Shown: one piece after another, positions 1-64,000 of the stretch
How the letters are laid out: every line of letters starts with the position of its first letter
Numbering within the stretch: position 1 is the first letter of the stretch
Assembly: GCF_006171285.1 (NCBI RefSeq)
Contig: NZ_CP040889.1
Location: 4,650,001-4,714,000, forward strand
Source of the DNA: Leclercia adecarboxylata
Lineage (GTDB): Bacteria > Pseudomonadota > Gammaproteobacteria > Enterobacterales > Enterobacteriaceae
DNA: 64,000 bases
Reading direction: 5' to 3'
The notes under the pieces: model-generated
Databases searched by the model: none
Seen by the model: the letters and a program-made list of their open reading frames with translations, nothing else
What the model was told of the DNA's origin: nothing
Program-made: the position numbers and the translations under genes

Positions 1-1343
1 CAGAGCAAACCGCAACGTCGCTTGCTGCGCTCTTCCGCCTCCTGGTAGAGAGTGAACTCGTCCAGCACCGGGCAACCCAGCGCTTCTTCAAAGGCATCGC
101 GGCTGGCGTTGCCGTGGCTGCGGGCCTGGGTTTCGTTGCCAAGATTCGACTGGAAGATCCCCGCGGCGCTCACCGGGAGGAAATCCTCATAGGTGATGGG
201 CTGAGCGACCACCCAGCCACGCTCGATCAGCGGCTGCGGATCGTCGCCGGGGCCAAAGGCCTGGCGGTGCGCCTCTCCGGCGGGCGTCAGGCGATAGCGG
301 AACCACGCCAGCCCCTGACGGCGCAGGAAGATATCGCTGTCGGGAAATGCCTGGAAGACCTCCTGCAGGTGCAGCTGATGGGTCAGGTTATCCTTGCCGG
401 TACCGGCCTCCGCCAGCAGACGATCGTAGAGGTCTCGCCCTTTCGGGGTTAACGCCACCCCGCGCTGTTCAATCTCGCCAAAGCGCGCGGTATGGGTGCC
501 CCGCTGTTCTCCTGCAAACAGCACCGGCTCCTCCAGCGCCTTGAAGCTGGTCTGGCGCAGCAGCAGAGGCGTCTCCCGGCGCGGCGGCCCTTCGATCAGC
601 ATCTTCGGTTCAATACCGTATTCGGGCATCAACGCCTGCACCCGGTCGATATCCAGCGTGCGCGGCGTCAGGTGGTTGATGTGGCAGCCGGGGAAGCAGA
701 CCACGTCGGCAATCAACCGGTGTTCATTGTGTAGCGCCTGGTAGGTGTCGTGATCCACCGTGGCGTGGCGATGCCAGCGGAAGGTCTCCAGCGCTTCCTT
801 AACAAACTCTTCGGCCTGCGCCGGGGTAAACGCCCCTTCCGCCTCGTACAGGTCGATCAGTTCCAGGCAGCGGGGGGTGAAGATGTTGCGCCGGGCGAGG
901 ATCTCCGCCGCTTTCTCGCGCAGGGGCAGGTTGTCGATCAGATCGAGGCGCAGCAGCGAGGTAAAAATACGAAACGGGTTGCGGCACAGCGCGGCGTCAT
1001 CAACCGGACGAAACGCGGTTGAGTGGACCGGCACCCCGGCCTGGGAGAGATCGTAATAGCTGACCGGGAACATCCCCATAATGGCGAACATGCGCCGCAG
1101 GGTTGCCAGTTCCAGGGCCGTACCGACACGGATCGCCCCGTGGCGTTCCAGGTTGAGGCGAGCGAGTTCATCCGCGTTGGCCAGTTGTTCGTGCAGCTTC
1201 GGGTTGTTTTCCAGGACTGCCAGATTCACATCCGCTACCAGCTCCAGTAAGGTTCCGTACTGCGGAACTTCCTGCTGGTACATCGCCGACATAGCCTGCG
1301 AAAAGTTTTCCCGAATATCATCAGCCGTGATGGTGTTCGCCAT
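1..1343 (-). CDS. ydcJ: YdcJ, DUF1338 / 2-oxoadipate dioxygenase-decarboxylase family (3' end at window edge)
   Basis: The reading frame starts at an ATG (1343-1341) with a GGAGG ribosome site eight bases upstream and stays open for 447 codons to the window edge, so only the stop (and perhaps a few residues) is missing; the E. coli protein is also about 447 residues. The family member HglS of Pseudomonas is an iron-dependent 2-hydroxyglutarate synthase acting on 2-oxoadipate in D-lysine breakdown. The ERHGAIR motif with H68 matches a metal ligand region of that enzyme, and VHSTAFRP near residue 107 and HTARFGE further on are conserved. Whether the enterobacterial protein uses the same substrate is an inference. 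It is transcribed divergently from the LysR regulator YdcI, as in E. coli. Confidence 0.9.
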   Translation of the reverse strand, partial: MANTITADDIRENFSQAMSAMYQQEVPQYGTLLELVADVNLAVLENNPKLHEQLANADELARLNLERHGAIRVGTALELATLRRMFAIMGMFPVSYYDLSQAGVPVHSTAFRPVDDAALCRNPFRIFTSLLRLDLIDNLPLREKAAEILARRNIFTPRCLELIDLYEAEGAFTPAQAEEFVKEALETFRWHRHATVDHDTYQALHNEHRLIADVVCFPGCHINHLTPRTLDIDRVQALMPEYGIEPKMLIEGPPRRETPLLLRQTSFKALEEPVLFAGEQRGTHTARFGEIEQRGVALTPKGRDLYDRLLAEAGTGKDNLTHQLHLQEVFQAFPDSDIFLRRQGLAWFRYRLTPAGEAHRQAFGPGDDPQPLIERGWVVAQPITYEDFLPVSAAGIFQSNLGNETQARSHGNASRDAFEEALGCPVLDEFTLYQEAEERSKRRCGLL

Positions 1344-1616
1344 GATGTCATGCCTCCAGTGAATATTACCTGGAGTGTAGAGAAGGCCATTGCGCCTGTT
1401 TGGAAGAATTTACGAATTGTGATCTGGATGGAGAGGCGCGCGTTTCCTGAACTACCACGAATTTAAGCGGTTCAGGCCCCGGGCAACTATTTCAACCCCT
1501 TTCCAAAAAATGCTTGTTATTCAATTAGATTGAATGTTAATAATATTTTGCTAGCAGGTTATCAAAATTAAACAACTTCACTTGTCACGCGTAACGCTCT
1601 GTTTTTAACATCGCCT

Positions 1617-2540
1617 ATGGAAAAAAATGGTTTGTTTAGTCAGCGCATTCGTTTGCGCCATCTGCATACTTTTGTGGCCGTCGCTCAACAGGGAACACTG
1701 GGACGCGCGGCTGAAACCCTTAACCTGAGCCAGCCTGCGCTTTCAAAAACGCTGAACGAGCTGGAGCAGCTCACCGGCACGCGCCTGTTCGAACGTGGAC
1801 GCCTGGGCGCGCAGCTCACCCTGGTGGGCGAGCAGTTCCTGACCCACGCGGTCAAAGTCCTCGATGCCCTGAATACCGCGGGCCAGTCCCTGACCCGACG
1901 CAACGATGCGCCGGGCGACGTGGTGCGCATCGGCGCGCTGCCGACCGCGGCGCTGGGCATTCTTCCGGCGGTCATCGGCCAGTTCCATAAACAGCAGCGC
2001 AACATAACGCTGCAGGTCGCCACCATGAATAACACCATGCTGCTCGCGGGGCTGAAGTCCGGCGAGCTGGACCTGGGCATGGGAAGAATGTCCGATCCGG
2101 AGCTGATGAGCGGTCTCAACTATGAGCTCCTTTTTCTGGAATCTCTCAAGCTGGTGGTGCGTCCGCGTCATCCTATCCTCAATGATACCGTGACCCTAAG
2201 CCGGGTGATGGAGTGGCCGGTGGTGGTGTCGCCGAAAGGCACCGTGCCGCGCCAGACGGCGGAAACCCTTCTCCAGACCCAGGGCTGCAAACTGCCGTCG
2301 GGCTGTATTGAGACCCTTTCGGCCTCGCTGTCGCGCCAGCTGACGGTGGATTTTGACTATGTCTGGTTCGTCCCGTCCGGGGCGGTGAAAGAGGATCTGC
2401 GCCAGGGCACGCTGGTGGCATTGCCGGTCACCACTCCTGGCCCCGGCGAACCTATTGGGGTATTAACCCGCGTTGACGCCCCGCTCTCCGCCGCCACCCA
2501 GACGCTGCTGAGCGCGATACGTAAATCCATGCCGGTGTGA
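1617..2540 (+). CDS. ydcI: YdcI, LysR-family transcriptional regulator
   Basis: A 307-residue LysR protein with the usual N-terminal winged helix (about residues 13-72, including LGRAAETLNLSQPALSKTL) and a substrate-binding-like effector domain. I recognise it as E. coli YdcI; the N-terminal stretch FSQRIRLRHLHTFVAV and the C-terminal IRKSMP match. YdcI is a conserved regulator linked to acid and stress responses in enterics. It lies head to head with ydcJ across a 273-base gap (1344-1616) that should hold both promoters and its own operator; the stretch 1500-1600 is AT-rich as expected of promoters. A rho-independent terminator follows the stop. Confidence 0.92.
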   Translation: MEKNGLFSQRIRLRHLHTFVAVAQQGTLGRAAETLNLSQPALSKTLNELEQLTGTRLFERGRLGAQLTLVGEQFLTHAVKVLDALNTAGQSLTRRNDAPGDVVRIGALPTAALGILPAVIGQFHKQQRNITLQVATMNNTMLLAGLKSGELDLGMGRMSDPELMSGLNYELLFLESLKLVVRPRHPILNDTVTLSRVMEWPVVVSPKGTVPRQTAETLLQTQGCKLPSGCIETLSASLSRQLTVDFDYVWFVPSGAVKEDLRQGTLVALPVTTPGPGEPIGVLTRVDAPLSAATQTLLSAIRKSMPV

Positions 2541-2554
2541 TCACACTTCCCTCC

Positions 2555-2582
2555 AGCCCGTCTTGATGACGGGCTTTTTGTT
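2555..2582 (+). terminator. Terminator after ydcI
   Basis: Stem AGCCCGTC / GACGGGCT with a five-base loop (ttgat), followed by a T run. It lies 15 bases after the ydcI stop. Confidence 0.85.
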
Positions 2583-2820
2583 TCCATTACTCAAATAATG
2601 CGAAATCATTCATTAACAATTGCACTAAACAATTTAACAGATTTATCATACCCGCCGAATTCACCAAATGGTTCATTCAAACAACACAGCGGTGAATTCT
2701 TTGGCGCTACATTGGCGTCATGTTCGACTTTTTCATCAAGGATCTTCTCTTCTGTTACCCATTTGGTTCAGGGTTGAGTCTGCCCTGTCCAGTGAAGACA
2801 AGATTATTCAGGAGACAGAA

Positions 2821-5199
2821 ATGGCTATAGGTAATTCGCTACGTGGGTTCCCCCGGATCCTGCAGTGGCTGCTGGTCGGTCTGATGGCGCTCATCGGACT
2901 GGCCGTCGGTGGACTGGGCTTTAAGCTCGTCACCGTCGGGGGAAGCTGGTACTTCCTGATCATGGGCGTGGTGATGCTTGTCGCCGCGTTTCTTATTGCG
3001 CGCGGTCGCACAAGCGGCATTATTCTGTATGCGGTGGCGTTTATCGCCTCACTGATCTGGGCCGTGAGCGATGCGGGCTGGGATTTCTGGCCGCTCTTCT
3101 CGCGCCTGTTCACCTTCGCGGTGCTGGCGTTCCTTTCCGCCCTCGTCTGGCCCTTCCTGCGCGGTGCGGATCGTCCGGTCAACAAAGCCCCGGCATTTGG
3201 TATTGCCGCCGTGCTGGCGGTTGCGATGCTGGTGAGCTTCGGCTGGATGTTCAAGCCGCAGACCCTGGTCAGCGCCAGCGAGCCGGTGCCGGTTAAGCCG
3301 GTGGCGGAAGGCCAGCAGCAGAAAAACTGGGAGCACTGGGGTAACACCACCCACGGCGACCGCTTTGCGGCGCTGGACCAGATTAACAAGCAGAACGTCA
3401 ACGATCTGAAGGTGGCCTGGGTTGCCCACACCGGCGACATCCCGCAGAGCAACGGCTCCGGCGCGGAAGATCAGAACACCCCGCTGCAGATTGGCGATAC
3501 GCTCTTCGTCTGTACCCCATACAGCAAGGTGCTGGCGCTGGACGTCGACTCCGGTAAAGAGAAGTGGCGCTATGATTCCAAAGCCACTGCGCCAAACTGG
3601 CAGCGCTGCCGTGGTCTGGGCTATTTTGAAGACACCTCAAGCGTGACAACGTCACCGACAGAGACGCAGCCCGCCGCCTGTGCGCGCCGTCTGTTCCTGC
3701 CGACGACCGATGCCCGTCTGATCGCCCTTAACGCCGACAACGGTAAGGTCTGCGAAGACTTTGGCGATCATGGCGTAGTTGATCTTAGCGTCGGCATGGG
3801 TGAAGTGAAGCCTGGCTACTATCAGCAAACCTCCACCCCGCTGGTGGCGGGCAACGTGGTGGTTGTGGGCGGACGCGTAGCGGATAACTTCTCTACCGGC
3901 GAGCCTCCGGGCGTGGTGCGTGCCTTTGACGTGCATACCGGGAAACTGGCCTGGGCCTGGGATCCGGGCAATCCGAACATCACCGGGCTGCCGCCGGAAG
4001 GCCAGACTTACACCCGCGGGACGCCGAACGTCTGGTCAGCCATGTCCTATGACGCGAAGCTGAACCTGATTTACCTCCCGACCGGTAACGCCACCCCGGA
4101 CTTCTGGGCCGGTGAACGTACTGAACTGGATGATAAATACAGCTCCTCCATTGTGGCGGTGGATGCCACGACCGGACAGGTGCGCTGGCATTTCCAGACC
4201 ACCCACCACGACCTGTGGGACTTTGACCTGCCGTCGCAGCCGCTGCTGTACGATCTGCCGGACAGTAAAGGCGGCTCCACGCCGGTGCTGGTGCAGACCA
4301 GCAAGCAGGGCATGATCTTCATGCTCAACCGCGAAACCGGCCAGCCGGTGGCGAAGGTGGAAGAGCGTCCGGTGCCTGCCGGTAACGTCGAAGGCGAGCG
4401 TTATTCCCCTACCCAGCCGTACTCTGTCGGCATGCCGATGATCGGCAACCAGACCCTGACCGAATCCGACATGTGGGGTGCCACCCCGGTTGACCTGCTG
4501 CTGTGCCGCATCCAGTTTAAAGAGATGCGTCATCAGGGCGTCTTTACCCCGCCGGGTCTGGATCGCTCCCTGCAGTTCCCGGGCTCGCTTGGCGGGATGA
4601 ACTGGGGCAGCGTGTCGGTTGACCCGAACAACAGCCTGATGTTTGTGAACGACATGCGTCTGGGGCTGGCGAACTACATGGTGCCGCGCGCGAATGTTGC
4701 TAAAAACGCCAGCGGGATTGAGATGGGGATCGTGCCGATGGACGGTACGCCGTTTGGCGCCATGCGCGAACGCTTCCTGTCTCCGCTGGGCATTCCGTGC
4801 CAGAAACCGCCGTTCGGTACTATGTCTGCGGTGGATCTGAAGTCCGGCAAGCTGGTGTGGCAGGTGCCGGTGGGTACCGTGGAAGATACCGGCCCGCTGG
4901 GGATCCGCATGCATATGCCAATCCCGATTGGCATGCCGACCCTGGGCGCGTCGCTCTCCACCCAGTCCGGCCTGCTGTTCTTCGCCGGGACTCAGGATTT
5001 CTACCTGCGCGCGTTTGATACCGCGAACGGGAAAGAGATCTGGAAAGACCGTCTGCCGGTGGGCAGCCAGTCCGGCCCGATGACCTACGTGTCGCCGAAA
5101 ACCGGCAAGCAGTACATCATCATCAACGCCGGCGGTGCGCGTCAGTCTCCGGATCGCGGGGATTACATCATCGCCTACGCGTTGCCTGATAAGAAGTAA
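2821..5199 (+). CDS. Membrane-bound PQQ-dependent dehydrogenase, glucose/quinate/shikimate family
   Basis: A 792-residue quinoprotein. Five hydrophobic segments occupy about residues 13-142 and anchor it in the inner membrane; the rest is a periplasmic PQQ beta-propeller. The motif HHDLWDFDLPSQP carries the catalytic aspartate region of this family, and the propeller repeats (for example ALDVDSGKEKW and ALNADNGKVC) are clear. The enzymes oxidise an aldose or cyclitol in the periplasm and pass electrons to ubiquinone. Sequence differs clearly from E. coli Gcd, so quinate/shikimate or another polyol is as likely as glucose. I chose the ATG at 2821 because GGAGACAGAA precedes it; an open frame reaches back to 2668 but lacks a ribosome site and membrane character. 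No PQQ synthesis genes are in the window. Confidence 0.85.
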   Translation: MAIGNSLRGFPRILQWLLVGLMALIGLAVGGLGFKLVTVGGSWYFLIMGVVMLVAAFLIARGRTSGIILYAVAFIASLIWAVSDAGWDFWPLFSRLFTFAVLAFLSALVWPFLRGADRPVNKAPAFGIAAVLAVAMLVSFGWMFKPQTLVSASEPVPVKPVAEGQQQKNWEHWGNTTHGDRFAALDQINKQNVNDLKVAWVAHTGDIPQSNGSGAEDQNTPLQIGDTLFVCTPYSKVLALDVDSGKEKWRYDSKATAPNWQRCRGLGYFEDTSSVTTSPTETQPAACARRLFLPTTDARLIALNADNGKVCEDFGDHGVVDLSVGMGEVKPGYYQQTSTPLVAGNVVVVGGRVADNFSTGEPPGVVRAFDVHTGKLAWAWDPGNPNITGLPPEGQTYTRGTPNVWSAMSYDAKLNLIYLPTGNATPDFWAGERTELDDKYSSSIVAVDATTGQVRWHFQTTHHDLWDFDLPSQPLLYDLPDSKGGSTPVLVQTSKQGMIFMLNRETGQPVAKVEERPVPAGNVEGERYSPTQPYSVGMPMIGNQTLTESDMWGATPVDLLLCRIQFKEMRHQGVFTPPGLDRSLQFPGSLGGMNWGSVSVDPNNSLMFVNDMRLGLANYMVPRANVAKNASGIEMGIVPMDGTPFGAMRERFLSPLGIPCQKPPFGTMSAVDLKSGKLVWQVPVGTVEDTGPLGIRMHMPIPIGMPTLGASLSTQSGLLFFAGTQDFYLRAFDTANGKEIWKDRLPVGSQSGPMTYVSPKTGKQYIIINAGGARQSPDRGDYIIAYALPDKK

Positions 5200-5212
5200 G
5201 CGCGTTAGCGTC

Positions 5213-5243
5213 AAGCCGGCCCTCTTGTGGCCGGCTTTTTTTT
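5213..5243 (+). terminator. Terminator after the PQQ dehydrogenase
   Basis: Nine-base perfect stem AAGCCGGCC / GGCCGGCTT, seven-base loop, then eight T residues. Confidence 0.92.
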
Positions 5244-5245
5244 GC

Positions 5246-5698
5246 TTACGGCTTCGCGGTGAGTGAGTTTTCGATCCAGGTCGCCGTTGTGCCGTTCTGA
5301 TAACTGACCACCAGGTTCTGATGGACCCCGGCTGGCCAGCAGCTGCGCATTACCGCGCGTTTGGTCTCATCGAAGAAAGGTTTATCCCCTGCCGCTTCGT
5401 AGTCCGCTGCGCGCCCGTTCAGCTTGACGTTAAAGGATACCGTCACCCGGCCGGAATATTTCTGCGCCGCGGCCTGCTCAGGATAGCGCGGCTGCACCCG
5501 GTAGACGTCGCCGTCGCAGTCCACCTGCCCGTTATCCACGGTCGACGAACTGCCGCCCACCGGGAAGGAGAGCCCGACGCCCACCCCGCTGTTGCCCCCG
5601 CCGCCGCCAATCCCTATTCCGCCAATGCCCACGCTGCCGCCCGATGCACATCCGGCCAGCAACCATGCGACGCAAATCACCTGCGTAAACTGTTTCAT
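5246..5698 (-). CDS. Small lipoprotein with TonB C-terminal-like domain
   Basis: 150 residues starting at an ATG preceded by GAGGAAAAGGCA. The signal peptide ends in a lipobox (LLAGC, lipidated Cys17), followed by a glycine-rich flexible stretch to about residue 45 and then a domain resembling the TonB C-terminal fold (RVQPRYPEQAAAQKYSGRV, with the YP and VTVSFNV elements). Proteins like this are annotated as energy transducer TonB or TonB-family lipoproteins, but it lacks an N-terminal membrane anchor and proline-rich spacer, so it cannot act as a classical TonB. It converges on the PQQ dehydrogenase gene, with the 5213-5243 hairpin between them. Function unknown. Confidence 0.8.
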   Translation of the reverse strand: MKQFTQVICVAWLLAGCASGGSVGIGGIGIGGGGGNSGVGVGLSFPVGGSSSTVDNGQVDCDGDVYRVQPRYPEQAAAQKYSGRVTVSFNVKLNGRAADYEAAGDKPFFDETKRAVMRSCWPAGVHQNLVVSYQNGTTATWIENSLTAKP

Positions 5699-5741
5699 TG
5701 CCTTTTCCTCTTCAGCCCTTACAACCAGCATAGCGGGGAAT

Positions 5742-5778
5742 AAAAAAGGGTTCATGTCGAAACATGAACCCTTTTTTT
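5742..5778. terminator. Bidirectional terminator between trg and the lipoprotein gene
   Basis: Perfect inverted repeat GGGTTCATG / CATGAACCC with a six-base loop (tcgaaa), flanked by A6 on one side and T7 on the other. It can end trg transcription on the minus strand and anything reading rightwards. Confidence 0.85.
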
Positions 5779-5857
5779 GCCCGGCGGCGCTTCGCTTGCA
5801 CGGGCCTACATGCTGTGCCGAACCCGCAAGCCCGGTAAGGCGCAGCCGCCACCGGGC
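5779..5857. repeat. REP-type palindromic pair (BIME-like)
   Basis: Two GC-rich palindromic units in opposite orientation, 5779-5805 (GCCCGGCGGCGCTTCGC...GGGC) and 5830-5857 (GCCCGGTAAGGCGCAGCC...GGGC), separated by 24 bases, as in the REP/BIME elements at the 3' ends of enterobacterial genes. It lies directly downstream of trg. Confidence 0.8.
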
Positions 5858-5873
5858 AGGATACGCGTGGGGA

Positions 5874-7565
5874 TCAGAACGTCTCCCAATTATCGCCATC
5901 GGCGACGGCCGGGCGCAGCGGTGCGGCTGGTGCTGCTGGCGCGGACTGAACGCTGCTGCGGGCCGGGTTCATACCCTGCAGGCGGAAAGTCCCTACCGCT
6001 TCGGTCAGACGGGCAGCCTGATCTTCCAGTGAGGCTGCTGCCGCAGAAGCTTCTTCCACCAGCGAGGCGTTCTGCTGGGTCACTTTATCCATCTCCGAGA
6101 TGGCCTGGCTGACCTGCACAATACCGCGGCTCTGCTCGTCGGAGGCGGCAGCGATCTCCAGCATGATATCGGTGACGCGTTTAACCGCTTCGACGATCTC
6201 GTTCATGGTGTTGCCTGCGGCAACCACTTCGCCGGAGCCCTGGTCAATGAGCGAGACCGACTCGCTGATCAGCCCCTCAATCTCTTTCGCGGCGTTGGCG
6301 CTGCGGCTGGCCAGAGTGCGGACTTCGCTGGCGACCACGGCAAACCCGCGCCCCTGCTCACCGGCTCGGGCGGCTTCCACCGCGGCGTTGAGCGCCAGGA
6401 TATTGGTCTGGAAGGCGATACTGTTGATGACCGCGGTGATCTCAGAGATTTTCTTCGAGCTGCTGGAGATATTGCCCATGGTTTTCACCACCCCGGAGAC
6501 CATCTGGCCGCCGCGGCTGGCTTTGCCGGAGGCATCTTCCGCCAGCTTGCTGGCGTGGTGCGCGTTATCGGCGTTCTGCTTCACGGTGGCGGTCAGCTGT
6601 TCCATGCTGGCGGCGGTCTGTTCAATGGCCGCGGCCTGCTGCTCGGTACGTGATGAGAGGTCAGTGTTACCGGCGGAGATTTCGCTGGTGCCGCGATAGA
6701 TCTCTTCCGCGCCCTGGCGCACGGTGCCCACGGTATTCACCAGCGAACGCTGCATGGTTTGCAGATCGTGGGTCAGACGGCCAATCTCGCTGCGTCCGGT
6801 CAGGTCTTCGGCTAGGGTCAGGTCACCTTTTGCGATATGCGCAATACGGTTCGCGGCGCGTTGCAGCGGGTTAATCACCGTGCGACGCAGCACGATAAAG
6901 GTGATCACCGTCAGCACCAGCGCCAGACCAAAGGCGCCAACCATAAACATCAGCCCCAGCTGGGTGCGGGTATGTGCCTGCTCGGTGAGCATATTGGCGC
7001 GATCGGTACGGATCTTAATCGCCTTCAGCAACACCTCGTTATAGGCATCATCCAGCGGACGCGCCGATTCATTTTCATGGTTGATGATGGCTTCGAACAT
7101 GCCGTTCTTGGCATATTTCAGCATCGGCTGCATGCCGTCGATATAAGCCTGGTAATTCGTTTTCAGTTCGCCGTCCAGCGCTTCGTCCGCCGGGGTGCGA
7201 ACGCCACGGTTCATGTAAATGGCGAAGCTGTCCTGAGACTGTTTGATGCGTTGTTCGGCTTCGGCGATGTTCTTTTTCATCGCGTCCATTTCGGCGATAC
7301 GGCTGGCCGCACCCGCGTGGATCATATTGATACGCGCTGTGCGCAGATGGTTTGAACTGTTTGATAACCCGGTACGCACCTGAATTTCAGACGTCACATC
7401 CTGCTGGTCTTTGTCCGCCTGCAGTAAAAAATAGCCTGCCAGCCCGGCGCTCAGGGCAAACAGCACAATAATACCACCCAAAATCGAGGAGATAAGCGGG
7501 AGCAGCCTGATGTGGTGCAGGAAGCCCAGCTTATGTTGCGCCCGAACTGTTGTTGTTTTGTCCAT
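5874..7565 (-). CDS. trg: Trg, methyl-accepting chemotaxis protein for ribose and galactose
   Basis: A 563-residue chemoreceptor. Membrane segment 1 is at about residues 21-43, the periplasmic four-helix sensor follows, then membrane segment 2 (about 200-222), HAMP, and the signalling hairpin with the invariant tip [20 protein letters not shown]. The sensor part ([49 protein letters not shown]) matches E. coli Trg, which senses ribose- and galactose-binding proteins. I use the ATG at 7565; the frame extends upstream to 7679 without Trg homology. Unlike E. coli Trg, this one ends in NWETF, the pentapeptide that binds CheR and CheB in Tar and Tsr. A FliA-type -10 element lies upstream. Confidence 0.92.
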
Positions 7566-7617
7566 AGCCGTTGACTCTCTCATAGGTAAGATGCGTGGAA
7601 ACACGCCTGTAAAGTAG

Positions 7618-7645
7618 TCATCGGCACTACAACGATTTTGATTAC
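7618..7645 (-). promoter_or_regulatory. Candidate FliA (sigma-28) promoter of trg
   Basis: On the minus strand GCCGATGA matches the sigma-28 -10 consensus GCCGATAA in seven of eight bases and lies about 55 bases before the trg start. The -35 position 11 bases further up is a poor match, so the call rests on the -10 element and on trg being a flagellar class 3 gene. Confidence 0.45.
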
Positions 7646-7736
7646 GGCTAAAATCGCAACACTGGTCACACTTTCGCAATGATTTTTAAAGAGATGTCGT
7701 CCCGCTGCCCATCAAGGCCAGCGGGAGAAAAGTTTA

Positions 7737-8867
<1,131 letters not shown>

Positions 8868-8884
8868 TTAGTGATGTCAGGTTT

Positions 8885-9160
8885 TTATTTTAGATAAGAG
8901 CGCAGCAAATGGCCGACTTCCGCCATTCTGACGGCCCGCTGATCGGCAGTGGTCTCGCCCGCCACCAGCTCATCTTTGAGGTGAATTTCAACCATCTCGC
9001 CCATCAGGCCGTTTGCGGCGCCGCGCACTGCGGCGATCTGCTGCAGGATAGAGAGGCAAGGCTCGCCGGATTCAAGCGCCCGCTCCAGGGCATCGACCTG
9101 CCCGCGAATGCGGCGCACGCGCGTCAGGACACGTTTTTTGTCTTCAGGTGAATGTGGCAT
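8885..9160 (-). CDS. frmR: FrmR, formaldehyde-responsive repressor of the CsoR/RcnR family
   Basis: A 91-residue all-helical CsoR/RcnR-family repressor. Cys35 (in SGEPCLSIL) and His60 match the sensing positions of E. coli FrmR, where formaldehyde crosslinks the N-terminal proline to the cysteine of a neighbouring subunit and releases DNA. Here too Pro follows the initiator Met. Start at 9160 has AGGAG upstream. It heads the frmRA operon and represses it through the site at 9175-9196. Confidence 0.95.
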   Translation of the reverse strand: MPHSPEDKKRVLTRVRRIRGQVDALERALESGEPCLSILQQIAAVRGAANGLMGEMVEIHLKDELVAGETTADQRAVRMAEVGHLLRSYLK

Positions 9161-9174
9161 CGGAGGGCTCCTGG

Positions 9175-9196
9175 ATACTATAGGGGGGTATACTAT
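9175..9196. promoter_or_regulatory. FrmR operator over the frmRA promoter
   Basis: A run of six G (C on the minus strand) is flanked by near-inverted AT half-sites ATACTATA and TATACTAT. A G/C tract inside an AT-rich inverted repeat is the binding pattern of FrmR and RcnR. It lies 15-36 bases before the frmR start codon. Confidence 0.8.
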
Positions 9197-9388
9197 TTTA
9201 TTTTATACAGACCTGCAAACGGGAATGTCCAAAGATGTTTTGGGGGAACGCGAAAGTCTGGATGGGAAAGGTTTGATGAGAATACAGGAGAAATTGCTGC
9301 CCTGGTTAAGGGCAGTCGGCGTAGGCAGTATTATGCGTGATCGCTATTAAGCAACTTATGAATGAAACCCGTCAGGCATAAGTGATGC

Positions 9389-9667
9389 TTAAATATCATC
9401 CCGCGTGAAACCAACAACTATTTCGAGCGTATTGCGGATGACTTCTGCAGCCTCTTGATCGGATGTTTGTTCAAGGGCGTAAATCAACTGCAGAATAATT
9501 TGCTTATTGGTAAGGTTATCTCCGCTGAGAATAATACATCTTATCGCTGAACCTAAAACGGCAGCCTCAACGGACAAGGAACTTCCAGCTGAACGGAAGT
9601 AAGTTGCCAGCGCCTGATCCTGAAGTGCATTGAAATGCTGTGTATGCAGAGAAGTCGCAGTATTCAT
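9389..9667 (-). CDS. ariR: AriR/YmgB, small regulator of biofilm and acid resistance
   Basis: 92 residues from the ATG at 9667 (a GTG three codons earlier is possible). It matches E. coli YmgB/AriR: ALATYFRSAGSSL, SGDNLTNKQIILQLI and VIRNTLEIV are close to the E. coli sequence. The helical dimeric protein influences biofilm formation and acid survival, acting with the Rcs phosphorelay. It is the last visible gene of the ycgZ-ymgA-ariR operon; the E. coli fourth gene ymgC is not present here. Confidence 0.88.
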   Translation of the reverse strand: MNTATSLHTQHFNALQDQALATYFRSAGSSLSVEAAVLGSAIRCIILSGDNLTNKQIILQLIYALEQTSDQEAAEVIRNTLEIVVGFTRDDI

Positions 9668-9683
9668 ATTTTTCACTCTAAGG

Positions 9684-9983
9684 TTAATGTTTTTTATCGT
9701 ATTTATGCTGTGCAGTATTCACCATGAGATGGTGCATGCTGTTGATAAGACAATTTTTTCTGGCTTCTGGATGTACGCGGCTACTGGATTTAACCTTTTG
9801 CTCAACCTCGACTGCGGCCGCAGACAGCGCGCTTCTTCTTTCAGCGTCACGCTCCATGCTGGCCATAATTTTCAGTTTGACTGCCAGCGTCTTAAAATTT
9901 ATTGGACCGTTGTCTTTTAAAATTAACAACACAGCTTCGCCAATAAGATCGTCTCTCAGTCTTTCAGATTTCGTTCTGTGCAT
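9684..9983 (-). CDS. ymgA: YmgA-like small regulatory protein
   Basis: 99 residues. The ATG at 9983 places 14 residues before the GEAVLLIL segment, exactly as E. coli YmgA has before GQAVLQIL; a GTG four codons upstream is possible. Weak but collinear similarity and the position between ycgZ and ariR support the name. YmgA is a connector protein that promotes RcsC/RcsD/RcsB signalling in E. coli. The C-terminal half is lysine-rich and divergent. It ends 16 bases before the ariR start. Confidence 0.75.
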   Translation of the reverse strand: MHRTKSERLRDDLIGEAVLLILKDNGPINFKTLAVKLKIMASMERDAERRSALSAAAVEVEQKVKSSSRVHPEARKNCLINSMHHLMVNTAQHKYDKKH

Positions 9984-10030
9984 AACTGTTCTCACGTGCC
10001 TGCTTTAAGCCACAGATGTGCTAACATTCT

Positions 10031-10270
10031 TTATCGTTCAAAAAACAGAGCGATCAGCTGATTGTAATGGGCAATTTCTTCTTCATCTTCCGTCTGTTCT
10101 ACCCGGCGTAATAACCTGGTACAGATAGCAAGACGGCTTAGATTACGTCCCTCATTCAGGATCTCACCGACAATTAAGCCCAGCGTCTCCTGCTGGCTAC
10201 GCATACTGGCTTTATTAAAATAGGCGGTGATTGCCTCAGCTGAACTTTGACGCGAACTGTTGCCTCGCAT
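10031..10270 (-). CDS. ycgZ: YcgZ, connector protein, first gene of the ycgZ-ymgA-ariR operon
   Basis: 79 residues matching E. coli YcgZ: AITAYFNKASMRSQQETLG and VGEILNEGRNLSR are nearly the same. In E. coli the operon is repressed by the MerR-like BluR and released by the blue-light/cold sensor BluF, feeding into Rcs signalling. A MerR-type inverted repeat lies 68 bases upstream of the start. bluR and bluF are not in this window. Confidence 0.9.
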   Translation of the reverse strand: MRGNSSRQSSAEAITAYFNKASMRSQQETLGLIVGEILNEGRNLSRLAICTRLLRRVEQTEDEEEIAHYNQLIALFFER

Positions 10271-10701
10271 AGGTGCTCCGGATTGACATTTAGGTTAGGG
10301 GTTAAACTGATGTTAAAAATATACTAAACCTCAGTAGTTGTACATGGCGATTGTACAAGTTTTTGCGATTTTAATTAGCCAGCTAAGTTAGCTTTACAAA
10401 TAACAGCGTGTTAACAAGCACTTAAAATTGTCAGGCGTTCAAAAATTTACAAAACTTTCTTGCGTAAGTCTTTCATTAATAAAACTTAAGTATTACCCAT
10501 CAAGCATCTCTCCCTGCCTGAAATCAGCGCTTTCAGAAGATCGTAAGCCGCTCTGCGGACCGCTCATTTCGACACAAAGGCTGTACAACTTCTTGCATGT
10601 TCAGATACGCCCTGGGAAAGGAGAAAATTTTTCAGGGCTGCGCCTGACGTATAGCTACCCCAGTTTTTCACTGCATACGGTCATCAGGCGCAATCCCGGC
10701 C
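10271..10701. other. 431-base intergenic region between ycgZ and the oxidase gene
   Basis: AT-rich on the ycgZ side, where it carries the operator at 10338-10358 and the ycgZ promoter. From about 10430 to 10700 an open frame exists on the plus strand, but it overlaps the end of the oxidase gene, has no ribosome site and no recognisable similarity. I see no further gene. Confidence 0.6.
10338..10358. promoter_or_regulatory. BluR/MlrA-type operator upstream of ycgZ
   Basis: Perfect inverted repeat TTGTACA / TGTACAA with a seven-base spacer (21 bp in total). TTGTACA...TGTACAA half-sites are typical of the MlrA/BluR branch of the MerR family. The position 68-88 bases before ycgZ fits a promoter-spacer operator. 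Confidence 0.6.
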
Positions 10702-12087
10702 TTACACCGGCTTGATATTCTGATTCATCCGGAACAGATTCATCGGGTCGTACTTACTTTTCAGTTCCACCAGCCGATCCCAGGTTGCGCCGTAGGCAAA
10801 GGCGATACGGTCGGTCTCCTCCTGGGTGAGGAAGTTGATATAGGCCCCGCTGCTGGCGAAAGGCTGGGTTTTGGCGAAGAACTCCCGGGCCCAGGCGACG
10901 CAGCGTTCATCCTCTTCGGCGGTTTCCCAGCGCCCGTGCACGTTCATGACGTAGTTTGCATCCCGGCTTGAGTAGGCCATCGCCTCGGGCGCAACCTGGG
11001 TCGTATGGCCGCCAATGGTGCCAATGAAGATCTCGCAATGAGGTGACGGCAGTCTGGCGGCGTAGTCGACGATGGCATCGATGACGCCCTCGCTGATTTG
11101 CACGAAGTTGTGCGATTTCCAGTAGTTACGCGCCCCTTTTGCCAGCAGCGGATCGAAGGCCTGCTGCCAGGCGACGTAGGGCATTACGCCGATGTGCTCG
11201 CCGATTGCCGTGCCGAACCCGCGCAGCGGCGCAATGAGTTGCTCGCCCATTTCGGGATGGCCCACATAGCACAGAGCGAGCGCCACCATCTCCTTCCCGT
11301 GCGCCTCTTCAGGCAGGAAAGGCAGCGGCGGCGCCTTGCGGGTGACCATCCAGACGTTCAGCTCTTCCGGCATCGTCTGGGTGAAGCGGGCAAACTGCGA
11401 TATCACGGACCTCGCTTGATCAAACGGAAAAACGATCAGCCCGCTCAGCACGTCCGGCCCGACGGGGTGCAGCTGGAATTCGAAGCGCGTTACCACGCCA
11501 AAATTGCCCCCGCCGCCCCGTAGTCCCCAGAAGAGATCCGCGTTTTCGGATCCGCTGGCATGCAGCAGACGGCCATCTGCCGTAACAACTTCCGCAGAGA
11601 GCAGATTGTCGATGGTCATACCGTACTTGCGGCTCAGCCAGCCAAACCCGCCCCCCAGCGTCAGGCCGGCCACCCCGGTGGTGGAATTAATGCCCAGCGG
11701 CGTGGCAAGCCCATGCGCCTGTGCCGCCGCATCAAAATCACCCAGCGTGCAGCCGGGCTCGACGGTGGCCCGACGGGTGTTCAGGTCCACCTCTACCCGC
11801 TTCATCAGCGAAAGGTCGATCATCAGACCGTCGTCACAGACGGCATTGCCAGCGATGTTGTGCCCTCCTCCCCGGATTGAGATGAGAAGATGTTGCTCGC
11901 GTCCAAACTGGATGGCTTGCACTACGTCCTCGGTGGATGTGCAGCGAACGATGAGCGCGGGCTTGCGGTCGATCATGGCATTCCAGATCTGACGCACCTC
12001 GTGGTAATCGTCATCTTCAGGAAAAAGTATCTTCCCCTGAAAATGCGCTCTGAACTCATCGATTTCTGCCTTTGATAACGCCTTCAT
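10702..12087 (-). CDS. FAD-binding oxidoreductase, berberine-bridge-enzyme type
   Basis: 461 residues: a PCMH-type FAD-binding domain (about residues 38-210) with GGGHN and His76, the residue that carries the 8-alpha-histidyl FAD link in this family, and a C-terminal berberine-bridge segment ending in YDPMNLFRMNQNI. The second, cysteinyl link site is absent (GVAGLTLGGGFGWLSRKYG contains no Cys), so FAD is probably held by a single covalent bond. These enzymes oxidise sugars, alcohols or aromatic substrates with oxygen or another acceptor; the substrate here cannot be told. No export signal. Monocistronic. Confidence 0.85.
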   Translation of the reverse strand: MKALSKAEIDEFRAHFQGKILFPEDDDYHEVRQIWNAMIDRKPALIVRCTSTEDVVQAIQFGREQHLLISIRGGGHNIAGNAVCDDGLMIDLSLMKRVEVDLNTRRATVEPGCTLGDFDAAAQAHGLATPLGINSTTGVAGLTLGGGFGWLSRKYGMTIDNLLSAEVVTADGRLLHASGSENADLFWGLRGGGGNFGVVTRFEFQLHPVGPDVLSGLIVFPFDQARSVISQFARFTQTMPEELNVWMVTRKAPPLPFLPEEAHGKEMVALALCYVGHPEMGEQLIAPLRGFGTAIGEHIGVMPYVAWQQAFDPLLAKGARNYWKSHNFVQISEGVIDAIVDYAARLPSPHCEIFIGTIGGHTTQVAPEAMAYSSRDANYVMNVHGRWETAEEDERCVAWAREFFAKTQPFASSGAYINFLTQEETDRIAFAYGATWDRLVELKSKYDPMNLFRMNQNIKPV

Positions 12088-12136
12088 GATTGTTCCCCCT
12101 GCTCTGTTTAACCCTACTAATTATGGTAGGTTTGAG

Positions 12137-12188
12137 AGCGTCGGGCGTTAAAAATGGGGTAGCAAGCCGGGCCTCCCCCGACGCTTTT
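12137..12188 (+). other. Long-loop inverted repeat in the leader of the 12261 operon
   Basis: AGCGTCGGG (12137-12145) pairs perfectly with CCCGACGCT (12177-12185), followed by TTTC. This could be an attenuator-like hairpin or a weak terminator; the 31-base loop makes either uncertain. Confidence 0.35.
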
Positions 12189-12260
12189 CAGCATAACCTT
12201 AAGGCAACATCTCTATTTCCCTACCAGACTTAGGCTTTTTACTTTTAAGGAGCCCACGCC

Positions 12261-12458
12261 ATGAGGCGTCTGTTTACGTCGATTTTCTCCAGCCCCGAGT
12301 CGCTGCTACAGGTAATGAGCCAACAGGAAATTATTGAAGCCGTGGAGGACGGGGATCGCATTATTATCGATCAGGATGGTAACGCCTCGGTCAACTTCAA
12401 AAGCCGGGAGGTGCGGGAGGACTTTCTGCGCCATGTTAACGCGCTGAAGAGGGCCTGA
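12261..12458 (+). CDS. Small hypothetical protein, first gene of a two-gene unit
   Basis: 65 residues with a good AAGGAG site nine bases before the ATG. The sequence is acidic in the middle (EAVEDGDRIIIDQDGN) and has no membrane segment. It ends one base before the ATG of the following membrane protein, so the pair is surely co-translated. I do not recognise the family. Confidence 0.75.
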   Translation: MRRLFTSIFSSPESLLQVMSQQEIIEAVEDGDRIIIDQDGNASVNFKSREVREDFLRHVNALKRA

Positions 12459-12459
12459 G

Positions 12460-13230
12460 ATGGGAACGGCGATCTTTATGGTGCTGATGGTTTCCGGGTA
12501 CTGGTACACCAGCCGCGATCTCTCCACCCGCTTTAAAATCAAGCGATCCTTTGGCTGGGACGTCTATTTTCTCGTGGCGCTCTACGGCTGCATCTTCGTA
12601 TTGCAGGGCGTGCTTGCCACCGGCCTGGTGTGGCTGGTGCTCCTCGCCGCCTCCTGGGCCGCCAATACTTTCCACTTTGCCTCGCAGGACTACGCCAACT
12701 GGCAAATGGACTTTATGAACTGGAGCTTTCTGGGGATTCAGGCACCGGTGGTGGTGATGCTGGCCTTCGCCATTCTGTTTTGTCTCTACCGTTCGAACTG
12801 GGCGGGCAGCGCCAGGCTGGACGGCGAAGGCCGCAAGCAGCTTTACAAGCGCCTGTCACAGGCCAGCGGTATTGAACAACTGCTCTATCAGTGCATGGAG
12901 GAAGGCGAACTGGCGCTGGTGACGCTGAAATCGCGGCGGATCTATATCGGCATGATCCATACCGCGACCCTGGAATATGAAAAAACCGCCAATATCGTGC
13001 TGATCCCGATGCTGAGCGGCTATCGCGACGGCAAAACGCTGAGCCTGTGCATTGAGCATAACTACAGCAAATGGTACGCCGACCACGATATTACGCTCGA
13101 TTCACAGCCCAAAAGCGCGATGGCTTTCCGCAAGGTGATCATGCTGGACCAAATTGAAAGTCTTTCACTTTTCGATCCTGCCAGCGCCAGTTCGCTGGAT
13201 CTGGAACGGCACGCGGAGAGTGCAGAGTGA
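12460..13230 (+). CDS. Hypothetical inner-membrane protein
   Basis: 256 residues. Hydrophobic segments lie at about 35-62 and 83-110, and perhaps at the N-terminus (1-16); the C-terminal 140 residues are soluble, with an alpha/beta look (ALVTLKSRRIYIGMI, VIMLDQIESLSLF). It follows the 65-residue gene with a one-base gap. Family and function not recognised; the cytosolic domain may sense or bind something. Confidence 0.75.
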   Translation: MGTAIFMVLMVSGYWYTSRDLSTRFKIKRSFGWDVYFLVALYGCIFVLQGVLATGLVWLVLLAASWAANTFHFASQDYANWQMDFMNWSFLGIQAPVVVMLAFAILFCLYRSNWAGSARLDGEGRKQLYKRLSQASGIEQLLYQCMEEGELALVTLKSRRIYIGMIHTATLEYEKTANIVLIPMLSGYRDGKTLSLCIEHNYSKWYADHDITLDSQPKSAMAFRKVIMLDQIESLSLFDPASASSLDLERHAESAE

Positions 13231-13265
13231 ATTTTTTTCACGATCATGAAGATGGCTCATGTTGC

Positions 13266-13393
13266 AGTGAAATTTAGTCGCTTTCACTCCCCTCCTGGCT
13301 CTGGCATAACGTTACTCATATTAACGTATGAGCAACATAAAGGGTGATTTCGCAACAGCGTCACGCTTTATGCCAGAGCCAGGAAACGTCACC
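13266..13393 (+). promoter_or_regulatory. Highly structured mesX leader, candidate cis-regulatory RNA
   Basis: Four helices can be drawn. P0: AGTGAAA 13266-13272 with 13282-13288. P1: CCTGGCTCTGGC 13294-13305 with 13372-13383, perfect over 12 bp and extendable to 16. P2: 13311-13320 with 13327-13336, one mismatch. P3: 13337-13347 with 13361-13371, one mismatch, plus an inner CGC/GCG stem. P2 and P3 fill P1 with no unpaired base between P2, P3 and the P1 3' strand, a three-way junction. The AGGA ribosome site of mesX (13381-13384) lies mostly in the P1 3' strand and would be hidden. Bases 13368-13371 can join either P1 or P3. The structure is read by eye; no function is demonstrated. Confidence 0.6.
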
Positions 13394-14377
13394 ATGAATA
13401 ACGATTTCACCTTTACCATTAAGCGCAGCCGTTTCGATGAGAATTACAATCCTTCGGAAAACACGCGCATCACCACCAATTTTGCCAATCTGGCCCGCGG
13501 GGATAACCGTCAGCAGAACCTGCGCAACACCCTGGTGATGATGGATAATCGCTTCAACACCCTGGCGCACTGGGACAACCCGAAAGGCGATCGTTATTCC
13601 GTCGAACTGGACATTATCTCCGTTGAGATGAATATCGCAGGTGAAGACAATGCCACCACCTTCCCGGCGATTGAAATTTTAAAAACCAATATCATTGATA
13701 AAAAAACCAACGAGCGTATCGAAGGGATCGTCGGGAATAACTTCTCGTCCTATGTCCGGGATTATGATTTCAGCGTACTGCTGCCCGATCACAATAAAAA
13801 CCAGCCTGAATTCAGCATTCCGGATAACTTTGGCGAACTGCACGGCAACATCTTTAAGCACTTCGTTAATTCTGCGGAATATAAAGCTAACTTCAGCAAA
13901 CCGCCCGTGATCTGCCTGAGCGTCTCCAACAAAAACAGCTACCAGCGTATTGGCAATGTGCATCCGGTTTTAGGCATTGAGTACCAGCAGGAAGGCACCT
14001 CACTGACGGAGGCCTATTTCAAAAAGATGGGCCTCCAGGTTCGCTATTTTATGCCGCCAGACAGCGCCGCGCCGCTGGCATTTTTCTTCTCCGGCGATTT
14101 GCTGAGCGACTACACCTTCCTGGAACTGATCGGCACTATCAGCACCATGGAGACTTTCCAGAAAATCTATCGTCCTGAGATTTACAACGCCAACTCGGTG
14201 GCCGGGCACTATTACCAGCCCAGCCTGACGAACCAGGATCACTCCCTGACCAAGATTGTTTACGATCGCGAAGAGCGTAGCCAGCTGGCGATTGAGCAGG
14301 GAAAATTTACCGAGAAACATTTCATCAAGCCGTACAAAAATATTCTTGAGCAATGGTCTGCTCACTGCGCGCTTTGA
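13394..14377 (+). CDS. mesX: MesX, DUF1852 partner of the MesD methionine synthase
   Basis: 327 residues of the DUF1852 family. The start at 13394 has AGGA nine bases upstream; the frame is open back to 13328 but that ATG has no ribosome site and lies inside the structured leader. DUF1852 proteins occur beside MesD and, in Acinetobacter baylyi, MesX is needed with MesD for folate-independent, oxygen-dependent methionine synthesis; its exact chemistry is not established as far as I know. The gap to mesD is 27 bases, so the two are an operon. Confidence 0.85.
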   Translation: MNNDFTFTIKRSRFDENYNPSENTRITTNFANLARGDNRQQNLRNTLVMMDNRFNTLAHWDNPKGDRYSVELDIISVEMNIAGEDNATTFPAIEILKTNIIDKKTNERIEGIVGNNFSSYVRDYDFSVLLPDHNKNQPEFSIPDNFGELHGNIFKHFVNSAEYKANFSKPPVICLSVSNKNSYQRIGNVHPVLGIEYQQEGTSLTEAYFKKMGLQVRYFMPPDSAAPLAFFFSGDLLSDYTFLELIGTISTMETFQKIYRPEIYNANSVAGHYYQPSLTNQDHSLTKIVYDREERSQLAIEQGKFTEKHFIKPYKNILEQWSAHCAL

Positions 14378-14404
14378 TTAATTAAAACGATAAGGTCACC
14401 TGTT

Positions 14405-15436
14405 ATGAAAATATTACTTCCCACCTCCACGGCCGGCAGCCTGCCGAAACCGTCCTGGCTGGCACAACCGGAGACCCTCTGGTCGCCGTGGAAATTGCAG
14501 AACGAGGAATTACTCGCCGGGAAACAGGATGCGCTGCGTCTCTCTCTGGACGATCAGCTGCGGGCCGGGATTGATATCGTCAGCGACGGTGAACAGACCC
14601 GCCAGCACTTCGTCACCACCTTTATCGAGCACCTCAGCGGCGTCGATTTTGAGAAACGCGAAGTGGTGAAAATCCGTAACCGCTATGATGCGAGCGTGCC
14701 GACCGTCGTGGGTGCCGTCTCCCGCCAGAAGCCGGTGTTTGTTGACGATGCGAAGTACTTACGTCAGCTCACCACCCAGCCGATCAAATGGGCGTTGCCG
14801 GGCCCGATGACCATGATCGACACCCTTTACGACAACCACTACAAAAGCCGCGAAAAACTGGCCTGGGAGTTCGCAAAAATTCTCAACCAGGAAGCCAGAG
14901 AACTGGAAGCGGCCGGGGTCGATATTATTCAGTTCGACGAACCTGCCTTTAACGTCTTCTTTGATGAGGTGAATGACTGGGGGATCGCCGCCCTGGAGCG
15001 CGCCATCGAAGGGCTGAAATGCGAAACGGCGGTGCACATCTGCTACGGATACGGCATTAAAGCCAATACCGACTGGAAGAAGACGCTGGGCTCAGAGTGG
15101 CGCCAGTACGAAGAGGCGTTCCCAAAACTGCAGACCTCAAATATCGATATTATCTCGCTGGAGTGCCACAACTCCCGCGTGCCGATGGATCTGCTGGAAC
15201 TTATTCGCGGTAAAAAGGTGATGGTCGGGGCCATCGACGTGGCAACCCATACCGTCGAGACGCCAGAAGAGGTGGCCGCTACGCTGCGCAGGGCGCTGCA
15301 GTTCGTCGATGCGGACAAGCTCTACCCTTCCACCAACTGTGGGATGGCGCCGTTATCCCGTGAGGTGGCGAACGGTAAGCTCAACGCATTAAGCGCCGGA
15401 GCGGAGATAATCCGCAGGGAACTGGCGGGGAAATAA
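14405..15436 (+). CDS. mesD: MesD, folate-independent methionine synthase (core-MetE family)
   Basis: 343 residues corresponding to the C-terminal catalytic half of MetE without the folate-binding half. Zinc ligands are all present: His211 and Cys213 (VHICYG), Glu253 (SLECHNSR) and Cys312 (STNCGMAP). The enzyme methylates homocysteine. The methyl donor of the MesD class is not a folate and works together with MesX; the donor is unresolved to my knowledge. A GC hairpin (15445-15469) follows before the convergent siderophore reductase gene. Confidence 0.87.
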   Translation: MKILLPTSTAGSLPKPSWLAQPETLWSPWKLQNEELLAGKQDALRLSLDDQLRAGIDIVSDGEQTRQHFVTTFIEHLSGVDFEKREVVKIRNRYDASVPTVVGAVSRQKPVFVDDAKYLRQLTTQPIKWALPGPMTMIDTLYDNHYKSREKLAWEFAKILNQEARELEAAGVDIIQFDEPAFNVFFDEVNDWGIAALERAIEGLKCETAVHICYGYGIKANTDWKKTLGSEWRQYEEAFPKLQTSNIDIISLECHNSRVPMDLLELIRGKKVMVGAIDVATHTVETPEEVAATLRRALQFVDADKLYPSTNCGMAPLSREVANGKLNALSAGAEIIRRELAGK

Positions 15437-15444
15437 GCGTTCAG

Positions 15445-15469
15445 GCCGGGCACGCGAGGCGCGCCCGGC
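15445..15469. terminator. GC-rich hairpin between convergent mesD and siderophore reductase genes
   Basis: Perfect stem GCCGGGC / GCCCGGC with an 11-base loop, between two converging genes. There is no T run on either side, so it may only stabilise 3' ends. Confidence 0.45.
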
Positions 15470-15472
15470 TGA

Positions 15473-16366
15473 TTACAAACGGCGGCCGCGAGCCCAGTAG
15501 GCCATAAAGCTGATTGTCTCCTTCGACAGGTTTCGTTCCCCGCTCAGATAACGTCGCAGATGCTTCACCGCGCTGGATTCCGCCGCCACCCAGCCGTGGA
15601 ACCGATTATCGCTTTGCGCGCGATCCCACAGCAGTTCTCCTTCGGCCTCTTCCCGCACCTCCTGACTCCGGGTCAGGGCATACTCCGGCAGCTTCACGTG
15701 CTGTTTGACGGCCTGTAGCAGGGCTTCACCGTGGCAGGCCCCGGTCAACTCGCGCGCCCGCCAGTGCACTTCCGCAAAGTCATAGGCGCTGAGATCGATA
15801 CAGTCGCCCTGCTTCGGCACTTCGATAAACACCTGTACCTGCGGGGGCGTATCACGCTGAGCAAGTTGCTCCAGGATCCCTTTCACCGCAGGCCAGGCCG
15901 TTTCATCCGCAATAATCAGTCCCTGTTCTGCCTGAGGATGGGGATCCCACTCGTAGCCCCCGCTGTCTTCGGGGTAGTCACGGTTGGGCGCGACGATCTG
16001 CAGTTCATCGCCCGGTTGTGCCCCTGTTGCCCAGGCAGACGCCGGACCTTCGGTGCCGTGCATGACAAACTCCACCTCCATCTCGCAGGCCTCGATGTTC
16101 ACCCGACGCAGCGTGTAGGTGCGCAGGATCGGCCGTATCGCTTCCGGCAGAGACTTGATTTGCTCCCACCAGGATCCTTCTGGGGTCAACGCCAATGGCG
16201 TGCCGTTCAGCGACGGGAAAAGCAGTTTAATGCGCTGATCCGGTGCGTCTGATTTCATATGGCGCACGTCGTCGCCCCGGAACACGCAGCGCAGCATAGA
16301 GGGAGAAAGCACCTCTTTTCGCGCCAGTTTTACGTTGAATAAGCGATAACTCTGCACAGCCGACAT
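15473..16366 (-). CDS. Siderophore-interacting protein, FAD-dependent ferric-siderophore reductase
   Basis: 297 residues of the ViuB/YqjH type: an FAD-binding beta-barrel with RTYTLR (about residues 101-106) and a C-terminal NAD(P)H-binding half with GLIIADETAWPA and FMAYWARGR. It reduces ferric siderophores in the cytoplasm to release iron. It is about 40 residues longer than E. coli YqjH. A Fur-like box (16419-16437) lies 53-71 bases upstream, so iron starvation should induce it. No uptake genes adjoin it. Confidence 0.87.
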   Translation of the reverse strand: MSAVQSYRLFNVKLARKEVLSPSMLRCVFRGDDVRHMKSDAPDQRIKLLFPSLNGTPLALTPEGSWWEQIKSLPEAIRPILRTYTLRRVNIEACEMEVEFVMHGTEGPASAWATGAQPGDELQIVAPNRDYPEDSGGYEWDPHPQAEQGLIIADETAWPAVKGILEQLAQRDTPPQVQVFIEVPKQGDCIDLSAYDFAEVHWRARELTGACHGEALLQAVKQHVKLPEYALTRSQEVREEAEGELLWDRAQSDNRFHGWVAAESSAVKHLRRYLSGERNLSKETISFMAYWARGRRL

Positions 16367-16418
16367 ACCTTCACCTTAACGCGCGTCGTGAATTTGTGAT
16401 GTGCCGATGGTAACAAAC

Positions 16419-16437
16419 GAAAATGATAATGAGAACG
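16419..16437. promoter_or_regulatory. Fur box upstream of the siderophore reductase
   Basis: GAAAATGATAATGAGAACG closely follows the Fur consensus of repeated GATAAT hexamers. It lies between the reductase start and the glutathione peroxidase end and so serves the reductase. Confidence 0.75.
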
Positions 16438-16470
16438 CTTATTAAGTGCGGAGTGCTGCGATTCAAAACC

Positions 16471-16953
16471 TTACTTTTCAAGGGCAGCCACGATAGCGGC
16501 TTCCATCTTCTCCGGGGTGGTTATCGGCGCAAAACGCTTGATCGGTTTGCCGTCGCGCCCGATCAGGAATTTCGTGAAGTTCCACTTGATCCGCCCGCCC
16601 AGCACGCCGGGCAATGCGTCCTTCAGGTAACGAAACACCGGGTGCGCAGCCGCGCCGTTAACCTCGACTTTCTCGAACATCGGGAAGCTCACGCCGTAGT
16701 TGATGTGGCAGGTCCGGGCGATGTCATCAGCCCCGCCGGGCTCCTGCTTGCCGAACTGGTTGCAGGGAAAACCCAGCACCACCAGCCCCTGAGCGGCGTA
16801 CTTTTTATAGAGCGTTTCAAGACCTGCGTATTGGGGGGTGAAGCCGCACTGGCTGGCCGTGTTGACCACCAGAACGACTTTACCCGCATAGCCGGCCATG
16901 GAGATGGGCTCGCCACTCAGGCGGGTGGCAGAAAGTTGATGAAAATTCGTCAT
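16471..16953 (-). CDS. Glutathione peroxidase family protein
   Basis: 160 residues, the normal length. Catalytic tetrad motifs are visible: NTASQCGFTPQY (peroxidatic Cys), FPCNQFGKQEP (Gln; with the second Cys typical of thioredoxin-dependent members) and KWNFTKFLI (Trp, Asn). It reduces peroxides, most likely using thioredoxin. The ATG at 16953 has GAGG 8-9 bases upstream; the frame runs 17 codons further up without support. It lies 60 bases downstream of the DUF1254 protein gene on the same strand. Confidence 0.88.
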   Translation of the reverse strand: MTNFHQLSATRLSGEPISMAGYAGKVVLVVNTASQCGFTPQYAGLETLYKKYAAQGLVVLGFPCNQFGKQEPGGADDIARTCHINYGVSFPMFEKVEVNGAAAHPVFRYLKDALPGVLGGRIKWNFTKFLIGRDGKPIKRFAPITTPEKMEAAIVAALEK

Positions 16954-17012
16954 CCAAAAAACCTCAAAATCATGATGGCACCCTGCCACCGGCAAGGTGC
17001 CCACAGAAAAAC

Positions 17013-18476
17013 TTACTTCACCGTTTCAATTTTAGGCGGCTGCCAGGTGCCATCCAGAATCGGCTGTTCACCCCAGTACGCGCGAATGTAGAGGGACAAA
17101 TTGCCGTCAGGCGCCGGAAGCCAGTTATTAACTTTATCATCTGATGGGCGGGTTTTGCTGACATACAGCGTCAGGGAGCCGTCATCGTTGTACTTCAGGT
17201 TTTTGTTTTTGGTCCCCAGCGAGAAGCGGTTCAGCTCGTTAGGGCTGAACAGATGCTTACTGTTATAGAGCGTTAATGACCAGAACCCTTTCACCGGCGG
17301 CAGTTCGCCTTTCGCGAAGGTCACCGTGTAGTCATGGTCACCGGATAGCTGGGTGCCCGCAGCATCGTTATCGGTGTAGAAATACTGGGTTTCGTTCGGT
17401 TTGTTATCGAACATGTTCGATTTTGAGGTGCCGGTACGGTTGTAGTAGTCCACCCCAAACTCGGCGTTGTTTTTTGAACGGTTCCAGCCGTTGCCCGCCG
17501 GTACGCCGTTGTTCTTCCACTTAAAGAAATCAGCAATGACGGTTTTATCCGTCTCTACGGCGGCAGCATCCATCCATTTGCGGATTTCCGGGTTTTTCTT
17601 GCCGGCCTCGACAAGGTGACGGTACTGGGCGTACATGGCCTCTTCGCCAGGCAGCGGCGGCACTTTTTCCAGCACATTGGCGAACTGGTCGAAGAATTTC
17701 TCCGGAATAACCCAACGCGTCTCGCCTGCGCTGGCATCCGGTTTATCGCCGATGGCCGGGATTTTCGAGTATTCGAAGGATTTCATTTTGCCGTCAAACT
17801 GACTCAGCGGGTAGGTCATAATCTCTTTGATCGGGGCCTGGATCGCCGCCCGGTCTTCCGGGGTGTCATCCATCTGGACGCGAGGAATAACGTTGGCCAT
17901 TTCGGTGGAGGACTGAATCACACCGTTAATGCCCTGCGGGGTTTCCCCTTTCCAGTTGGGCCCGACAAGCAGATAAAAACCGGGTTTGGTGGCGTAAGGT
18001 TTACCGACGTTACCAATCTGATTGGTGCGGGCATCGTAAATGGCGTACACCCAGAAGCGTTCGCCGAAATCGGGAACCTGGATCACAATCGGCTCTTTAT
18101 CCAGTTCGAAGAAGCCCAGCCCGTAGGCCACGTCCTGGTTTGGACAGGTAACGAAGGTCTCCTCCGGCTTGATGTAGTCCGTCAGCATGCTGAGCTGGCC
18201 CATCGGCGCTACCGGCACCATGCCGCCGTTCAGCGCCGGGTAAGGCGCTTTGGTGATGGTTTCCCGACGGTTAAACTGATTCACCATCGGCCAGCCCCAG
18301 ATATAGGCCTGCTGCGCGATGGCTTTGACATAGCTCTCCGGCATGGTGACATCCGCCGACGGCTGCGTGAGCTGATCGAACTGGGTGGCATGAGGAATGG
18401 TGAGCGGTTCGGTCTGGGCGAACGCGCCCGCGCTAAGCGCCAGAGTTGTAAACAGTGCGAGATACTTTATTTTCAT
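17013..18476 (-). CDS. Exported DUF1254/DUF1214 protein (second of a tandem pair)
   Basis: 487 residues from the ATG at 18476, which has AGGTGA eight bases upstream; an ATG four codons earlier has its ribosome site too close. A clean signal peptide (MKIKYLALFTTLALSAGAFA) sends it to the periplasm. The N-terminal half has the DUF1254 pattern (AYIWGWPMVNQFNRRE, CPNQDVAYG) and the C-terminal half the DUF1214 pattern (GFWSLTLYNSKHLF, SLYIRAYWGE). The family has no agreed activity. It is a distant paralogue of the upstream gene, 14 bases away, and both must share a transcript. Confidence 0.85.
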   Translation of the reverse strand: MKIKYLALFTTLALSAGAFAQTEPLTIPHATQFDQLTQPSADVTMPESYVKAIAQQAYIWGWPMVNQFNRRETITKAPYPALNGGMVPVAPMGQLSMLTDYIKPEETFVTCPNQDVAYGLGFFELDKEPIVIQVPDFGERFWVYAIYDARTNQIGNVGKPYATKPGFYLLVGPNWKGETPQGINGVIQSSTEMANVIPRVQMDDTPEDRAAIQAPIKEIMTYPLSQFDGKMKSFEYSKIPAIGDKPDASAGETRWVIPEKFFDQFANVLEKVPPLPGEEAMYAQYRHLVEAGKKNPEIRKWMDAAAVETDKTVIADFFKWKNNGVPAGNGWNRSKNNAEFGVDYYNRTGTSKSNMFDNKPNETQYFYTDNDAAGTQLSGDHDYTVTFAKGELPPVKGFWSLTLYNSKHLFSPNELNRFSLGTKNKNLKYNDDGSLTLYVSKTRPSDDKVNNWLPAPDGNLSLYIRAYWGEQPILDGTWQPPKIETVK

Positions 18477-18490
18477 CACGTCATTCACCT

Positions 18491-19969
18491 TTATTGGTTT
18501 ATCTGGACCAGGTCATCCGGGATCCATGTTTGATCGTAGAATCCGTCTTCGGTGCCATACAGACGCAGCGCCACGAGGAAATTACGGTCAGGAACGGTTT
18601 TGATAAAGGCGCTGTCTTCCACACCGTCCGGTTTATTCGGGCCGAACCAGAGGTCGATAGAGCCATCGTTGTTTTTCGGGATGTTGTAATAGCCGTTGGT
18701 GGACGGTAACAGCTGATCGGTTTCCGGCATGGTGCCGTCGGTAATGTTGTAGGCAGTCACGGCCCAGAACAGCGCCGCAGGTGGGTTTGGCGGCAGGTGC
18801 AACTTATAGGTATTGCTGCCGTTCAGGAACTTGCCGGATCCGTCTTTGGTGGCAAACGGATATTTGGACCCCGCGCCGGTGGTATGCATCACCATTGCCG
18901 CCGCGCTGGAGTACGCAATCTGGAAGAAGGCCGCGCGCTGGTTGGCATCAAGGGTGCCGTACTGCATCCACTCTGCGGTAGCACCCGCCCAGGAGGTCTC
19001 CCACTGACGGTCTTTGTAATAGAGCTGACGCTGGTCATCACGCCCCACCTGACGACGCGCGAGGATCATGCGCGGCGCGGTTTCCACGGCTTTGTTCAGT
19101 AACTCCTGCTGTTTGGCCGTCGGGGTGAACGGCTTGCCCTTCACAATGCCGATGCTGAGCAGCGCGCTGCGGGTGGCATCCGGGATCGCGGTCAGCGGTT
19201 CATAATCCACAAAGGTTTTCAGCTTTTGCCAGTAGCTGGCGTCGGTGGGATAAACCATGTTCACCCGCTTCCCGCTGGCATCCGGGAACTGCATCGGCTT
19301 CACGTCCTTTTCCACATCCCAGAGGGGATAGACGCGGGTGGTTTCGGCATTTTTCACCGCCGGGACCGGATCGGGTTTGCCTTCACCTTTACCCATGATG
19401 GTTCTGAAGAAGAGGAAGACGTTATAGGTCGAGGATTTAAAGGCGTAATACCCCTGCGGCACAGGACCGTCGTAATCCGGCGGCAGAAGTAAATAGAGGC
19501 CACCCCGGGCACGGTCTGGCCCGATGGCACCCACGTCGGTAATGGTTTTCTGGAAGAAGTCGGTAAACATCCCGATGACGTTCGGTGGCGCTTTGATCAC
19601 CAGCGGCCCCGTCTCCTTCAGATCCAGATAACTCATGGAATAGATCACATCCCCGTTAGGCGTAGGCACCACCGCCCGGCTGTCCATCCGCTCTTTCCAG
19701 ATCGGCAGGACGTTATAGCCTTTACCAAACGCAGCTTCAGAGCCATCGCGCAGGCCAATGGTATTCAGCAGCGGCAGGGTCTGGATGTAGGCCTGAATCG
19801 CATCCTGATAATAGAGTTCGTCGCTTAAGGACTGCGCTTCCTGCTCCGGTAACCAGTTACCGTTATTCAGTTGCTTCATCAGGGGGGAAAGCGGCGCGTC
19901 GGCGGCCATTGCGGGTTGGGCTAAAGCGAGTGACAGCAAAACGGCAGAAGTGACTATTCGGCGTTTCAT
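18491..19969 (-). CDS. Exported DUF1254/DUF1214 protein (first of a tandem pair)
   Basis: 492 residues with signal peptide (MKRRIVTSAVLLSLALAQPAMA). DUF1254 signatures PTPNGDVIYSMSYLDL and DUF1214 signatures ALFWAVTAYNITDGTMPE and NFLVALRLYG are clear. It shares architecture with the downstream gene but sequence identity is low, so the duplication is old. Periplasmic, function unknown. The promoter must lie in the 196-base gap to the divergent yedK. Confidence 0.87.
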   Translation of the reverse strand: MKRRIVTSAVLLSLALAQPAMAADAPLSPLMKQLNNGNWLPEQEAQSLSDELYYQDAIQAYIQTLPLLNTIGLRDGSEAAFGKGYNVLPIWKERMDSRAVVPTPNGDVIYSMSYLDLKETGPLVIKAPPNVIGMFTDFFQKTITDVGAIGPDRARGGLYLLLPPDYDGPVPQGYYAFKSSTYNVFLFFRTIMGKGEGKPDPVPAVKNAETTRVYPLWDVEKDVKPMQFPDASGKRVNMVYPTDASYWQKLKTFVDYEPLTAIPDATRSALLSIGIVKGKPFTPTAKQQELLNKAVETAPRMILARRQVGRDDQRQLYYKDRQWETSWAGATAEWMQYGTLDANQRAAFFQIAYSSAAAMVMHTTGAGSKYPFATKDGSGKFLNGSNTYKLHLPPNPPAALFWAVTAYNITDGTMPETDQLLPSTNGYYNIPKNNDGSIDLWFGPNKPDGVEDSAFIKTVPDRNFLVALRLYGTEDGFYDQTWIPDDLVQINQ

Positions 19970-20165
19970 AGGTGTATCCCGATATAAGAGTAGTAAAAAC
20001 GAAATGAACGACTTACATACGATCGGTGATGACTTTTGGCATAAAACAAACGAGACAGAATGTTCTTAGAAAGGATAGTTGGTTTTGCAAAATGAATAGT
20101 GTTTTGAGCTATTTAAAATCCGGGAAATACACAACCTATACTTAAGAAAACCCTCGGAGGTAATT

Positions 20166-20843
20166 ATGTGCGGACGTTTCGCCCAGGCGCAGACCCGGGA
20201 AGAGTATCTTGCCTTTCTTGCAGATGAAGCGGAGTGCGACATCCCCTACGACCCGGAACCCATCGGGCGCTATAACGTTGCGCCAGGCACTAAAGTGTTG
20301 TTGGTCAGCGAGCGCGACGATGTGTTGCATCTCGACCCGGTGTTCTGGGGCTACGCCCCTGGCTGGTGGGATATGCCGCCGCTGATCAACGCCCGTCTGG
20401 AAACTGCCGCCAGCAGCCGGATGTTTAAGCCGCTGTGGAACCACGGTCGGGCGATTGTCTTTGCCGACGGCTGGTTCGAGTGGAAAAAAGAGGGAGACAA
20501 AAAGCAGCCTTACTTTATCGCGCGCGCCGACGGACAGCCCATTTTTATGGCGGCGATCGGCAGCACCCCGTTTGAGCGCGGGGATACCGCGGAAGGGTTC
20601 CTGATCGTGACCGCCGCGGCAGATAAAGGGCTGGTGGATATCCACGACCGGCGACCGCTGGTACTGACGCCGAAGTCAGCGCGCGAATGGTTGCGCGAAA
20701 CGGTGAGCGGCAAAGAGGCTGAAGAGATTGCCCGGACGGGCGCGGTACCCGCAGATGAATTCCACTGGCATGCCGTCACGCGGGCGGTGGGGAATGTAAA
20801 AAATCAGGGGCCAGAATTGATCAATAAAATAAGTGAGCCGTAA
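20166..20843 (+). CDS. yedK: YedK, SRAP-family abasic-site crosslinking protein
   Basis: 225 residues. Cys2, which forms the thiazolidine crosslink to abasic sites after Met removal, is in MCGRF; Asn37 (YNVAPG), Glu105 (WFEWKKEG) and His160 (DIHDRRPLVL) are the known active-site residues at the same numbers as in E. coli YedK. The protein shields abasic sites in single-stranded DNA. Start has GGAGG seven bases upstream. Confidence 0.95.
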   Translation: MCGRFAQAQTREEYLAFLADEAECDIPYDPEPIGRYNVAPGTKVLLVSERDDVLHLDPVFWGYAPGWWDMPPLINARLETAASSRMFKPLWNHGRAIVFADGWFEWKKEGDKKQPYFIARADGQPIFMAAIGSTPFERGDTAEGFLIVTAAADKGLVDIHDRRPLVLTPKSAREWLRETVSGKEAEEIARTGAVPADEFHWHAVTRAVGNVKNQGPELINKISEP

Positions 20844-20973
20844 AATAAAACCCGATTTTATTAATAATGATTATTTGCAGAAATAACGAAGCGCCAGCAA
20901 ATATACATTCATCACCAGCGTAGCGGTAAAATAATAATTCAGGAGGGCCAGAATTAACCCTCCCCTTTAACAC

Positions 20974-21195
20974 CTAAACCACCTGTTTTGGCCAGCGTCT
21001 CCTTTTGGGAAGCGGCACGCATGAGTGTGCGGTGAGTCGGGTTCCGCAGACGGAACAAACAGCACCATGAGGTTGGGTTTGCGTGGGGCAAAAAGAGGTA
21101 AAACGAAACCTCTTGCTTGTGCAAACCGGGCACTCAAATTTTATGTTGGGAATAGCCCCTCCGGGCAGGTGAATAGAGTCACCACTATAGCGCAA
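20974..21195 (-). CDS. Possible small zinc-ribbon protein
   Basis: A 73-codon frame with CPVC and CSVC pairs 25 residues apart, typical of a zinc ribbon, and a basic tail (PKRRRWPKQ). The only in-frame start at the full length is a TTG at 21195 with no good ribosome site; GGAGGGG occurs further inside near codon 12, upstream of non-ATG codons. The cysteine pattern argues for coding, the start argues against. It lies between yedK and umuC. Confidence 0.4.
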   Translation of the reverse strand: MRYSGDSIHLPGGAIPNIKFECPVCTSKRFRFTSFCPTQTQPHGAVCSVCGTRLTAHSCVPLPKRRRWPKQVV

Positions 21196-21275
21196 TTCTT
21201 AATCGCCCAGGGATATATCTTCCTTATCTGACAAATAATTACTTTTATCCTTTGCACTATTTTAGTGAAAGAGAT

Positions 21276-22538
21276 TTATCTGACCCGAAGAAAGTCAGAA
21301 AAACGCGTGGTATATCGCGGGGATAACATTTCCCTTTTCATTTGCCATTTCTGCTCTATTCCCTGCCCGGCAAACCAGATGGTTCCGCGCCCTTGTTCAT
21401 TAAGTTTATCGATAAGCGCCATTAACTCTGCGCTGTTGCGCCGGGGCGGATTTTCATCAAACAGATTCAGCTGCGCGACGCCAGAACTGAAAAAATCCCC
21501 CAGCATGACGCCGGCTTTCTGATAGCGCAGCCCTTCTCTCCAGATAATATCCAGACAGTGTGTCGCCGCTTCAATAATATCCCGGCTGTCTTCCGTTGGC
21601 GTCAGCAGTTTGGTTGAGGCGCTATTACCGTAATAAGGCTCGTTCAGCGCAAACGGCGACGTCTTCACGAAGGCTGAAATAAACCGGCAGTACTGGTGTT
21701 CAGCCCGCAGTTTCTCGGCGGCGCGGGCGGCATAGCTGCAGATGGCCTGGCGCATTGCCTCGTAATCCGTCACTTTTTCGCCGAACGAGCGGGAGCAGAT
21801 AATCTCCTGCTTGTGCGGGACATACTCTTCAAACCCCAGACAGGATTCGCCGCGCAGCTCGCGTACGGTACGCTCCAGCACCACGCTGAAATGTTTGCGG
21901 ATCAGGGCCGTGGGGGTGTCCGCCAGTGCCAGTACGGTATTAATGCCCATGGCCTCCAGCTTTTTGCTCATCCGCCGCCCGATACCCCACACCTCGCCGA
22001 CGGGCAGCGCCGCCATCAGCTTGCGCTGACGCTCAACGCGGGATAAATCCACCACGCCGCCGGTCTGCCGCTGCCATTTTTTTGCCGCAAAGTTGGCCAG
22101 CTTGGCGAGGGTTTTGGTGGGCGCAATGCCCACCCCGACGGTCAGGTGCGTATGTTGTAGCACCGTCTGGCGAATTTCGCGGCCAAAGGCCTCCAGATTG
22201 CAACAGTTGCTGACCCCGGTGAGATCGCAAAAAGCCTCATCAATCGAGTAGATCTCAACCCGCGGAGCCATCTCCTCCAGGGTGGTCATCACCCGATTGC
22301 TCATATCGGCGTACAGCTCGTAATTACTGCTGAAGGCGACAATGCCGTGGCGGCGGAAAATCTCTTTCTGTTTAAAATACGGCGCCCCCATCGTCACCAG
22401 CCCTTTCGCTTCGGCGCTGCGGGCAATCACGCAGCCATCGTTATTCGACAGCACCACCACCGGTCGTCCCTTCAGGTCCGGGCGAAACACCGTCTCGCAC
22501 GAGGCATAAAAGCTGTTCACGTCGACAAGCGCAAACAT
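21276..22538 (-). CDS. umuC: UmuC, catalytic subunit of DNA polymerase V
   Basis: 420 residues, full length for UmuC. Y-family motifs are intact: [14 protein letters not shown] (first catalytic Asp), [11 protein letters not shown], and [10 protein letters not shown] (second catalytic acid pair). The C-terminal [16 protein letters not shown] contains the LNLF clamp-binding type motif. It performs error-prone lesion bypass and normally needs UmuD'. Here umuD is missing; a 16-codon frame occupies its place and an SOS box lies upstream. Confidence 0.95.
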
Positions 22539-22540
22539 GG

Positions 22541-22591
22541 TTATTTGCGCCCTTTTACGGGCGCGGTAACGCGTGGGTAGATGAATGGCAT
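22541..22591 (-). other. 16-codon minigene in the umuD position
   Basis: ATG CCA TTC ATC TAC ... AAA TAA encodes [16 protein letters not shown] and stops two bases before the umuC ATG. It begins right after the SOS promoter with GAGAC upstream. The first residues resemble the start of some UmuD proteins (MPF or MLFI), so it may be the remnant of umuD kept as a translational lead-in for umuC. Confidence 0.5.
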
Positions 22592-22609
22592 AGTCTCAAG
22601 TCCGTTTAA

Positions 22610-22625
22610 CTGTATATATATACAG
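22610..22625. promoter_or_regulatory. LexA (SOS) box of the umuC operon
   Basis: CTGTATATATATACAG is a perfect 16-base palindrome fitting CTGT-N8-ACAG with an alternating AT core, one of the strongest LexA site forms. It lies 19 bases before the minigene and 72 bases before umuC. Confidence 0.92.
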
Positions 22626-22706
22626 TATCAATGATTTTGCGAACAAATCAAGGTGCTTACCGGCACAACGGCTGAGACTATGGTTCAGGTTAATAACCGC
22701 AGACGT

Positions 22707-23462
22707 TTATTTGCAGGCCACCAGATCGGCCATCTGCTTAGCGTCAGGCAAACCGACGATCTGCTGCAGGGCGCGATCTTTATTCAGGTAATAAATGGCA
22801 GGCGTACCGCTGGCTCCGAGTTGTTCCATCAATTGCTGGTTCTGCTGGATCTGCTTAAACACCGCTGGCGGCGTATTACCTTTCAGCGCCGGTTTCGTTT
22901 TCCCGTCGCTGCTTTCAAGGTCATGCCACACTTTAGCCGGATCGCTGGCGGAGAGGATCGCCGCCGCGTACTGGGCACTGTCCGGGCGGATCACGCCCAC
23001 CAGCAGGGTTTTGGTGCTGATGCTTTTATCCTTGAGATAAGGCTGGGCCTGATGCCAGAACTTGTTGCAGTACGGGCAGAAGGGATCGGAGAAGACCACC
23101 ACCTGACACTTCGCGTCCGCGCTACCTTCTGCGATCCCCGGCGCGGCGGTGAGCTGTTTCCACATTTCGCGCCCGGCAGGAATATAGATCTCATCGTTGA
23201 TGACCTTCTCGCTCAGGTTATTGCCCTCGGCATCGTACATATAGCCTGAAATCACGTGCTTTTTATCCGGGGTGAGATAGAGCGTGACGCCCATATCCTG
23301 ATATTTCCCCAGCCACCCTTCTACCCCGCCGGGGGCGCTGAACGGTTTAATAATTACAATGCCCTGTTTCTGGACGTGTTTAATGGGTTCGGGTAAATCA
23401 GCGGTCTGCGCCAGGGCGCTGAAGCTTAAGGTCAACATCAACAGGGACAGGATCTTGTTCAT
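22707..23462 (-). CDS. dsbG: DsbG, periplasmic disulfide isomerase/reductase
   Basis: 251 residues with signal peptide (to about residue 18), an N-terminal dimerisation domain and a thioredoxin fold. The active site is CPYC (residues 129-132) as in DsbG rather than CGYC of DsbC, with the cis-Pro motif GTPAIYY. EKQG/QKQG, APGG and LGKYQDMGVTLYLTPD match E. coli DsbG. It protects single cysteines of exported proteins. An extra cysteine (Cys119) precedes the fold. Its ATG overlaps the stop of scsB, so DsbG is likely kept reduced by that neighbour. Confidence 0.9.
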   Translation of the reverse strand: MNKILSLLMLTLSFSALAQTADLPEPIKHVQKQGIVIIKPFSAPGGVEGWLGKYQDMGVTLYLTPDKKHVISGYMYDAEGNNLSEKVINDEIYIPAGREMWKQLTAAPGIAEGSADAKCQVVVFSDPFCPYCNKFWHQAQPYLKDKSISTKTLLVGVIRPDSAQYAAAILSASDPAKVWHDLESSDGKTKPALKGNTPPAVFKQIQQNQQLMEQLGASGTPAIYYLNKDRALQQIVGLPDAKQMADLVACK

Positions 23463-25480
23463 TTTTTTTCCTCAGTAAAATCAGATGGCGCGGCCGTGTC
23501 GGCCTTTGCCAGGGCGGTCAGCAAGGCGTCTTTGCTCAGCAGGGAGGGCAATACATGCCCCTGCGGAAGTGAAGGGCCAAAAATGGCGTTAAACGGAATG
23601 CCGCTGGCGCCGTAGCGCCTCAGGAACTGCTCGATTTCAGCGGAAGGCTGGCTCCAGTTGCCCTGCAACAGTACCACGTCGTCGCGGTTTAACGCGGCGA
23701 TCACCTCAGGCCGGTGAAGCACCAGGACTTCATTCACCCGGCAGTTCAGGCACCAGTCGGCGGTGATATCCACCAGCACGCGTTTTCTGGCGTTCAGCGC
23801 GTCACTGAGCGCGGCCTCACTCAGCGGCTGCCAGTTCAGGGGTGAACCGGCCTTGCCCTGAGGTTGTGGAGCCAGAAAAGCATACAGCCCGGCACCAAAC
23901 AGCACGCCAAAGGCCAGGCTGCGCAGATTTTCCCGGTGGTTCGACATGGCCTTCGCGCAGCGGTAAAGGAAAAACGCCACCATCAGGCCGCCGCCGATCA
24001 GCACATAGCGTGCGCCCCACTCCTTCATCAGTAGGGACATTAGCCAGATGCAAGAGCCGAGCATCAGGATCACCAGCACCAGACGCAGCTTCCCCATCCA
24101 GGGGCCAGGCTTCGGCAGCCAGCGCGCCACGCCCGGCACCATGCTGATGGCCAGCCAGGGCAGACTCATCCCGATACCCAGAACAAAAAAGATGAGCCAT
24201 AGCTGATGGACGGGAGCCGCCAGGGCGAAGGTCACGGCCGTACCGAGGAAGGGTGCCGTACAGGGCGTGGCAAGCAGGGTCGCAAACGCGCCTTCGAGAA
24301 AACTCCCACCGGTACCGTTGCCGCCCGCGGTCGCCAGCCGGGTGGTAAACGAGGAAGGCAGACGGATCTCCATCAGGCCCGCCAGGCTGAAACAGAAAAT
24401 CCACGTCACCAGCACCATCGCGCCGATGAACCAGGGATTCTGGAACTGAAAGCCCCAGCCAATCCAGGCCCCGGACAGCCGCAGCCCGGTCACGACCGCC
24501 GCCAGCACCAGAAACGAGAACAGGATCCCGGACGCGGTTGCCAGAAAACGCAGCCGCGTCTGACGGCGGGTGCTCTCTGCCAGGGTCATCAGCGACGCGA
24601 GCTTGATGCCCAGAACGGGCAGCACGCAGGGCATCAGGTTGAGGATTAGGCCACCCACCAGCGCCACAGCCAGAATCTGCCAGAGCGAGGTAGAAGCATT
24701 GATATCAACGCTGAGCTGCTGACTCCGGTTGCCGTCGCTGACCAGCAGCGCGATCTGCTGTAGATGAGAGGCCTCCAGCGGTTGGCCCTGCTCATCGCTG
24801 ACCCTAAACCGTGCCGTCAGGATGTCGCCGTCGATCGTCGTCTGCGGCGGGGAAAGAGTCGCCCCCGGCGGGTTATCCGTGAACAGTTCAGGCCGGGACC
24901 AGCCTTCCGGTGAGGTCAGTTTCACCGTCAGCTGATCTGCGTCAGTGGCGACAGAGTTCACCGCCATCGCCCCGCTGGTTGCAGGAACCGCGCGCATCGC
25001 GTTATCCCACGCGCTGGCAAAGCCCGTCGACGGACCGGATGCCAGGTTGAGATCCAGCGGGAAGGTTTTGACCACACAGAGGTTGCTGCACAGGGAAAGC
25101 GTCAGCTTCCCACGCAGTCGCTGCACCTCATCGGTGGTGATTTCCAGTGGAAACACCACCCGGCTCTCGTAGCCCACCGAGCTGAATCCGGCAGACGTAA
25201 AGCGCACGGGCCGCGGCCAGTGCCACTGCGTACTGGCCTGCGGCGTCCAGTCGTTCACCGGCCGAAAGCCGCCGTCACCGGGGCTTCGCCAGTAGGTTTT
25301 CCACCCGTCATCGGGGGTGACATCCAGCAGCAGGCGCACTTTCCCGTTCGCGGGCGCATCGTGTAAGACATGCACCTGAGCATGGGAATTATCAGGCTGC
25401 ATCGGCCAGCCCGGGACCGCCGCATAAGCGGTGGACAGGCTGAATAACAGGAACCACAGGCTCCTGAAAAGCGTATTCAT
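23459..25480 (-). CDS. scsB: ScsB-type DsbD-family thiol:disulfide reductase
   Basis: 673 residues. Signal peptide, an N-terminal periplasmic domain (to about residue 270, with CSNLC), an eight-helix DsbD-type membrane domain whose redox cysteines are in LMPCVLPVLG and ATPCTAPFLG, and a C-terminal thioredoxin domain with WCLNC. It moves electrons from cytoplasmic thioredoxin to periplasmic partners. ScsB belongs to the copper-tolerance scs locus of Salmonella. Here the partner gene is dsbG instead of scsC, with a four-base start/stop overlap. Confidence 0.85.
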   Translation of the reverse strand: MNTLFRSLWFLLFSLSTAYAAVPGWPMQPDNSHAQVHVLHDAPANGKVRLLLDVTPDDGWKTYWRSPGDGGFRPVNDWTPQASTQWHWPRPVRFTSAGFSSVGYESRVVFPLEITTDEVQRLRGKLTLSLCSNLCVVKTFPLDLNLASGPSTGFASAWDNAMRAVPATSGAMAVNSVATDADQLTVKLTSPEGWSRPELFTDNPPGATLSPPQTTIDGDILTARFRVSDEQGQPLEASHLQQIALLVSDGNRSQQLSVDINASTSLWQILAVALVGGLILNLMPCVLPVLGIKLASLMTLAESTRRQTRLRFLATASGILFSFLVLAAVVTGLRLSGAWIGWGFQFQNPWFIGAMVLVTWIFCFSLAGLMEIRLPSSFTTRLATAGGNGTGGSFLEGAFATLLATPCTAPFLGTAVTFALAAPVHQLWLIFFVLGIGMSLPWLAISMVPGVARWLPKPGPWMGKLRLVLVILMLGSCIWLMSLLMKEWGARYVLIGGGLMVAFFLYRCAKAMSNHRENLRSLAFGVLFGAGLYAFLAPQPQGKAGSPLNWQPLSEAALSDALNARKRVLVDITADWCLNCRVNEVLVLHRPEVIAALNRDDVVLLQGNWSQPSAEIEQFLRRYGASGIPFNAIFGPSLPQGHVLPSLLSKDALLTALAKADTAAPSDFTEEKK

Positions 25481-25526
25481 ACATTTTCTCCGTGAAAAAT
25501 TAACTAAACAGGGACAGCCCGTTCAG

Positions 25527-25916
25527 TCATTCACGGAAAACGCAGTTCTTGAGATGTATTCGGAGGAGCGGAGGACGAAACAGGATGACCGGCCTCGGCA
25601 GGACGCTGATTTTGCTCAGCACCGCTAAAACGAGAACCAGCAGTGTGGGTAACAGCAGAAGGTTATCAAAATGAAGAGGTTGGGCGGCCAGCAGGGAGTG
25701 GGCGCTGAGCTCACAGGGCGACAACCCTGGCGACGTCAGCTCCTGCGGGCTGTTTTCAGCGGTCAACGAGAGCGTGGCGGCTTTGACCTGCATGTGGTGC
25801 AGGATGCTGGCCCGCTGGGTCAGACAGATCAGCATGACAATACAGGCAACGAAAAGAAGCGCGACGGCTCTTAGTTGCCTGTTTTTATGTTGAGTCGGAC
25901 CCGTCAGGATATTCAT
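25527..25916 (-). CDS. ScsA-like small membrane protein
   Basis: 129 residues from the ATG at 25916 (upstream codons to 26006 are open but look non-coding). Two hydrophobic segments, about 16-35 and 84-100, flank a periplasmic loop with one Cys. It precedes scsB by 46 bases on the same strand, the place of scsA in scs loci. I base the name on position and topology, not on a recognised sequence. Confidence 0.6.
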   Translation of the reverse strand: MNILTGPTQHKNRQLRAVALLFVACIVMLICLTQRASILHHMQVKAATLSLTAENSPQELTSPGLSPCELSAHSLLAAQPLHFDNLLLLPTLLVLVLAVLSKISVLPRPVILFRPPLLRIHLKNCVFRE

Positions 25917-25963
25917 GGGCAATGAGAATAGTGAGCGACGCGTCTTCGGGCAAGGGGCAATTT

Positions 25964-25978
25964 GTAAAGTAATGACAA
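25964..25978 (+). promoter_or_regulatory. Possible CpxR-like box upstream of the scsA-like gene
   Basis: GTAAA-N5-GACAA approximates the CpxR pattern GTAAA-N5-GTAAA with two mismatches, 48 bases before the scsA-like start. The scs locus of Salmonella is under CpxR, which is why I note it. Confidence 0.3.
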
Positions 25979-26089
25979 GGTGCGGGGAACTCAGCTTACC
26001 GCGCAATCAGCCACAGGAAAGCATAATGCCGCTTAATCAACCGACGTCTCAATGCGCGTGCCTAATTTAAGGGCTAAGCGCAGCACCCG

Positions 26090-26467
26090 GTAATTTTCGT
26101 ATGCTTTCCGCGATAAAATAATTTCAGGAGAGTAAACGACATACAGCGACTCCCTCCTCCGGCTGAAAATCGACGAAGCGTTGACCGCAGGCCGGGGCGA
26201 GGCGCACGGATGCGCCGAGAGGGGGCGACCTACATGGATGTAGGATCGCCCCCGACCCTAAGCCTGCGGGAATAAGCTGAGTGCACCGCGAAGCGGCGAT
26301 TTTCCTGGCCGGGAGCCGGGATTGCTAAGGGGGCGGCGGCGAGCCCACTTAGCACGTTCACGGGTGACGGGGCTTACAGAGAAGCACAAAACATACAGTG
26401 AACGGAACCACCACCACAGCCGCATGCTCCCCCTCACCCCAGCCCTCTCCCTGAATGGATAGGGGGC
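26090..26467 (-). repeat. Large intergenic repeat, copy A
   Basis: About 375 bases that reappear in inverted orientation at 51241-51619. Matching blocks include GTAATTTTCGTAT at the outer end, GCTGAAAATCGACGAAGCG, a strong hairpin at 26221-26253 (GGGGGCGA, CCTACAT/ATGTAGG, TCGCCCCC), the block from GGGAATAAGCTGAGT to GGGCTCGCCGCC-type sequence, and a C/T-rich CCCTCACCCCAGCCCTCTCC end. Both copies keep a reading frame with RERAKWARRRPLSNPGSRPG. The 676-base stretch 25917-26592 otherwise holds only the scsA-side and gntR promoters. Confidence 0.85.
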
Positions 26468-26533
26468 AGGCCGTGCCAATATTTATTGTGGTGCTCCCTC
26501 AACCTGGTGCAGCGGACATTGCTTTTAAAGAAA

Positions 26534-26568
26534 AATAAATGCAATAATATTTTATAAATTTGCATTTT
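26534..26568. promoter_or_regulatory. Composite TGCA operator 1, before gntR
   Basis: AAATGCAAT and AATTTGCATTT with TGCA cores 21 bases apart, 25-59 bases before the gntR start. Same arrangement as the four sites listed at 29801, 29951, 48993 and 49224; suggests autoregulation. Confidence 0.65.
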
Positions 26569-26592
26569 CCTCTCCTGAATCAGGGCGCCTGC

Positions 26593-27486
26593 ATGAAAAT
26601 TAGTGCACTCACTGAACGTATCTCACAGAAATTACTGGGTTTAATCGACAGCGGCGATATTGCTCCGGGATCGCATCTCAGCGTGCCTAAGCTGGCGGAA
26701 ACCTTTGATGTTTCGCGCTCCCCCGTTCGTGAAGCGCTGGTGTATCTGGAACAGAAAGGGGTGCTGCTGCAAAAGCAAAACCGCGGCTTTTTTGTTAAAG
26801 AGGACTACGCCCCGCAGGCGGATACCCAACCGGCCCCTTCTGAAGAGCTGGATCTGCCGGAGTATTATCAGCTCGCCGAAGACTGGCTGCGGGACGAGAT
26901 CGAGTCGGAAGTCACCGAGCTGTTCCTGATGAAGCGCTATAACCTCACTAAAAGCCAGCTGTCGACGGTGCTGGCCCGGGGCATCAGCGAGGGATGGGTT
27001 GAGCGCAAGCAGGGCTACGGCTGGCGTTTTTTACCGGTCGCCAAAACCAAGACCGCGCTGGAGCAGATTTTCAGTTTCCGTATGGTCATTGAACCGATGG
27101 CTATCCTGGAGCCTACGTTCAACGCACCGCAGGAGAAGATTAACGAGATCCGCCGCGAGCTGGAAATGCTGCTGGAGAGCGGCATTGAGCGCCTCTCCCC
27201 TACTCAGCTGCAACTGGCGGGCTACCGTTTTCACGAAACGATCATCAGTTTTTCCAACAATCCCTTCTTTGAAATCTCTCTACGTAACGTCAACCGCATG
27301 CGTCGGCTGATGGACTATCGCATCATGGATGACCGCAACCGCTACTACGCGGAAGTGAAAGATCATATGCGCATCCTCGCCCTCATTGAATCCGGACAGC
27401 GGATTGAGGCGTCGTACACTATGAAGCAGCACCTCTCCGTCGCCCTCGATAATAAAAAAATGCGCCGGATCAGCGCGGAAAATTAA
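26593..27486 (+). CDS. GntR-family regulator with two winged-helix domains and a ligand domain
   Basis: 297 residues. Residues 5-68 are a GntR winged helix (LAETFDVSRSPVREALVYLEQKGVL). Residues about 92-150 read as a second winged helix (LKLYNLTKSQLSTVLARG-like: KRYNLTKSQLSTVLARGISE, wing with GYGWRFLP). The C-terminal part is an FCD-type helical ligand domain (MVIEPMAILEP, FHETIISFSNNPFF, DHMRILALIESGQ). The double DNA-binding arrangement fits operators made of two TGCA cores two helical turns apart. ATG at 26593 has AGGG seven bases upstream. Likely represses the two catabolic groups at 28.9-31.1 and 44.2-51.2 kb. Confidence 0.8.
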   Translation: MKISALTERISQKLLGLIDSGDIAPGSHLSVPKLAETFDVSRSPVREALVYLEQKGVLLQKQNRGFFVKEDYAPQADTQPAPSEELDLPEYYQLAEDWLRDEIESEVTELFLMKRYNLTKSQLSTVLARGISEGWVERKQGYGWRFLPVAKTKTALEQIFSFRMVIEPMAILEPTFNAPQEKINEIRRELEMLLESGIERLSPTQLQLAGYRFHETIISFSNNPFFEISLRNVNRMRRLMDYRIMDDRNRYYAEVKDHMRILALIESGQRIEASYTMKQHLSVALDNKKMRRISAEN

Positions 27487-27500
27487 CCCTTGTCCCCAAA

Positions 27501-27527
27501 AAAACGGCTCACAGTGTGAGCCGTTTT
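27501..27527. terminator. Bidirectional terminator between gntR and the CitMHS transporter
   Basis: AAAACGGCTCACA / TGTGAGCCGTTTT around a central base, with A and T runs at the ends, between converging genes. Confidence 0.85.
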
Positions 27528-27531
27528 GCTG

Positions 27532-28869
27532 TCAGCTGGCGACCGAATAGACCGGATAAAGCCCCAGTAAGAGCCCCGACCCGAGGAAGATCATGCACAG
27601 CAGGAACGCCCACTTGAAGGTGTATTTCTGATGGTCGCTGAATTCCACCCCCGCAAGCCCCACCAGCAGATAGGTTGAGGCGACCAGCGGGCTTAACAGG
27701 TGCACCGGCTGGCCCACCAGCGACGCGCGGCCAATCTCCACCGGATCGATACCGTAGGCTTTGGCCGCCTCGGCCAGGACCGGCAGCACGCCATAATAGA
27801 AGGCGTCGTTGGACATAAAGAACGTGCCCGGCAGGCTGATAAGGGCGGTGATCGGCGCCAGATACGGCCCCCAGGACTGGGGCAGCACGTCTAACAGCGT
27901 GTTGGACATGGCGGTCACCATCCCGGTGCCGGAGAGAATACCGGCGAAGATCCCCGCCGCCAGGAAGATAGAGGTCTGGTTCAGCGCGGCAGGCGCATGG
28001 GCCGCGATACGCTGGCGCTGGGCATCCAGATGCGGATAGTTAATCAGCAGCGCAATCGCAAAGGCCACCATAAACAGCACCGACAGCGGGAGCAGTTCCA
28101 TCACCAGCGAGGCCATCAGCGCCAGCGTCAGGGCGGCATTGAGCCAGAACATTTTTGGCCGACGCAGCTCGTCATTCACCTCATTGATGGCAGGCAGATA
28201 GCTCTCGGCATCCTCTTCCGTAACCGCGCCGTTGCCGTTGGTCTGAATGCTCAGCTTGCCAAGGCGGCGGCGTTCACGGATGCCGATATACCAGGAGAGC
28301 ACCAGCACCCCCACCAGGCCGCAGATCATCGAGGGGATCAGCGGGATAAACAGCTCGCTCGACTCTACCTTTAACGACGCCGACACGCGCGCCAGCGGCC
28401 CGCCCCACGGCAGCAGATTGGTGACGCTCCCGGAGAGAAACACCACGCAGGTCAGGGCCAGCGGGTCGAGACGAATACGCTTAAACAGCGGCAGCATCGC
28501 CGTCACGCAGATCATGTAGGTGGTTGATCCGTCACCGTCCAGGGAGACCATCGCCGCCAGCAGCGCCGTACACATCACCGCTTTAACCGGGTCGCCGTTA
28601 ATAATGCGCAGGAAGAAGCGGATTATCGGATCGAATAATCCGGTATCGAACATGGTACAAAAATAAAGAATGGCAAAAATCACCATAATCGCGGTAGGCG
28701 CGACCTTCTTTAACCCCTCAATCATCATATCGCCCATCTCACCGCCAAAACCGGCAATAAGCGCAAACAGAATGGGAATAATAGTCAGGGCCGTCAGCGC
28801 GGATAATTTTTTGGTCATGATAAGGATCATAAAGACCACAATCATGCCGTAACCCAGGAACGAGAGCAT
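27532..28869 (-). CDS. CitMHS-family citrate/metal-type transporter
   Basis: 445 residues with about 11-12 membrane helices. LDGDGSTTYMICVTAMLPL and LLPWGGPLARVSASL are characteristic of the CitMHS family, whose members import citrate or related di/tricarboxylates, often as metal complexes. It lies 74 bases behind the SDR gene on the same strand and probably shares its promoter. This suggests that the substrate of the pathway is a polycarboxylic acid. Start has GGAGACTCTT upstream. Confidence 0.85.
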   Translation of the reverse strand: MLSFLGYGMIVVFMILIMTKKLSALTALTIIPILFALIAGFGGEMGDMMIEGLKKVAPTAIMVIFAILYFCTMFDTGLFDPIIRFFLRIINGDPVKAVMCTALLAAMVSLDGDGSTTYMICVTAMLPLFKRIRLDPLALTCVVFLSGSVTNLLPWGGPLARVSASLKVESSELFIPLIPSMICGLVGVLVLSWYIGIRERRRLGKLSIQTNGNGAVTEEDAESYLPAINEVNDELRRPKMFWLNAALTLALMASLVMELLPLSVLFMVAFAIALLINYPHLDAQRQRIAAHAPAALNQTSIFLAAGIFAGILSGTGMVTAMSNTLLDVLPQSWGPYLAPITALISLPGTFFMSNDAFYYGVLPVLAEAAKAYGIDPVEIGRASLVGQPVHLLSPLVASTYLLVGLAGVEFSDHQKYTFKWAFLLCMIFLGSGLLLGLYPVYSVAS

Positions 28870-28943
28870 AAGAGTCTCCGACGCAGATATTGCTAAATGC
28901 GTAATGAAGTTATGTACGTAATTTAATTGTTGTGGAAAAGCGA

Positions 28944-29687
28944 TTAACTCATGTGCATACCGCCGTTGACGGAGAAGTTCGCCCCGGTGGCGTATCCGGC
29001 TTCATCGGAGGCAAGCCAGGCGCAAATAGAGGCAATTTCTTTTGGCGATCCCAGCCGCCTGACCGGTATTTCCTGCACAATCTTGTCGATAACCTGAACG
29101 GGAGTGACCGTCTTCAGTTTGCTGGTGGCAAGGTAGCCAGGGGAGACGGTATTCACCGTGACGCCGCGCGCCGACACCTCGCGCGCCAGGGCGCGGGTAA
29201 AGCCCCGGACGGCATATTTTGCGGTGGAGTAGTTCACCTGGCCGACGGTGCCAATCTGCGCGTTTAACGAGGAGATATTAATAATGCGCCCCCAACCGCG
29301 CGCCATCATGCTGTCCACCACCTGACGCGTGACGTTAAATAAGGAGTTCATATTGGTATCAATAACCGCCTGCCACTCCTGGGGCTGCATATCGCGAAAT
29401 AATACGTTGCGCGCCGTGCCGGAATTATTAATCAGCACGTCGACCTCGCCCACTTCCGCGCGGATCTTTTCAAAGGCTTTTACCGTGGAATTCCAGTCTG
29501 CAACGTTTCCCTCAGAGGCAATAAAATCAAAACCTAATTTCCTGTTATCCTCCAGCCAGGCGTCTTTTCTTTTGGAATTCGGCCCGCAACCCGCGATGAC
29601 AATAAATCCGTCCTGCGCCAGCCGACGACAAATAGCCGTGCCGAGACTCCCCATTCCCGATGTTACATACGCGATACGTTGGGTCAT
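28944..29687 (-). CDS. Short-chain dehydrogenase/reductase (3-oxoacyl/acetoacetyl reductase type)
   Basis: 247 residues, standard SDR length. TSGMGSLGTAICRRLAQDG binds the cofactor, NNSG follows, and the catalytic Ser/Tyr/Lys are in NISSLNAQIGTVGQVNYSTAKYA. It resembles PhaB-type NADPH reductases, but the context (carboxylate transporter, lactonase) suggests a hydroxy-acid substrate. The ATG at 29687 follows GGGAGAGGGGT. First gene of the leftward operon with the transporter; operator 2 lies upstream. Confidence 0.85.
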   Translation of the reverse strand: MTQRIAYVTSGMGSLGTAICRRLAQDGFIVIAGCGPNSKRKDAWLEDNRKLGFDFIASEGNVADWNSTVKAFEKIRAEVGEVDVLINNSGTARNVLFRDMQPQEWQAVIDTNMNSLFNVTRQVVDSMMARGWGRIINISSLNAQIGTVGQVNYSTAKYAVRGFTRALAREVSARGVTVNTVSPGYLATSKLKTVTPVQVIDKIVQEIPVRRLGSPKEIASICAWLASDEAGYATGANFSVNGGMHMS

Positions 29688-29800
29688 ACCCCTCTCCCGT
29701 TGCAGATTATTAACATTGCTCACTTCTCATTAACATTAAGCGGCGGGCATAGTCATTCCGCAACCTGACCTTGTTGGAAATGTGAGCAAGATCGTTCAAT

Positions 29801-29832
29801 TTATGCATTTGCAAATAATTAAATGCAATTAT
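29801..29832. promoter_or_regulatory. Composite TGCA operator 2, SDR side
   Basis: TTATGCATTTGC and AAATGCAATTAT with outer TGCA cores exactly 20 bases apart; a third TGCA lies between them. 114-145 bases before the SDR start. Confidence 0.65.
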
Positions 29833-29950
29833 CAGGACAGAAAAGAATCTGCATTCGTTATCTTCATGGCAGGAAACCTGCCATTAAAGCCGCACAAACA
29901 CAGGAATAACGAGGATTGGCACTGAGAAACGAGACAACCATCACGGCACG

Positions 29951-29982
29951 ATAAATGCATTTATATTATAAAAAATGCAAAG
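29951..29982. promoter_or_regulatory. Composite TGCA operator 3, before the lactonase gene
   Basis: The perfect 14-base palindrome ATAAATGCATTTAT is followed by AAAAATGCAAAG; TGCA cores are 20 bases apart. It lies 15-46 bases before the lactonase ATG, a repressor position. The minus strand of the site at 48993-49024 matches it almost base for base. Confidence 0.7.
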
Positions 29983-29997
29983 AAAACAGGAGCTATC

Positions 29998-31086
29998 ATG
30001 ACAACCTATGCTTACGTTGGCTGCCGGACTTCGGCATGGCGCGGTGCGCGCGGTAAGGGGATCACCCTGTTCCGCATTACCGAGTCGGGTAAATGGGAGC
30101 CGCTACAGTGCCTGGCTTCCGTGCAGGAAAATCCCTCGTGGCTGACGCTTGATATGCGGCGCAACCGGCTGTATGCGCTGCACGGCGATGGCGACCGCGT
30201 GGCGGTGTTCGATCGCGATCCTGACACCGGCCTGCTGACGTTAAGTAGCGAGCAGACCACCGGGCCACGCCACCCTCACCCGGATCTGGAGCCCGCCCGC
30301 AGAAATAATCCGGTTGGGGCCGCGCTGACGCCCGACGGCAACACGCTGCTGATCGCCAACCATGAAGGGGGCAACATTGCCGCCCTGCCGATCAGCGATA
30401 AAGGGCTGGAGCCGCCCATCGATTTCGCTCGCATCGCCGGTCATACCGGCCCTGACTCCCTGTCCCGTCCGCACGAGATCGTTTTTGCGCCGGGGTGCAA
30501 TCTCTTTGCCGTCCCGGTTCAGGGCCGCAAGGCGGGCAACGGCATCGATATGATGCGCCTTTATCACTGGGAGCAGACCCGCTCATGCCTTGCCGATGAG
30601 GTGATGCTCCCGGCAGGCAGTTGGCCCCGCCACGCCGATTTTCATCCCAATGGCCAGTGGCTGTTCGGCCTCAGCGAGCTGAGCAGCACCGTCACCTTTT
30701 TTCACGTTGACCGGGAAAAAGGCACGCTCTCGCTGCGGCACACCCTCAGCGCGCTGCCGGAGGGTTACGACCTGCGCAGCGACGCCAGCGAGATCGAGGT
30801 GCATCCTTCCGGGCGTTTTGTCTATGCCGCCAACCGCGGGCATGACTCCATCGCCGTGTTCAGCGTCAGCCCGCAGGATGGCTCACTCACCGCTGTTGGC
30901 TGGGTGCCGTGCGGCGGAAAAACGCCCCGCTTTACCACTCTGTCGCCCGACGGCAGGCAGTTCATCAGCGCTAACGAAGATTCCGACACTCTTCAGGTGT
31001 TCGACGTCGACAGCGAAACCGGCATGTTGTCGGCAACGGATGTGGTGGTTGCCACTGCCAGCCCCACCTGCATCTGTTTTGCCTGA
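29998..31086 (+). CDS. Lactonase-family seven-bladed beta-propeller protein
   Basis: 362 residues of the lactonase family that includes 6-phosphogluconolactonase (Pgl/YbhE) and carboxy-cis,cis-muconate cyclase. Propeller repeats such as NPVGAALTPDGNTLLIANHEGGNI, SEIEVHPSGRFVYAANRGHDSIAVF and FTTLSPDGRQFISANEDSDTLQVF-type segments are regular, each with the conserved His/Arg/Glu-type positions of the family. It probably opens a sugar-acid or carboxylic-acid lactone in the cytoplasm. AGGAG precedes the ATG. Its stop codon directly abuts the stop codon of the converging LysR gene. Confidence 0.85.
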   Translation: MTTYAYVGCRTSAWRGARGKGITLFRITESGKWEPLQCLASVQENPSWLTLDMRRNRLYALHGDGDRVAVFDRDPDTGLLTLSSEQTTGPRHPHPDLEPARRNNPVGAALTPDGNTLLIANHEGGNIAALPISDKGLEPPIDFARIAGHTGPDSLSRPHEIVFAPGCNLFAVPVQGRKAGNGIDMMRLYHWEQTRSCLADEVMLPAGSWPRHADFHPNGQWLFGLSELSSTVTFFHVDREKGTLSLRHTLSALPEGYDLRSDASEIEVHPSGRFVYAANRGHDSIAVFSVSPQDGSLTAVGWVPCGGKTPRFTTLSPDGRQFISANEDSDTLQVFDVDSETGMLSATDVVVATASPTCICFA

Positions 31087-31998
31087 CTACTCCTCGGCAG
31101 GTTCACAGGGGATCAGGCTGCCGATAAGGGATTTAACCGACGGCGAGGCCTGGGCGTAATCTTTTACGCCCACCAGCAGCTCCCGCTGCGCCCAGGGCTC
31201 GGCGAGGGGAATTAACCGCACACCGCTGTGCAGCGTTGAAGAGGCTACCTCGTTCACCGGCACAATGGCGATCCCCAGCTGCTGAGCCACCAGCTCGGCC
31301 ATGGAGATAAAGCTGCTCACCCGCAGCCCGACGCTGAGGGTCTTACCGCAGGCGCGGGCCTGCCGCTCAAGGATGTGGCTCACGGCGCTGTTGCGATGCG
31401 CGCCAATCAGCTTCTCATCAATAATGTCTTCAAATTTCAGCTCGCTGCGCTCCGCCAGGGGGTGAGTGGGCCACACCAGCACCGACAGCAGATCGTGCTG
31501 CCAGGGCCAGGAGACGATCCCCGCCGCAGACGTCCAGCTGGAGAAGAACCCGACGTCCGCCTCGCCCGACAGCAGCCCCTGCACCACGCTTATCCCGGTG
31601 TGCTCCTCAATCTCAATATCGGTCTGCGGATAGTGGGCCAGATAGTCGCTCACCACCCGCGGCAGGTTATTCATCAGCGCCGCCGAGATAGTGTAGATGC
31701 GGATATGGCCGCGGATCCCCGCGGCATAGTCACTGAGCTCTTCTTCCATCTTCTCAAGATTGCGGAACACCTGGCGGGCATGGTAGAGCAAGGAGTGGCC
31801 CGCCGGGGTAAGGGTGATGCCCCGGGGCATGCGCAGCATCAGCGGGGTGCCCACCTGCTGCTCCAGCTCCGCGATACGCTTGCTGACCGCCGATACCGCG
31901 GTATGCTTCCTGCGGGCCGCGTGGGTGAGGTTTTGCTCCTCGGCGACCGCCACGAACAGAGATAGAGAGACCAGATCAAAGCGCATTGTTTTATCCAT
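31087..31998 (-). CDS. LysR-family regulator downstream of acnA
   Basis: 303 residues: winged helix at about 8-66 (THAARRKHTAVSAVSKRIAELEQQ) and the effector domain. It starts two bases after the acnA stop, so it is translated from the same message; this differs from the usual divergent LysR layout and hints at feedback on acnA. The target is not seen directly. It converges on the lactonase gene with zero bases between the two stop codons. Confidence 0.85.
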   Translation of the reverse strand: MDKTMRFDLVSLSLFVAVAEEQNLTHAARRKHTAVSAVSKRIAELEQQVGTPLMLRMPRGITLTPAGHSLLYHARQVFRNLEKMEEELSDYAAGIRGHIRIYTISAALMNNLPRVVSDYLAHYPQTDIEIEEHTGISVVQGLLSGEADVGFFSSWTSAAGIVSWPWQHDLLSVLVWPTHPLAERSELKFEDIIDEKLIGAHRNSAVSHILERQARACGKTLSVGLRVSSFISMAELVAQQLGIAIVPVNEVASSTLHSGVRLIPLAEPWAQRELLVGVKDYAQASPSVKSLIGSLIPCEPAEE

Positions 31999-32000
31999 GG

Positions 32001-34649
32001 TTAATGCTTCAGCGTTTGCTGAATAACATACGGCAAAATACCGCCGTGGCGGAGATAACGCAGCTCCTGCTGCGAATCGAGGGTCAGCGTCAGCCCGAAT
32101 TCGCCCAGCAGGCTGTTGTCCCGCCGGATACGCATCGTCAGCTGCGTCCTGCCCGCCTGGAGGTTTTCCAGCCCTTCCACGTCGATCGCTTCGCGCCCGT
32201 CCATCTCCGGCAGGCGCGCGGCGTCAGCCGGGTCGAGATGCAAAGGCAAAATCCCCATGCCGATCAGGTTGGTGCGGTGGATCCGCTCGAAACTCTGCGC
32301 TATCACCGCCTTCACCCCCAGCAGCGCCTGGGCTTTAGCGGCCCAGTCCCGGCTGGAGCCCGCGCCGTAGCGCTCTCCGGCGAAGATCACCAACGGCGTT
32401 TCACGTTGCAGCCAGCTTTGCGCGGCGTCATACGCGGGCAGGATCTGCTGATGCGCGGCATCCCAGGCCTTTCCGCCGCCGCCACGTAGCGCCGCCGGAA
32501 GCAGGCGGTTAGAGAGCGCGGTATTACTGAAAGCTCCGCGCACCATCACCTCGTGATTGCTGCGACGCGTGGAGTATAAATTCAGGTCCTGCGGGTCTTC
32601 GTGATGCTCAATCAGCCACTGCCCGGCGAGACTCGCCAGCGGGATCGCTCCGGCCGGAGAGATATGGTCGGTGGTGACATCATCCCCTAACCACAGGAAC
32701 GGATGCGCGCCAGAGAGCGTCAGCGGCGCGGCGGGATCCCGGGGTAAACGCTCAAGATAACCCGGACGGCGCAGATAGGTGGAGCCCGCCTCCCAGGGAT
32801 AGTGCACACTTCCCGGGGCAACGATCTCCTGCCAGTGGCCCGTACCCTGCCAGATAATCTCCCGGCGCTTAACGTAGTGCTCGCGTTTCATTACCCGCCC
32901 GAGCCAGGTTTCTACCTCTTCGCGCGACGGCATAAGATCGCGCATCATGATCGGGCGCTGCGCGTCGTCAACCCCGAGCGGTTCGTTCAGCATGTCATGA
33001 GAGATATGGCCTGCGAGAGCCCAGGCGATCACCAGCGCCGGAGAGGTCAGATAGCCGTGTCCGAGGGAGGGATTCACCCGACGGGGGAAATTACGGTTGC
33101 CGGAGAGGACGCAGACCGCCTGCAGGCCGTCGTTGACCAGCGCCTCCATGGCCGGTTGCAGCGCCCCGGAGCTGCCGATGCAGGTCATGCAGCCGTAGCC
33201 CGTCACGTCAAAACCGACCTTTTCCAGTTCGGACAGCAAACCCGACTCGCTGAGATAGTCGGTCACCGCCCGTGAGCCCGGCGAGAACGAGGTTTTCACC
33301 CAGGGCTTTGGCTTAAGGCCGTGCTTCGCGGCGTTGCGGGCAAAGAGCGCCGCCTGAACAATCAGCCACGGGTTCGCGGTGGTGGTGCAACTGGTAATCG
33401 CCGCGATGGCCACCGCCCCCTGGCGGATCGGCTCCGGGTAGTCCGCGCGCGTCCACTGCCGCCCTTTCGCTTCGACGCTCAGCGTCTCGTCGAAGCTGCT
33501 GGCCGCCTGCCCCAGCGGGATCTGCTGGTGCGGGTTCACCGGCCCGGCCATGCAGGGCTCGATAGTCGAAAGATCGAGCTCGATGCGCTGGCTGAACGCA
33601 GGCTGCGGCGACGCTTCTGTGCGCCACAGGTGTTGCGCCTGCATATAGGCCCGGATTAACGCCTGCTTTTCTTCGCTCCGCCCCGTTAAGGCAACGTATT
33701 CGGCGCTGCGTTCGTCAAACGGAAAGAACACCACCGTCGCGCCGTATTCCGGGGCCATGTTGGCGATGGTGGCCCGGGATTCAACCGACATAGCGGCTAA
33801 CGCCGGCCCGGTGAACTCGACAAATTTACCCACCACCCCCGTCTCCCGCAGCAGACGGGTGATGTGCAGGGCCAGATCGCTGTCGCTCACCTCAGAGGAG
33901 AGCGTGCCGGAGAGCGAGATGCCCACCACCTCAGGGAAACGCAGCGTGACCGGTTCCCCCACCAGCGCGGCCTGCCCTTCGAGGCCGCCCACGCCCCACC
34001 CCAAAATGCCCAGGGCGTTGATCATCGGGGTATGACTGTCGGTGGCGATCATGCAGTCCGCATGCAGCAGCGGAACGGCAGCGGTGTTATCCACCGTCAC
34101 CACCTCCGCGACGGCCTCAAGGTTCATCAGATGGATGATCCCGGTGCCGGGCGGGATCACCCGGAAATTATCCAGGCTCTTTTCTGCCCAGCGGATAAAG
34201 CGGTAGCGTTCGGCATTACGACGAAAATCGAAGCGCAGGTTCTCTTCCAGCGCGGCGGGTGACGCATAGCTTTCGACAATCACCGAGTGATCGATAGTCA
34301 GCACCGCCGGAATGCGCGGGTTAATCGCCGTGGCATCGCCGCCCAGTTCGGTCGTGAGATCGCGCATGGCGGCAAAATCGGCCAGCGCCGGCAGGCAGGT
34401 GGTGTCGTGAAACATCAGACGATCGGGATAAAAGGCCACTTCGCCCTTCTCCGCCGACCCGGCAAGCATCTGCAAAAACGCGGGCAGCGCTCCCGGCGAA
34501 CGCAGGGCCACGTTTTCCAGCAGCACGCGCAGGCAGAAAGGGATGGTCTGCAATCTCTCCAGCGGCAGCAGCCGGGTGAGATCCAGAAAATGGTAAGGCT
34601 GATTATCAATGATCAGCTCTGATTGGTTGAGGGTCAGGGTCGATGTCAT
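32001..34649 (-). CDS. Aconitase family hydratase, AcnA-type paralogue
   Basis: 882 residues. The 4Fe-4S ligands are in AITSCTTTANP and GYGCMTCIGSSG; DSHTPMINALGILGWGVGG, SPGSRAVTDYL, GDDVTTDHISPAG and GAGSSRDWAAKA are the standard aconitase motifs. The housekeeping acnA of enterics lies in another neighbourhood (cysB-ribA), so this is an extra copy, and its chain is diverged. Next to a CitMHS transporter and lactonase it may isomerise a citrate-like compound rather than citrate. The ATG at 34649 follows GGAAGG; the frame runs 56 codons further up without support. No TGCA operator was seen before it. Confidence 0.85.
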   Translation of the reverse strand: MTSTLTLNQSELIIDNQPYHFLDLTRLLPLERLQTIPFCLRVLLENVALRSPGALPAFLQMLAGSAEKGEVAFYPDRLMFHDTTCLPALADFAAMRDLTTELGGDATAINPRIPAVLTIDHSVIVESYASPAALEENLRFDFRRNAERYRFIRWAEKSLDNFRVIPPGTGIIHLMNLEAVAEVVTVDNTAAVPLLHADCMIATDSHTPMINALGILGWGVGGLEGQAALVGEPVTLRFPEVVGISLSGTLSSEVSDSDLALHITRLLRETGVVGKFVEFTGPALAAMSVESRATIANMAPEYGATVVFFPFDERSAEYVALTGRSEEKQALIRAYMQAQHLWRTEASPQPAFSQRIELDLSTIEPCMAGPVNPHQQIPLGQAASSFDETLSVEAKGRQWTRADYPEPIRQGAVAIAAITSCTTTANPWLIVQAALFARNAAKHGLKPKPWVKTSFSPGSRAVTDYLSESGLLSELEKVGFDVTGYGCMTCIGSSGALQPAMEALVNDGLQAVCVLSGNRNFPRRVNPSLGHGYLTSPALVIAWALAGHISHDMLNEPLGVDDAQRPIMMRDLMPSREEVETWLGRVMKREHYVKRREIIWQGTGHWQEIVAPGSVHYPWEAGSTYLRRPGYLERLPRDPAAPLTLSGAHPFLWLGDDVTTDHISPAGAIPLASLAGQWLIEHHEDPQDLNLYSTRRSNHEVMVRGAFSNTALSNRLLPAALRGGGGKAWDAAHQQILPAYDAAQSWLQRETPLVIFAGERYGAGSSRDWAAKAQALLGVKAVIAQSFERIHRTNLIGMGILPLHLDPADAARLPEMDGREAIDVEGLENLQAGRTQLTMRIRRDNSLLGEFGLTLTLDSQQELRYLRHGGILPYVIQQTLKH

Positions 34650-34740
34650 AAAACCTTCCGTCACAGCAGTATTGTTATGTTCATGTGCGGATAACGTTGC
34701 CATGCCGGGGAGCGGGTGAAAATTGAACTCTTGATAAGAT

Positions 34741-34763
34741 AGCGTTCTCGAAAGGAGAACGCT
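34741..34763. promoter_or_regulatory. Perfect inverted repeat upstream of acnA paralogue
   Basis: AGCGTTCTC / GAGAACGCT with a five-base spacer, 92-114 bases before acnA and 54 bases after the DUF1349 gene. No T run follows, so an operator (perhaps for the LysR protein encoded behind acnA) is as likely as a terminator. Confidence 0.45.
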
Positions 34764-34816
34764 AAGGGAAATGTCTGTGTACGGTGGGAAAGTACTTTGG
34801 GAATGGCCTTGTGACA

Positions 34817-35389
34817 TTAGCTCAAATCATGCAGTGCCTTATCCAGCGGCGGCGTTAAAAGGATGTCCTGAAACACAACATCCAGGCCCGCCCGCTCCGG
34901 AGTACAACACATTGCACCGATCCTGACCGGCCCCGGCGGAAAATAGCTCAGGCGTATTAAAGGCCACGTCTGTCCCTCCGTTGAATACTGCAGTCTCAGG
35001 CTGTCTCCTTTACGCGTGAGCCTGAGCCAGAACGCTCGCGCATCACCGGGAAAAATTCCTGTAGCCCAGTCGGAATGGCCGAGCGTCAGCACGCTGCCAA
35101 TGGCGGGCGCGCCGTCGTTATATTCTATCCCCGCTTTTAACCAGTGCTGTTCATCACCTATCATCATCAATCCGGCCTGATCGTACAGCGTGGTAAAGTC
35201 TGCGCAGATTTTGAGCTGGAAAGTAAAATCGCCCTCAGCCTCAGTGGCAAAGACATGACCGGAAAAGCGTTCAAACCCGTACCAGGTTTCGCGCCAGAAA
35301 TCAGTTTTGTCATCGGTGGTGACCTGTAGAGTGCCGTTCTGGCACTGCCACTTTGCGGGCTCATTTATCCAGGCGAACGATTTAAACAT
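34817..35389 (-). CDS. DUF1349 protein, concanavalin-like fold
   Basis: 190 residues of the DUF1349 family: FWRETWYGF, LYDQAGLMMIGDEQHWLKAGIEY and AFWLRLTRKGDSLRLQYS-type strands are typical. The fold is a beta-sandwich related to glucanase/lectin domains; the family has no firm function. No signal peptide. GGAGCTGTT precedes the ATG. Confidence 0.85.
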   Translation of the reverse strand: MFKSFAWINEPAKWQCQNGTLQVTTDDKTDFWRETWYGFERFSGHVFATEAEGDFTFQLKICADFTTLYDQAGLMMIGDEQHWLKAGIEYNDGAPAIGSVLTLGHSDWATGIFPGDARAFWLRLTRKGDSLRLQYSTEGQTWPLIRLSYFPPGPVRIGAMCCTPERAGLDVVFQDILLTPPLDKALHDLS

Positions 35390-35478
35390 AACAGCTCCAA
35401 AATGGGTTTACGGCTGACCGCAAAGGATAGGTTGTAAAGTAGTATACGTTTTTCAGCAGTACACACTCTGGATACTCA

Positions 35479-36039
35479 ATGTCATTACAAGCAACCTGGC
35501 ATGAACAGCCTGCGCCCGGTGATGAAACAGAAGGTGTTTCGATCATCGACGTCAATCCTTTTGGCCCTAATGGAGAAAAGGATCGGCGACTGCTCGTCAG
35601 TAACGACGGTGAGCCCCTTCTGATTTTACAGTTATATATACGTGCAGATGAGGATGGCTGGCTTATTTCCAGCGCCTTTTCTGGTTTTCTCCTGAATGAA
35701 TCCCACGTGGCTATCATTTGTGGCGACCACTTTCATGTTTTTGAGATGGCCACACATACGTTCAGAAGCTATCCACTGGGTGATTACGTTGGCCATCTTT
35801 ACTCAGTTCCTGACATCCATTCTGACAGACTACAGGATCGGGTTCTGGTCGCCACTTACTGCCACGTTTTTCTGATGGATATTGCTGCGGGCATTCTCTG
35901 GAAATCCGGGCAGTGCGCCATCGATGGCGTGATCGTTACATCCATAGAGAATGATACGGTGCTTGGTGAGGGGGAATGGGACCCGCCGGGAGGCTGGGAA
36001 TCTTTTAAGCTCGATCTCAAAACGGGTATCCTGATTTGA
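35479..36039 (+). CDS. Hypothetical protein
   Basis: 186 residues, acidic, beta-rich, without signal or membrane segment (repeating short strand patterns like LLILQLYIRADEDGWLIS and RVLVATYCHVFLMD). I do not recognise the family. Base composition is lower in GC than the flanking catabolic genes. Such small acidic proteins in accessory regions are often immunity proteins, but nothing here proves it. Confidence 0.7.
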   Translation: MSLQATWHEQPAPGDETEGVSIIDVNPFGPNGEKDRRLLVSNDGEPLLILQLYIRADEDGWLISSAFSGFLLNESHVAIICGDHFHVFEMATHTFRSYPLGDYVGHLYSVPDIHSDRLQDRVLVATYCHVFLMDIAAGILWKSGQCAIDGVIVTSIENDTVLGEGEWDPPGGWESFKLDLKTGILI

Positions 36040-36076
36040 AGAAGGGCTCACCCTCAGGGTAATAGCCCGGCAGCAT

Positions 36077-37258
36077 TCAGGTTCGAATGGGGACACGTTC
36101 AGCGAGTTTCTTTTGCAGAATAATCACCATAACGGGGAAGCCTGCGGCGGAAATGGCACATACCGCCAGCAACCTGTTTATATTTTCTGGTGCCATACCC
36201 TGATCGGGTATCAGAAAAGAGGACAGGAAAAAGGCGACGGTGGTAACCAGATACATTATCGATGTCTGTAGTGAAGAAAATCCGGCTCGTTGCCTGTCAT
36301 CAGGAAACTGAATCGTCAACGCCGAAGATACAACCAGACGGCTGTAAGAGGCACCGAGAAATAACGTTATAAATAACACCGCATGCTGATAGCCGAGAGC
36401 CGGGATTAACAAACTGAGTATAAAGACGAGGGTCGAAGCTGTTGCCAGTCGCAAAGCAGAATAACGCGAGGTTAAGACGCCGGTCATTTTTGTCGCCAGG
36501 TAACCTGCAACACCCCCGCCGAAGAACAGCCAGGGCAACAGCTCATGTGATGCGCTTAACTGCTGAGTCAATAATGGCACCAGAACCGGAACGATCAGCA
36601 TTGGACTAAACTGCACAAGCGCATTACCGGAGGCGAACAGTAAAGTATCCACATCAACAGACTGCGTGCGGAGAGTGTCAACAGCGTCGGAAGTCTGGGG
36701 TATGATGAATACAATAAGCGGCAATGCCAGTAAACAAAGTGTACTTATTAACCACAAAGCGACATGCCAGCCGTAATAGGTGCACAAAAATAATAGCGTG
36801 GGCATGCCCGCAATACTTACCATCGAAAATGACGCAATCACCGTCGCTAACATTTTTCCGCGCAGGTTAGTCGGCGCATGGTTTATTAATATACTGATAC
36901 CCACCCCCATTGTCGTACCGCCAACAAGCCCTGCGCAAAAGCGTAATGTCAGCAGAAGACTAAAACTGGAAATAAAGGTTGTTATAAGTGTCAGCAGCCC
37001 TAACAGGGCCATATTGGCGATTAAAAAACGTTTCTTATTGAAACGACCAATCCAGTAAAAAGCGATGACGCCCGAAATAACTGCGCCCGCTGTGTACATA
37101 CCGGATGCATAGCCTGAGTATGATACGGGAACTGCGAAATCTGCTGCCATAAAAGCAAAAACAGGATTGAACATCATATATTCCAGCGCATTAGTGAACT
37201 GGATAAAAGCCATGACAACGGCTATTCGTATGAGTGCTTTGTGATTGTTTTGTAGCAT
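36077..37258 (-). CDS. MFS transporter, AraJ/sugar-efflux type
   Basis: 393 residues with about 12 membrane helices. GASYSRLVVSSALTIQFPDDRQRAG-type and LVGGTTMGVGISILI segments fit the drug/sugar efflux (AraJ-like) branch. Reads away from a LysR gene 103 bases off, which most likely controls it. Start preceded by GAGGACACTTGCT. Confidence 0.82.
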   Translation of the reverse strand: MLQNNHKALIRIAVVMAFIQFTNALEYMMFNPVFAFMAADFAVPVSYSGYASGMYTAGAVISGVIAFYWIGRFNKKRFLIANMALLGLLTLITTFISSFSLLLTLRFCAGLVGGTTMGVGISILINHAPTNLRGKMLATVIASFSMVSIAGMPTLLFLCTYYGWHVALWLISTLCLLALPLIVFIIPQTSDAVDTLRTQSVDVDTLLFASGNALVQFSPMLIVPVLVPLLTQQLSASHELLPWLFFGGGVAGYLATKMTGVLTSRYSALRLATASTLVFILSLLIPALGYQHAVLFITLFLGASYSRLVVSSALTIQFPDDRQRAGFSSLQTSIMYLVTTVAFFLSSFLIPDQGMAPENINRLLAVCAISAAGFPVMVIILQKKLAERVPIRT

Positions 37259-37361
37259 AGCAAGTGTCCTCTGGAAGAATAAGACCCGAGTTTAACTGCT
37301 ATCAATGGTGTTGATTACATGGTAGAAATGGCACTTATTGTTATCATAAATGGGATAATCA

Positions 37362-38279
37362 ATGCGTCCTGCTCTTGATTCTACTACCCTGAAAGTGTTC
37401 ATTGCTGTGGTCGAAAGAGAAAGCTTTGTTGGGGCATCGAAACTCCTTGAAATGCCGACATCAAACGTGAGTCGTTGTATTTCTCAGTTAGAAGAAAAGC
37501 TGAATCTTCAGCTCATTGAGCGCAGTACGCGACATATGAAACTCACCCAGGCGGGGTACCTGCTCTATTCCCGGGCGAAGCCAATCATGGAGTCGCTTGA
37601 GCAAACTGAGACAGAATTAACGTTACGGCAGATGCAGCTGAAGGGCCCGTTACGACTCTGTATTCCCAATGAAATAGGCCCTGCGCTGCTGGGTTCAATT
37701 ATTGCCGATTTCGCCTGTCAGTATCCGGAACTGGAAATTAGCTGTATCACCAATTTGTCAGGATTCGAATCCCTGCGGGACGATCTGGATTTAGCGATCA
37801 TTATTACCCGAGGTCAGATGGAAGACAGTGATTACATAGCCCGCCATCTGGTCACCATCCCCTGCACCATTGTTGCAGCCCCCTCGGTTATACAGCGTTA
37901 CGGTACTCCTTCTCATATCCAGCAATTTGAAGACTTACCCTGTATTACAACGGTAAGTGCACTTAAAGGAGCGCCCTGGCAGTTCGTCAATAAAAAGGGA
38001 GGATTCGAGACCATTAAGGTTAAAGGGCATTATCGGGTAAACAGCGGAGAGATGGCTGGACGTGCCGCCCTGGCAGGCGTCGGCTTTGCGATTCTGTCGA
38101 AACAAGCCTGCCAGCCTTACATTAACGATGGACGGTTAATCGAGGTGGAATTTGAGCAATCGGCAGCGCCATTGCAATTGTTCTCCGTTTATTCCGACAG
38201 GCGTTATTTACCCGCTAAAATCAGAGCGCTTATAGATTTCATGCATCAGGAATTGAGCAGTGCAGCCTTAGCGATATAA
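37362..38279 (+). CDS. LysR-family regulator, divergent to the MFS gene
   Basis: 305 residues of the CrgA-like branch: winged helix (VGASKLLEMPTSNVSRCISQLEEKL), effector domain ending near residue 295. Divergent from the MFS transporter, the common arrangement for a LysR activator and its target. Weak ribosome site. Confidence 0.87.
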   Translation: MRPALDSTTLKVFIAVVERESFVGASKLLEMPTSNVSRCISQLEEKLNLQLIERSTRHMKLTQAGYLLYSRAKPIMESLEQTETELTLRQMQLKGPLRLCIPNEIGPALLGSIIADFACQYPELEISCITNLSGFESLRDDLDLAIIITRGQMEDSDYIARHLVTIPCTIVAAPSVIQRYGTPSHIQQFEDLPCITTVSALKGAPWQFVNKKGGFETIKVKGHYRVNSGEMAGRAALAGVGFAILSKQACQPYINDGRLIEVEFEQSAAPLQLFSVYSDRRYLPAKIRALIDFMHQELSSAALAI

Positions 38280-38327
38280 GGTGGCGTTGAACGGCTGTAC
38301 CCTGCCAAACCACTAAAATTTGCGAAC

Positions 38328-38723
38328 CTAAGCTCTGAGAATTTCTGTCAGTTCTTTGCGCTTCCTTGTTGCCCATTCAGGTTTAATGGACAGCAGTAAA
38401 CTATACTGCTTTCGGAAATAAACATGCCTGAATTCCTTATCAGGGGCGCTGTTCAGGGCTGCATACTCTGCAGCCAGACCGACCACACCACAGTCAACAA
38501 ACCAGTACAGGATCTCATCATCACTCAGCGTCACTTTACGCGCTATTTCGATCCCTCGTTCAGCGACGACGAAATGATATTCTTCACCATGAATTTCCAG
38601 ATATGGCGTTGCCAGGCCATCAGGACTGTCAGGGATGGTGAAGTAATGATTGGGTCTGACCCCACCGCCCATTTTCACGCCGATTTTGAGGAGTTCGGCG
38701 CGTAACTCTTCGATATTTTTCAT
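38328..38723 (-). CDS. Imm63-like immunity protein, orphan
   Basis: 131 residues. YHFVVAERGIEIARKVTLSDDEILYWFVDCGV and the closing pattern FRKQYSLLLSIKPEWATRKRKELTEIL agree with the Imm63 family of polymorphic-toxin immunity proteins as I remember it. No toxin gene adjoins, so it would be an orphan left from a toxin cassette or acquired for protection. Confidence 0.6.
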   Translation of the reverse strand: MKNIEELRAELLKIGVKMGGGVRPNHYFTIPDSPDGLATPYLEIHGEEYHFVVAERGIEIARKVTLSDDEILYWFVDCGVVGLAAEYAALNSAPDKEFRHVYFRKQYSLLLSIKPEWATRKRKELTEILRA

Positions 38724-38763
38724 GATTTTTTATGGTCAATACGTTACAGAAACCCTGGCAGCC

Positions 38764-39288
38764 TTAATAGTCTAACCGCATCCCGACGCGCCGCGCCGGA
38801 TCGAAACCCTTTCCAATTTCCTCTTCTATCTGGCTTATCAGATGAAGCGGGCACGATTCCCCTTCCACTATTTCAAAACCCAGCGAGGCGTAAAATTTTG
38901 CATTAAAGGCGGCCACCTTATCTGTTGTTAATGTGGCGCCAGCCAGGTCGCGCTGCCGCGTGGACGCGAGCATCGCCTGCATTAACAATCTGCCGATCCC
39001 CTTCCCTTGCCAGTCCGGGTGCACATCAATTTCGGCAATGTGCAGCCATCTGCTTTCGAACGTGCCTGCTATAAATCCGACGGGGGTAGAATCTGCAGCA
39101 AACGCGGCAAGCAGCACACCGTCGCGGCTGAAGTCACAAAAATCCTTCAGGCTATTTGCGACAGCCTGACCTGTCACCGCCCCTGCGCCACGCAGTGTCT
39201 CAAAGGCAGCCAGTTCAATGGCGCGCAGTGCATCAAAATGTTCACATTGCGCATTGCTGATGGTGATTTCCAGGACCGAACTCTCCAT
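38764..39288 (-). CDS. GNAT-family N-acetyltransferase
   Basis: 174 residues from the ATG at 39288, which has GGGGAGA upstream (open frame continues to 39396). The acetyl-CoA loop is in HPDWQGKGIGRLLM, and FYASLGFEIVEGE is the usual C-terminal strand. Substrate unknown. Confidence 0.85.
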   Translation of the reverse strand: MESSVLEITISNAQCEHFDALRAIELAAFETLRGAGAVTGQAVANSLKDFCDFSRDGVLLAAFAADSTPVGFIAGTFESRWLHIAEIDVHPDWQGKGIGRLLMQAMLASTRQRDLAGATLTTDKVAAFNAKFYASLGFEIVEGESCPLHLISQIEEEIGKGFDPARRVGMRLDY

Positions 39289-39364
39289 GTATGTCTCCCC
39301 GTTCATTAACGCAAAATTATGCCAGGCGACCAGCAATGGCCGCCCGGAATAGCCTGTCGCTCCA

Positions 39365-40414
39365 CTACCAGCGCGTGGCCTGCATATCGATGACAAAGCG
39401 ATACTTTACGTCACCCTTAAGCATACGGGCAAAGGCAGTCTCAATATCCTCGCCACCGATCGTTTCGATATCGGCGGTAATATTATGCTCGCCGCAGAAG
39501 TTCAGCATCTCCTGGGTTTCCTGAATGCTGCCAATTGACGATCCGCTGATGCTTAAACGCCGAAACACCATGGGCGTAATATCCGGCGAGAGGTGTGGCT
39601 GGTCCGGAATACCGACCAACACCAGGCGGCCATTGGTTTTCAGCGTCGCCAGATAAGGGTTCAGGTCGTGCGGTGCCGCCACGCAGTCAATGATAAAATC
39701 CAGCGAGGTCTGGCAGGCCGCCATTTGCGCGGCATCGCGCGATACCACTACCCGTTTTGCCCCCAGACGACGGGCATCTTCGCCCTTCTCCGGGGAGGTT
39801 GTAAACAGCGTCACTTCGGCCCCCATCGCACTGGCGAGCTTCACTGCCATATGGCCTAGCCCACCCAGGCCCACAACACCCACGCGATCGCCGGCAGCCA
39901 CGTTGAAATGGCGCAGCGGCGACCAGACAGTCACACCCGCACACAACAGCGGTGCAACCCCGGCAAGCGGCAGGTTGCGCGGTACTGACACAACAAAATG
40001 TTGATCGACGATCACGCTCTGCGCATAGCCGCCCCGGGTTCTTTCGCCGGTAAATTTATCCAGGCCATTGTAGGTCGCCGTAAAGCCTGCTTCGCAGTAC
40101 TGCTCTTCATGGCTCTGGCAGAAATGGCACTCGCGGCAGGAGTCGACAATCACGCCCACACCGACGATATCACCCGGTTTAAAATGGGTGGCCTCGTCGC
40201 CAGTCTCAAGGACGCGCCCGACTATCTCGTGCCCCGGCACCAGGGGATATTCACTTACCGCCCATTCGTTACGCGCCATATGGAGATCGGAGTGGCACAC
40301 GCCGCAATAGAGGATCTCAATTTTGACATCCTGTTTTTGTAGCGGGCGCAGCGAAACCTGGCCTGATGTTAAGGGTTGTGCCGCGTCATGTGCGACTAGT
40401 GCATTGATTTTCAT
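39365..40414 (-). CDS. Zinc-dependent NADP alcohol dehydrogenase, YahK/cinnamyl-alcohol type
   Basis: 349 residues, the length of E. coli YahK. Catalytic zinc residues are in GVCHSDLH and PGHEIVG, the structural zinc site in CRECHFCQSHEEQYC, and the nucleotide loop in GVVGLGGLGHMAVK. Such enzymes reduce aldehydes with NADPH. The HxlR regulator reads away from it across 112 bases, an arrangement known for aldehyde/quinone-responsive HxlR proteins. Confidence 0.88.
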   Translation of the reverse strand: MKINALVAHDAAQPLTSGQVSLRPLQKQDVKIEILYCGVCHSDLHMARNEWAVSEYPLVPGHEIVGRVLETGDEATHFKPGDIVGVGVIVDSCRECHFCQSHEEQYCEAGFTATYNGLDKFTGERTRGGYAQSVIVDQHFVVSVPRNLPLAGVAPLLCAGVTVWSPLRHFNVAAGDRVGVVGLGGLGHMAVKLASAMGAEVTLFTTSPEKGEDARRLGAKRVVVSRDAAQMAACQTSLDFIIDCVAAPHDLNPYLATLKTNGRLVLVGIPDQPHLSPDITPMVFRRLSISGSSIGSIQETQEMLNFCGEHNITADIETIGGEDIETAFARMLKGDVKYRFVIDMQATRW

Positions 40415-40526
40415 CTTACCTCAGGAATGTGCTGGTTCAGGCTAACTCAAGGGGGCAGACTATAGTCAACAGGATCCCATATTGATAGTAGTTACCATTT
40501 GGTGACCATAAGCAGAGGAGAGAACA

Positions 40527-40910
40527 GTGCCAGCCTGGGTTGAAGGTAAACTTTATTTTTATGCGGACTCGCCGCCGCGCCGCCTGATGGAACTCTTTTC
40601 CGTTAAATGGAGCACGATGGTGCTGCACGCGCTGTATCACTGGCCGGATGAACGCGCACGCACCGGTGAGTTACAGCGTAGCCTGGAGGGAATTTCTAAG
40701 AAAATGCTGTTCCAGACGCTGAAAGAGCTGGAACAGCGGGGGTTGATTGCCCGCCATGTGTACGACGTGATCCCCCCCAAAGTCGACTACCGGCTGACCC
40801 CACTCGGCAGAACCTTTGCCGAGCCCATTGAGCAAATGTACCAGTGGGGGTTAGAACATCAGGATGCACTTGATGAAATGGAAGCCTGTTATCAGGCGGC
40901 GCCCGGCTAA
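40527..40910 (+). CDS. HxlR-family transcriptional regulator
   Basis: 127 residues beginning with GTG and a GAGGAG site. Winged helix with KWSTMVLHALYHWPDERARTGELQRSLEGISKKMLFQTLKELE-type layout, and the DYRLTPLGRTF wing typical of HxlR. It probably senses aldehydes or quinones and controls the divergent alcohol dehydrogenase. The gap holds an ACCATTTGGT palindrome near 40493. Confidence 0.85.
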   Translation: MPAWVEGKLYFYADSPPRRLMELFSVKWSTMVLHALYHWPDERARTGELQRSLEGISKKMLFQTLKELEQRGLIARHVYDVIPPKVDYRLTPLGRTFAEPIEQMYQWGLEHQDALDEMEACYQAAPG

Positions 40911-41008
40911 CAAAATCACTATTGTGAATTTATTTTCACTATAGTAAATTTTAATGAACTCATTTTTTTTGTGAATATACAAAGCAAAGAACACGTTAAG
41001 GAAGAAAA

Positions 41009-41452
41009 ATGTTGAACATCAGAAAGTCACAACCGGCTGAAGCGCCAGAAATTATCCAGATCTGGAAGCGTTCAGTGGATGCTACACACCATTTTCTGAC
41101 AGCGGAGGATCGCCAGGAGATCGAAAAAGAAGTTGTCGGCTTCTTTTCAGAAACCCCGGTATGGGTTGCTACAAATCAGGATGACCAGCCATTAGGATTT
41201 ATGTTTTTGCATGATGGTCATCTGGAGGCGCTATTTGTGGATGCGTCTGCTCGCGGACTTGGCGTCGGCAAAGGGTTGATCTCACATGCGCTCGCCCTGC
41301 ATCCCGATCTCAGCGTCGACGTAAATGAACAAAATCAGCAAGCTGTAGGGTTTTATCAGCACATGGGTTTTGAGGTTTCAGGACGTTCAGAGCGGGATAA
41401 TCAGGGGAGGCCATATCCCCTGTTGCACCTGAGCAAAGCAAATGGGAACTAG
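41009..41452 (+). CDS. GNAT acetyltransferase, YjaB-like
   Basis: 147 residues close to E. coli YjaB: WKRSVDATHHFLTAEDR, LGFMFLHDGHLEALFVD, RGLGVGKGLISHAL and VNEQNQQAVGFYQHMGFEV line up. The acetyl-CoA loop RGLGVG is intact. Whether it is the yjaB orthologue or a paralogue cannot be told without context. AAGGAAG precedes the ATG. Confidence 0.85.
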   Translation: MLNIRKSQPAEAPEIIQIWKRSVDATHHFLTAEDRQEIEKEVVGFFSETPVWVATNQDDQPLGFMFLHDGHLEALFVDASARGLGVGKGLISHALALHPDLSVDVNEQNQQAVGFYQHMGFEVSGRSERDNQGRPYPLLHLSKANGN

Positions 41453-41471
41453 CCGTTGTAGCAGCACAGTG

Positions 41472-42056
41472 TCATGGATTTTTTTGGCTAAAAGCAACGA
41501 TGTAAGAACAGCCCTGCTCGCTATCAGGATTACTTAACTGGCACTCGCTTGCAAAGGTCAGAGCAAGAGAGTCACCGGCGCGTAGATGATGGGTCTGATG
41601 ATTGACGCGAAAATCAAGGCTGCCACTCAACATCCAGAGTGTTTGCCCGGAAAGATGCTCATTCGCGGTGGCGGGTATCGTCAGCTCACCCTTAGCCGGA
41701 ATCTCAACTCTTATAAGTTCCGGGCAGGCCCCTGCAGGGGAAAGCGACCAGCGGGTAATGCCTGAGTGTTCATCCGTCCAGTGCTGCTGCTCATGAGCAA
41801 AAAGAACAAGTGAGTTCTGATGTTGCTCAAGCTCTGCGAAAAGCTTTGATAGCGTAAGATTCATCGCGTTAGCTAAACGACTCAGTATCGTTGCACTGGG
41901 GCTGGAGGTGCCTCGTTCCACCTTGCTAATCATGGCCTGACTGACGCCCGATCGTTGAGCAAGCTCAGTGACAGTCAGATTGCGAGCCTTTCTGTGTTTA
42001 AGCAACAAACGTGCGATGTCGCTATCGAGTATCTGATTTTTAGATGTTTTTTCCAT
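41472..42056 (-). CDS. XRE-family regulator with C-terminal cupin
   Basis: 194 residues from the ATG at 42056 (AGGGG upstream; GTG two codons earlier possible). Helix-turn-helix at about 18-72 (TVTELAQRSGVSQAMISKVERGTSSPSA-type) and a small cupin at about 118-190 with AGDSLALTF. Such proteins repress nearby catabolic or transport genes in response to a small molecule. It is divergent from the phosphatase-like gene 213 bases away. Confidence 0.85.
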   Translation of the reverse strand: MEKTSKNQILDSDIARLLLKHRKARNLTVTELAQRSGVSQAMISKVERGTSSPSATILSRLANAMNLTLSKLFAELEQHQNSLVLFAHEQQHWTDEHSGITRWSLSPAGACPELIRVEIPAKGELTIPATANEHLSGQTLWMLSGSLDFRVNHQTHHLRAGDSLALTFASECQLSNPDSEQGCSYIVAFSQKNP

Positions 42057-42269
42057 TTTCACCCCTGGTTTCGCCAGCCTGATTATGCCATTTCATAAAT
42101 CAGGCTGAAACTGATGATTTAGCAGGTATGAAAATCAGGATTTACCAAACGTTCTTCATCTGTCACGCACCCTGATCGCCGCGGTCAACCCAAAATATGG
42201 TGGTGGTACACCCTGCCTTCATCGCGTTAGTCTGTCTGCGTCAAAAGAACCAGAAAAACGAAGCTCTTT

Positions 42270-42890
42270 ATGGAAATTATTCTGATGCGTCATGGAAAGC
42301 CGGCTTATGCAGGCTCTGCGAGGGTAACAAGCCTTGAGATGGCTGAATGGATTTCAGAATATGATCTCTCTGATACGGGCAGCGATATGCCCCCGCAATC
42401 CAGTAAAGCATTAGCATCCAGTGCACTGCACATCATAAGCAGTCCTCTTCCCAGAGCGCTCTCATCCCTGAGGGCATTAGGGCGTGAACCGGACCTCATT
42501 GATAAAGTCTTCAGGGAAGCAGACCTGCCCATAATCCGGATGCCCGCTCTCAGATTGTCCCCCCTCTTCTGGGCGGCTTTTTTCCGCGTGATGTGGCTGT
42601 GTGGCATATCCCGTAACGCAGAGTCCCTGGGAATAGCGAAACAACGCGCCGCTCGGGCTGCGGATATCCTGATTGCGTTTGCAAAAGAATCAAACGGTCC
42701 TGTGCTGCTCATAGGTCATGGGGCGATGAATCGGTTGATCGCAAAGGAACTCATATCGTCAGGCTGGAGAGAGTGCCGTCGTCAGGGGAGTGGTTACTGG
42801 AACGCGGGTATTTACAGCTTACTCCAGACCCGTTCCTCTGCCTCAGCACTCAGTGGGTCAATTAATCAGCCCAGGCTCCCGCTTTTTTAA
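42270..42890 (+). CDS. Histidine phosphatase family protein
   Basis: 206 residues. MRHGKPAY carries the RHG catalytic motif and LLIGHGAMNRL the second histidine, as in SixA/phosphoglycerate-mutase-like enzymes. Substrate unknown. It is followed by the alpha/beta hydrolase 27 bases later. Confidence 0.8.
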   Translation: MEIILMRHGKPAYAGSARVTSLEMAEWISEYDLSDTGSDMPPQSSKALASSALHIISSPLPRALSSLRALGREPDLIDKVFREADLPIIRMPALRLSPLFWAAFFRVMWLCGISRNAESLGIAKQRAARAADILIAFAKESNGPVLLIGHGAMNRLIAKELISSGWRECRRQGSGYWNAGIYSLLQTRSSASALSGSINQPRLPLF

Positions 42891-42917
42891 ACCGGCTGGC
42901 TTAAACAGGAAGATTTG

Positions 42918-43829
42918 ATGTATACCAAAAATATTTGTGCGATGCTCGGCGGGACTTTTTTACTGATGTCTGCGTTCATTACGACGTCCAAAGCTCAATC
43001 TCTGCCCCTGGCATCAGAACAGCCGAATTTGCAGTTGATGTCCGTTCAGACGCAAGGCTCAGGAACGGATGTCATATTGATTCCAGGCCTGGCGTCGTCT
43101 CGCGGGATCTGGACCGATTTAGCATCAGGTTTACAGTCTGGCCACCGCGTTCACATTTTAGAGCTGGCGGGCTTTGCGAGTACACCTGCTATTTCCAGCC
43201 GGGACGGTAAGGTCATCGCCCCAGTCGTTGACGCCATCGCTGAATACATCCGCACTCAGCACATCAACGCTCCGGCGATCGTTGGCCATTCTCTTGGCGG
43301 CGAGATTGCATTGATGTTGGGGGCCCGGTATCCCGATCGGGTTGGTCGCTTAATGATTGTCGATGCTTTACCGTTCTATTCGTTAATGATTGACCCTGAA
43401 GCGACCAGCGAAACAGCTTCCCAGCGTGCAATTGCTATAAGGGAGTGGATACTGGCGCAATCGCCGCAAGAATTTGAAGCGTTTCAGAAAGCATCCATAG
43501 CCCGTTTAGCTAAGACCGAAGCGGTGAGGCCCGCTCTGGTGGCGGCAGGGCTCAGTTCCGATCGCAGAACCATTGCAGATGCTGTGTATGAATTGATGGT
43601 TACCGACTTGCGCCCCGAGCTTGGCCGCATTAGCGCACCGATTGAGGTCGTTTATGCGTATGACGCCTTATTCGGGGTGCCTGCCTCCGGTGTGGATGAA
43701 ATGTACCGTCGAGCCTATACCAATGCGCGAGATATCCATTTCACACGCATCGATGACAGTTTTCACTTTATCATGCTCGATCAGCCAAGACGGTTCTCCA
43801 GCGCGGTTGAGTCATTTTTAAATAAATAA
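42918..43829 (+). CDS. Exported alpha/beta hydrolase
   Basis: 303 residues with a signal peptide (to about residue 26, SKA). Nucleophile Ser is in VGHSLGGEIAL, oxyanion region in LIPGLASSRGIW, and the final His in DSFHFIMLDQP. A periplasmic or secreted esterase-like enzyme of unknown substrate. AGGAAG precedes the ATG at 42918. Confidence 0.83.
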   Translation: MYTKNICAMLGGTFLLMSAFITTSKAQSLPLASEQPNLQLMSVQTQGSGTDVILIPGLASSRGIWTDLASGLQSGHRVHILELAGFASTPAISSRDGKVIAPVVDAIAEYIRTQHINAPAIVGHSLGGEIALMLGARYPDRVGRLMIVDALPFYSLMIDPEATSETASQRAIAIREWILAQSPQEFEAFQKASIARLAKTEAVRPALVAAGLSSDRRTIADAVYELMVTDLRPELGRISAPIEVVYAYDALFGVPASGVDEMYRRAYTNARDIHFTRIDDSFHFIMLDQPRRFSSAVESFLNK

Positions 43830-43839
43830 GGCATGGTCA

Positions 43840-44064
43840 TCAGGCGTTACGGCCAGCCATCACGCCGCCATAAATATCCCAGATAGCGCCGGTGACCCAG
43901 CCAGTCTTGTCAGAAAGCAGGAAAGCCACGGTTTCGGCGATATCAACCGGTGTACCTACGCAACCGATCGGGTGGAAGCTGTCAAAGCTGTTCATCACCT
44001 CCTTCACCTCGTCTTTCGCAATAAAGCCTTCGTAAATCGGCGTGTGAACAACGGCTGGAGACAC
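43840..44064 (-). pseudogene. C-terminal remnant of an SDR gene
   Basis: 74 codons equal to the last third of a short-chain dehydrogenase: [56 protein letters not shown]. The cofactor-binding and catalytic parts are missing, so it is a remnant; the upstream sequence changes abruptly at about 44064. Confidence 0.8.
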
Positions 44065-44234
44065 CGAAACCGGCCAGCTGGCTCAGCTGCATCCCGACCA
44101 TCGGTGGCAGCTCAATTGGTCTTATTATCTGGTCACCGCGCAGCAAAAAGTCATGCGTGCTGAAGTCAACGTCTTCCATGACTGGCTTCTTCAGGAAGGA
44201 GATTGTCGAAGCACATTTCCACCAGGCTTTACCA
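44065..44234 (-). pseudogene. Unidentified gene remnant fused to the SDR fragment
   Basis: In another frame the minus strand reads EDVDFSTHDFLLRGDQIIRP and [18 protein letters not shown] just before the SDR fragment. It looks like coding sequence from a different gene, joined out of frame by a deletion. I do not recognise it. Confidence 0.45.
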
Positions 44235-44912
44235 TTACGCCATAGCCAGTTCACGATCAATAATCCCCTGCACCGCACCGTCCGCCTGCCAGCGGGTCAG
44301 CATCTCAACAAGCTGGTGGTAGCGCTGTTCATTACCCCGGGGTACGCAGATCGCCTGATGTATCTGACCGAAATTATCGGGCAGAACCCGATAACCAGAG
44401 TGCGCGGCAGATGTGCGCTCCAGCGGCTGGCGAATTCCCGCCGCCATGTCCCCCTCCCCCTGCAGAAACGCATCAATGGCGGCCTGGGATGAGGCGAGCC
44501 GGTTGAGGGTGGCATGCAGCAGGTGTCGGGTCAGATGCAGATCGTATGCCGCCCCCTTACCGACGTTGATCACAACCCCTGGCTTATCCATCTGTTCAAC
44601 GCTCTGCCACGAACTCCCTTCGTGAACCAGCACCGTGCCCTGAATGGTGATATAGGGCTGGGTAAACTGCAGGATCATCTCCCGCTGCGGGTCCACCGCC
44701 AGAAAGGCGATGTCCCAGTAATCCTTCTGCGCATCCTCCACCACCTTTCCGGCGGCCGGGTAAGTTTTTAGCTGCGCGCTGCAGCCCAGCTCCGCGGCTA
44801 TCTTATGCGCCAGCTGGACCGTTATTCCGCCGGGACTGCCGTCCGGTAGCTCCCTTGCCAGAACAGCATTGCCCAGATTAATAGCAAAACGCAGGTTTTT
44901 AGTGACTGACAT
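44235..44912 (-). CDS. Solute-binding-like protein without signal peptide
   Basis: 225 residues of the family-3 periplasmic binding fold (LRFAINLGNAVLARE, DIAFLAVDPQREMILQFTQPY, GVVINVGKGAAYDL). The ATG at 44912 has a strong GGAGGAG site and there is no signal peptide or lipobox, so it stays in the cytosol. It overlaps the end of the MFS gene by 14 bases, and is the last gene of the leftward operon. It may be a ligand sensor or have been recruited as an enzyme; no ABC permease or ATPase gene is near. Confidence 0.75.
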   Translation of the reverse strand: MSVTKNLRFAINLGNAVLARELPDGSPGGITVQLAHKIAAELGCSAQLKTYPAAGKVVEDAQKDYWDIAFLAVDPQREMILQFTQPYITIQGTVLVHEGSSWQSVEQMDKPGVVINVGKGAAYDLHLTRHLLHATLNRLASSQAAIDAFLQGEGDMAAGIRQPLERTSAAHSGYRVLPDNFGQIHQAICVPRGNEQRYHQLVEMLTRWQADGAVQGIIDRELAMA

Positions 44913-46278
44913 GAGGCTCCTCCGCAAGTCGCTCAGGTTCATGATTATCAGTGTCAAAACTCAGACGCTGGATTTTCCCTGCGACGAATAAATAACAGCA
45001 CAGATTCAGGAACGCACAGACGCCAACGAAGATAAGCGCCCCGTTAAATGAGCCGGTGTCTTTAATAATGTAGGCGATAATAATCGGCGTGAAGATCCCG
45101 GAAATATTACCGATCATATTGAACAGTCCGCCGCTCAGGCCAATCGCCTCTTTTGGCGAGAAGTCGGAGACCACGCACCACCCCATCGCCCCGAACCCTT
45201 TGCCGAAAAAGGCCAGCGACATGATTGCCACCACAATCCACGCCGAGTCGACGTAGTTACAAATCACCATGCTCACCGCCAGCAGCATGCCGATCACAAT
45301 CGGCGTTTTACGCGCCGCAGAGAGGCTAAAGCCGCGCGAGAGCATGTAATCGGACAACACGCCGCCCAGCAGCGCCCCCGCACAGCCGCACAGGGCCGGT
45401 AACGAGGCCACAAACCCAGCTTTGAGGATGGTCATGCCGCGATCGTGAACCAGGTAAACGGGAAACCAGGTCAGGAAGAAGTACGAGAGCACGGTAAAGA
45501 AGAACTGCCCCATATAGACGCCGAGCGCCAGGCGGTTAGTCAGCAGCTTGCGGGTATAACCTTTGCCCGCGCTGTCTCCTTTTTTCGCGGCCTTAAGGTT
45601 GGTCAGCCCTCCGCCCGACTGGATATAATCCAGCTCCGCGCTGTTCACCAGCGGGTGAACCTTCGGCGTGTCGGCAAGCACCCGGTGCATCAACAGGGAG
45701 ACCAGAATGCCCAGCCCGCCCATAAACCAGAACACCGACTCCCAGCCGTAACTATAAGAAAACCAGCCCATTAAGGGTAAAAACACCACCAACGCAAAGT
45801 ACTGTGCCGCCGTGGTAAACCCGGACGCTTTGCCGCGTTCACGTGCCGGGAACCAGGCGGCAAGAAAGCGGGAGTTGGCAGGCAGGGTCGGTGCTTCAAT
45901 CAGCCCCATCATAAAGATAAAGCCGAAGATCATGATCCGGGTGACCCAGACGTTATCAAACGAGGTGCTGAACCCCACCAGGAAAACAAACAGCGACCAG
46001 GTAAAGACGCCGGTCACCAGCACCCGTTTGGAGCCGAAGCGATCGAGCAGCCACCCGCCGGGATACTGGCCCAGCACGTAAGCCCAGGTGAACGTCGATA
46101 TCAGGTAGCCCAGCGCCACAATATCAAGGCCAGCGGCGTTAACCATATCGGTACCGGCAATGGAGAACGTGGCGCGATCGCCATGATTTAACGCGATACT
46201 CAGGAACACCATCAGCAAAATCATATAGCGATAGTGCGTGGGTTTCTTTTTAGATGAAGCAGAGTCAGGTGTTGTCAT
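44899..46278 (-). CDS. MFS transporter, anion:cation symporter type (GudP/GarP-like)
   Basis: 459 residues from the ATG at 46278; a GTG at 46296 overlapping the previous stop is the alternative. Twelve membrane helices; NHGDRATFSIAG, QYPGGWLLDRFGSKRV and PARERGKASGFTTAAQYF match the family of acid-sugar transporters (galactarate, glucarate, galactonate). It likely imports the acid substrate of this operon with protons. Confidence 0.85.
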   Translation of the reverse strand: MTTPDSASSKKKPTHYRYMILLMVFLSIALNHGDRATFSIAGTDMVNAAGLDIVALGYLISTFTWAYVLGQYPGGWLLDRFGSKRVLVTGVFTWSLFVFLVGFSTSFDNVWVTRIMIFGFIFMMGLIEAPTLPANSRFLAAWFPARERGKASGFTTAAQYFALVVFLPLMGWFSYSYGWESVFWFMGGLGILVSLLMHRVLADTPKVHPLVNSAELDYIQSGGGLTNLKAAKKGDSAGKGYTRKLLTNRLALGVYMGQFFFTVLSYFFLTWFPVYLVHDRGMTILKAGFVASLPALCGCAGALLGGVLSDYMLSRGFSLSAARKTPIVIGMLLAVSMVICNYVDSAWIVVAIMSLAFFGKGFGAMGWCVVSDFSPKEAIGLSGGLFNMIGNISGIFTPIIIAYIIKDTGSFNGALIFVGVCAFLNLCCYLFVAGKIQRLSFDTDNHEPERLAEEPHVSH

Positions 46279-46292
46279 TCTTTTCGGCCTTA

Positions 46293-47177
46293 TCACGAAG
46301 ACGAAGAGTTAAATCCGTAAAGGTCTGCCGGGTTGTGCACAAACAGACGGTGCCGGACCCGGTCGTTATTTGCCCAGTGCGCAATGCGCGAGAGGATCAG
46401 CGCGTCGTCGGGCATGTTTTTATTGGCGCTGATGAGATTCGGGTGCGGCCAGTCGCTGCCCCACACCACTCGCTCGGTGGCATCAAAGAGAAAACCTTTA
46501 ATTATTCCCGCCATATCAGACACATCATCCCGCTGCGACTGATGGTAAAGCGCAGAGAGTTTGACCCAGCAACGTCCCGAATCGATAAGCTCCCAGGCCA
46601 GTTTCCATGCCGGATGGGAGAGCGGTTCCGGCTGCGGCAGGCGAAAGAAATGGTCGATCACCAGCCTGCCCGGAACCTGCTTCAGCACGGACCGCAGGGC
46701 CCAGAGCCGATCGGCGCTGGCATGAACCTGCACATGCCAGCCGCGCTCCGCCACCCGGGCGGCCAACGGCAGCAGCATCTCCGGCGTGGTGATACTCCCG
46801 GCAGCAAAATTGAAGCGAATGCCGGTCACCCCGGCGTCGGCAAGGGTGTCCAGATCCGCGTCGCTGACGGATGGCGTCACCACCGCCTCGCCGCGCGCGT
46901 TCTCCCCAAAGGCCTTCAGGGCATCAAGTAAGCAGCGGTTATCCGCCCCGTAGGAAGACGGCTGCACCAGCACGTGGCGCGTAAAACCGAGCCATGACTG
47001 GAAAGCCCGATAATCATTCACCCTGGCATCAGGGAGGTTGCGTTCATCATCCGGCGCCCAGGGGTAACGCCGGTCAAAAATATGATGATGGCAGTCGCAG
47101 CTGTTGGCAGGTAACAGGAGATCTGGCGCAGAGGATATGCGGCTGTATTTAATCTGCGTCTCTTTATGATTATTCAC
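46293..47177 (-). CDS. Amidohydrolase of the 2-pyrone-4,6-dicarboxylate hydrolase (LigI/COG3618) family
   Basis: 294 residues, GTG start. The beta-barrel hydrolase motifs CDCHHHIFD (HxH), WHVQVHA, VIDHFFR and VVWGSDWPHPN are those of COG3618 proteins, which act on lactones: LigI on 2-pyrone-4,6-dicarboxylate and others on galactaro- or fuconolactones, often without metal. Here a lactone of an acid sugar or carboxylate is the likely substrate. Second-to-third in the IMDH operon; nine bases after the racemase-like gene. Confidence 0.85.
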   Translation of the reverse strand: MNNHKETQIKYSRISSAPDLLLPANSCDCHHHIFDRRYPWAPDDERNLPDARVNDYRAFQSWLGFTRHVLVQPSSYGADNRCLLDALKAFGENARGEAVVTPSVSDADLDTLADAGVTGIRFNFAAGSITTPEMLLPLAARVAERGWHVQVHASADRLWALRSVLKQVPGRLVIDHFFRLPQPEPLSHPAWKLAWELIDSGRCWVKLSALYHQSQRDDVSDMAGIIKGFLFDATERVVWGSDWPHPNLISANKNMPDDALILSRIAHWANNDRVRHRLFVHNPADLYGFNSSSS

Positions 47178-47186
47178 GGCGGTGCC

Positions 47187-47840
47187 TTACTTCATCATCC
47201 GCTTTAATTTATGCACGGCGGACTGCGGGCTACTGAATACCGCGCAGGAGACGGCGGAACTCACCTCCTGCCAGGCGATCTCCATCGAGAAATGGGCCAG
47301 CAGGATCGCATCAGCCCCCTGATGTTGCCGCGCCGCCTCGACGATGAGCTGGTTATGCAGGCTGGCATTTCCTGCGTTCAGGGCATCACGCGCGCCGGGC
47401 ACCACGTAGCTTTGCAGCCTGGCGTCCACCTGGCGGGCAGAAGCCAGAACGCTGAACTCCTCCTCCATCCCTTTTACGGCGGGCGCGAAGGTCGCCAGCA
47501 TCACGATATTGCGCCCCTTCGCCAGGGCATCCTCGAACATCGCCTCGTTAGGCTTGAGCACCGGCAGAGGAACGACTTGCGCGCTGGACTCAATGGCGGC
47601 CCCGAACGCCGAGCAGGTAAACAGCACCGCGGCGGCATCAATGCTGACGGCATACTCCACCAGGGCGTGAATACGCTGATGCAAGCGCGGGGTCAGGGTT
47701 GGCTCTTTGGCCCGATCAACGCTTAAGGCATCGTCGAGCAGATTGCTGATTTCTGCTTCAGGCCACAGGTTCCTGAAGGTGTCATTAATCGGCGCGACGG
47801 CCAGGGGCGTGGCGTGGATCAGGACAATACGTTGGCTCAT
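47187..47840 (-). CDS. Asp/Glu racemase superfamily protein
   Basis: 217 residues from the ATG at 47840 (GGAGAG upstream). Cys76 in VLFTCSAFGAAIES is the first catalytic position. The second canonical cysteine is absent (LLAHFSMEIAW instead of a Cys-Thr/His motif), so racemisation by two cysteines is unlikely; decarboxylation or isomerisation with one cysteine is possible. Between the IMDH-like gene (52 bases) and the amidohydrolase gene. Confidence 0.78.
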   Translation of the reverse strand: MSQRIVLIHATPLAVAPINDTFRNLWPEAEISNLLDDALSVDRAKEPTLTPRLHQRIHALVEYAVSIDAAAVLFTCSAFGAAIESSAQVVPLPVLKPNEAMFEDALAKGRNIVMLATFAPAVKGMEEEFSVLASARQVDARLQSYVVPGARDALNAGNASLHNQLIVEAARQHQGADAILLAHFSMEIAWQEVSSAVSCAVFSSPQSAVHKLKRMMK

Positions 47841-47892
47841 GGTGCTCTCCGGAAAACGGGCTGCCCGCAACGAGGGCAGCCGCAAATCATGC

Positions 47893-48963
47893 TCAGGAGC
47901 GAATAGCCGCTGCCACTTTTTCTGCAAAAGCTTTGGTGCCGCAGGTGCCGCCCAGATCCGGCGTGCGGGTTGCCGGGTTCTCCAGCACTTCGTCCACCGC
48001 ACGGCCGATCTCGTCCGCCGCTTTGAGGAATTTCGGCTGGTTGTGCTTCTCGGCATACCAGGCCAGCATCATCGCCGCGGAGAGGATCATCGACACCGGG
48101 TTGGCTTTATCCTGGTTCTGAATATCCGGGGCGGAACCATGCTGCGCCTGGGCACAGCAGTGGGTGTCGCTGGCCATGATAGAGCCCGCCAGGCCCAGGC
48201 TGCCGGAGAGTTCGCTTGCCAGATCGCTGATGATGTCGCCATAGAAGTTAGTAGCCACTAACACATCGAAGCGTTCCGGGTTACGCACCAGGTGCGCGGT
48301 GGAGGCGTCCACCAGCAGATCGTCGAGCTGCACTTCCGGGAACTCTTTTGCCACCGTGCGCACGGCTTCGAGGAACAGGCCGTCGGTCATATGGAAGCTG
48401 TTGGCTTTGTGAATAGCGGTCACTTTTTTCTTGCGCTGCATTGCCAGCTCAAAGGCTTTACGGGCAATGCGCTCAGAGCAGTGACGGGTGATTTTGCGCG
48501 TGGACAGGGCCATATCCGGGCTTGGCATGACCTCCCCCCAACCGCGGGTCATGTTACGGTCCGGATAAAACCCTTCCGTGGCCTCGCGCATAATCACCAG
48601 ATCCATGGTTTTGCCCTCTTTCATGTTCGACGTCAGGAAAGGACGCGTCCGTGCCGGGCGAACGTTGGCATACAGATCCAGACCGATACGGAAGCCCGCC
48701 GAGACGTTGCGACCGCCCTTTTCCGGTGCCGGATAATCTGCGTGTGACTGGGTGCCCAGGATAATGCCATCGTAGGTTTTCGCTCTGTCTAACGACTCCT
48801 GACGCAGCGTGGTGCCGTATTTCTCCAGGCTGGTGAAACCCACCTCTTCGTAATCAAATTCAAAATCCAGGCCGAAGGCTTTATCCAGTGAATTCAGCAC
48901 GGTTACCGCAGCTGAGGTGATTTCAGGGCCGATACCGTCACAAGGCAGAACCAGAATGCGCAT
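47893..48963 (-). CDS. Isocitrate/isopropylmalate/tartrate dehydrogenase family, NAD-dependent oxidative decarboxylase
   Basis: 356 residues. Substrate arginines in NVRPARTRPFL, ITEGFYPDR-like REATEGFYPDR, catalytic Lys in IHKANSFHMTDG and metal aspartates in NFYGDIISDLASELSGSLG mark the family of beta-hydroxyacid dehydrogenases that oxidise and decarboxylate malate-type acids. Position-specific residues do not match LeuB or Icd strictly; tartrate, D-malate or an alkylmalate is possible. First gene of the leftward operon with composite operator 4 just upstream of its ATG. Confidence 0.85.
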   Translation of the reverse strand: MRILVLPCDGIGPEITSAAVTVLNSLDKAFGLDFEFDYEEVGFTSLEKYGTTLRQESLDRAKTYDGIILGTQSHADYPAPEKGGRNVSAGFRIGLDLYANVRPARTRPFLTSNMKEGKTMDLVIMREATEGFYPDRNMTRGWGEVMPSPDMALSTRKITRHCSERIARKAFELAMQRKKKVTAIHKANSFHMTDGLFLEAVRTVAKEFPEVQLDDLLVDASTAHLVRNPERFDVLVATNFYGDIISDLASELSGSLGLAGSIMASDTHCCAQAQHGSAPDIQNQDKANPVSMILSAAMMLAWYAEKHNQPKFLKAADEIGRAVDEVLENPATRTPDLGGTCGTKAFAEKVAAAIRS

Positions 48964-48992
48964 AAAAAACTCCAGGTAGGTTGCTTGCTTTC

Positions 48993-49024
48993 GATTGCAT
49001 TTTTATAACAATAAATGCATCTAT
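48993..49024. promoter_or_regulatory. Composite TGCA operator 4, before the IMDH-like gene
   Basis: GATTGCATTTTTATAA and ATAAATGCATCTAT with TGCA cores exactly 20 bases apart, 30-61 bases before the start codon. Read on the minus strand it is nearly identical to operator 3, including the spacer. Confidence 0.7.
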
Positions 49025-49029
49025 GGCAA

Positions 49030-49045
49030 GGTGATACAGATCACA
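49030..49045. promoter_or_regulatory. CRP-type site in the divergent promoter
   Basis: GGTGA-TACAGA-TCACA departs from TGTGA-N6-TCACA at one base and is flanked by AAG and TTTAT as in good CRP sites. It points to catabolite control of the flanking catabolic operons. Confidence 0.65.
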
Positions 49046-49223
49046 TTTATCCGATAAGTCTTTTGAGATTTAGCATTTTCTTTACCTTTCATACACTTGC
49101 AGGCAGCAATTTTTTGCGTCTTAAATGCCTGCAACTTCTGGATGCAACCGGGAGGTAGCACTTTGGGACACAGTGTCGCAAATTGACCCAAAATGTGATC
49201 TTAACCACGTTTTAACAACCACC

Positions 49224-49252
49224 ACATTTGCATTTGTATATACATAAAAGCA
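49224..49252. promoter_or_regulatory. Composite TGCA operator 5, before the kinase gene
   Basis: ACATTTGCATTTGTAT followed by ATAAAAGCAA; the cores TGCA and AGCA are 20 bases apart. It lies 36-64 bases before the kinase ATG at 49288. Confidence 0.6.
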
Positions 49253-49287
49253 ATATAACGACATCAACGGGTTTGTGAGGAATGAAC

Positions 49288-50547
49288 ATGACTAAGTTAG
49301 GCGTCATCGCCGACGACTTTACCGGGGCAACCGACATTGCCAGTTTTATGGTCAACGCAGGCTGGAAAGTGGTGCTCTTTAATGGCGTGCCCACCGATGG
49401 CTTCGACGCGCAGGACACCGACGCCATTGTCATTGCCCTGAAGAGCCGTTCGATTCCGGTCAACGACGCGGTGGAGTTGTCCTTAGCGGCTTCGGCGTGG
49501 CTGAAGGCGCAGGGGTGCCAGCGCCAGCTCTTCAAATATTGCTCGACCTTTGACTCCACCGCCCAGGGCAATATCGGCCCGGTGACCGATGCGCTGATGA
49601 AGTTTCTGTATACTCCAGCTACCCTGATCTGCCCTGCGGTACCGGATAACGGTCGCACCATCGTGCACGGCCACCTGTTCGTGAAGGGTGAGCTGCTGAA
49701 TGAGAGCGGCATGGAGCACCATCCCGTCACGCCGATGAAGCACGCCTCCCTGAAGAAGCTGATGGAAGCGCAGTCTGTCGGGCTGTGCGGGCTGATCAAT
49801 CTCGATACGGTGAAAAACCATCCCGCCGCACTGGCAGCGGAGATGGAAAAACAGCGGGCGAACCGGGCCCGCTACTTCATTTTCGACGTGCTCGATAACC
49901 ATGATCTGCTGACCGTAGCCAACGCCACGTCGCATTTCCCGCTGGTGACGGGCGCGGCCGGGCTGGGTTACGCCATCGCCACCCTCGATAAACAGCGTGC
50001 CGGAACCGCAAAACAGACGATGCAGGTCAAGGCCAGCGGCGCGGGGGTGGTGCTTTCCGGCAGCTGTTCTGCGATGACCAATCAGCAGGTAGATTTCTAC
50101 CAGCAACGCGCCTCGTCCCTGGCGCTGGATGTGGAAAAGATCATTCACGACCCGGCGTATCTGGAAAGCGTCTCGCAATGGGTCATCACCCGTGGCGGTG
50201 AAGCGCTGGCCCCGATGGTCTACGCCACCCAGCCGCCGCAAATCATCGAGCTTATTCAGAAACACTACGGCGCAGCGTTCGTCAGCGACAGGATCGAAAC
50301 CTTCTTCGCATCGCTGGCCCGGACGCTTGCCCGGGCTGGCTTTAACAAGTTTATCGTCGCGGGGGGCGAGACCTCCGGCGCAGTGACTCAGGGTCTGAAC
50401 ATTGAGGGGATGATCATTGGCGAGCCTGTGGCACCCGGGGTGCCCTGGACCCAGGTCCTCAACAAACCGCAGTGGGTGATCCTCAAATCCGGCAACTTTG
50501 GCAGCCAGGATTTCTTTCAGAAAGCACAGGAACATTATGATGAGTGA
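49288..50547 (+). CDS. otnK: Four-carbon acid sugar kinase, DUF1537 family (OtnK-like)
   Basis: 419 residues. GVIADDFTGATDIASFMV is the N-terminal DUF1537 signature, KYCSTFDSTAQGNIGPV and the C-terminal FIVAGGETSGAVTQGL and WVILKSGNFG are the substrate and ATP sites. OtnK phosphorylates 2-oxo-tetronates (from threonate or erythronate). I use the ATG at 49288 with GAGG seven bases away rather than that at 49282. It overlaps the aldolase gene by 11 bases, the typical otnK-otnC pairing. The OtnI isomerase and the usual tetronate dehydrogenase genes are absent. Confidence 0.85.
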   Translation: MTKLGVIADDFTGATDIASFMVNAGWKVVLFNGVPTDGFDAQDTDAIVIALKSRSIPVNDAVELSLAASAWLKAQGCQRQLFKYCSTFDSTAQGNIGPVTDALMKFLYTPATLICPAVPDNGRTIVHGHLFVKGELLNESGMEHHPVTPMKHASLKKLMEAQSVGLCGLINLDTVKNHPAALAAEMEKQRANRARYFIFDVLDNHDLLTVANATSHFPLVTGAAGLGYAIATLDKQRAGTAKQTMQVKASGAGVVLSGSCSAMTNQQVDFYQQRASSLALDVEKIIHDPAYLESVSQWVITRGGEALAPMVYATQPPQIIELIQKHYGAAFVSDRIETFFASLARTLARAGFNKFIVAGGETSGAVTQGLNIEGMIIGEPVAPGVPWTQVLNKPQWVILKSGNFGSQDFFQKAQEHYDE

Positions 50548-51178
50548 ACAACAGTTAAGAGAAGAGATGGTGCGCTATGCCCGTTCCATGTTTGAGCGCG
50601 GCTACAGCAGCGGCGGCGCGGGCAATATCAGCCTGAAACTCCCGGACGGCACGATTCTGGCGACCCCCACCAACTCCAGCTTTGGCGATCTTGTTGCGGA
50701 CGAGCTGAGTAAAGTCACCATGGAGGGGGAACAGATTTCGGGTCAGAAGGCCTCGAAAGAGGTACTGATGCACCTGGCGATGTATCGTCAGCGCCCGCAG
50801 TGCGGCGGCATTGTTCATCTGCATTCGCCGTGGCTCACCGCCCTGTCGTGCCTGCCGGGCATTGATCCTGAAAACGCCCTGCCGCCGATCACCCCCTATT
50901 ACGTGATGCGTGTCGGCAAACTGCCCGTCGTACCCTACATTCACCCGGGTTCACCGCTGATCGCCGAGCATGTCGAAAAACTGGCGGCGGAACATAACGC
51001 CATTCTGCTCGCCAATCACGGCCCAATTATTTCCGGCAAGACACTTCGCGAGGCGGTATTTAACGCCGAAGAGCTGGAAGAGACGGCTAAACTCTATTTC
51101 ATGCTGAAGCCCTTTGGTATGAATACCCTGACTCAGGAAAACGTCGACGAGCTTAACGCCACTTTTAATATGAAATAA
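50537..51178 (+). CDS. otnC: Class II aldolase/decarboxylase, OtnC-like
   Basis: 213 residues. Zinc ligands His94 and His96 are in GIVHLHSPWL, the catalytic Glu in ASKEVLMH (Glu75), and ANHGPIISG is a conserved substrate loop. OtnC decarboxylates 3-oxo-tetronate 4-phosphate to dihydroxyacetone phosphate. Start ATG 50537 (AGGA six bases upstream) or the adjoining ATG 50540. Confidence 0.85.
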   Translation: MMSEQQLREEMVRYARSMFERGYSSGGAGNISLKLPDGTILATPTNSSFGDLVADELSKVTMEGEQISGQKASKEVLMHLAMYRQRPQCGGIVHLHSPWLTALSCLPGIDPENALPPITPYYVMRVGKLPVVPYIHPGSPLIAEHVEKLAAEHNAILLANHGPIISGKTLREAVFNAEELEETAKLYFMLKPFGMNTLTQENVDELNATFNMK

Positions 51179-51240
51179 TAAAATTTCCCTGCGTTATTCC
51201 TCGCGCAGGGGATCCCCACAATAAATAGCGGCACGGTCGG

Positions 51241-51619
51241 CTCCCTCTCCTCTTTGGGGAGAGGGCTGGGGTGAGGGGGAACATGCGACTCTGGAGGTGG
51301 TTCCGTTCACTGTATGATTTGTGCTTCTCTGTCAGCCGCGTCACCCGTGAACGTGCTAAGTGGGCTCGCCGCCGCCCCCTTAGCAATCCCGGCTCCCGGC
51401 CAGGAAAATCGCCGCTTCGCGGTACACTCAGCTTATTCCCGCAGGCTTTCGGGTCGGGGGCGATCCTACATCCATGTAGGTCGCCCCCTCTCGGCGCATC
51501 CATGCGCCTCGCCCCGGCCTGCGGTCAACGCTTCGTCGATTTTCAGCCGGACCAAGGCACCGCTGTAAGCCATTAATTATCCTGAAATTATTTTATCGCG
51601 TTAAGAATACGAAAATTAC
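51241..51619 (+). repeat. Large intergenic repeat, copy B
   Basis: Inverted partner of 26090-26467, about 375 bases. The strong hairpin is at 51456-51487. The conserved reading frame here runs 51283-51576. The C/T-rich start (CCCTCTCCTCTTTGGGGAGAGGG) and the AT-rich end (TATTTTATCGCG, ACGAAAATTAC) bound it. The gap 51179-51933 otherwise contains only a terminator and the TetR promoter. Confidence 0.85.
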
Positions 51620-51717
51620 TGGGGGTTCTTCAACACCATTGCGGTCGCAAAGTCTGGGTCATGAGCGTTTGCGCCCTTCTCGCCGCGCTGGTACCCGGGA
51701 TTACTCCGCTATAACAC

Positions 51718-51755
51718 GGCAAAAAAAGGCGGATAACTCTCTGCCTTTTTTTGCC
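51718..51755. terminator. Bidirectional terminator upstream of the TetR gene
   Basis: Perfect 13-base inverted repeat GGCAAAAAAAGGC / GCCTTTTTTTGCC with a 12-base loop. It separates the repeat and catabolic operon from the efflux operon. Confidence 0.75.
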
Positions 51756-51896
51756 TCCTTTTTTTCATCATATTCTTAATACCGCCCCGCCTCTTTTCCA
51801 TAAAAACTCCATATTCCCTCCATTATTAAAATCCGGAAATATTCATTCGTTATGTAAATAAAAAAAGCCTTTCCAATTCGCTCCTGAAATGCATAA

Positions 51897-51914
51897 TGAG
51901 AACGATCATTCTCA
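51897..51914. promoter_or_regulatory. Putative TetR operator
   Basis: TGAGAA / TTCTCA inverted half-sites with a six-base spacer (18 bp), 20 bases before the TetR start codon: an autoregulatory operator position. Confidence 0.6.
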
Positions 51915-51933
51915 CTTTTACAGGATTGCCCTG

Positions 51934-52503
51934 ATGAGCACAAAACTGGAACAACGCCAGAAACAGCGGCAGGACGAGATCATTACGGCTGCTCGCCGCT
52001 GCTTTCGCTCCAGCGGGTTTCACGCCGCCAGCATGTCGCAAATCGCCGGAGAAGCGCAGCTGAGCGTCGGGCAAATCTACCGTTATTTCAGCAACAAAGA
52101 CGCCATTATCGAAGAGATGATCCGGCGTATCATCGACTCGCGCATCGAGGAGATGCAGGGGAAAACGCTGGTTGAAGGGATGCCGCAGATGCTCGCCTGG
52201 CGACAAACCCTCAACGAAGATGACGATGCGCTCATGCTCGAGATGTCCGCCGAGGCCACGCGCAACCCGCAGGTTGCCGCCATGCTGAAAGAGGCCGAAG
52301 CGCGGATGTTTGCCAACGCCTGCGAGCACCTCAAAAAGCAGTTCCCTCACCTGAGCGATGACCATATTCGCTGCTGCGTGGAAATTACCGCGGTGATGAT
52401 CGAGGGGACAATTTACCGTCGATTAACTCCGTTAAAAGTGCCGTCAGAACAATTAGAGCCCATTTATCAGGATATTTTAAATATGCTTTTCTCTGCTAAG
52501 TAA
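51934..52503 (+). CDS. TetR-family regulator of the efflux operon (EefR-like)
   Basis: 189 residues from the ATG with AGGA nine bases upstream. Helix-turn-helix at about 15-58 (CFRSSGFHAASMSQIAGEAQLSVGQIYRYFSNKDAI-type order) and a helical ligand domain. It is first in line with the three efflux genes (148 bases to the next), and its own promoter has an inverted repeat, so it probably represses the whole unit until an efflux substrate binds. Confidence 0.85.
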   Translation: MSTKLEQRQKQRQDEIITAARRCFRSSGFHAASMSQIAGEAQLSVGQIYRYFSNKDAIIEEMIRRIIDSRIEEMQGKTLVEGMPQMLAWRQTLNEDDDALMLEMSAEATRNPQVAAMLKEAEARMFANACEHLKKQFPHLSDDHIRCCVEITAVMIEGTIYRRLTPLKVPSEQLEPIYQDILNMLFSAK

Positions 52504-52650
52504 TCGCATGTAAATAATCAGCCGTACCCGATTATTTCCTTATTTTCATTTCCGGCACTGCCGGAGATGCGGCATCGCTGTGCCTTTAACCAGCCCTCTC
52601 CCCTGTTAAGCCATTAACAGGGCTGGCTTCGTTCACCCTGGAAAAAGATT

Positions 52651-53772
52651 ATGAAAACCATAATAACCCCCATCGCGGCATTACTCCTCCTGACCGGGTG
52701 CGATGATGCACAAACATCTGCTCCCCCACCTCCCCTGCCGGAAGTGGGGATTGTCACCCTGATGAGCCAGCCGGTTCCCGTCGTCAGTGAACTGACCGGC
52801 CGCACCACCGCCGCCATGAGCGCCGAAGTGCGCCCCCAGGTGGGTGGGATTATTCAGAAACGGCTCTTCACCGAAGGCGATACCGTCAAAGCCGGACAGG
52901 CGCTGTATCAGATTGATCCCTCCAGCTACCGCGCCGCCTACGATGAAGCCGCGGCCGCGCTGAAACAGGCGCAGGCGCTGGTGCAGGCCGACTGCCAGAA
53001 AGCCCAACGCTATGCCCAACTGGTGAAAGACGACGGCGTGTCGCGCCAGGACGCGGAAGACGCAAAATCCACCTGCGCGCAGGACAAGGCCAGCGTGGCG
53101 TCGAAGCGAGCGGCCCAGGAGAGCGCGCGCATTAACCTCAACTGGACCACCGTCACCGCACCCATTGCCGGGCGCATCGGCATCTCCTCCGTGACGCCCG
53201 GCGCGCTGGTCACCGCCCAGCAGGATACCGCCCTCGCGACCGTACGCGGCCTGGACAGCATGTACGTCGATCTCACGCGATCCAGCGCCGATCTGCTGCG
53301 CCTGCGCAAGCAAACCCTTGCCAGCAACAGCAATACGCTGAGCGTGACGTTAACCCTGGAGGACGGCAGCACCTACAGCGAAAAAGGCCGCCTGGCGCTG
53401 ACCGAAGTGGCGGTGGATGAATCCACCGGCTCGGTCACCCTGCGCGCCGTCTTCCCGAACCCGCAGCATCAACTTCTGCCGGGAATGTTTGTCCGCGCCC
53501 GCGTGGACGAAGGCATTATGAATGATGCGATCCTCGCCCCGCAGCAGGGCGTTACCCGCGACGCCAAAGGCACCGCCACCGCGCTGGTGGTCAATGCCAG
53601 CAACAAGGTGGAGCAGCGCCAGCTGCAAACGGGCGATACCTACGGCGACAAATGGCTGGTGCTGAGCGGCCTGAAGGCGGGTGATAAACTGATTGTGGAA
53701 GGTACCGACAAAGTGACCGCCGGGCAGGAAGTGAAAGTCGACGAGATGAAAACCACCGGAGGAGACGCCTGA
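52651..53772 (+). CDS. eefA: RND efflux periplasmic adaptor lipoprotein (EefA-type)
   Basis: 373 residues. Lipobox LLLLTGCDD places the lipidated Cys near residue 17. Membrane-fusion-protein layout follows: beta-barrel/lipoyl halves (VRPQVGGIIQKRLFTEGDTVKAGQALYQID-type), a coiled-coil hairpin (about 100-150) and the second lipoyl half (APIAGRIGISSVTPGALV). Its stop overlaps the start of the pump gene. The order TetR, adaptor, pump, outer membrane factor is that of the Klebsiella/Enterobacter eef locus; OqxAB or AcrAB naming fits less well because of the third gene. Confidence 0.8.
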   Translation: MKTIITPIAALLLLTGCDDAQTSAPPPPLPEVGIVTLMSQPVPVVSELTGRTTAAMSAEVRPQVGGIIQKRLFTEGDTVKAGQALYQIDPSSYRAAYDEAAAALKQAQALVQADCQKAQRYAQLVKDDGVSRQDAEDAKSTCAQDKASVASKRAAQESARINLNWTTVTAPIAGRIGISSVTPGALVTAQQDTALATVRGLDSMYVDLTRSSADLLRLRKQTLASNSNTLSVTLTLEDGSTYSEKGRLALTEVAVDESTGSVTLRAVFPNPQHQLLPGMFVRARVDEGIMNDAILAPQQGVTRDAKGTATALVVNASNKVEQRQLQTGDTYGDKWLVLSGLKAGDKLIVEGTDKVTAGQEVKVDEMKTTGGDA

Positions 53773-56700
53773 TGTTTTCCCGTTTCTTCGTGCGCCGCCC
53801 GGTCTTTGCCTGGGTGATCGCCATTCTGATCATGCTCGCCGGGATGCTGGCGATCCGCACCCTGCCGGTGGCGCAGTACCCGGACGTTGCCCCGCCGTCG
53901 ATCAAAATCTCCGCCACCTATACCGGTGCCTCTGCGCAAACCCTGGAGAACAGCGTCACCCAGGTGATTGAGCAGCAGCTGACCGGGCTGGATAACCTGC
54001 TCTACTTCAGCTCCACCAGCAGCTCGGACGGCTCGGTGAGCATTAACGTCACCTTCGAACAGGGAACCGACCCGGATACCGCCCAGGTGCAGGTGCAGAA
54101 CAAGGTTCAGCAGGCGGAATCGCGCCTGCCGACCGAGGTGCAGCAGTCGGGCATTACCGTTGAAAAATCCCAGAGCAACTTCCTGCTGATCATGGGGGTG
54201 TACGACAAAACCGATACCGCCAGCAGCTCGGATATCGCCGACTGGCTGGTGAGCAACATGCAGGATCCGCTGGCACGCGTGGAAGGCGTCGGCAGCCTGC
54301 AGGTGTTCGGCGCGGAATACGCCATGCGCATCTGGCTCGACCCGGCGAAGCTGGCCTCTTACGCCCTGATGCCCTCCGACGTGCAGAGCGCGATTGAAGC
54401 GCAAAACGTGCAGGTCTCTGCCGGGAAGATCGGCGCCCTGCCTTCGTCGAACGCGCAGCAGCTGACCGCCACGGTGCGCGCCCAGTCGCGCCTGCAGACG
54501 GTGGAACAGTTTAAAAACATCATCGTCAAGAGCCAGGCCAGCGGCGCGGTGGTGCGCATCGGCGACGTGGCGCGCGTGGAGATGGGCAGCGAAGACTACA
54601 CCGCCACCGCGAAGCTGAACGGCCACCCGGCAGCGGGGATGGCCGTAATGCTTTCTCCGGGCGCGAACGCGCTTAATACCGCTACGGCGGTGAAAAATAA
54701 AATCGCCGAGTTCAAAAAGTCGATGCCGGAAGGCTACGACGTGGCCTACCCGAAAGACAGTACAGAGTTCATTAAGATCTCAGTTGAGGACGTGATCCAG
54801 ACCCTGTTCGAAGCCATTATCCTGGTGGTGGTGGTGATGTACCTGTTCCTGCAGAACATCCGCGCGACGCTGATCCCGGCCCTGGCCGTCCCGGTGGTCC
54901 TGCTGGGCACCTTTGGCGTGCTGGCGCTGTTTGGCTACTCCATCAACACCCTGACGCTGTTTGCGATGGTGCTGGCGATAGGCCTGCTGGTAGATGACGC
55001 CATCGTGGTGGTGGAAAACGTCGAGCGTATTATGCGTGACGAAGGGCTGCCCGCTCGGGAAGCGACCGAAAAATCGATGGGCGAAATCTCCGGCGCGCTG
55101 GTCGCCATTGCGCTGGTGCTCTCGGCGGTCTTCCTACCGATGGCCTTCTTCGGCGGTTCGACCGGCGTGATCTACCGTCAGTTCTCGGTCACCATTATCT
55201 CGGCGATGATCCTCTCCGTGGTGGTAGCGCTGACCCTGACCCCCGCGCTTTGCGGCGCGATCCTGAGCCACACCTCACCGCATAAAAAAGGCTTCTTCGG
55301 CGCCTTTAACCGCTTCTACAGCAGGACCGAACATGGCTATCAGAACAAGGTGCTGCGCGCCCTGCGTCGTTCCGGCGGCATGCTGGTGGTTTACGCCCTG
55401 CTCTGCGGCGCGATGGGCGTGGCGATGCTGAAACTGCCGGGCAGCTTTCTGCCCACGGAGGACCAGGGTGAAATCATGGTGCAGTACACCCTGCCCGCGG
55501 GTGCCACGGCAGTCCGAACCGCCGAGGTCAGCCGCCAGGTGCGCGAGTGGTTCCTCACCAAAGAGAAAGCCAACACCGACGTTATCTTCACCGTCGAGGG
55601 TTTCAGCTTTAGCGGCAGCGGCCAGAACGCCGGGATGGCCTTTGTCTCCCTGAAAAACTGGTCCGAGCGTCAGGGCGACGAGAACACCGCCCAGGCGATT
55701 GCCCTGCGTGCCACCCGGGAGCTGAGCACCATCCGGGATGCCAGCATCTTTGCCATGACGCCCCCGGCGGTTGACGGTCTGGGCCAGAGCAACGGCTTTA
55801 CCTTTGAGCTGATGGCGACCGGCAATACCGATCGCGACACCCTGCTGAAGATGCGTAACCAGCTGATTGGCCAGGCCAACCAGCAGAGCACCCTGCAGGC
55901 GGTGCGCGCCAACGATCTGCCCCAGATGCCGCAGCTGCAGGTGGATATCGACAACAACAAAGCCGTGTCGCTGGGACTCTCCCTGAGCGACGTCAGCAGC
56001 ACCCTCTCCAGCGCCTGGGGCGGCACCTACGTGAATGACTTTATCGATCGCGGGCGCGTGAAAAAGGTCTACATCCAGGGCGACAGCGATGCCCGCGCCG
56101 TGCCGACCGATCTCAATAAATGGTACGTGCGCGGCAGCGACAGCACCATGACCCCGTTTTCCGCCTTCGCCACCACCCGCTGGGAGTATGGCCCGGAGAG
56201 CCTGGTGCGTTACAACGGTTCGGCGGCGTATGAGATCCAGGGCGAAAACGCCAGCGGCGCCAGTTCCGGCACCGCCATGAGCCAGATGGAGCAGCTGGCG
56301 AACAGCCTGCCGTCCGGCACCACCTGGGCGTGGAGCGGCCTGTCGTTGCAGGAAAAACTGGCCAGCGGCCAGGCGATGAGCCTGTATGCCCTCTCCATCC
56401 TGGTGGTGTTCCTCTGCCTGGCGGCGCTGTATGAGAGCTGGTCGGTGCCGATTTCGGTCATCCTGGTGATCCCGCTTGGGGTGCTGGGCGCGGCGCTTGC
56501 CGCCTCGCTGCGCAGCCTGAACAACGACGTCTACTTCCAGGTGGCGCTGCTGACCACCATTGGCCTGTCGTCGAAAAATGCCATCCTGATTGTGGAGTTC
56601 GCCGAAGCCAAAGTCGCCGAAGGCTACTCCCTCACCCGCGCCGCCCTGCGTGCCGCCCAGACGCGTCTGCGTCCCATCATCATGACCTCGCTGGCGTTTA

Positions 56701-56882
56701 TCGCGGGCGTGACGCCGCTGGCGATTGCCACCGGTGCCGGGGCCAACAGCCGCGTGGCGATCGGGACCGGCATCATCGGCGGGACGCTGGCCGCCACGCT
56801 GCTGGCGATCTTCTTCGTTCCTTTATTCTTTGTACTGGTGAAACGTCTCTTCTCCGGTAAACACGCAAACCGGAGGCCATAA
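53772..56882 (+). CDS. eefB: RND multidrug efflux pump (EefB-type)
   Basis: 1036 residues, twelve membrane helices, two large periplasmic loops. FVRRPVFAWVIAILIMLAGM, the TM4 proton-relay GLLVDDAIVVVENVERIM with adjacent aspartates, and GLSSKNAILIVEFAEA are diagnostic of AcrB-like pumps. It is a proton antiporter taking drugs from the periplasm and inner membrane. One-base overlaps with both neighbours show a tight operon. Confidence 0.88.
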   Translation: MFSRFFVRRPVFAWVIAILIMLAGMLAIRTLPVAQYPDVAPPSIKISATYTGASAQTLENSVTQVIEQQLTGLDNLLYFSSTSSSDGSVSINVTFEQGTDPDTAQVQVQNKVQQAESRLPTEVQQSGITVEKSQSNFLLIMGVYDKTDTASSSDIADWLVSNMQDPLARVEGVGSLQVFGAEYAMRIWLDPAKLASYALMPSDVQSAIEAQNVQVSAGKIGALPSSNAQQLTATVRAQSRLQTVEQFKNIIVKSQASGAVVRIGDVARVEMGSEDYTATAKLNGHPAAGMAVMLSPGANALNTATAVKNKIAEFKKSMPEGYDVAYPKDSTEFIKISVEDVIQTLFEAIILVVVVMYLFLQNIRATLIPALAVPVVLLGTFGVLALFGYSINTLTLFAMVLAIGLLVDDAIVVVENVERIMRDEGLPAREATEKSMGEISGALVAIALVLSAVFLPMAFFGGSTGVIYRQFSVTIISAMILSVVVALTLTPALCGAILSHTSPHKKGFFGAFNRFYSRTEHGYQNKVLRALRRSGGMLVVYALLCGAMGVAMLKLPGSFLPTEDQGEIMVQYTLPAGATAVRTAEVSRQVREWFLTKEKANTDVIFTVEGFSFSGSGQNAGMAFVSLKNWSERQGDENTAQAIALRATRELSTIRDASIFAMTPPAVDGLGQSNGFTFELMATGNTDRDTLLKMRNQLIGQANQQSTLQAVRANDLPQMPQLQVDIDNNKAVSLGLSLSDVSSTLSSAWGGTYVNDFIDRGRVKKVYIQGDSDARAVPTDLNKWYVRGSDSTMTPFSAFATTRWEYGPESLVRYNGSAAYEIQGENASGASSGTAMSQMEQLANSLPSGTTWAWSGLSLQEKLASGQAMSLYALSILVVFLCLAALYESWSVPISVILVIPLGVLGAALAASLRSLNNDVYFQVALLTTIGLSSKNAILIVEFAEAKVAEGYSLTRAALRAAQTRLRPIIMTSLAFIAGVTPLAIATGAGANSRVAIGTGIIGGTLAATLLAIFFVPLFFVLVKRLFSGKHANRRP

Positions 56883-58243
56883 TGTTTCGTGTATCTGTTT
56901 TAGTTCTGGCCCTGCTGAGCGCAGGCTGTGTGTCGTTAGATCCCACTTATCAGCGCCCGGCCGCCCCCGTCCCGGCCACCCTGCCCGGCACCCACGGCGA
57001 GGCCACCGTGGTGGTCAGCCAGTGGCAGCAGGTGATGAACGATGCCCGCCTGAAAAGCGTGGTGACGATGGCGCTCAACAGCAACCGCGACCTGCAAAAA
57101 GCGATTGCCGACATCGATGCCGCCCGCGCCCAGTATGGCGAAACGCGTTCATCCCTCTTCCCGACGCTGGATGCCGGGCTGAGCCACACCCGCAGCCGCA
57201 CGCTGGCGGGCGGCGTGACCACCAGCGATGAAGCCAACGGCACGGTCTCCAGCTTTGAACTGGATCTGTTTGGCCGTAACCAGAGCCTGTCCCGCGCCGC
57301 GCGGGAGACCTGGCTTGCCAGCGAATTCACCGCGCAGAACACCCGCCTGACGATGGTCAGCGAACTGACCACCGCCTGGGTGACGCTGGCGGCGGATAAC
57401 AGCAACCTGGCGCTGGCGAAATCCACCCAGCAGAGCGCCGCGAACTCGCTCAAAATCGTCAAACGTCAGCAGGAGGTCGGCGTGGCGGCGGCCACGGACG
57501 TCAGCTCCGCCATGGCGGTGTACCAGCAGGCGCGCGCCAGCGTGGCGAGCTACCAAACGCAGGTGATGCAGGACAAAAACGCCCTCAACCTGCTGGCGGG
57601 CGACACCGTGCCGGACAACCTGCTGCCCGGCACCCTGGAGAGCCTGAGCGACAACGCCATCACGCTGATCCCGGCGGGGGTCAGCTCCGGCACGCTGCTG
57701 CGTCGCCCGGATATTCAGGAGGCGGAGCATAACCTGCTGAGCGCCAACGCCAGCATCGGTGCCGCCCGGGCTAACTTTTTCCCGACCATCTCGCTGACCG
57801 CCAGCGCCGGGGTCGGCAGCGATTCGCTCTCCTCTCTGTTCAGCCACGGGATGCAGGTCTGGTCGTTCGCGCCGTCCATCACCCTGCCGCTGTTCAGCGG
57901 CGGCAACAACATGGCGCAACTGCGCTACGCCGAAGCGGAGAAGAAGGGGCTGATCGCCACTTACGAGAAAACGATTCAGAGCGCGTTTAAGGACGTGGCC
58001 GACGCGCTGGCGCGCCGGGAAACCCTGAGCGAGCAGCTTGATGCCCAGCGTGAGTACGTGGCGGCAGAGCAAAAAACGCTGGATGTAGCGACCCGCAGCT
58101 ATCAGGCGGGAGCGGGAGATTACCTGACGGTACTGACCGCACGCCGCTCGCTGTGGTCGGCCCAGTCGTCGCTGATCGCGCTACAGCAGACCGACCTGGA
58201 AAACCGCATTACGCTGTGGCAGTCCCTTGGAGGCGGTATTTAG
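56882..58243 (+). CDS. eefC: Outer membrane factor lipoprotein of the RND pump (EefC-type)
   Basis: 453 residues of the NodT/OprM family: lipobox LLSAGCVS, the tandem outer-membrane-factor repeats (SSFELDLFGRNQSLSRAARE, LRRPDIQEAEHNLLSANASIGAARANFFP-type) and long coiled-coil segments. It forms the TolC-like trimeric duct for the pump, making the locus independent of TolC. Confidence 0.86.
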   Translation: MFRVSVLVLALLSAGCVSLDPTYQRPAAPVPATLPGTHGEATVVVSQWQQVMNDARLKSVVTMALNSNRDLQKAIADIDAARAQYGETRSSLFPTLDAGLSHTRSRTLAGGVTTSDEANGTVSSFELDLFGRNQSLSRAARETWLASEFTAQNTRLTMVSELTTAWVTLAADNSNLALAKSTQQSAANSLKIVKRQQEVGVAAATDVSSAMAVYQQARASVASYQTQVMQDKNALNLLAGDTVPDNLLPGTLESLSDNAITLIPAGVSSGTLLRRPDIQEAEHNLLSANASIGAARANFFPTISLTASAGVGSDSLSSLFSHGMQVWSFAPSITLPLFSGGNNMAQLRYAEAEKKGLIATYEKTIQSAFKDVADALARRETLSEQLDAQREYVAAEQKTLDVATRSYQAGAGDYLTVLTARRSLWSAQSSLIALQQTDLENRITLWQSLGGGI

Positions 58244-58264
58244 CAGGATTTGCCGGGCATGCCA

Positions 58265-58291
58265 TCGTCGCCAGCGCCGTGCTGGCGACGA
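58265..58291. terminator. Strong hairpin after eefC
   Basis: Perfect 11-base stem TCGTCGCCAGC / GCTGGCGACGA, five-base loop, 22 bases after the eefC stop. It has no T run; it marks the switch from GC-rich to AT-rich sequence. The rest of the 58244-58474 gap shows only an imperfect hairpin near 58360. Confidence 0.55.
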
Positions 58292-58474
58292 ACTATGTGC
58301 GTGAGTTTGAGCCTGGTTCGGGGAGACTGGACTGACGGCACAAAGGATCTTAAAGACCGGAATGTCGGCTTTGTGCCAGAAGCGGACGTTGGAGTGCCAA
58401 AGACTCTCTAATAGTGGATGGGTAGTTTTGCAAGGATGCTTACATAGCGCTTCGCTTGCTGCCTTTTACTTAGG

Positions 58475-60076
58475 TTATGACGAATACTTTTTCATATGCA
58501 GTTCATTGGTAATATAAGGAATATTCTCTTTTTTTTGTTTCTTACCTTCATGTCTAACCATAAAAGCAAATGAAAATATTGCTGAACGGGTTATCTGAAT
58601 CAACTGACCGAAATGGTGAATAAACTCATCCTCTTTGATAAAAAGAATATCTTTAATAAATTTATAAGACTGGTAAAGATCTTCTGCTTTATCACTTTTG
58701 TGTACCACCAAAAATTTATGTTCTAAACCATTGCGCCACTCTTTATAAAAAGCCAATTCACCACCTTTATTTTTATTCAGGTCAGTAGCAATGCTGTACA
58801 ATGCTAAAAGTCCAGGTGACTTTATATCTTCAAATCGTTGTCTTCTGTTATCAACGTCTAACTGCCAGAAGCTTTGGAAATAGATGTTTTTCTGTAACCC
58901 GCCCTTCTTAGCAGGTGGATAAAGTTTGTGAAGTTCACAGATACATACCGCAATCTTATCGAGAATACCAAAGCAGAGACGAAAGGCCGTTCTGATCTTC
59001 TCAATATCAATGCCTAAGATCTCGTCATTATGAAACTCCAAAAAATGGCATTCTTCTTTAATTTCATCCGTATCCTGAGGATAAAGGTATTCAAAATAGA
59101 GATGGCGAGCAAGTGAAAACTCCGATTTAAAGCGGTTTAATGCCATCTCCATTGGAATAATAAAATCTCCGGTTACACCAGAAGAAGAGATGACAAGATT
59201 ATCGGTGGCACTCCCCACACAGGGGCAATAAAGACCGTACTCGGACAGCGTCAGATAATTTATTAGGCAGAATTGCCTGTATGCACTTAATGCGTCAAAC
59301 TCCTGTTGCGTGAGCATGTCATCATGCTCGTCCGTTTCGCCGTCTGCTGATACACATTTTTCTATTTTATCGTTGGTTTGTGCTATACGACCAAGATAAA
59401 ATGATTCCCATTGCGGAGGGATTTTTTTGGAAACAGATGCATTAATATAACCTTTTCGTATCTCCTTCAATTGCTTAATGGAGTATGAAGATGAAACAAG
59501 GTTTAGCTCAATGAGCGCGGCAGAACGATTGACCCACGACTGTGGTATATCTAATCCCTTACGATTAGTGAGATCATAATATCTCAGTGCCTCACTCAGC
59601 CTAAATTGGCTTCTTAGCGAATTGGCCAGATTAACGGACAGTTCAGCCTGAAACTCTTCGCTCTCTTGTGAGGAGAATCTAAAGGCTCGCCAGTAGATAT
59701 TTTTTAACGAAACAAGTTCTTCTATTGACTGGAATGTGTGGTCGTGAGGATTATCGACACTTATCTTATTAGACAAGGCATTACCATAATTATAATAAAA
59801 ATGGCTCTCTCCTTGTACATGCGCTAATTCTTCCTTGTTATCATCCATCAGCTTAAAACCAAGCTCTGCTGCATTTTTATGGTTGCTCATTTGCCCAATA
59901 TCAACAAGACCGCCAGCCACATTCCCCAGCACTATAAAATAATTTTCACCTTTGACCTTTATTTTCCCCAGTTTTTCAAGGAATACAACGGATTGCTGGT
60001 ATGCCAGGTCAAAATCACCACAATCAACCAGTCGGTGAATATTGAGACTTTCATCTACAAGTTCTTTTGTAATCAT
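58475..60076 (-). CDS. HEPN-domain protein (LA2681-like), putative defence effector
   Basis: 533 residues, soluble. The N-terminal half is helical with TPR-like spacing (AYQQSVVFLEKLG, AELSVNLANSLRSQFRLSEALRYYD). The C-terminal part has KEWRNGLEHKFLVV, an R-x4-H motif of HEPN ribonucleases, within a helical bundle; the overall order resembles the LA2681-type HEPN proteins. HEPN proteins with this motif often cut RNA in antiviral systems. It begins 12 bases after the stop of the giant NTPase gene, so both are one operon. The gene is AT-rich compared with eefC. Confidence 0.7.
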   Translation of the reverse strand: MITKELVDESLNIHRLVDCGDFDLAYQQSVVFLEKLGKIKVKGENYFIVLGNVAGGLVDIGQMSNHKNAAELGFKLMDDNKEELAHVQGESHFYYNYGNALSNKISVDNPHDHTFQSIEELVSLKNIYWRAFRFSSQESEEFQAELSVNLANSLRSQFRLSEALRYYDLTNRKGLDIPQSWVNRSAALIELNLVSSSYSIKQLKEIRKGYINASVSKKIPPQWESFYLGRIAQTNDKIEKCVSADGETDEHDDMLTQQEFDALSAYRQFCLINYLTLSEYGLYCPCVGSATDNLVISSSGVTGDFIIPMEMALNRFKSEFSLARHLYFEYLYPQDTDEIKEECHFLEFHNDEILGIDIEKIRTAFRLCFGILDKIAVCICELHKLYPPAKKGGLQKNIYFQSFWQLDVDNRRQRFEDIKSPGLLALYSIATDLNKNKGGELAFYKEWRNGLEHKFLVVHKSDKAEDLYQSYKFIKDILFIKEDEFIHHFGQLIQITRSAIFSFAFMVRHEGKKQKKENIPYITNELHMKKYSS

Positions 60077-60088
60077 GATTCACTTTTC

Positions 60089-63000
60089 TTACATAGATGA
60101 TTTTTGCGTTTCAATAGTCGAATTAGCCTCACCTGATACGTCAATTACTATCGCAGACAGGCGGTTTCGCTTAACCATTGGCACAGCTTCATTGAGAATG
60201 TCCTCCATTGTCGTGGCGTTTACTGGGGGTGGCGTGTCTTTCTCCGGGCGAGGGATAGCGTTTGGTCGAGAAGCACCAAACCAGAAGACCAGATAGATGC
60301 CGTAGCCTGCGGCATCGGGATTGGTAGTATAAAGTTGGTCAAGTTGCTCGTTAAGTGCGCTCCAGACGTTTCGGTGATAATCACGCTTTATCTCAATGGG
60401 GATCTTTATTCCTGGAAGTGAAATGATGATATCAGCCCTTTTACTTGAAACCATGTGGCCTTCTGGCTCACAGATTATTTGTAACGGATGGAGTCGTACT
60501 CTAAGCAGCTCCAGAAAAAAATTCCGACAGCTCTCTTCAGGCTTAGGCACTACAATTTGACCATTACCATTCTCATTCCAGAACTGTTTATAAATATCGG
60601 TATTTTCATAAGTAATTCGGTTAGCGATATCCCGCAAATGATCTAACAATAACGCATAGAGATCCATTACATTTGCTGGGGTCTGATTTTTAAGTATATT
60701 CACCGCTTGCTTCCAGTTAGTGTGTTGAAACTGTGATTCCCGATAACGCACCTTCTGGTTGCTTTGGGCGTGCAAGAGATAATCACGGTAACTTGTACAT
60801 TCTGGCAGTAATAATAAACGTTCAAATACTTTACCGGCATCGTATGAGGAAAAAGAAGAAACGTCATCAATCATTCTTTTGATAAAATCAGCATATTCCC
60901 AATTGTTTGTTGAGTTAGAGACGTTACTTGCAAGGCGATCTATATTAGGAAAATGAATAGCGGAGACAGTGATGATCGTTTCCAATTGTGTTAGTGATAA
61001 ACGCTGCTCGCTACTCCCACGGCCTCTTTTCGCTTTACCTGATAGTTGACGAATAAACATTATCATTTTCGTTGCGGATTTTGATTCAGATAAAAATTGA
61101 TCCTGACATTGGTCTGGAGCGAATAAATAAGCACATACCAGCCAAATTTGATAACTTTGCTTTTTAAGTTTTGAGGGTTGCGCTATCATCAACTCAGATA
61201 ACTGCAACAACTCTGCATGACTCTCAGGATGCGCTAACAACCACCCCACCAGGTTTTGTAAATGGAAAACATCATCAGGATGCTCTTTAGCTAGTCTCAT
61301 AACTAAAGGAACGGCATAGTCGATTGGAATGCAGGTATCATTTAACAGATAGTTAAGTGCACGGATATCTTGCAACTGATTATTAATGTAAAAAGTGATA
61401 ATGTGGTAATAGGTTTTGATGAAAAATGCTGTTTTGTTAAGTATCACATCCCTTTTCCACGGTAATGAATAATCACTTATAACATTATTATCTTTGGTGA
61501 AAAGTGCTAATACCACATCCAGAGCCAATAGCGTTGTTAATAAATCTTCGTCCCATTGTGTAACATCAGAATTTTTTTTAAACAACTCATCGCTTCCTGC
61601 CAGTACTGCATACCACCATTTGTAATACTTCCCCTTCAGAAAAGTACAATTCACCTCGTCAATTGTGGGCAGATCTGAACGATTTAAAATCGCTAAAAGA
61701 CCGGATATCGCATCAGTGACATTTTCGGCACCTAATATGTCTGCACAGCGCTGCACTGGCGTCAATTTGTCATCAACATCGCTGTATTTCGAATAGTAAA
61801 TATAGGAAATATGTTTGAGCCACTCTAAATGTTGGCCCGACACAATTTCCTGACGACATAACTCGAAACTGTGCCTGTCTTCATAAAGCGCCGCGTTTCT
61901 TTTTTTCTCATAGGCTATTTGGCTAAGTTTATGTTTAACTCGCCAATCGTCAATCTCACAGACGATGGAAGTCTCAAACACAGCAGTCAATTTTACATTT
62001 AAATGGCAGTACGCGGAAAGAAATTCAAACGTCTGTTGGGATGGCTTTGCACATCGGTAAAGGACCGCAAATGTCAGTCGATAAATACATTCAGTTTTAT
62101 CTGAATCAGCTTCAGCATGGGAAAAAAAGTGGATAAAACGTGCCAGCAAAACCTCATCAGGAATAAGATGGAAGGTGCTTCCACCAAATTCATGTAAGAA
62201 TAAGCAATGAGTATCATAGTGTTTAAATGAAAGAATGGCGGCATCTATAATATCTTCATATTGCCAGCTACGATTTTTTATCTCCTGAACGACAGATTTC
62301 TGCACATTGTCATAACCGCGATAATGGTGATGATGGGAGTAGAAATAGAACGTTTTTAGGCACAACCATATCTGAGATGCGCTGTAACCATTCTTCTCGC
62401 TCAGTATCCGCAATAATCCAGCTTCCAGAAAATACACAATCTCATAATGATTTTTAGCTGAAGAATACCAGTCTTTACTGTGAGCGGTGTGGTACCGATC
62501 GAGATGCTCAAAGATAGCGAGCAGATCAGCAGTCGGTACAATATCATTCAGCCGCCATAACGCGCCTATCGGTAATCGCTCACTGGTTATGTTTAATGTA
62601 TCAATCAGCAGTTGTGCTATATCCTGTGGTGTAAAGTGATCTTTATAAAGCAACTGAATTATATGGTTACGCAACCGGATGCTATCGTGATTTTTGTCAT
62701 TTAACTCCGCAAATAAACGTACCGAAAATTTCTGCCCAGACACTCCAAAATGGATTAATGCCGTTATTGCTTCCTCCTTTTCCGCATACGATGAATCCTT
62801 CGATTTGACAATATTAATTAAGTCATCACTCAGTGCGACTATCGGTGTTGCCACCGATAAGGATTCCAAAACGATCATTCGCAGAGAAAATGACGAATGA
62901 GGATCGCGGACTATCTGTCGCAATAGAGCTTCCATTTCTACCGTCGCGAAGCCATTCAGATATGAATTAAGTCCATGATTTCTAAACCAAGGGTCACGTT

Positions 63001-64000
63001 CTGAAAGTTTTGACAGCGCCACTAGTAGATTTTGTTTTTCCGCTATCGGTAATGAAGCTGCATCGCCATAGGTCAGAACGCCGTAAGGATCGGTGTCAAT
63101 GAATACCTGGGCGTATTGCGGTAAAAAGACCGCTAGCCATGCGTGTAAACCTCTTAATTCTGAAGACGGATACCCCTCAAATCCCAGCATACTTCTCAAA
63201 CGTCCCATGGGTAGCCCTTTGTCAACGATCCCGGCTAACCATTTTGCCGCTAAATACTCAGCAATTGTCCTGTGGCTGTAATCAACAGTCTCAAGCTCAT
63301 CTCCGGCAGAAAAAACCCGCCTCGATAACGCCGCTCTAATTATTTCATGTGAGAAGAACGAGATGGTTCTGTAACTGGGGTATTCTGGTCGGATATCGTT
63401 TGGAAGCAGAGAAACTCCGGAAACATCACTCAATATGCGCAACGCGCAAATTGATCCTGCAGGATACTCTAACTCGTCGCAGTTATGAATTCCTGAAGTT
63501 AGCCGCGTATGTTCTGTGCTATGTTCAGTTAAAAGGAACTGTGTCGCAGAGTGGAAAAGTTCAGACCTTGTACGGGGCCAGTTTCCTTCTTTAACGGCTT
63601 CAGCCAGCATTATTAGATTTTGTGGGTTGTAAAGAAATTCGCTGGCGTCATGTTTTTCTGCTTCAGCCAGAAACGCTTCCGGGTGTTCAACACCATTAGC
63701 TTGTAGAATCGCGGTCTGCTCTTCTGTTGAGAGCGACTGCAAATGTAAAACAACATAGCCTCCCGTCTGCTCAAAATAGGGTAAAAATGCTGACAAGTCT
63801 GATTCACCTAACCAATCCTGAGAGCGACAAGAAATTCTGACATTTTGTGGCGTTTGGGAAAAAAGCCTATGTATGATGTCGTCTACAACGTCACTACTGT
63901 TACTGGCACTCCTCTTCTCATCTAATGCATCGATGAATAACGTTTTCTGATTATCAATAGGTACGCCACTTAAGAAGTGACGTACTGTCAGATATTTTGC
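60089..64000 (-). CDS. Giant STAND/NACHT-like NTPase with C-terminal PD-(D/E)xK-like nuclease segment (5' end outside window)
   Basis: The frame is open from the stop at 60089 to the window edge, 1303 residues, with the N-terminus missing; a TTG at 63796 is not the start, since coding sequence continues. Near the edge LFIDALDEKR is a Walker B / STAND motif and VRISCRSQDW a sensor-like strand; the Walker A motif would lie outside. A long helical-repeat body follows. The C-terminal 130 residues contain RADIIISLPGIKIPIEIKRD, a PD-(D/E)xK arrangement (Asp, then Glu-x-Lys), with upstream Glu in the helix. STAND proteins of this size act as phage sensors in systems such as Avs, which usually carry the nuclease at the N-terminus. 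Distinctly AT-rich. Confidence 0.75.
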   Translation of the reverse strand, partial: AKYLTVRHFLSGVPIDNQKTLFIDALDEKRSASNSSDVVDDIIHRLFSQTPQNVRISCRSQDWLGESDLSAFLPYFEQTGGYVVLHLQSLSTEEQTAILQANGVEHPEAFLAEAEKHDASEFLYNPQNLIMLAEAVKEGNWPRTRSELFHSATQFLLTEHSTEHTRLTSGIHNCDELEYPAGSICALRILSDVSGVSLLPNDIRPEYPSYRTISFFSHEIIRAALSRRVFSAGDELETVDYSHRTIAEYLAAKWLAGIVDKGLPMGRLRSMLGFEGYPSSELRGLHAWLAVFLPQYAQVFIDTDPYGVLTYGDAASLPIAEKQNLLVALSKLSERDPWFRNHGLNSYLNGFATVEMEALLRQIVRDPHSSFSLRMIVLESLSVATPIVALSDDLINIVKSKDSSYAEKEEAITALIHFGVSGQKFSVRLFAELNDKNHDSIRLRNHIIQLLYKDHFTPQDIAQLLIDTLNITSERLPIGALWRLNDIVPTADLLAIFEHLDRYHTAHSKDWYSSAKNHYEIVYFLEAGLLRILSEKNGYSASQIWLCLKTFYFYSHHHHYRGYDNVQKSVVQEIKNRSWQYEDIIDAAILSFKHYDTHCLFLHEFGGSTFHLIPDEVLLARFIHFFSHAEADSDKTECIYRLTFAVLYRCAKPSQQTFEFLSAYCHLNVKLTAVFETSIVCEIDDWRVKHKLSQIAYEKKRNAALYEDRHSFELCRQEIVSGQHLEWLKHISYIYYSKYSDVDDKLTPVQRCADILGAENVTDAISGLLAILNRSDLPTIDEVNCTFLKGKYYKWWYAVLAGSDELFKKNSDVTQWDEDLLTTLLALDVVLALFTKDNNVISDYSLPWKRDVILNKTAFFIKTYYHIITFYINNQLQDIRALNYLLNDTCIPIDYAVPLVMRLAKEHPDDVFHLQNLVGWLLAHPESHAELLQLSELMIAQPSKLKKQSYQIWLVCAYLFAPDQCQDQFLSESKSATKMIMFIRQLSGKAKRGRGSSEQRLSLTQLETIITVSAIHFPNIDRLASNVSNSTNNWEYADFIKRMIDDVSSFSSYDAGKVFERLLLLPECTSYRDYLLHAQSNQKVRYRESQFQHTNWKQAVNILKNQTPANVMDLYALLLDHLRDIANRITYENTDIYKQFWNENGNGQIVVPKPEESCRNFFLELLRVRLHPLQIICEPEGHMVSSKRADIIISLPGIKIPIEIKRDYHRNVWSALNEQLDQLYTTNPDAAGYGIYLVFWFGASRPNAIPRPEKDTPPPVNATTMEDILNEAVPMVKRNRLSAIVIDVSGEANSTIETQKSSM

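Follow-up and report, generated by a model that had tools for sequence, protein, structure and literature searches.

The question that this locus raises is whether two groups of catabolic genes, lying 20 kb apart in a 64,000-nucleotide stretch of Leclercia adecarboxylata DNA (hereafter the window), answer to a single GntR-type regulator, as an earlier note had proposed from five sites with paired TGCA cores. Our analysis indicates that these sites are very likely operators of one autoregulated, catabolite-controlled regulon, repressed by an FCD-type GntR protein with tandem winged helices and activated by CRP. What began as a visual hint thereby becomes a specific regulon that is open to testing and has a precise operator. 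The analysis also connects the unusual width of this operator with a domain duplication that is itself unusual in a very large family of regulators. The features discussed below are collected in Table 1.

Table 1. Genes, operators and other features of the cluster in the window.
Feature	Position	Strand	Remarks
Operator O1 (before gntR)	26520..26543	+	TGCTTTTAAAGAAAAATAAATGCA; matrix 39.8 bits; in 12/12 relatives compared
Extra TGCA half-site	26561..26564	+	exact same offset in 6/12 relatives
GntR regulator (gntR), 297 aa	26593..27486	+	wHTH1 5-68, wHTH2 89-147, FCD 153-292
CitMHS-family transporter	27532..28869	-
SDR oxidoreductase	28944..29687	-
CRP-like site beside SDR operator	29781..29796	-	3 mismatches to TGTGA-N6-TCACA; conserved island
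Operator O2 (SDR side)	29804..29827	-	matrix 33.8 bits
CRP-like site before lactonase	29930..29945	+	centre 18 bp upstream of O3
Operator O3 (before lactonase)	29956..29979	+	matrix 39.2 bits
7-bladed lactonase-family protein	29998..31086	+
LysR-type regulator	31087..31998	-
AcnA-type aconitase	32001..34817	-
Insertion, about 9.5 kb	34766..44256		absent from five relatives aligned (L025-L028, L122)
SBP_bac_3-fold protein	44235..44957	-	best solved-structure matches are cyclohexadienyl dehydratases
MFS transporter	44899..46296	-	nearest model D-galactonate transporter
Amidohydrolase_2-family hydrolase	46293..47177	-
Asp/Glu racemase-family protein	47187..48056	-	start uncertain, ORF overlaps IMDH
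Isocitrate/isopropylmalate dehydrogenase family protein (IMDH)	47893..48963	-
Operator O4 (before IMDH)	48996..49019	-	matrix 34.7 bits
CRP-like site before IMDH	49030..49045	-	centre 18 bp upstream of O4
CRP-like site before otnK	49194..49209	+	centre 27 bp upstream of O5
Operator O5 (before otnK)	49229..49252	+	matrix 38.0 bits
otnK, 3-oxo-tetronate kinase	49282..50547	+	524 bits, cut-off 350
Class II aldolase, OtnC-like	50498..51178	+	name by analogy with annotated relatives

Five TGCATTT-N10-AAATGCA palindromes, with half-sites 20 bp apart, lie 5' of gntR and of the SDR, lactonase, IMDH and otnK genes. The gaps from operator to start are 49, 18, 32 and 29 bases at four genes, in keeping with the 15-65 bases that the earlier note gave for four sites, and 116 bases at SDR. 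The TGCA cores have the bases described there, and in O2, O3, O4 and O5 (with one AGCA) they are 20 bp apart as claimed; the 21-bp register assigned to the first site did not hold up, and the near-complete agreement over 30 bases between the third and fourth sites was overstated, 20/25 and 24/32 bases being identical. Upstream of gntR, the pair common to 12/12 relatives is TGCTTTT/TGCATTT-N10-AAATGCA, again with a 20-bp spacing. The 21-bp pair (TGCA at 26540 and TGCA at 26561) was rejected as the main operator because its right core is found in only 6/12 relatives and because this register does not appear among the 14 top-scoring matrix positions in the window. The core at 26561 may be an auxiliary half-site rather than noise, because TGCA recurs at that offset in five of the six relatives that have the weaker left half TGCTTTT and in one of the six that have TGCATTT.

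A scoring matrix built from 59 sites of the 12 relatives, with the window left out, ranks the five operators 1-5 in the window (33.8-39.8 bits), whereas rank 6 scores 6.6 bits and the maximum in 20 triplet-shuffled windows is 11.1 bits. The pattern TGCAWWT-N10-AWWTGCA, which was derived from the window sites themselves, occurs exactly at three places in the 5.76-Mb genome, all at these operators. Such rarity in the genome, together with a matrix ranking far above shuffles, indicates that the five sites are not due to chance. Many equal matches elsewhere, which the earlier note held would speak against its proposal, were not seen, as the genome outside the cluster has no exact match and two with one mismatch. 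Across 11 cluster-bearing genomes, there are 54 in-cluster sites (at most one mismatch, 51 exact) versus three exact places elsewhere. Nor is conservation poor, the note's other concern: the operators are conserved islands amid otherwise diverged gaps. The 12-relative set leaves out L034 (gntR degraded), L036 and L037 (distant), all of them long matches, and in L038 the match spans one winged helix only; in L034, with its degraded gntR copy, the operator site is absent. Operator spacing was also compared with DNA looping between paired operators in mind. The distance between the SDR and lactonase operators is 150-152 in 9/12 genomes, window included (146, 142 and 140 in the others), and that between the IMDH and otnK operators is 233-236 in 10/13 (231, 228 and 224 in the others). 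Roughly one turn separates 140, 142 and 224 from the majority, but not 146, 228 and 231, and on this mixed pattern we make no claim of looping.

In relatives, both gene groups form one contiguous cluster that includes gntR. Mangrovibacter plantisponsor DSM 19579 is among the carriers of the cluster. Judged from these alignments, a 9.5-kb insertion has parted the cluster here and the 20-kb distance between the groups is secondary, so that the "split" in the original proposal is true of this genome and does not extend to relatives. None of the nine ORFs of at least 150 aa in the insertion matches a mobility gene (Pfam). A repeat search found three short direct-repeat families, none of them at both borders, and no inverted repeat. 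Because the operators are conserved, few matches occur elsewhere and the gene groups are contiguous with gntR in the same cluster, comparison of sequences supports the notion of one regulon.

The candidate regulator, which has two DNA-binding domains and probably binds the five sites, is unusual in its architecture. Its N-terminal winged helix (PF00392, 75.9 bits, cut-off 27) and C-terminal FCD domain (PF07729, 55.7 bits, cut-off 24.3) are readily identified, and an AF2 model (mean pLDDT 84.3) has two winged helices followed by FCD. The second winged helix appears homologous to the first, as their profiles align with 97% probability in hhalign. FCD metal ligands are an Asp and three His; in this protein H214, H258 and H280, which are possibly among them, are invariant in both regulator alignments. 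Of 57 Foldseek matches to the model at E<=0.001, the 50 listed are all GntR-type; their chains have 198-278 residues and an rmsd of 6.9-18, so that none of these 50 fits the whole model. Like the FadR-subfamily (FCD) regulators DgoR, LldR, NanR and VanR-type Atu1419, which control acid and sugar-acid catabolism, the protein has an N-terminal GntR winged helix and a C-terminal FCD, but unlike them it adds a second GntR-type winged helix in between. Its presumed operators also differ: for the FadR subfamily, PMC4494728 gives a compact consensus, NyGTM-N0-1-KACNy, with named exceptions, whereas the operators here are wider, TTGCATTT-N10-AAATGCAA, and do not form the compact palindrome. The earlier note drew no connection between the doubling of the winged helix and the width of the operators.

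Similar palindromes, with N10 or N11 spacing, often accompany related regulators of gamma-, beta- and alphaproteobacteria. When 39 upstream regions of such regulators were scanned for a half-site, allowing one mismatch, 27 had an N10 or N11 palindrome and 12 had none. The half-site was picked after inspecting earlier inverted repeats, with spacings N0-N24 as the control, and the counts were 8 for N10 and 24 for N11 versus 8 for N4, 6 for N17 and 4 each for N1, N3 and N5; many N11 sites appear to represent a single clade and context and should not be counted as independent. An assumption-free scan of the 39 regions for inverted repeats (7-base arms, no mismatch) gave 11 at N11, some of which are terminator or coding hairpins, versus a shuffle mean of 1.6 (maximum 5), and 2 at N10 versus a shuffle mean of 1.9. 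In seven alpha/betaproteobacterial loci, exact TTGYWNWT palindromes occur at N10 in four and at N5-N9 or N11-N16 in none. Two GntR stretches were found in 6/8 other tandem-group members scanned. FCD regulators with tandem winged helices would form a group with half-sites about two turns apart, a feature that is present at the window cluster and, group-wide, in part. With slightly less than even confidence, we suggest that in a broad, unnamed GntR group including Escherichia coli LgoR (YjjM), both winged helices of a protomer grip one 8-bp half-site, and the dimer accordingly reads palindromes about two turns wide, in contrast to the compact operators of other FCD regulators. No description of this group or of its operator motif was found among the open-access papers listed. 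LgoR (303 aa), which is annotated as putative, agrees in the order of its domains, with two GntR stretches followed by FCD (Pfam), but shares only 19% identity in a multiple alignment. A scan of 1.6 kb surrounding lgoR found no TTGYWNWT-N10/N11 palindrome at up to two mismatches, although the gap between lgoR and lgoD does contain imperfect inverted repeats of other kinds at N10. Our findings give a handle on such uncharacterised regulators, LgoR included.

Another feature absent from the earlier note is the presence of co-positioned CRP-like sites. These lie at a fixed offset from the operator before lactonase (18 bp in 13/13 genomes), IMDH (18 bp in 13/13) and otnK (27 bp in 11/13), and the three promoters, each with a TGTGA-N6-TCACA-like site at a constant offset, are predicted to be CRP dependent. 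Those of SDR and of lactonase in the window are poor, with three mismatches each; in the 12 relatives the lactonase site has 0-2. At SDR, the best CRP match is at the conserved position in just 5/12 genomes, and no conserved CRP-like site was found upstream of gntR in the relatives compared. Using the computed operators, their conservation and specificity, the CRP-operator spacing, gene contiguity and domain architecture, we infer that most likely a GntR dimer would bind the 26-bp palindrome when inducer is absent and block transcription, until an acid metabolite on the FCD domain releases it. The operator would span the -35 to -10 interval at gntR and otnK, and lie over the -10 at lactonase and IMDH. 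O1 overlaps a putative -35-like TTGCTT and extended -10-like TGCAATAAT, and O4 covers a -10-like hexamer, TATAAA. Most likely, cAMP-CRP would serve as activator in a class II-like position at lactonase and IMDH, and in a class I-like one at otnK. This scheme does not account for repression at SDR, where the operator is 5' of the CRP-like site and does not cover an obvious SDR promoter.

That same SDR arrangement, with the operator upstream of the presumed promoter, would suit an activator or dual regulator, and at least one FCD regulator, CitO, activates (PMC4746285). We consider this role unlikely for the GntR protein, since at 4/5 promoters the operator overlies the presumed -10, or the interval from -35 to -10, which fits repression, and since CRP-like sites already hold the activator positions at three. 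It is also very unlikely that the palindromes belong to another regulator, such as the LysR-type protein of the cluster, with GntR just nearby. The LysR gene is matched in nine loci (L025-L033) and its product could act there, but a palindrome sits before gntR itself, and the genes of related GntR proteins are themselves preceded by related palindromes. Moreover, Paraburkholderia, Agrobacterium and Rhizobium combine the palindrome with a tandem GntR and have no match to the cluster LysR in the stretch examined (E<=1e-8); in Variovorax, a single weak match to LysR lies some 8 kb away from gntR. In relative G010, where gntR is degraded (residues 42-296 matched, with one in-frame stop), a genome-wide search left no operator site at up to one mismatch.

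The promoter gaps are AT rich and loose matches are frequent: with two mismatches or fewer, 161 forward places in the genome match the first pattern versus 127 for a reversed control, and at three mismatches the window, with 36, does not stand out from shuffles (mean 28.2, with 36 reached by 12/100). Chance occurrence in such gaps is nevertheless extremely improbable for the five palindromes, which are separated by 27 bits from the next window position and are conserved in 12 relatives despite diverged neighbouring bases.

Concerning the substrate, the cluster is marked as an acid-utilisation cluster. Like OtnK/OtnC acid-sugar clusters, it has otnK and a class II aldolase gene, but unlike them it also has aconitase, CitMHS, IMDH, racemase and lactonase genes alongside gntR. 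In Brucella, erythronate metabolism is reported to be under the DeoR-family VdtR (PMC10580937). No pathway was found that explains the tricarboxylate genes plus IMDH and OtnK/OtnC. The aconitase, CitMHS and cyclohexadienyl-dehydratase-like SBP protein (possibly an enzyme), together with a gene annotated as trans-aconitate 2-methyltransferase in Rhizobium sp. NXC24, may point to a tricarboxylate substrate. A Pantoea agglomerans strain is described in PMC11495376 as using trans-aconitate without a TarA homologue. The cluster is chromosomal here and is carried by a plasmid in Pantoea agglomerans.

The five operators before gntR, SDR, lactonase, IMDH and otnK share one form, the palindrome TGCATTT-N10-AAATGCA with a half-site spacing of 20 bp, in which one side reads TGCTTTT at gntR and otnK. 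All five sites that the earlier note claimed are present in the window sequence. Its register at the gntR site, which paired cores at 26540 and 26561 (21 bp), gives way to the pair listed in the table, which is common to 12 relatives. The downstream core lies 21 bp past the gntR operator, an offset kept in six of the 12; five of these belong to the six whose left half is the weaker TGCTTTT, which suggests that the core may aid a weak left half.

Features and their coordinates in the window or in loci of relatives
Feature	Sequence	Coordinates
gntR operator, conserved pair	window	26520-26543
Additional TGCA core	window	26561-26564
Regulator gene	window	26593-27486
Insertion	window	34766-44256
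SBP_bac_3-fold protein	window	44235-44957
HEPN_LA2681-domain protein and adjoining ORF	window	58475-63796
Second tandem-type GntR, Candidatus Pantoea deserta	L029	1680-2534
LgoR, E. coli (K-12 lgoR)	L130	2938-3852
Annotated trans-aconitate 2-methyltransferase, Rhizobium sp. NXC24	L123	10289-11059
Exact N10 palindrome beside it	L123	11090

A weight matrix built from 59 sites in the 12 relatives (L025-L033, L035/L070, L076/L077 and L122; L034, with a degraded gntR and no site, L036, L037 and L038 were omitted), leaving out the window, ranks the five operators 1-5 at 33.8-39.8 bits, with rank 6 at 6.6 bits. The relatives' sites were located by window-derived consensus patterns, so the matrix's sequences, but not its concept, are independent of the window. 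Best scores in 20 triplet-shuffled windows were 1.6-11.1 bits. The low number of hits elsewhere on which the proposed regulon depended holds genome-wide: with up to one mismatch allowed, TGCWYTT-N10-AAATGCA occurs at seven positions in the 5.76-Mb genome. Five are the operators, which all match exactly when read in one orientation or both, and the remaining two each deviate at a single base. Eleven genomes (G000-G009 and G011) hold 54 cluster sites, 51 of them exact, five per genome and four in G011, which has no SDR match above 90 bits; exact places outside the cluster number three (G002, G006 and G008). The scan gave no exact match in G010, G012 and G013: G010, whose gntR copy is degraded, has no place genome-wide even at one mismatch, while G012 and G013 have three one-mismatch places each, one in G012 sitting 92 bases before the lactonase match.

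The claimed operators are also conserved, since in aligned intergenic gaps the half-sites, together with CRP-like sites, form islands amid diverged sequence. At lactonase and IMDH, the best TGTGA-N6-TCACA-like match is centered precisely 18 bp upstream of the operator in all 13 genomes, window included (13/13 each; the window's lactonase site is weak, with three mismatches), and both operators contain a TATAAA-like hexamer. At otnK the distance is 27 bp in 11/13; in L064 and L070 the best match fell elsewhere, although alignment of the gap reveals a comparable site close to the standard position. The best SDR match falls on a conserved island in 5/12, and gntR has no conserved CRP-like site, only Huaxiibacter (L027) having a perfect one. 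CRP-activated promoters fall into class I and class II by CRP position; counted by hand, the lactonase and IMDH geometry resembles class II and that of otnK class I. At gntR, where the operator overlaps TTGCTT and TGCAATAAT, this arrangement suggests autorepression. Most likely, a GntR dimer would act as a repressor over CRP-activated promoters and be released by a cluster metabolite; we infer the dimer, repression as the mode of control, the inducer and the role of the second winged helix (wHTH2).

In L025-L033 (continued in L061-L069), L076/L077 and L122, there is a single cluster, gntR-citMHS-SDR-lactonase-LysR-(acnA)-SBP-MFS-amidohydrolase-racemase-IMDH // otnK-aldolase, with acnA based on annotation in L122 and DNA alignment in L025-L028. 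In Enterobacter sp. EA-1 (L035/L070) citM is on the opposite side of gntR, and in Pantoea agglomerans the cluster is plasmid-borne. Distribution is patchy, with matches at E<=1e-60 in six of 392 family genomes, counting the window's own; in two of these in-frame stops interrupt the match, and the four other genomes of the genus that were sampled have no match. Judged by DNA comparison with five relatives (L025-L028 and L122), which hold 29-171 bases there, an insertion of ~9.5 kb splits the otherwise contiguous catabolic cluster. Its nine ORFs of at least 150 aa include no mobility gene; they match DUF1349, MFS, LysR, GNAT, alcohol dehydrogenase, HTH_3, phosphatase and hydrolase models, and one matches none. 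The SBP_bac_3-fold protein has cyclohexadienyl dehydratases as its best solved-structure matches, which is why it may be an enzyme; the annotated Pantoea cluster has no ABC permease or ATPase gene.

Pfam places GntR at residues 6-68 of the regulator and FCD at 158-282. The AF2 model (13 sequences, mean pLDDT 84.3, pTM 0.60) has winged-helix-like units at 5-68 (wHTH1) and 89-147 (wHTH2), then an all-helical FCD domain. Alone, wHTH2 matches GntR weakly (E 0.0013, below cut-off); the two wHTH profiles align at 97% probability, and in three distant members of the regulator alignment (A1) wHTH2 is the better conserved of the two (49, 41 and 45% versus 40, 32 and 30% for wHTH1). Solved chains match in sequence over wHTH1 or over FCD, and each of the 50 Foldseek matches listed is a GntR-type chain with fewer residues than the model (rmsd 6.9-18). 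E. coli LgoR shares the regulator's wHTH-wHTH-FCD order. The known FadR-subfamily consensus operator is compact (PMC4494728); against it, the regulator, judged from sequence, fits the FCD group by its domains but not by operator shape. Candidatus Pantoea deserta has a second, 35% identical tandem-type GntR, ~7.5 kb from the first and adjoining extra amidohydrolase and IMDH copies.

Related regulators often have similar palindromes. Four of seven alpha-/betaproteobacterial loci (Rhizobium NXC24, Agrobacterium pusense, Variovorax and Paraburkholderia) carry an exact TTGYWNWT-N10-AWNWRCAA; across N0-N20 the remaining exact hits are two at N17 and one each at N1 and N4, the latter pair beginning at the Variovorax site. 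Propionivibrio has one such palindrome before lactonase. Among 39 upstream regions (37 from regulators 27-35% identical, two from nearer ones at 37 and 45%), 27 have the palindrome at up to one mismatch, eight at N10 and 19 at N11, for a half-site picked after inspection and with many N11 regions apparently from one clade; shuffle controls gave means of 0.37 and 0.33 and maxima of 3 and 2, respectively. The other 12 have none at either spacing; in two of these (G1005, = L073, and G916, = L075) gntR follows citMHS, so the operator may lie elsewhere than directly before gntR. No TTGYWNWT palindrome at N10 or N11 was found near the E. coli LgoR gene. In Rhizobium sp. NXC24, the methyltransferase gene adjoins the cluster, and the divergent gap beside it holds the exact N10 palindrome. 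Elsewhere in the window, the HEPN_LA2681-domain protein (533 aa) adjoins an ORF of 1235 aa for which Pfam gave no match at 1e-5; the two are possibly a defence-type pair.
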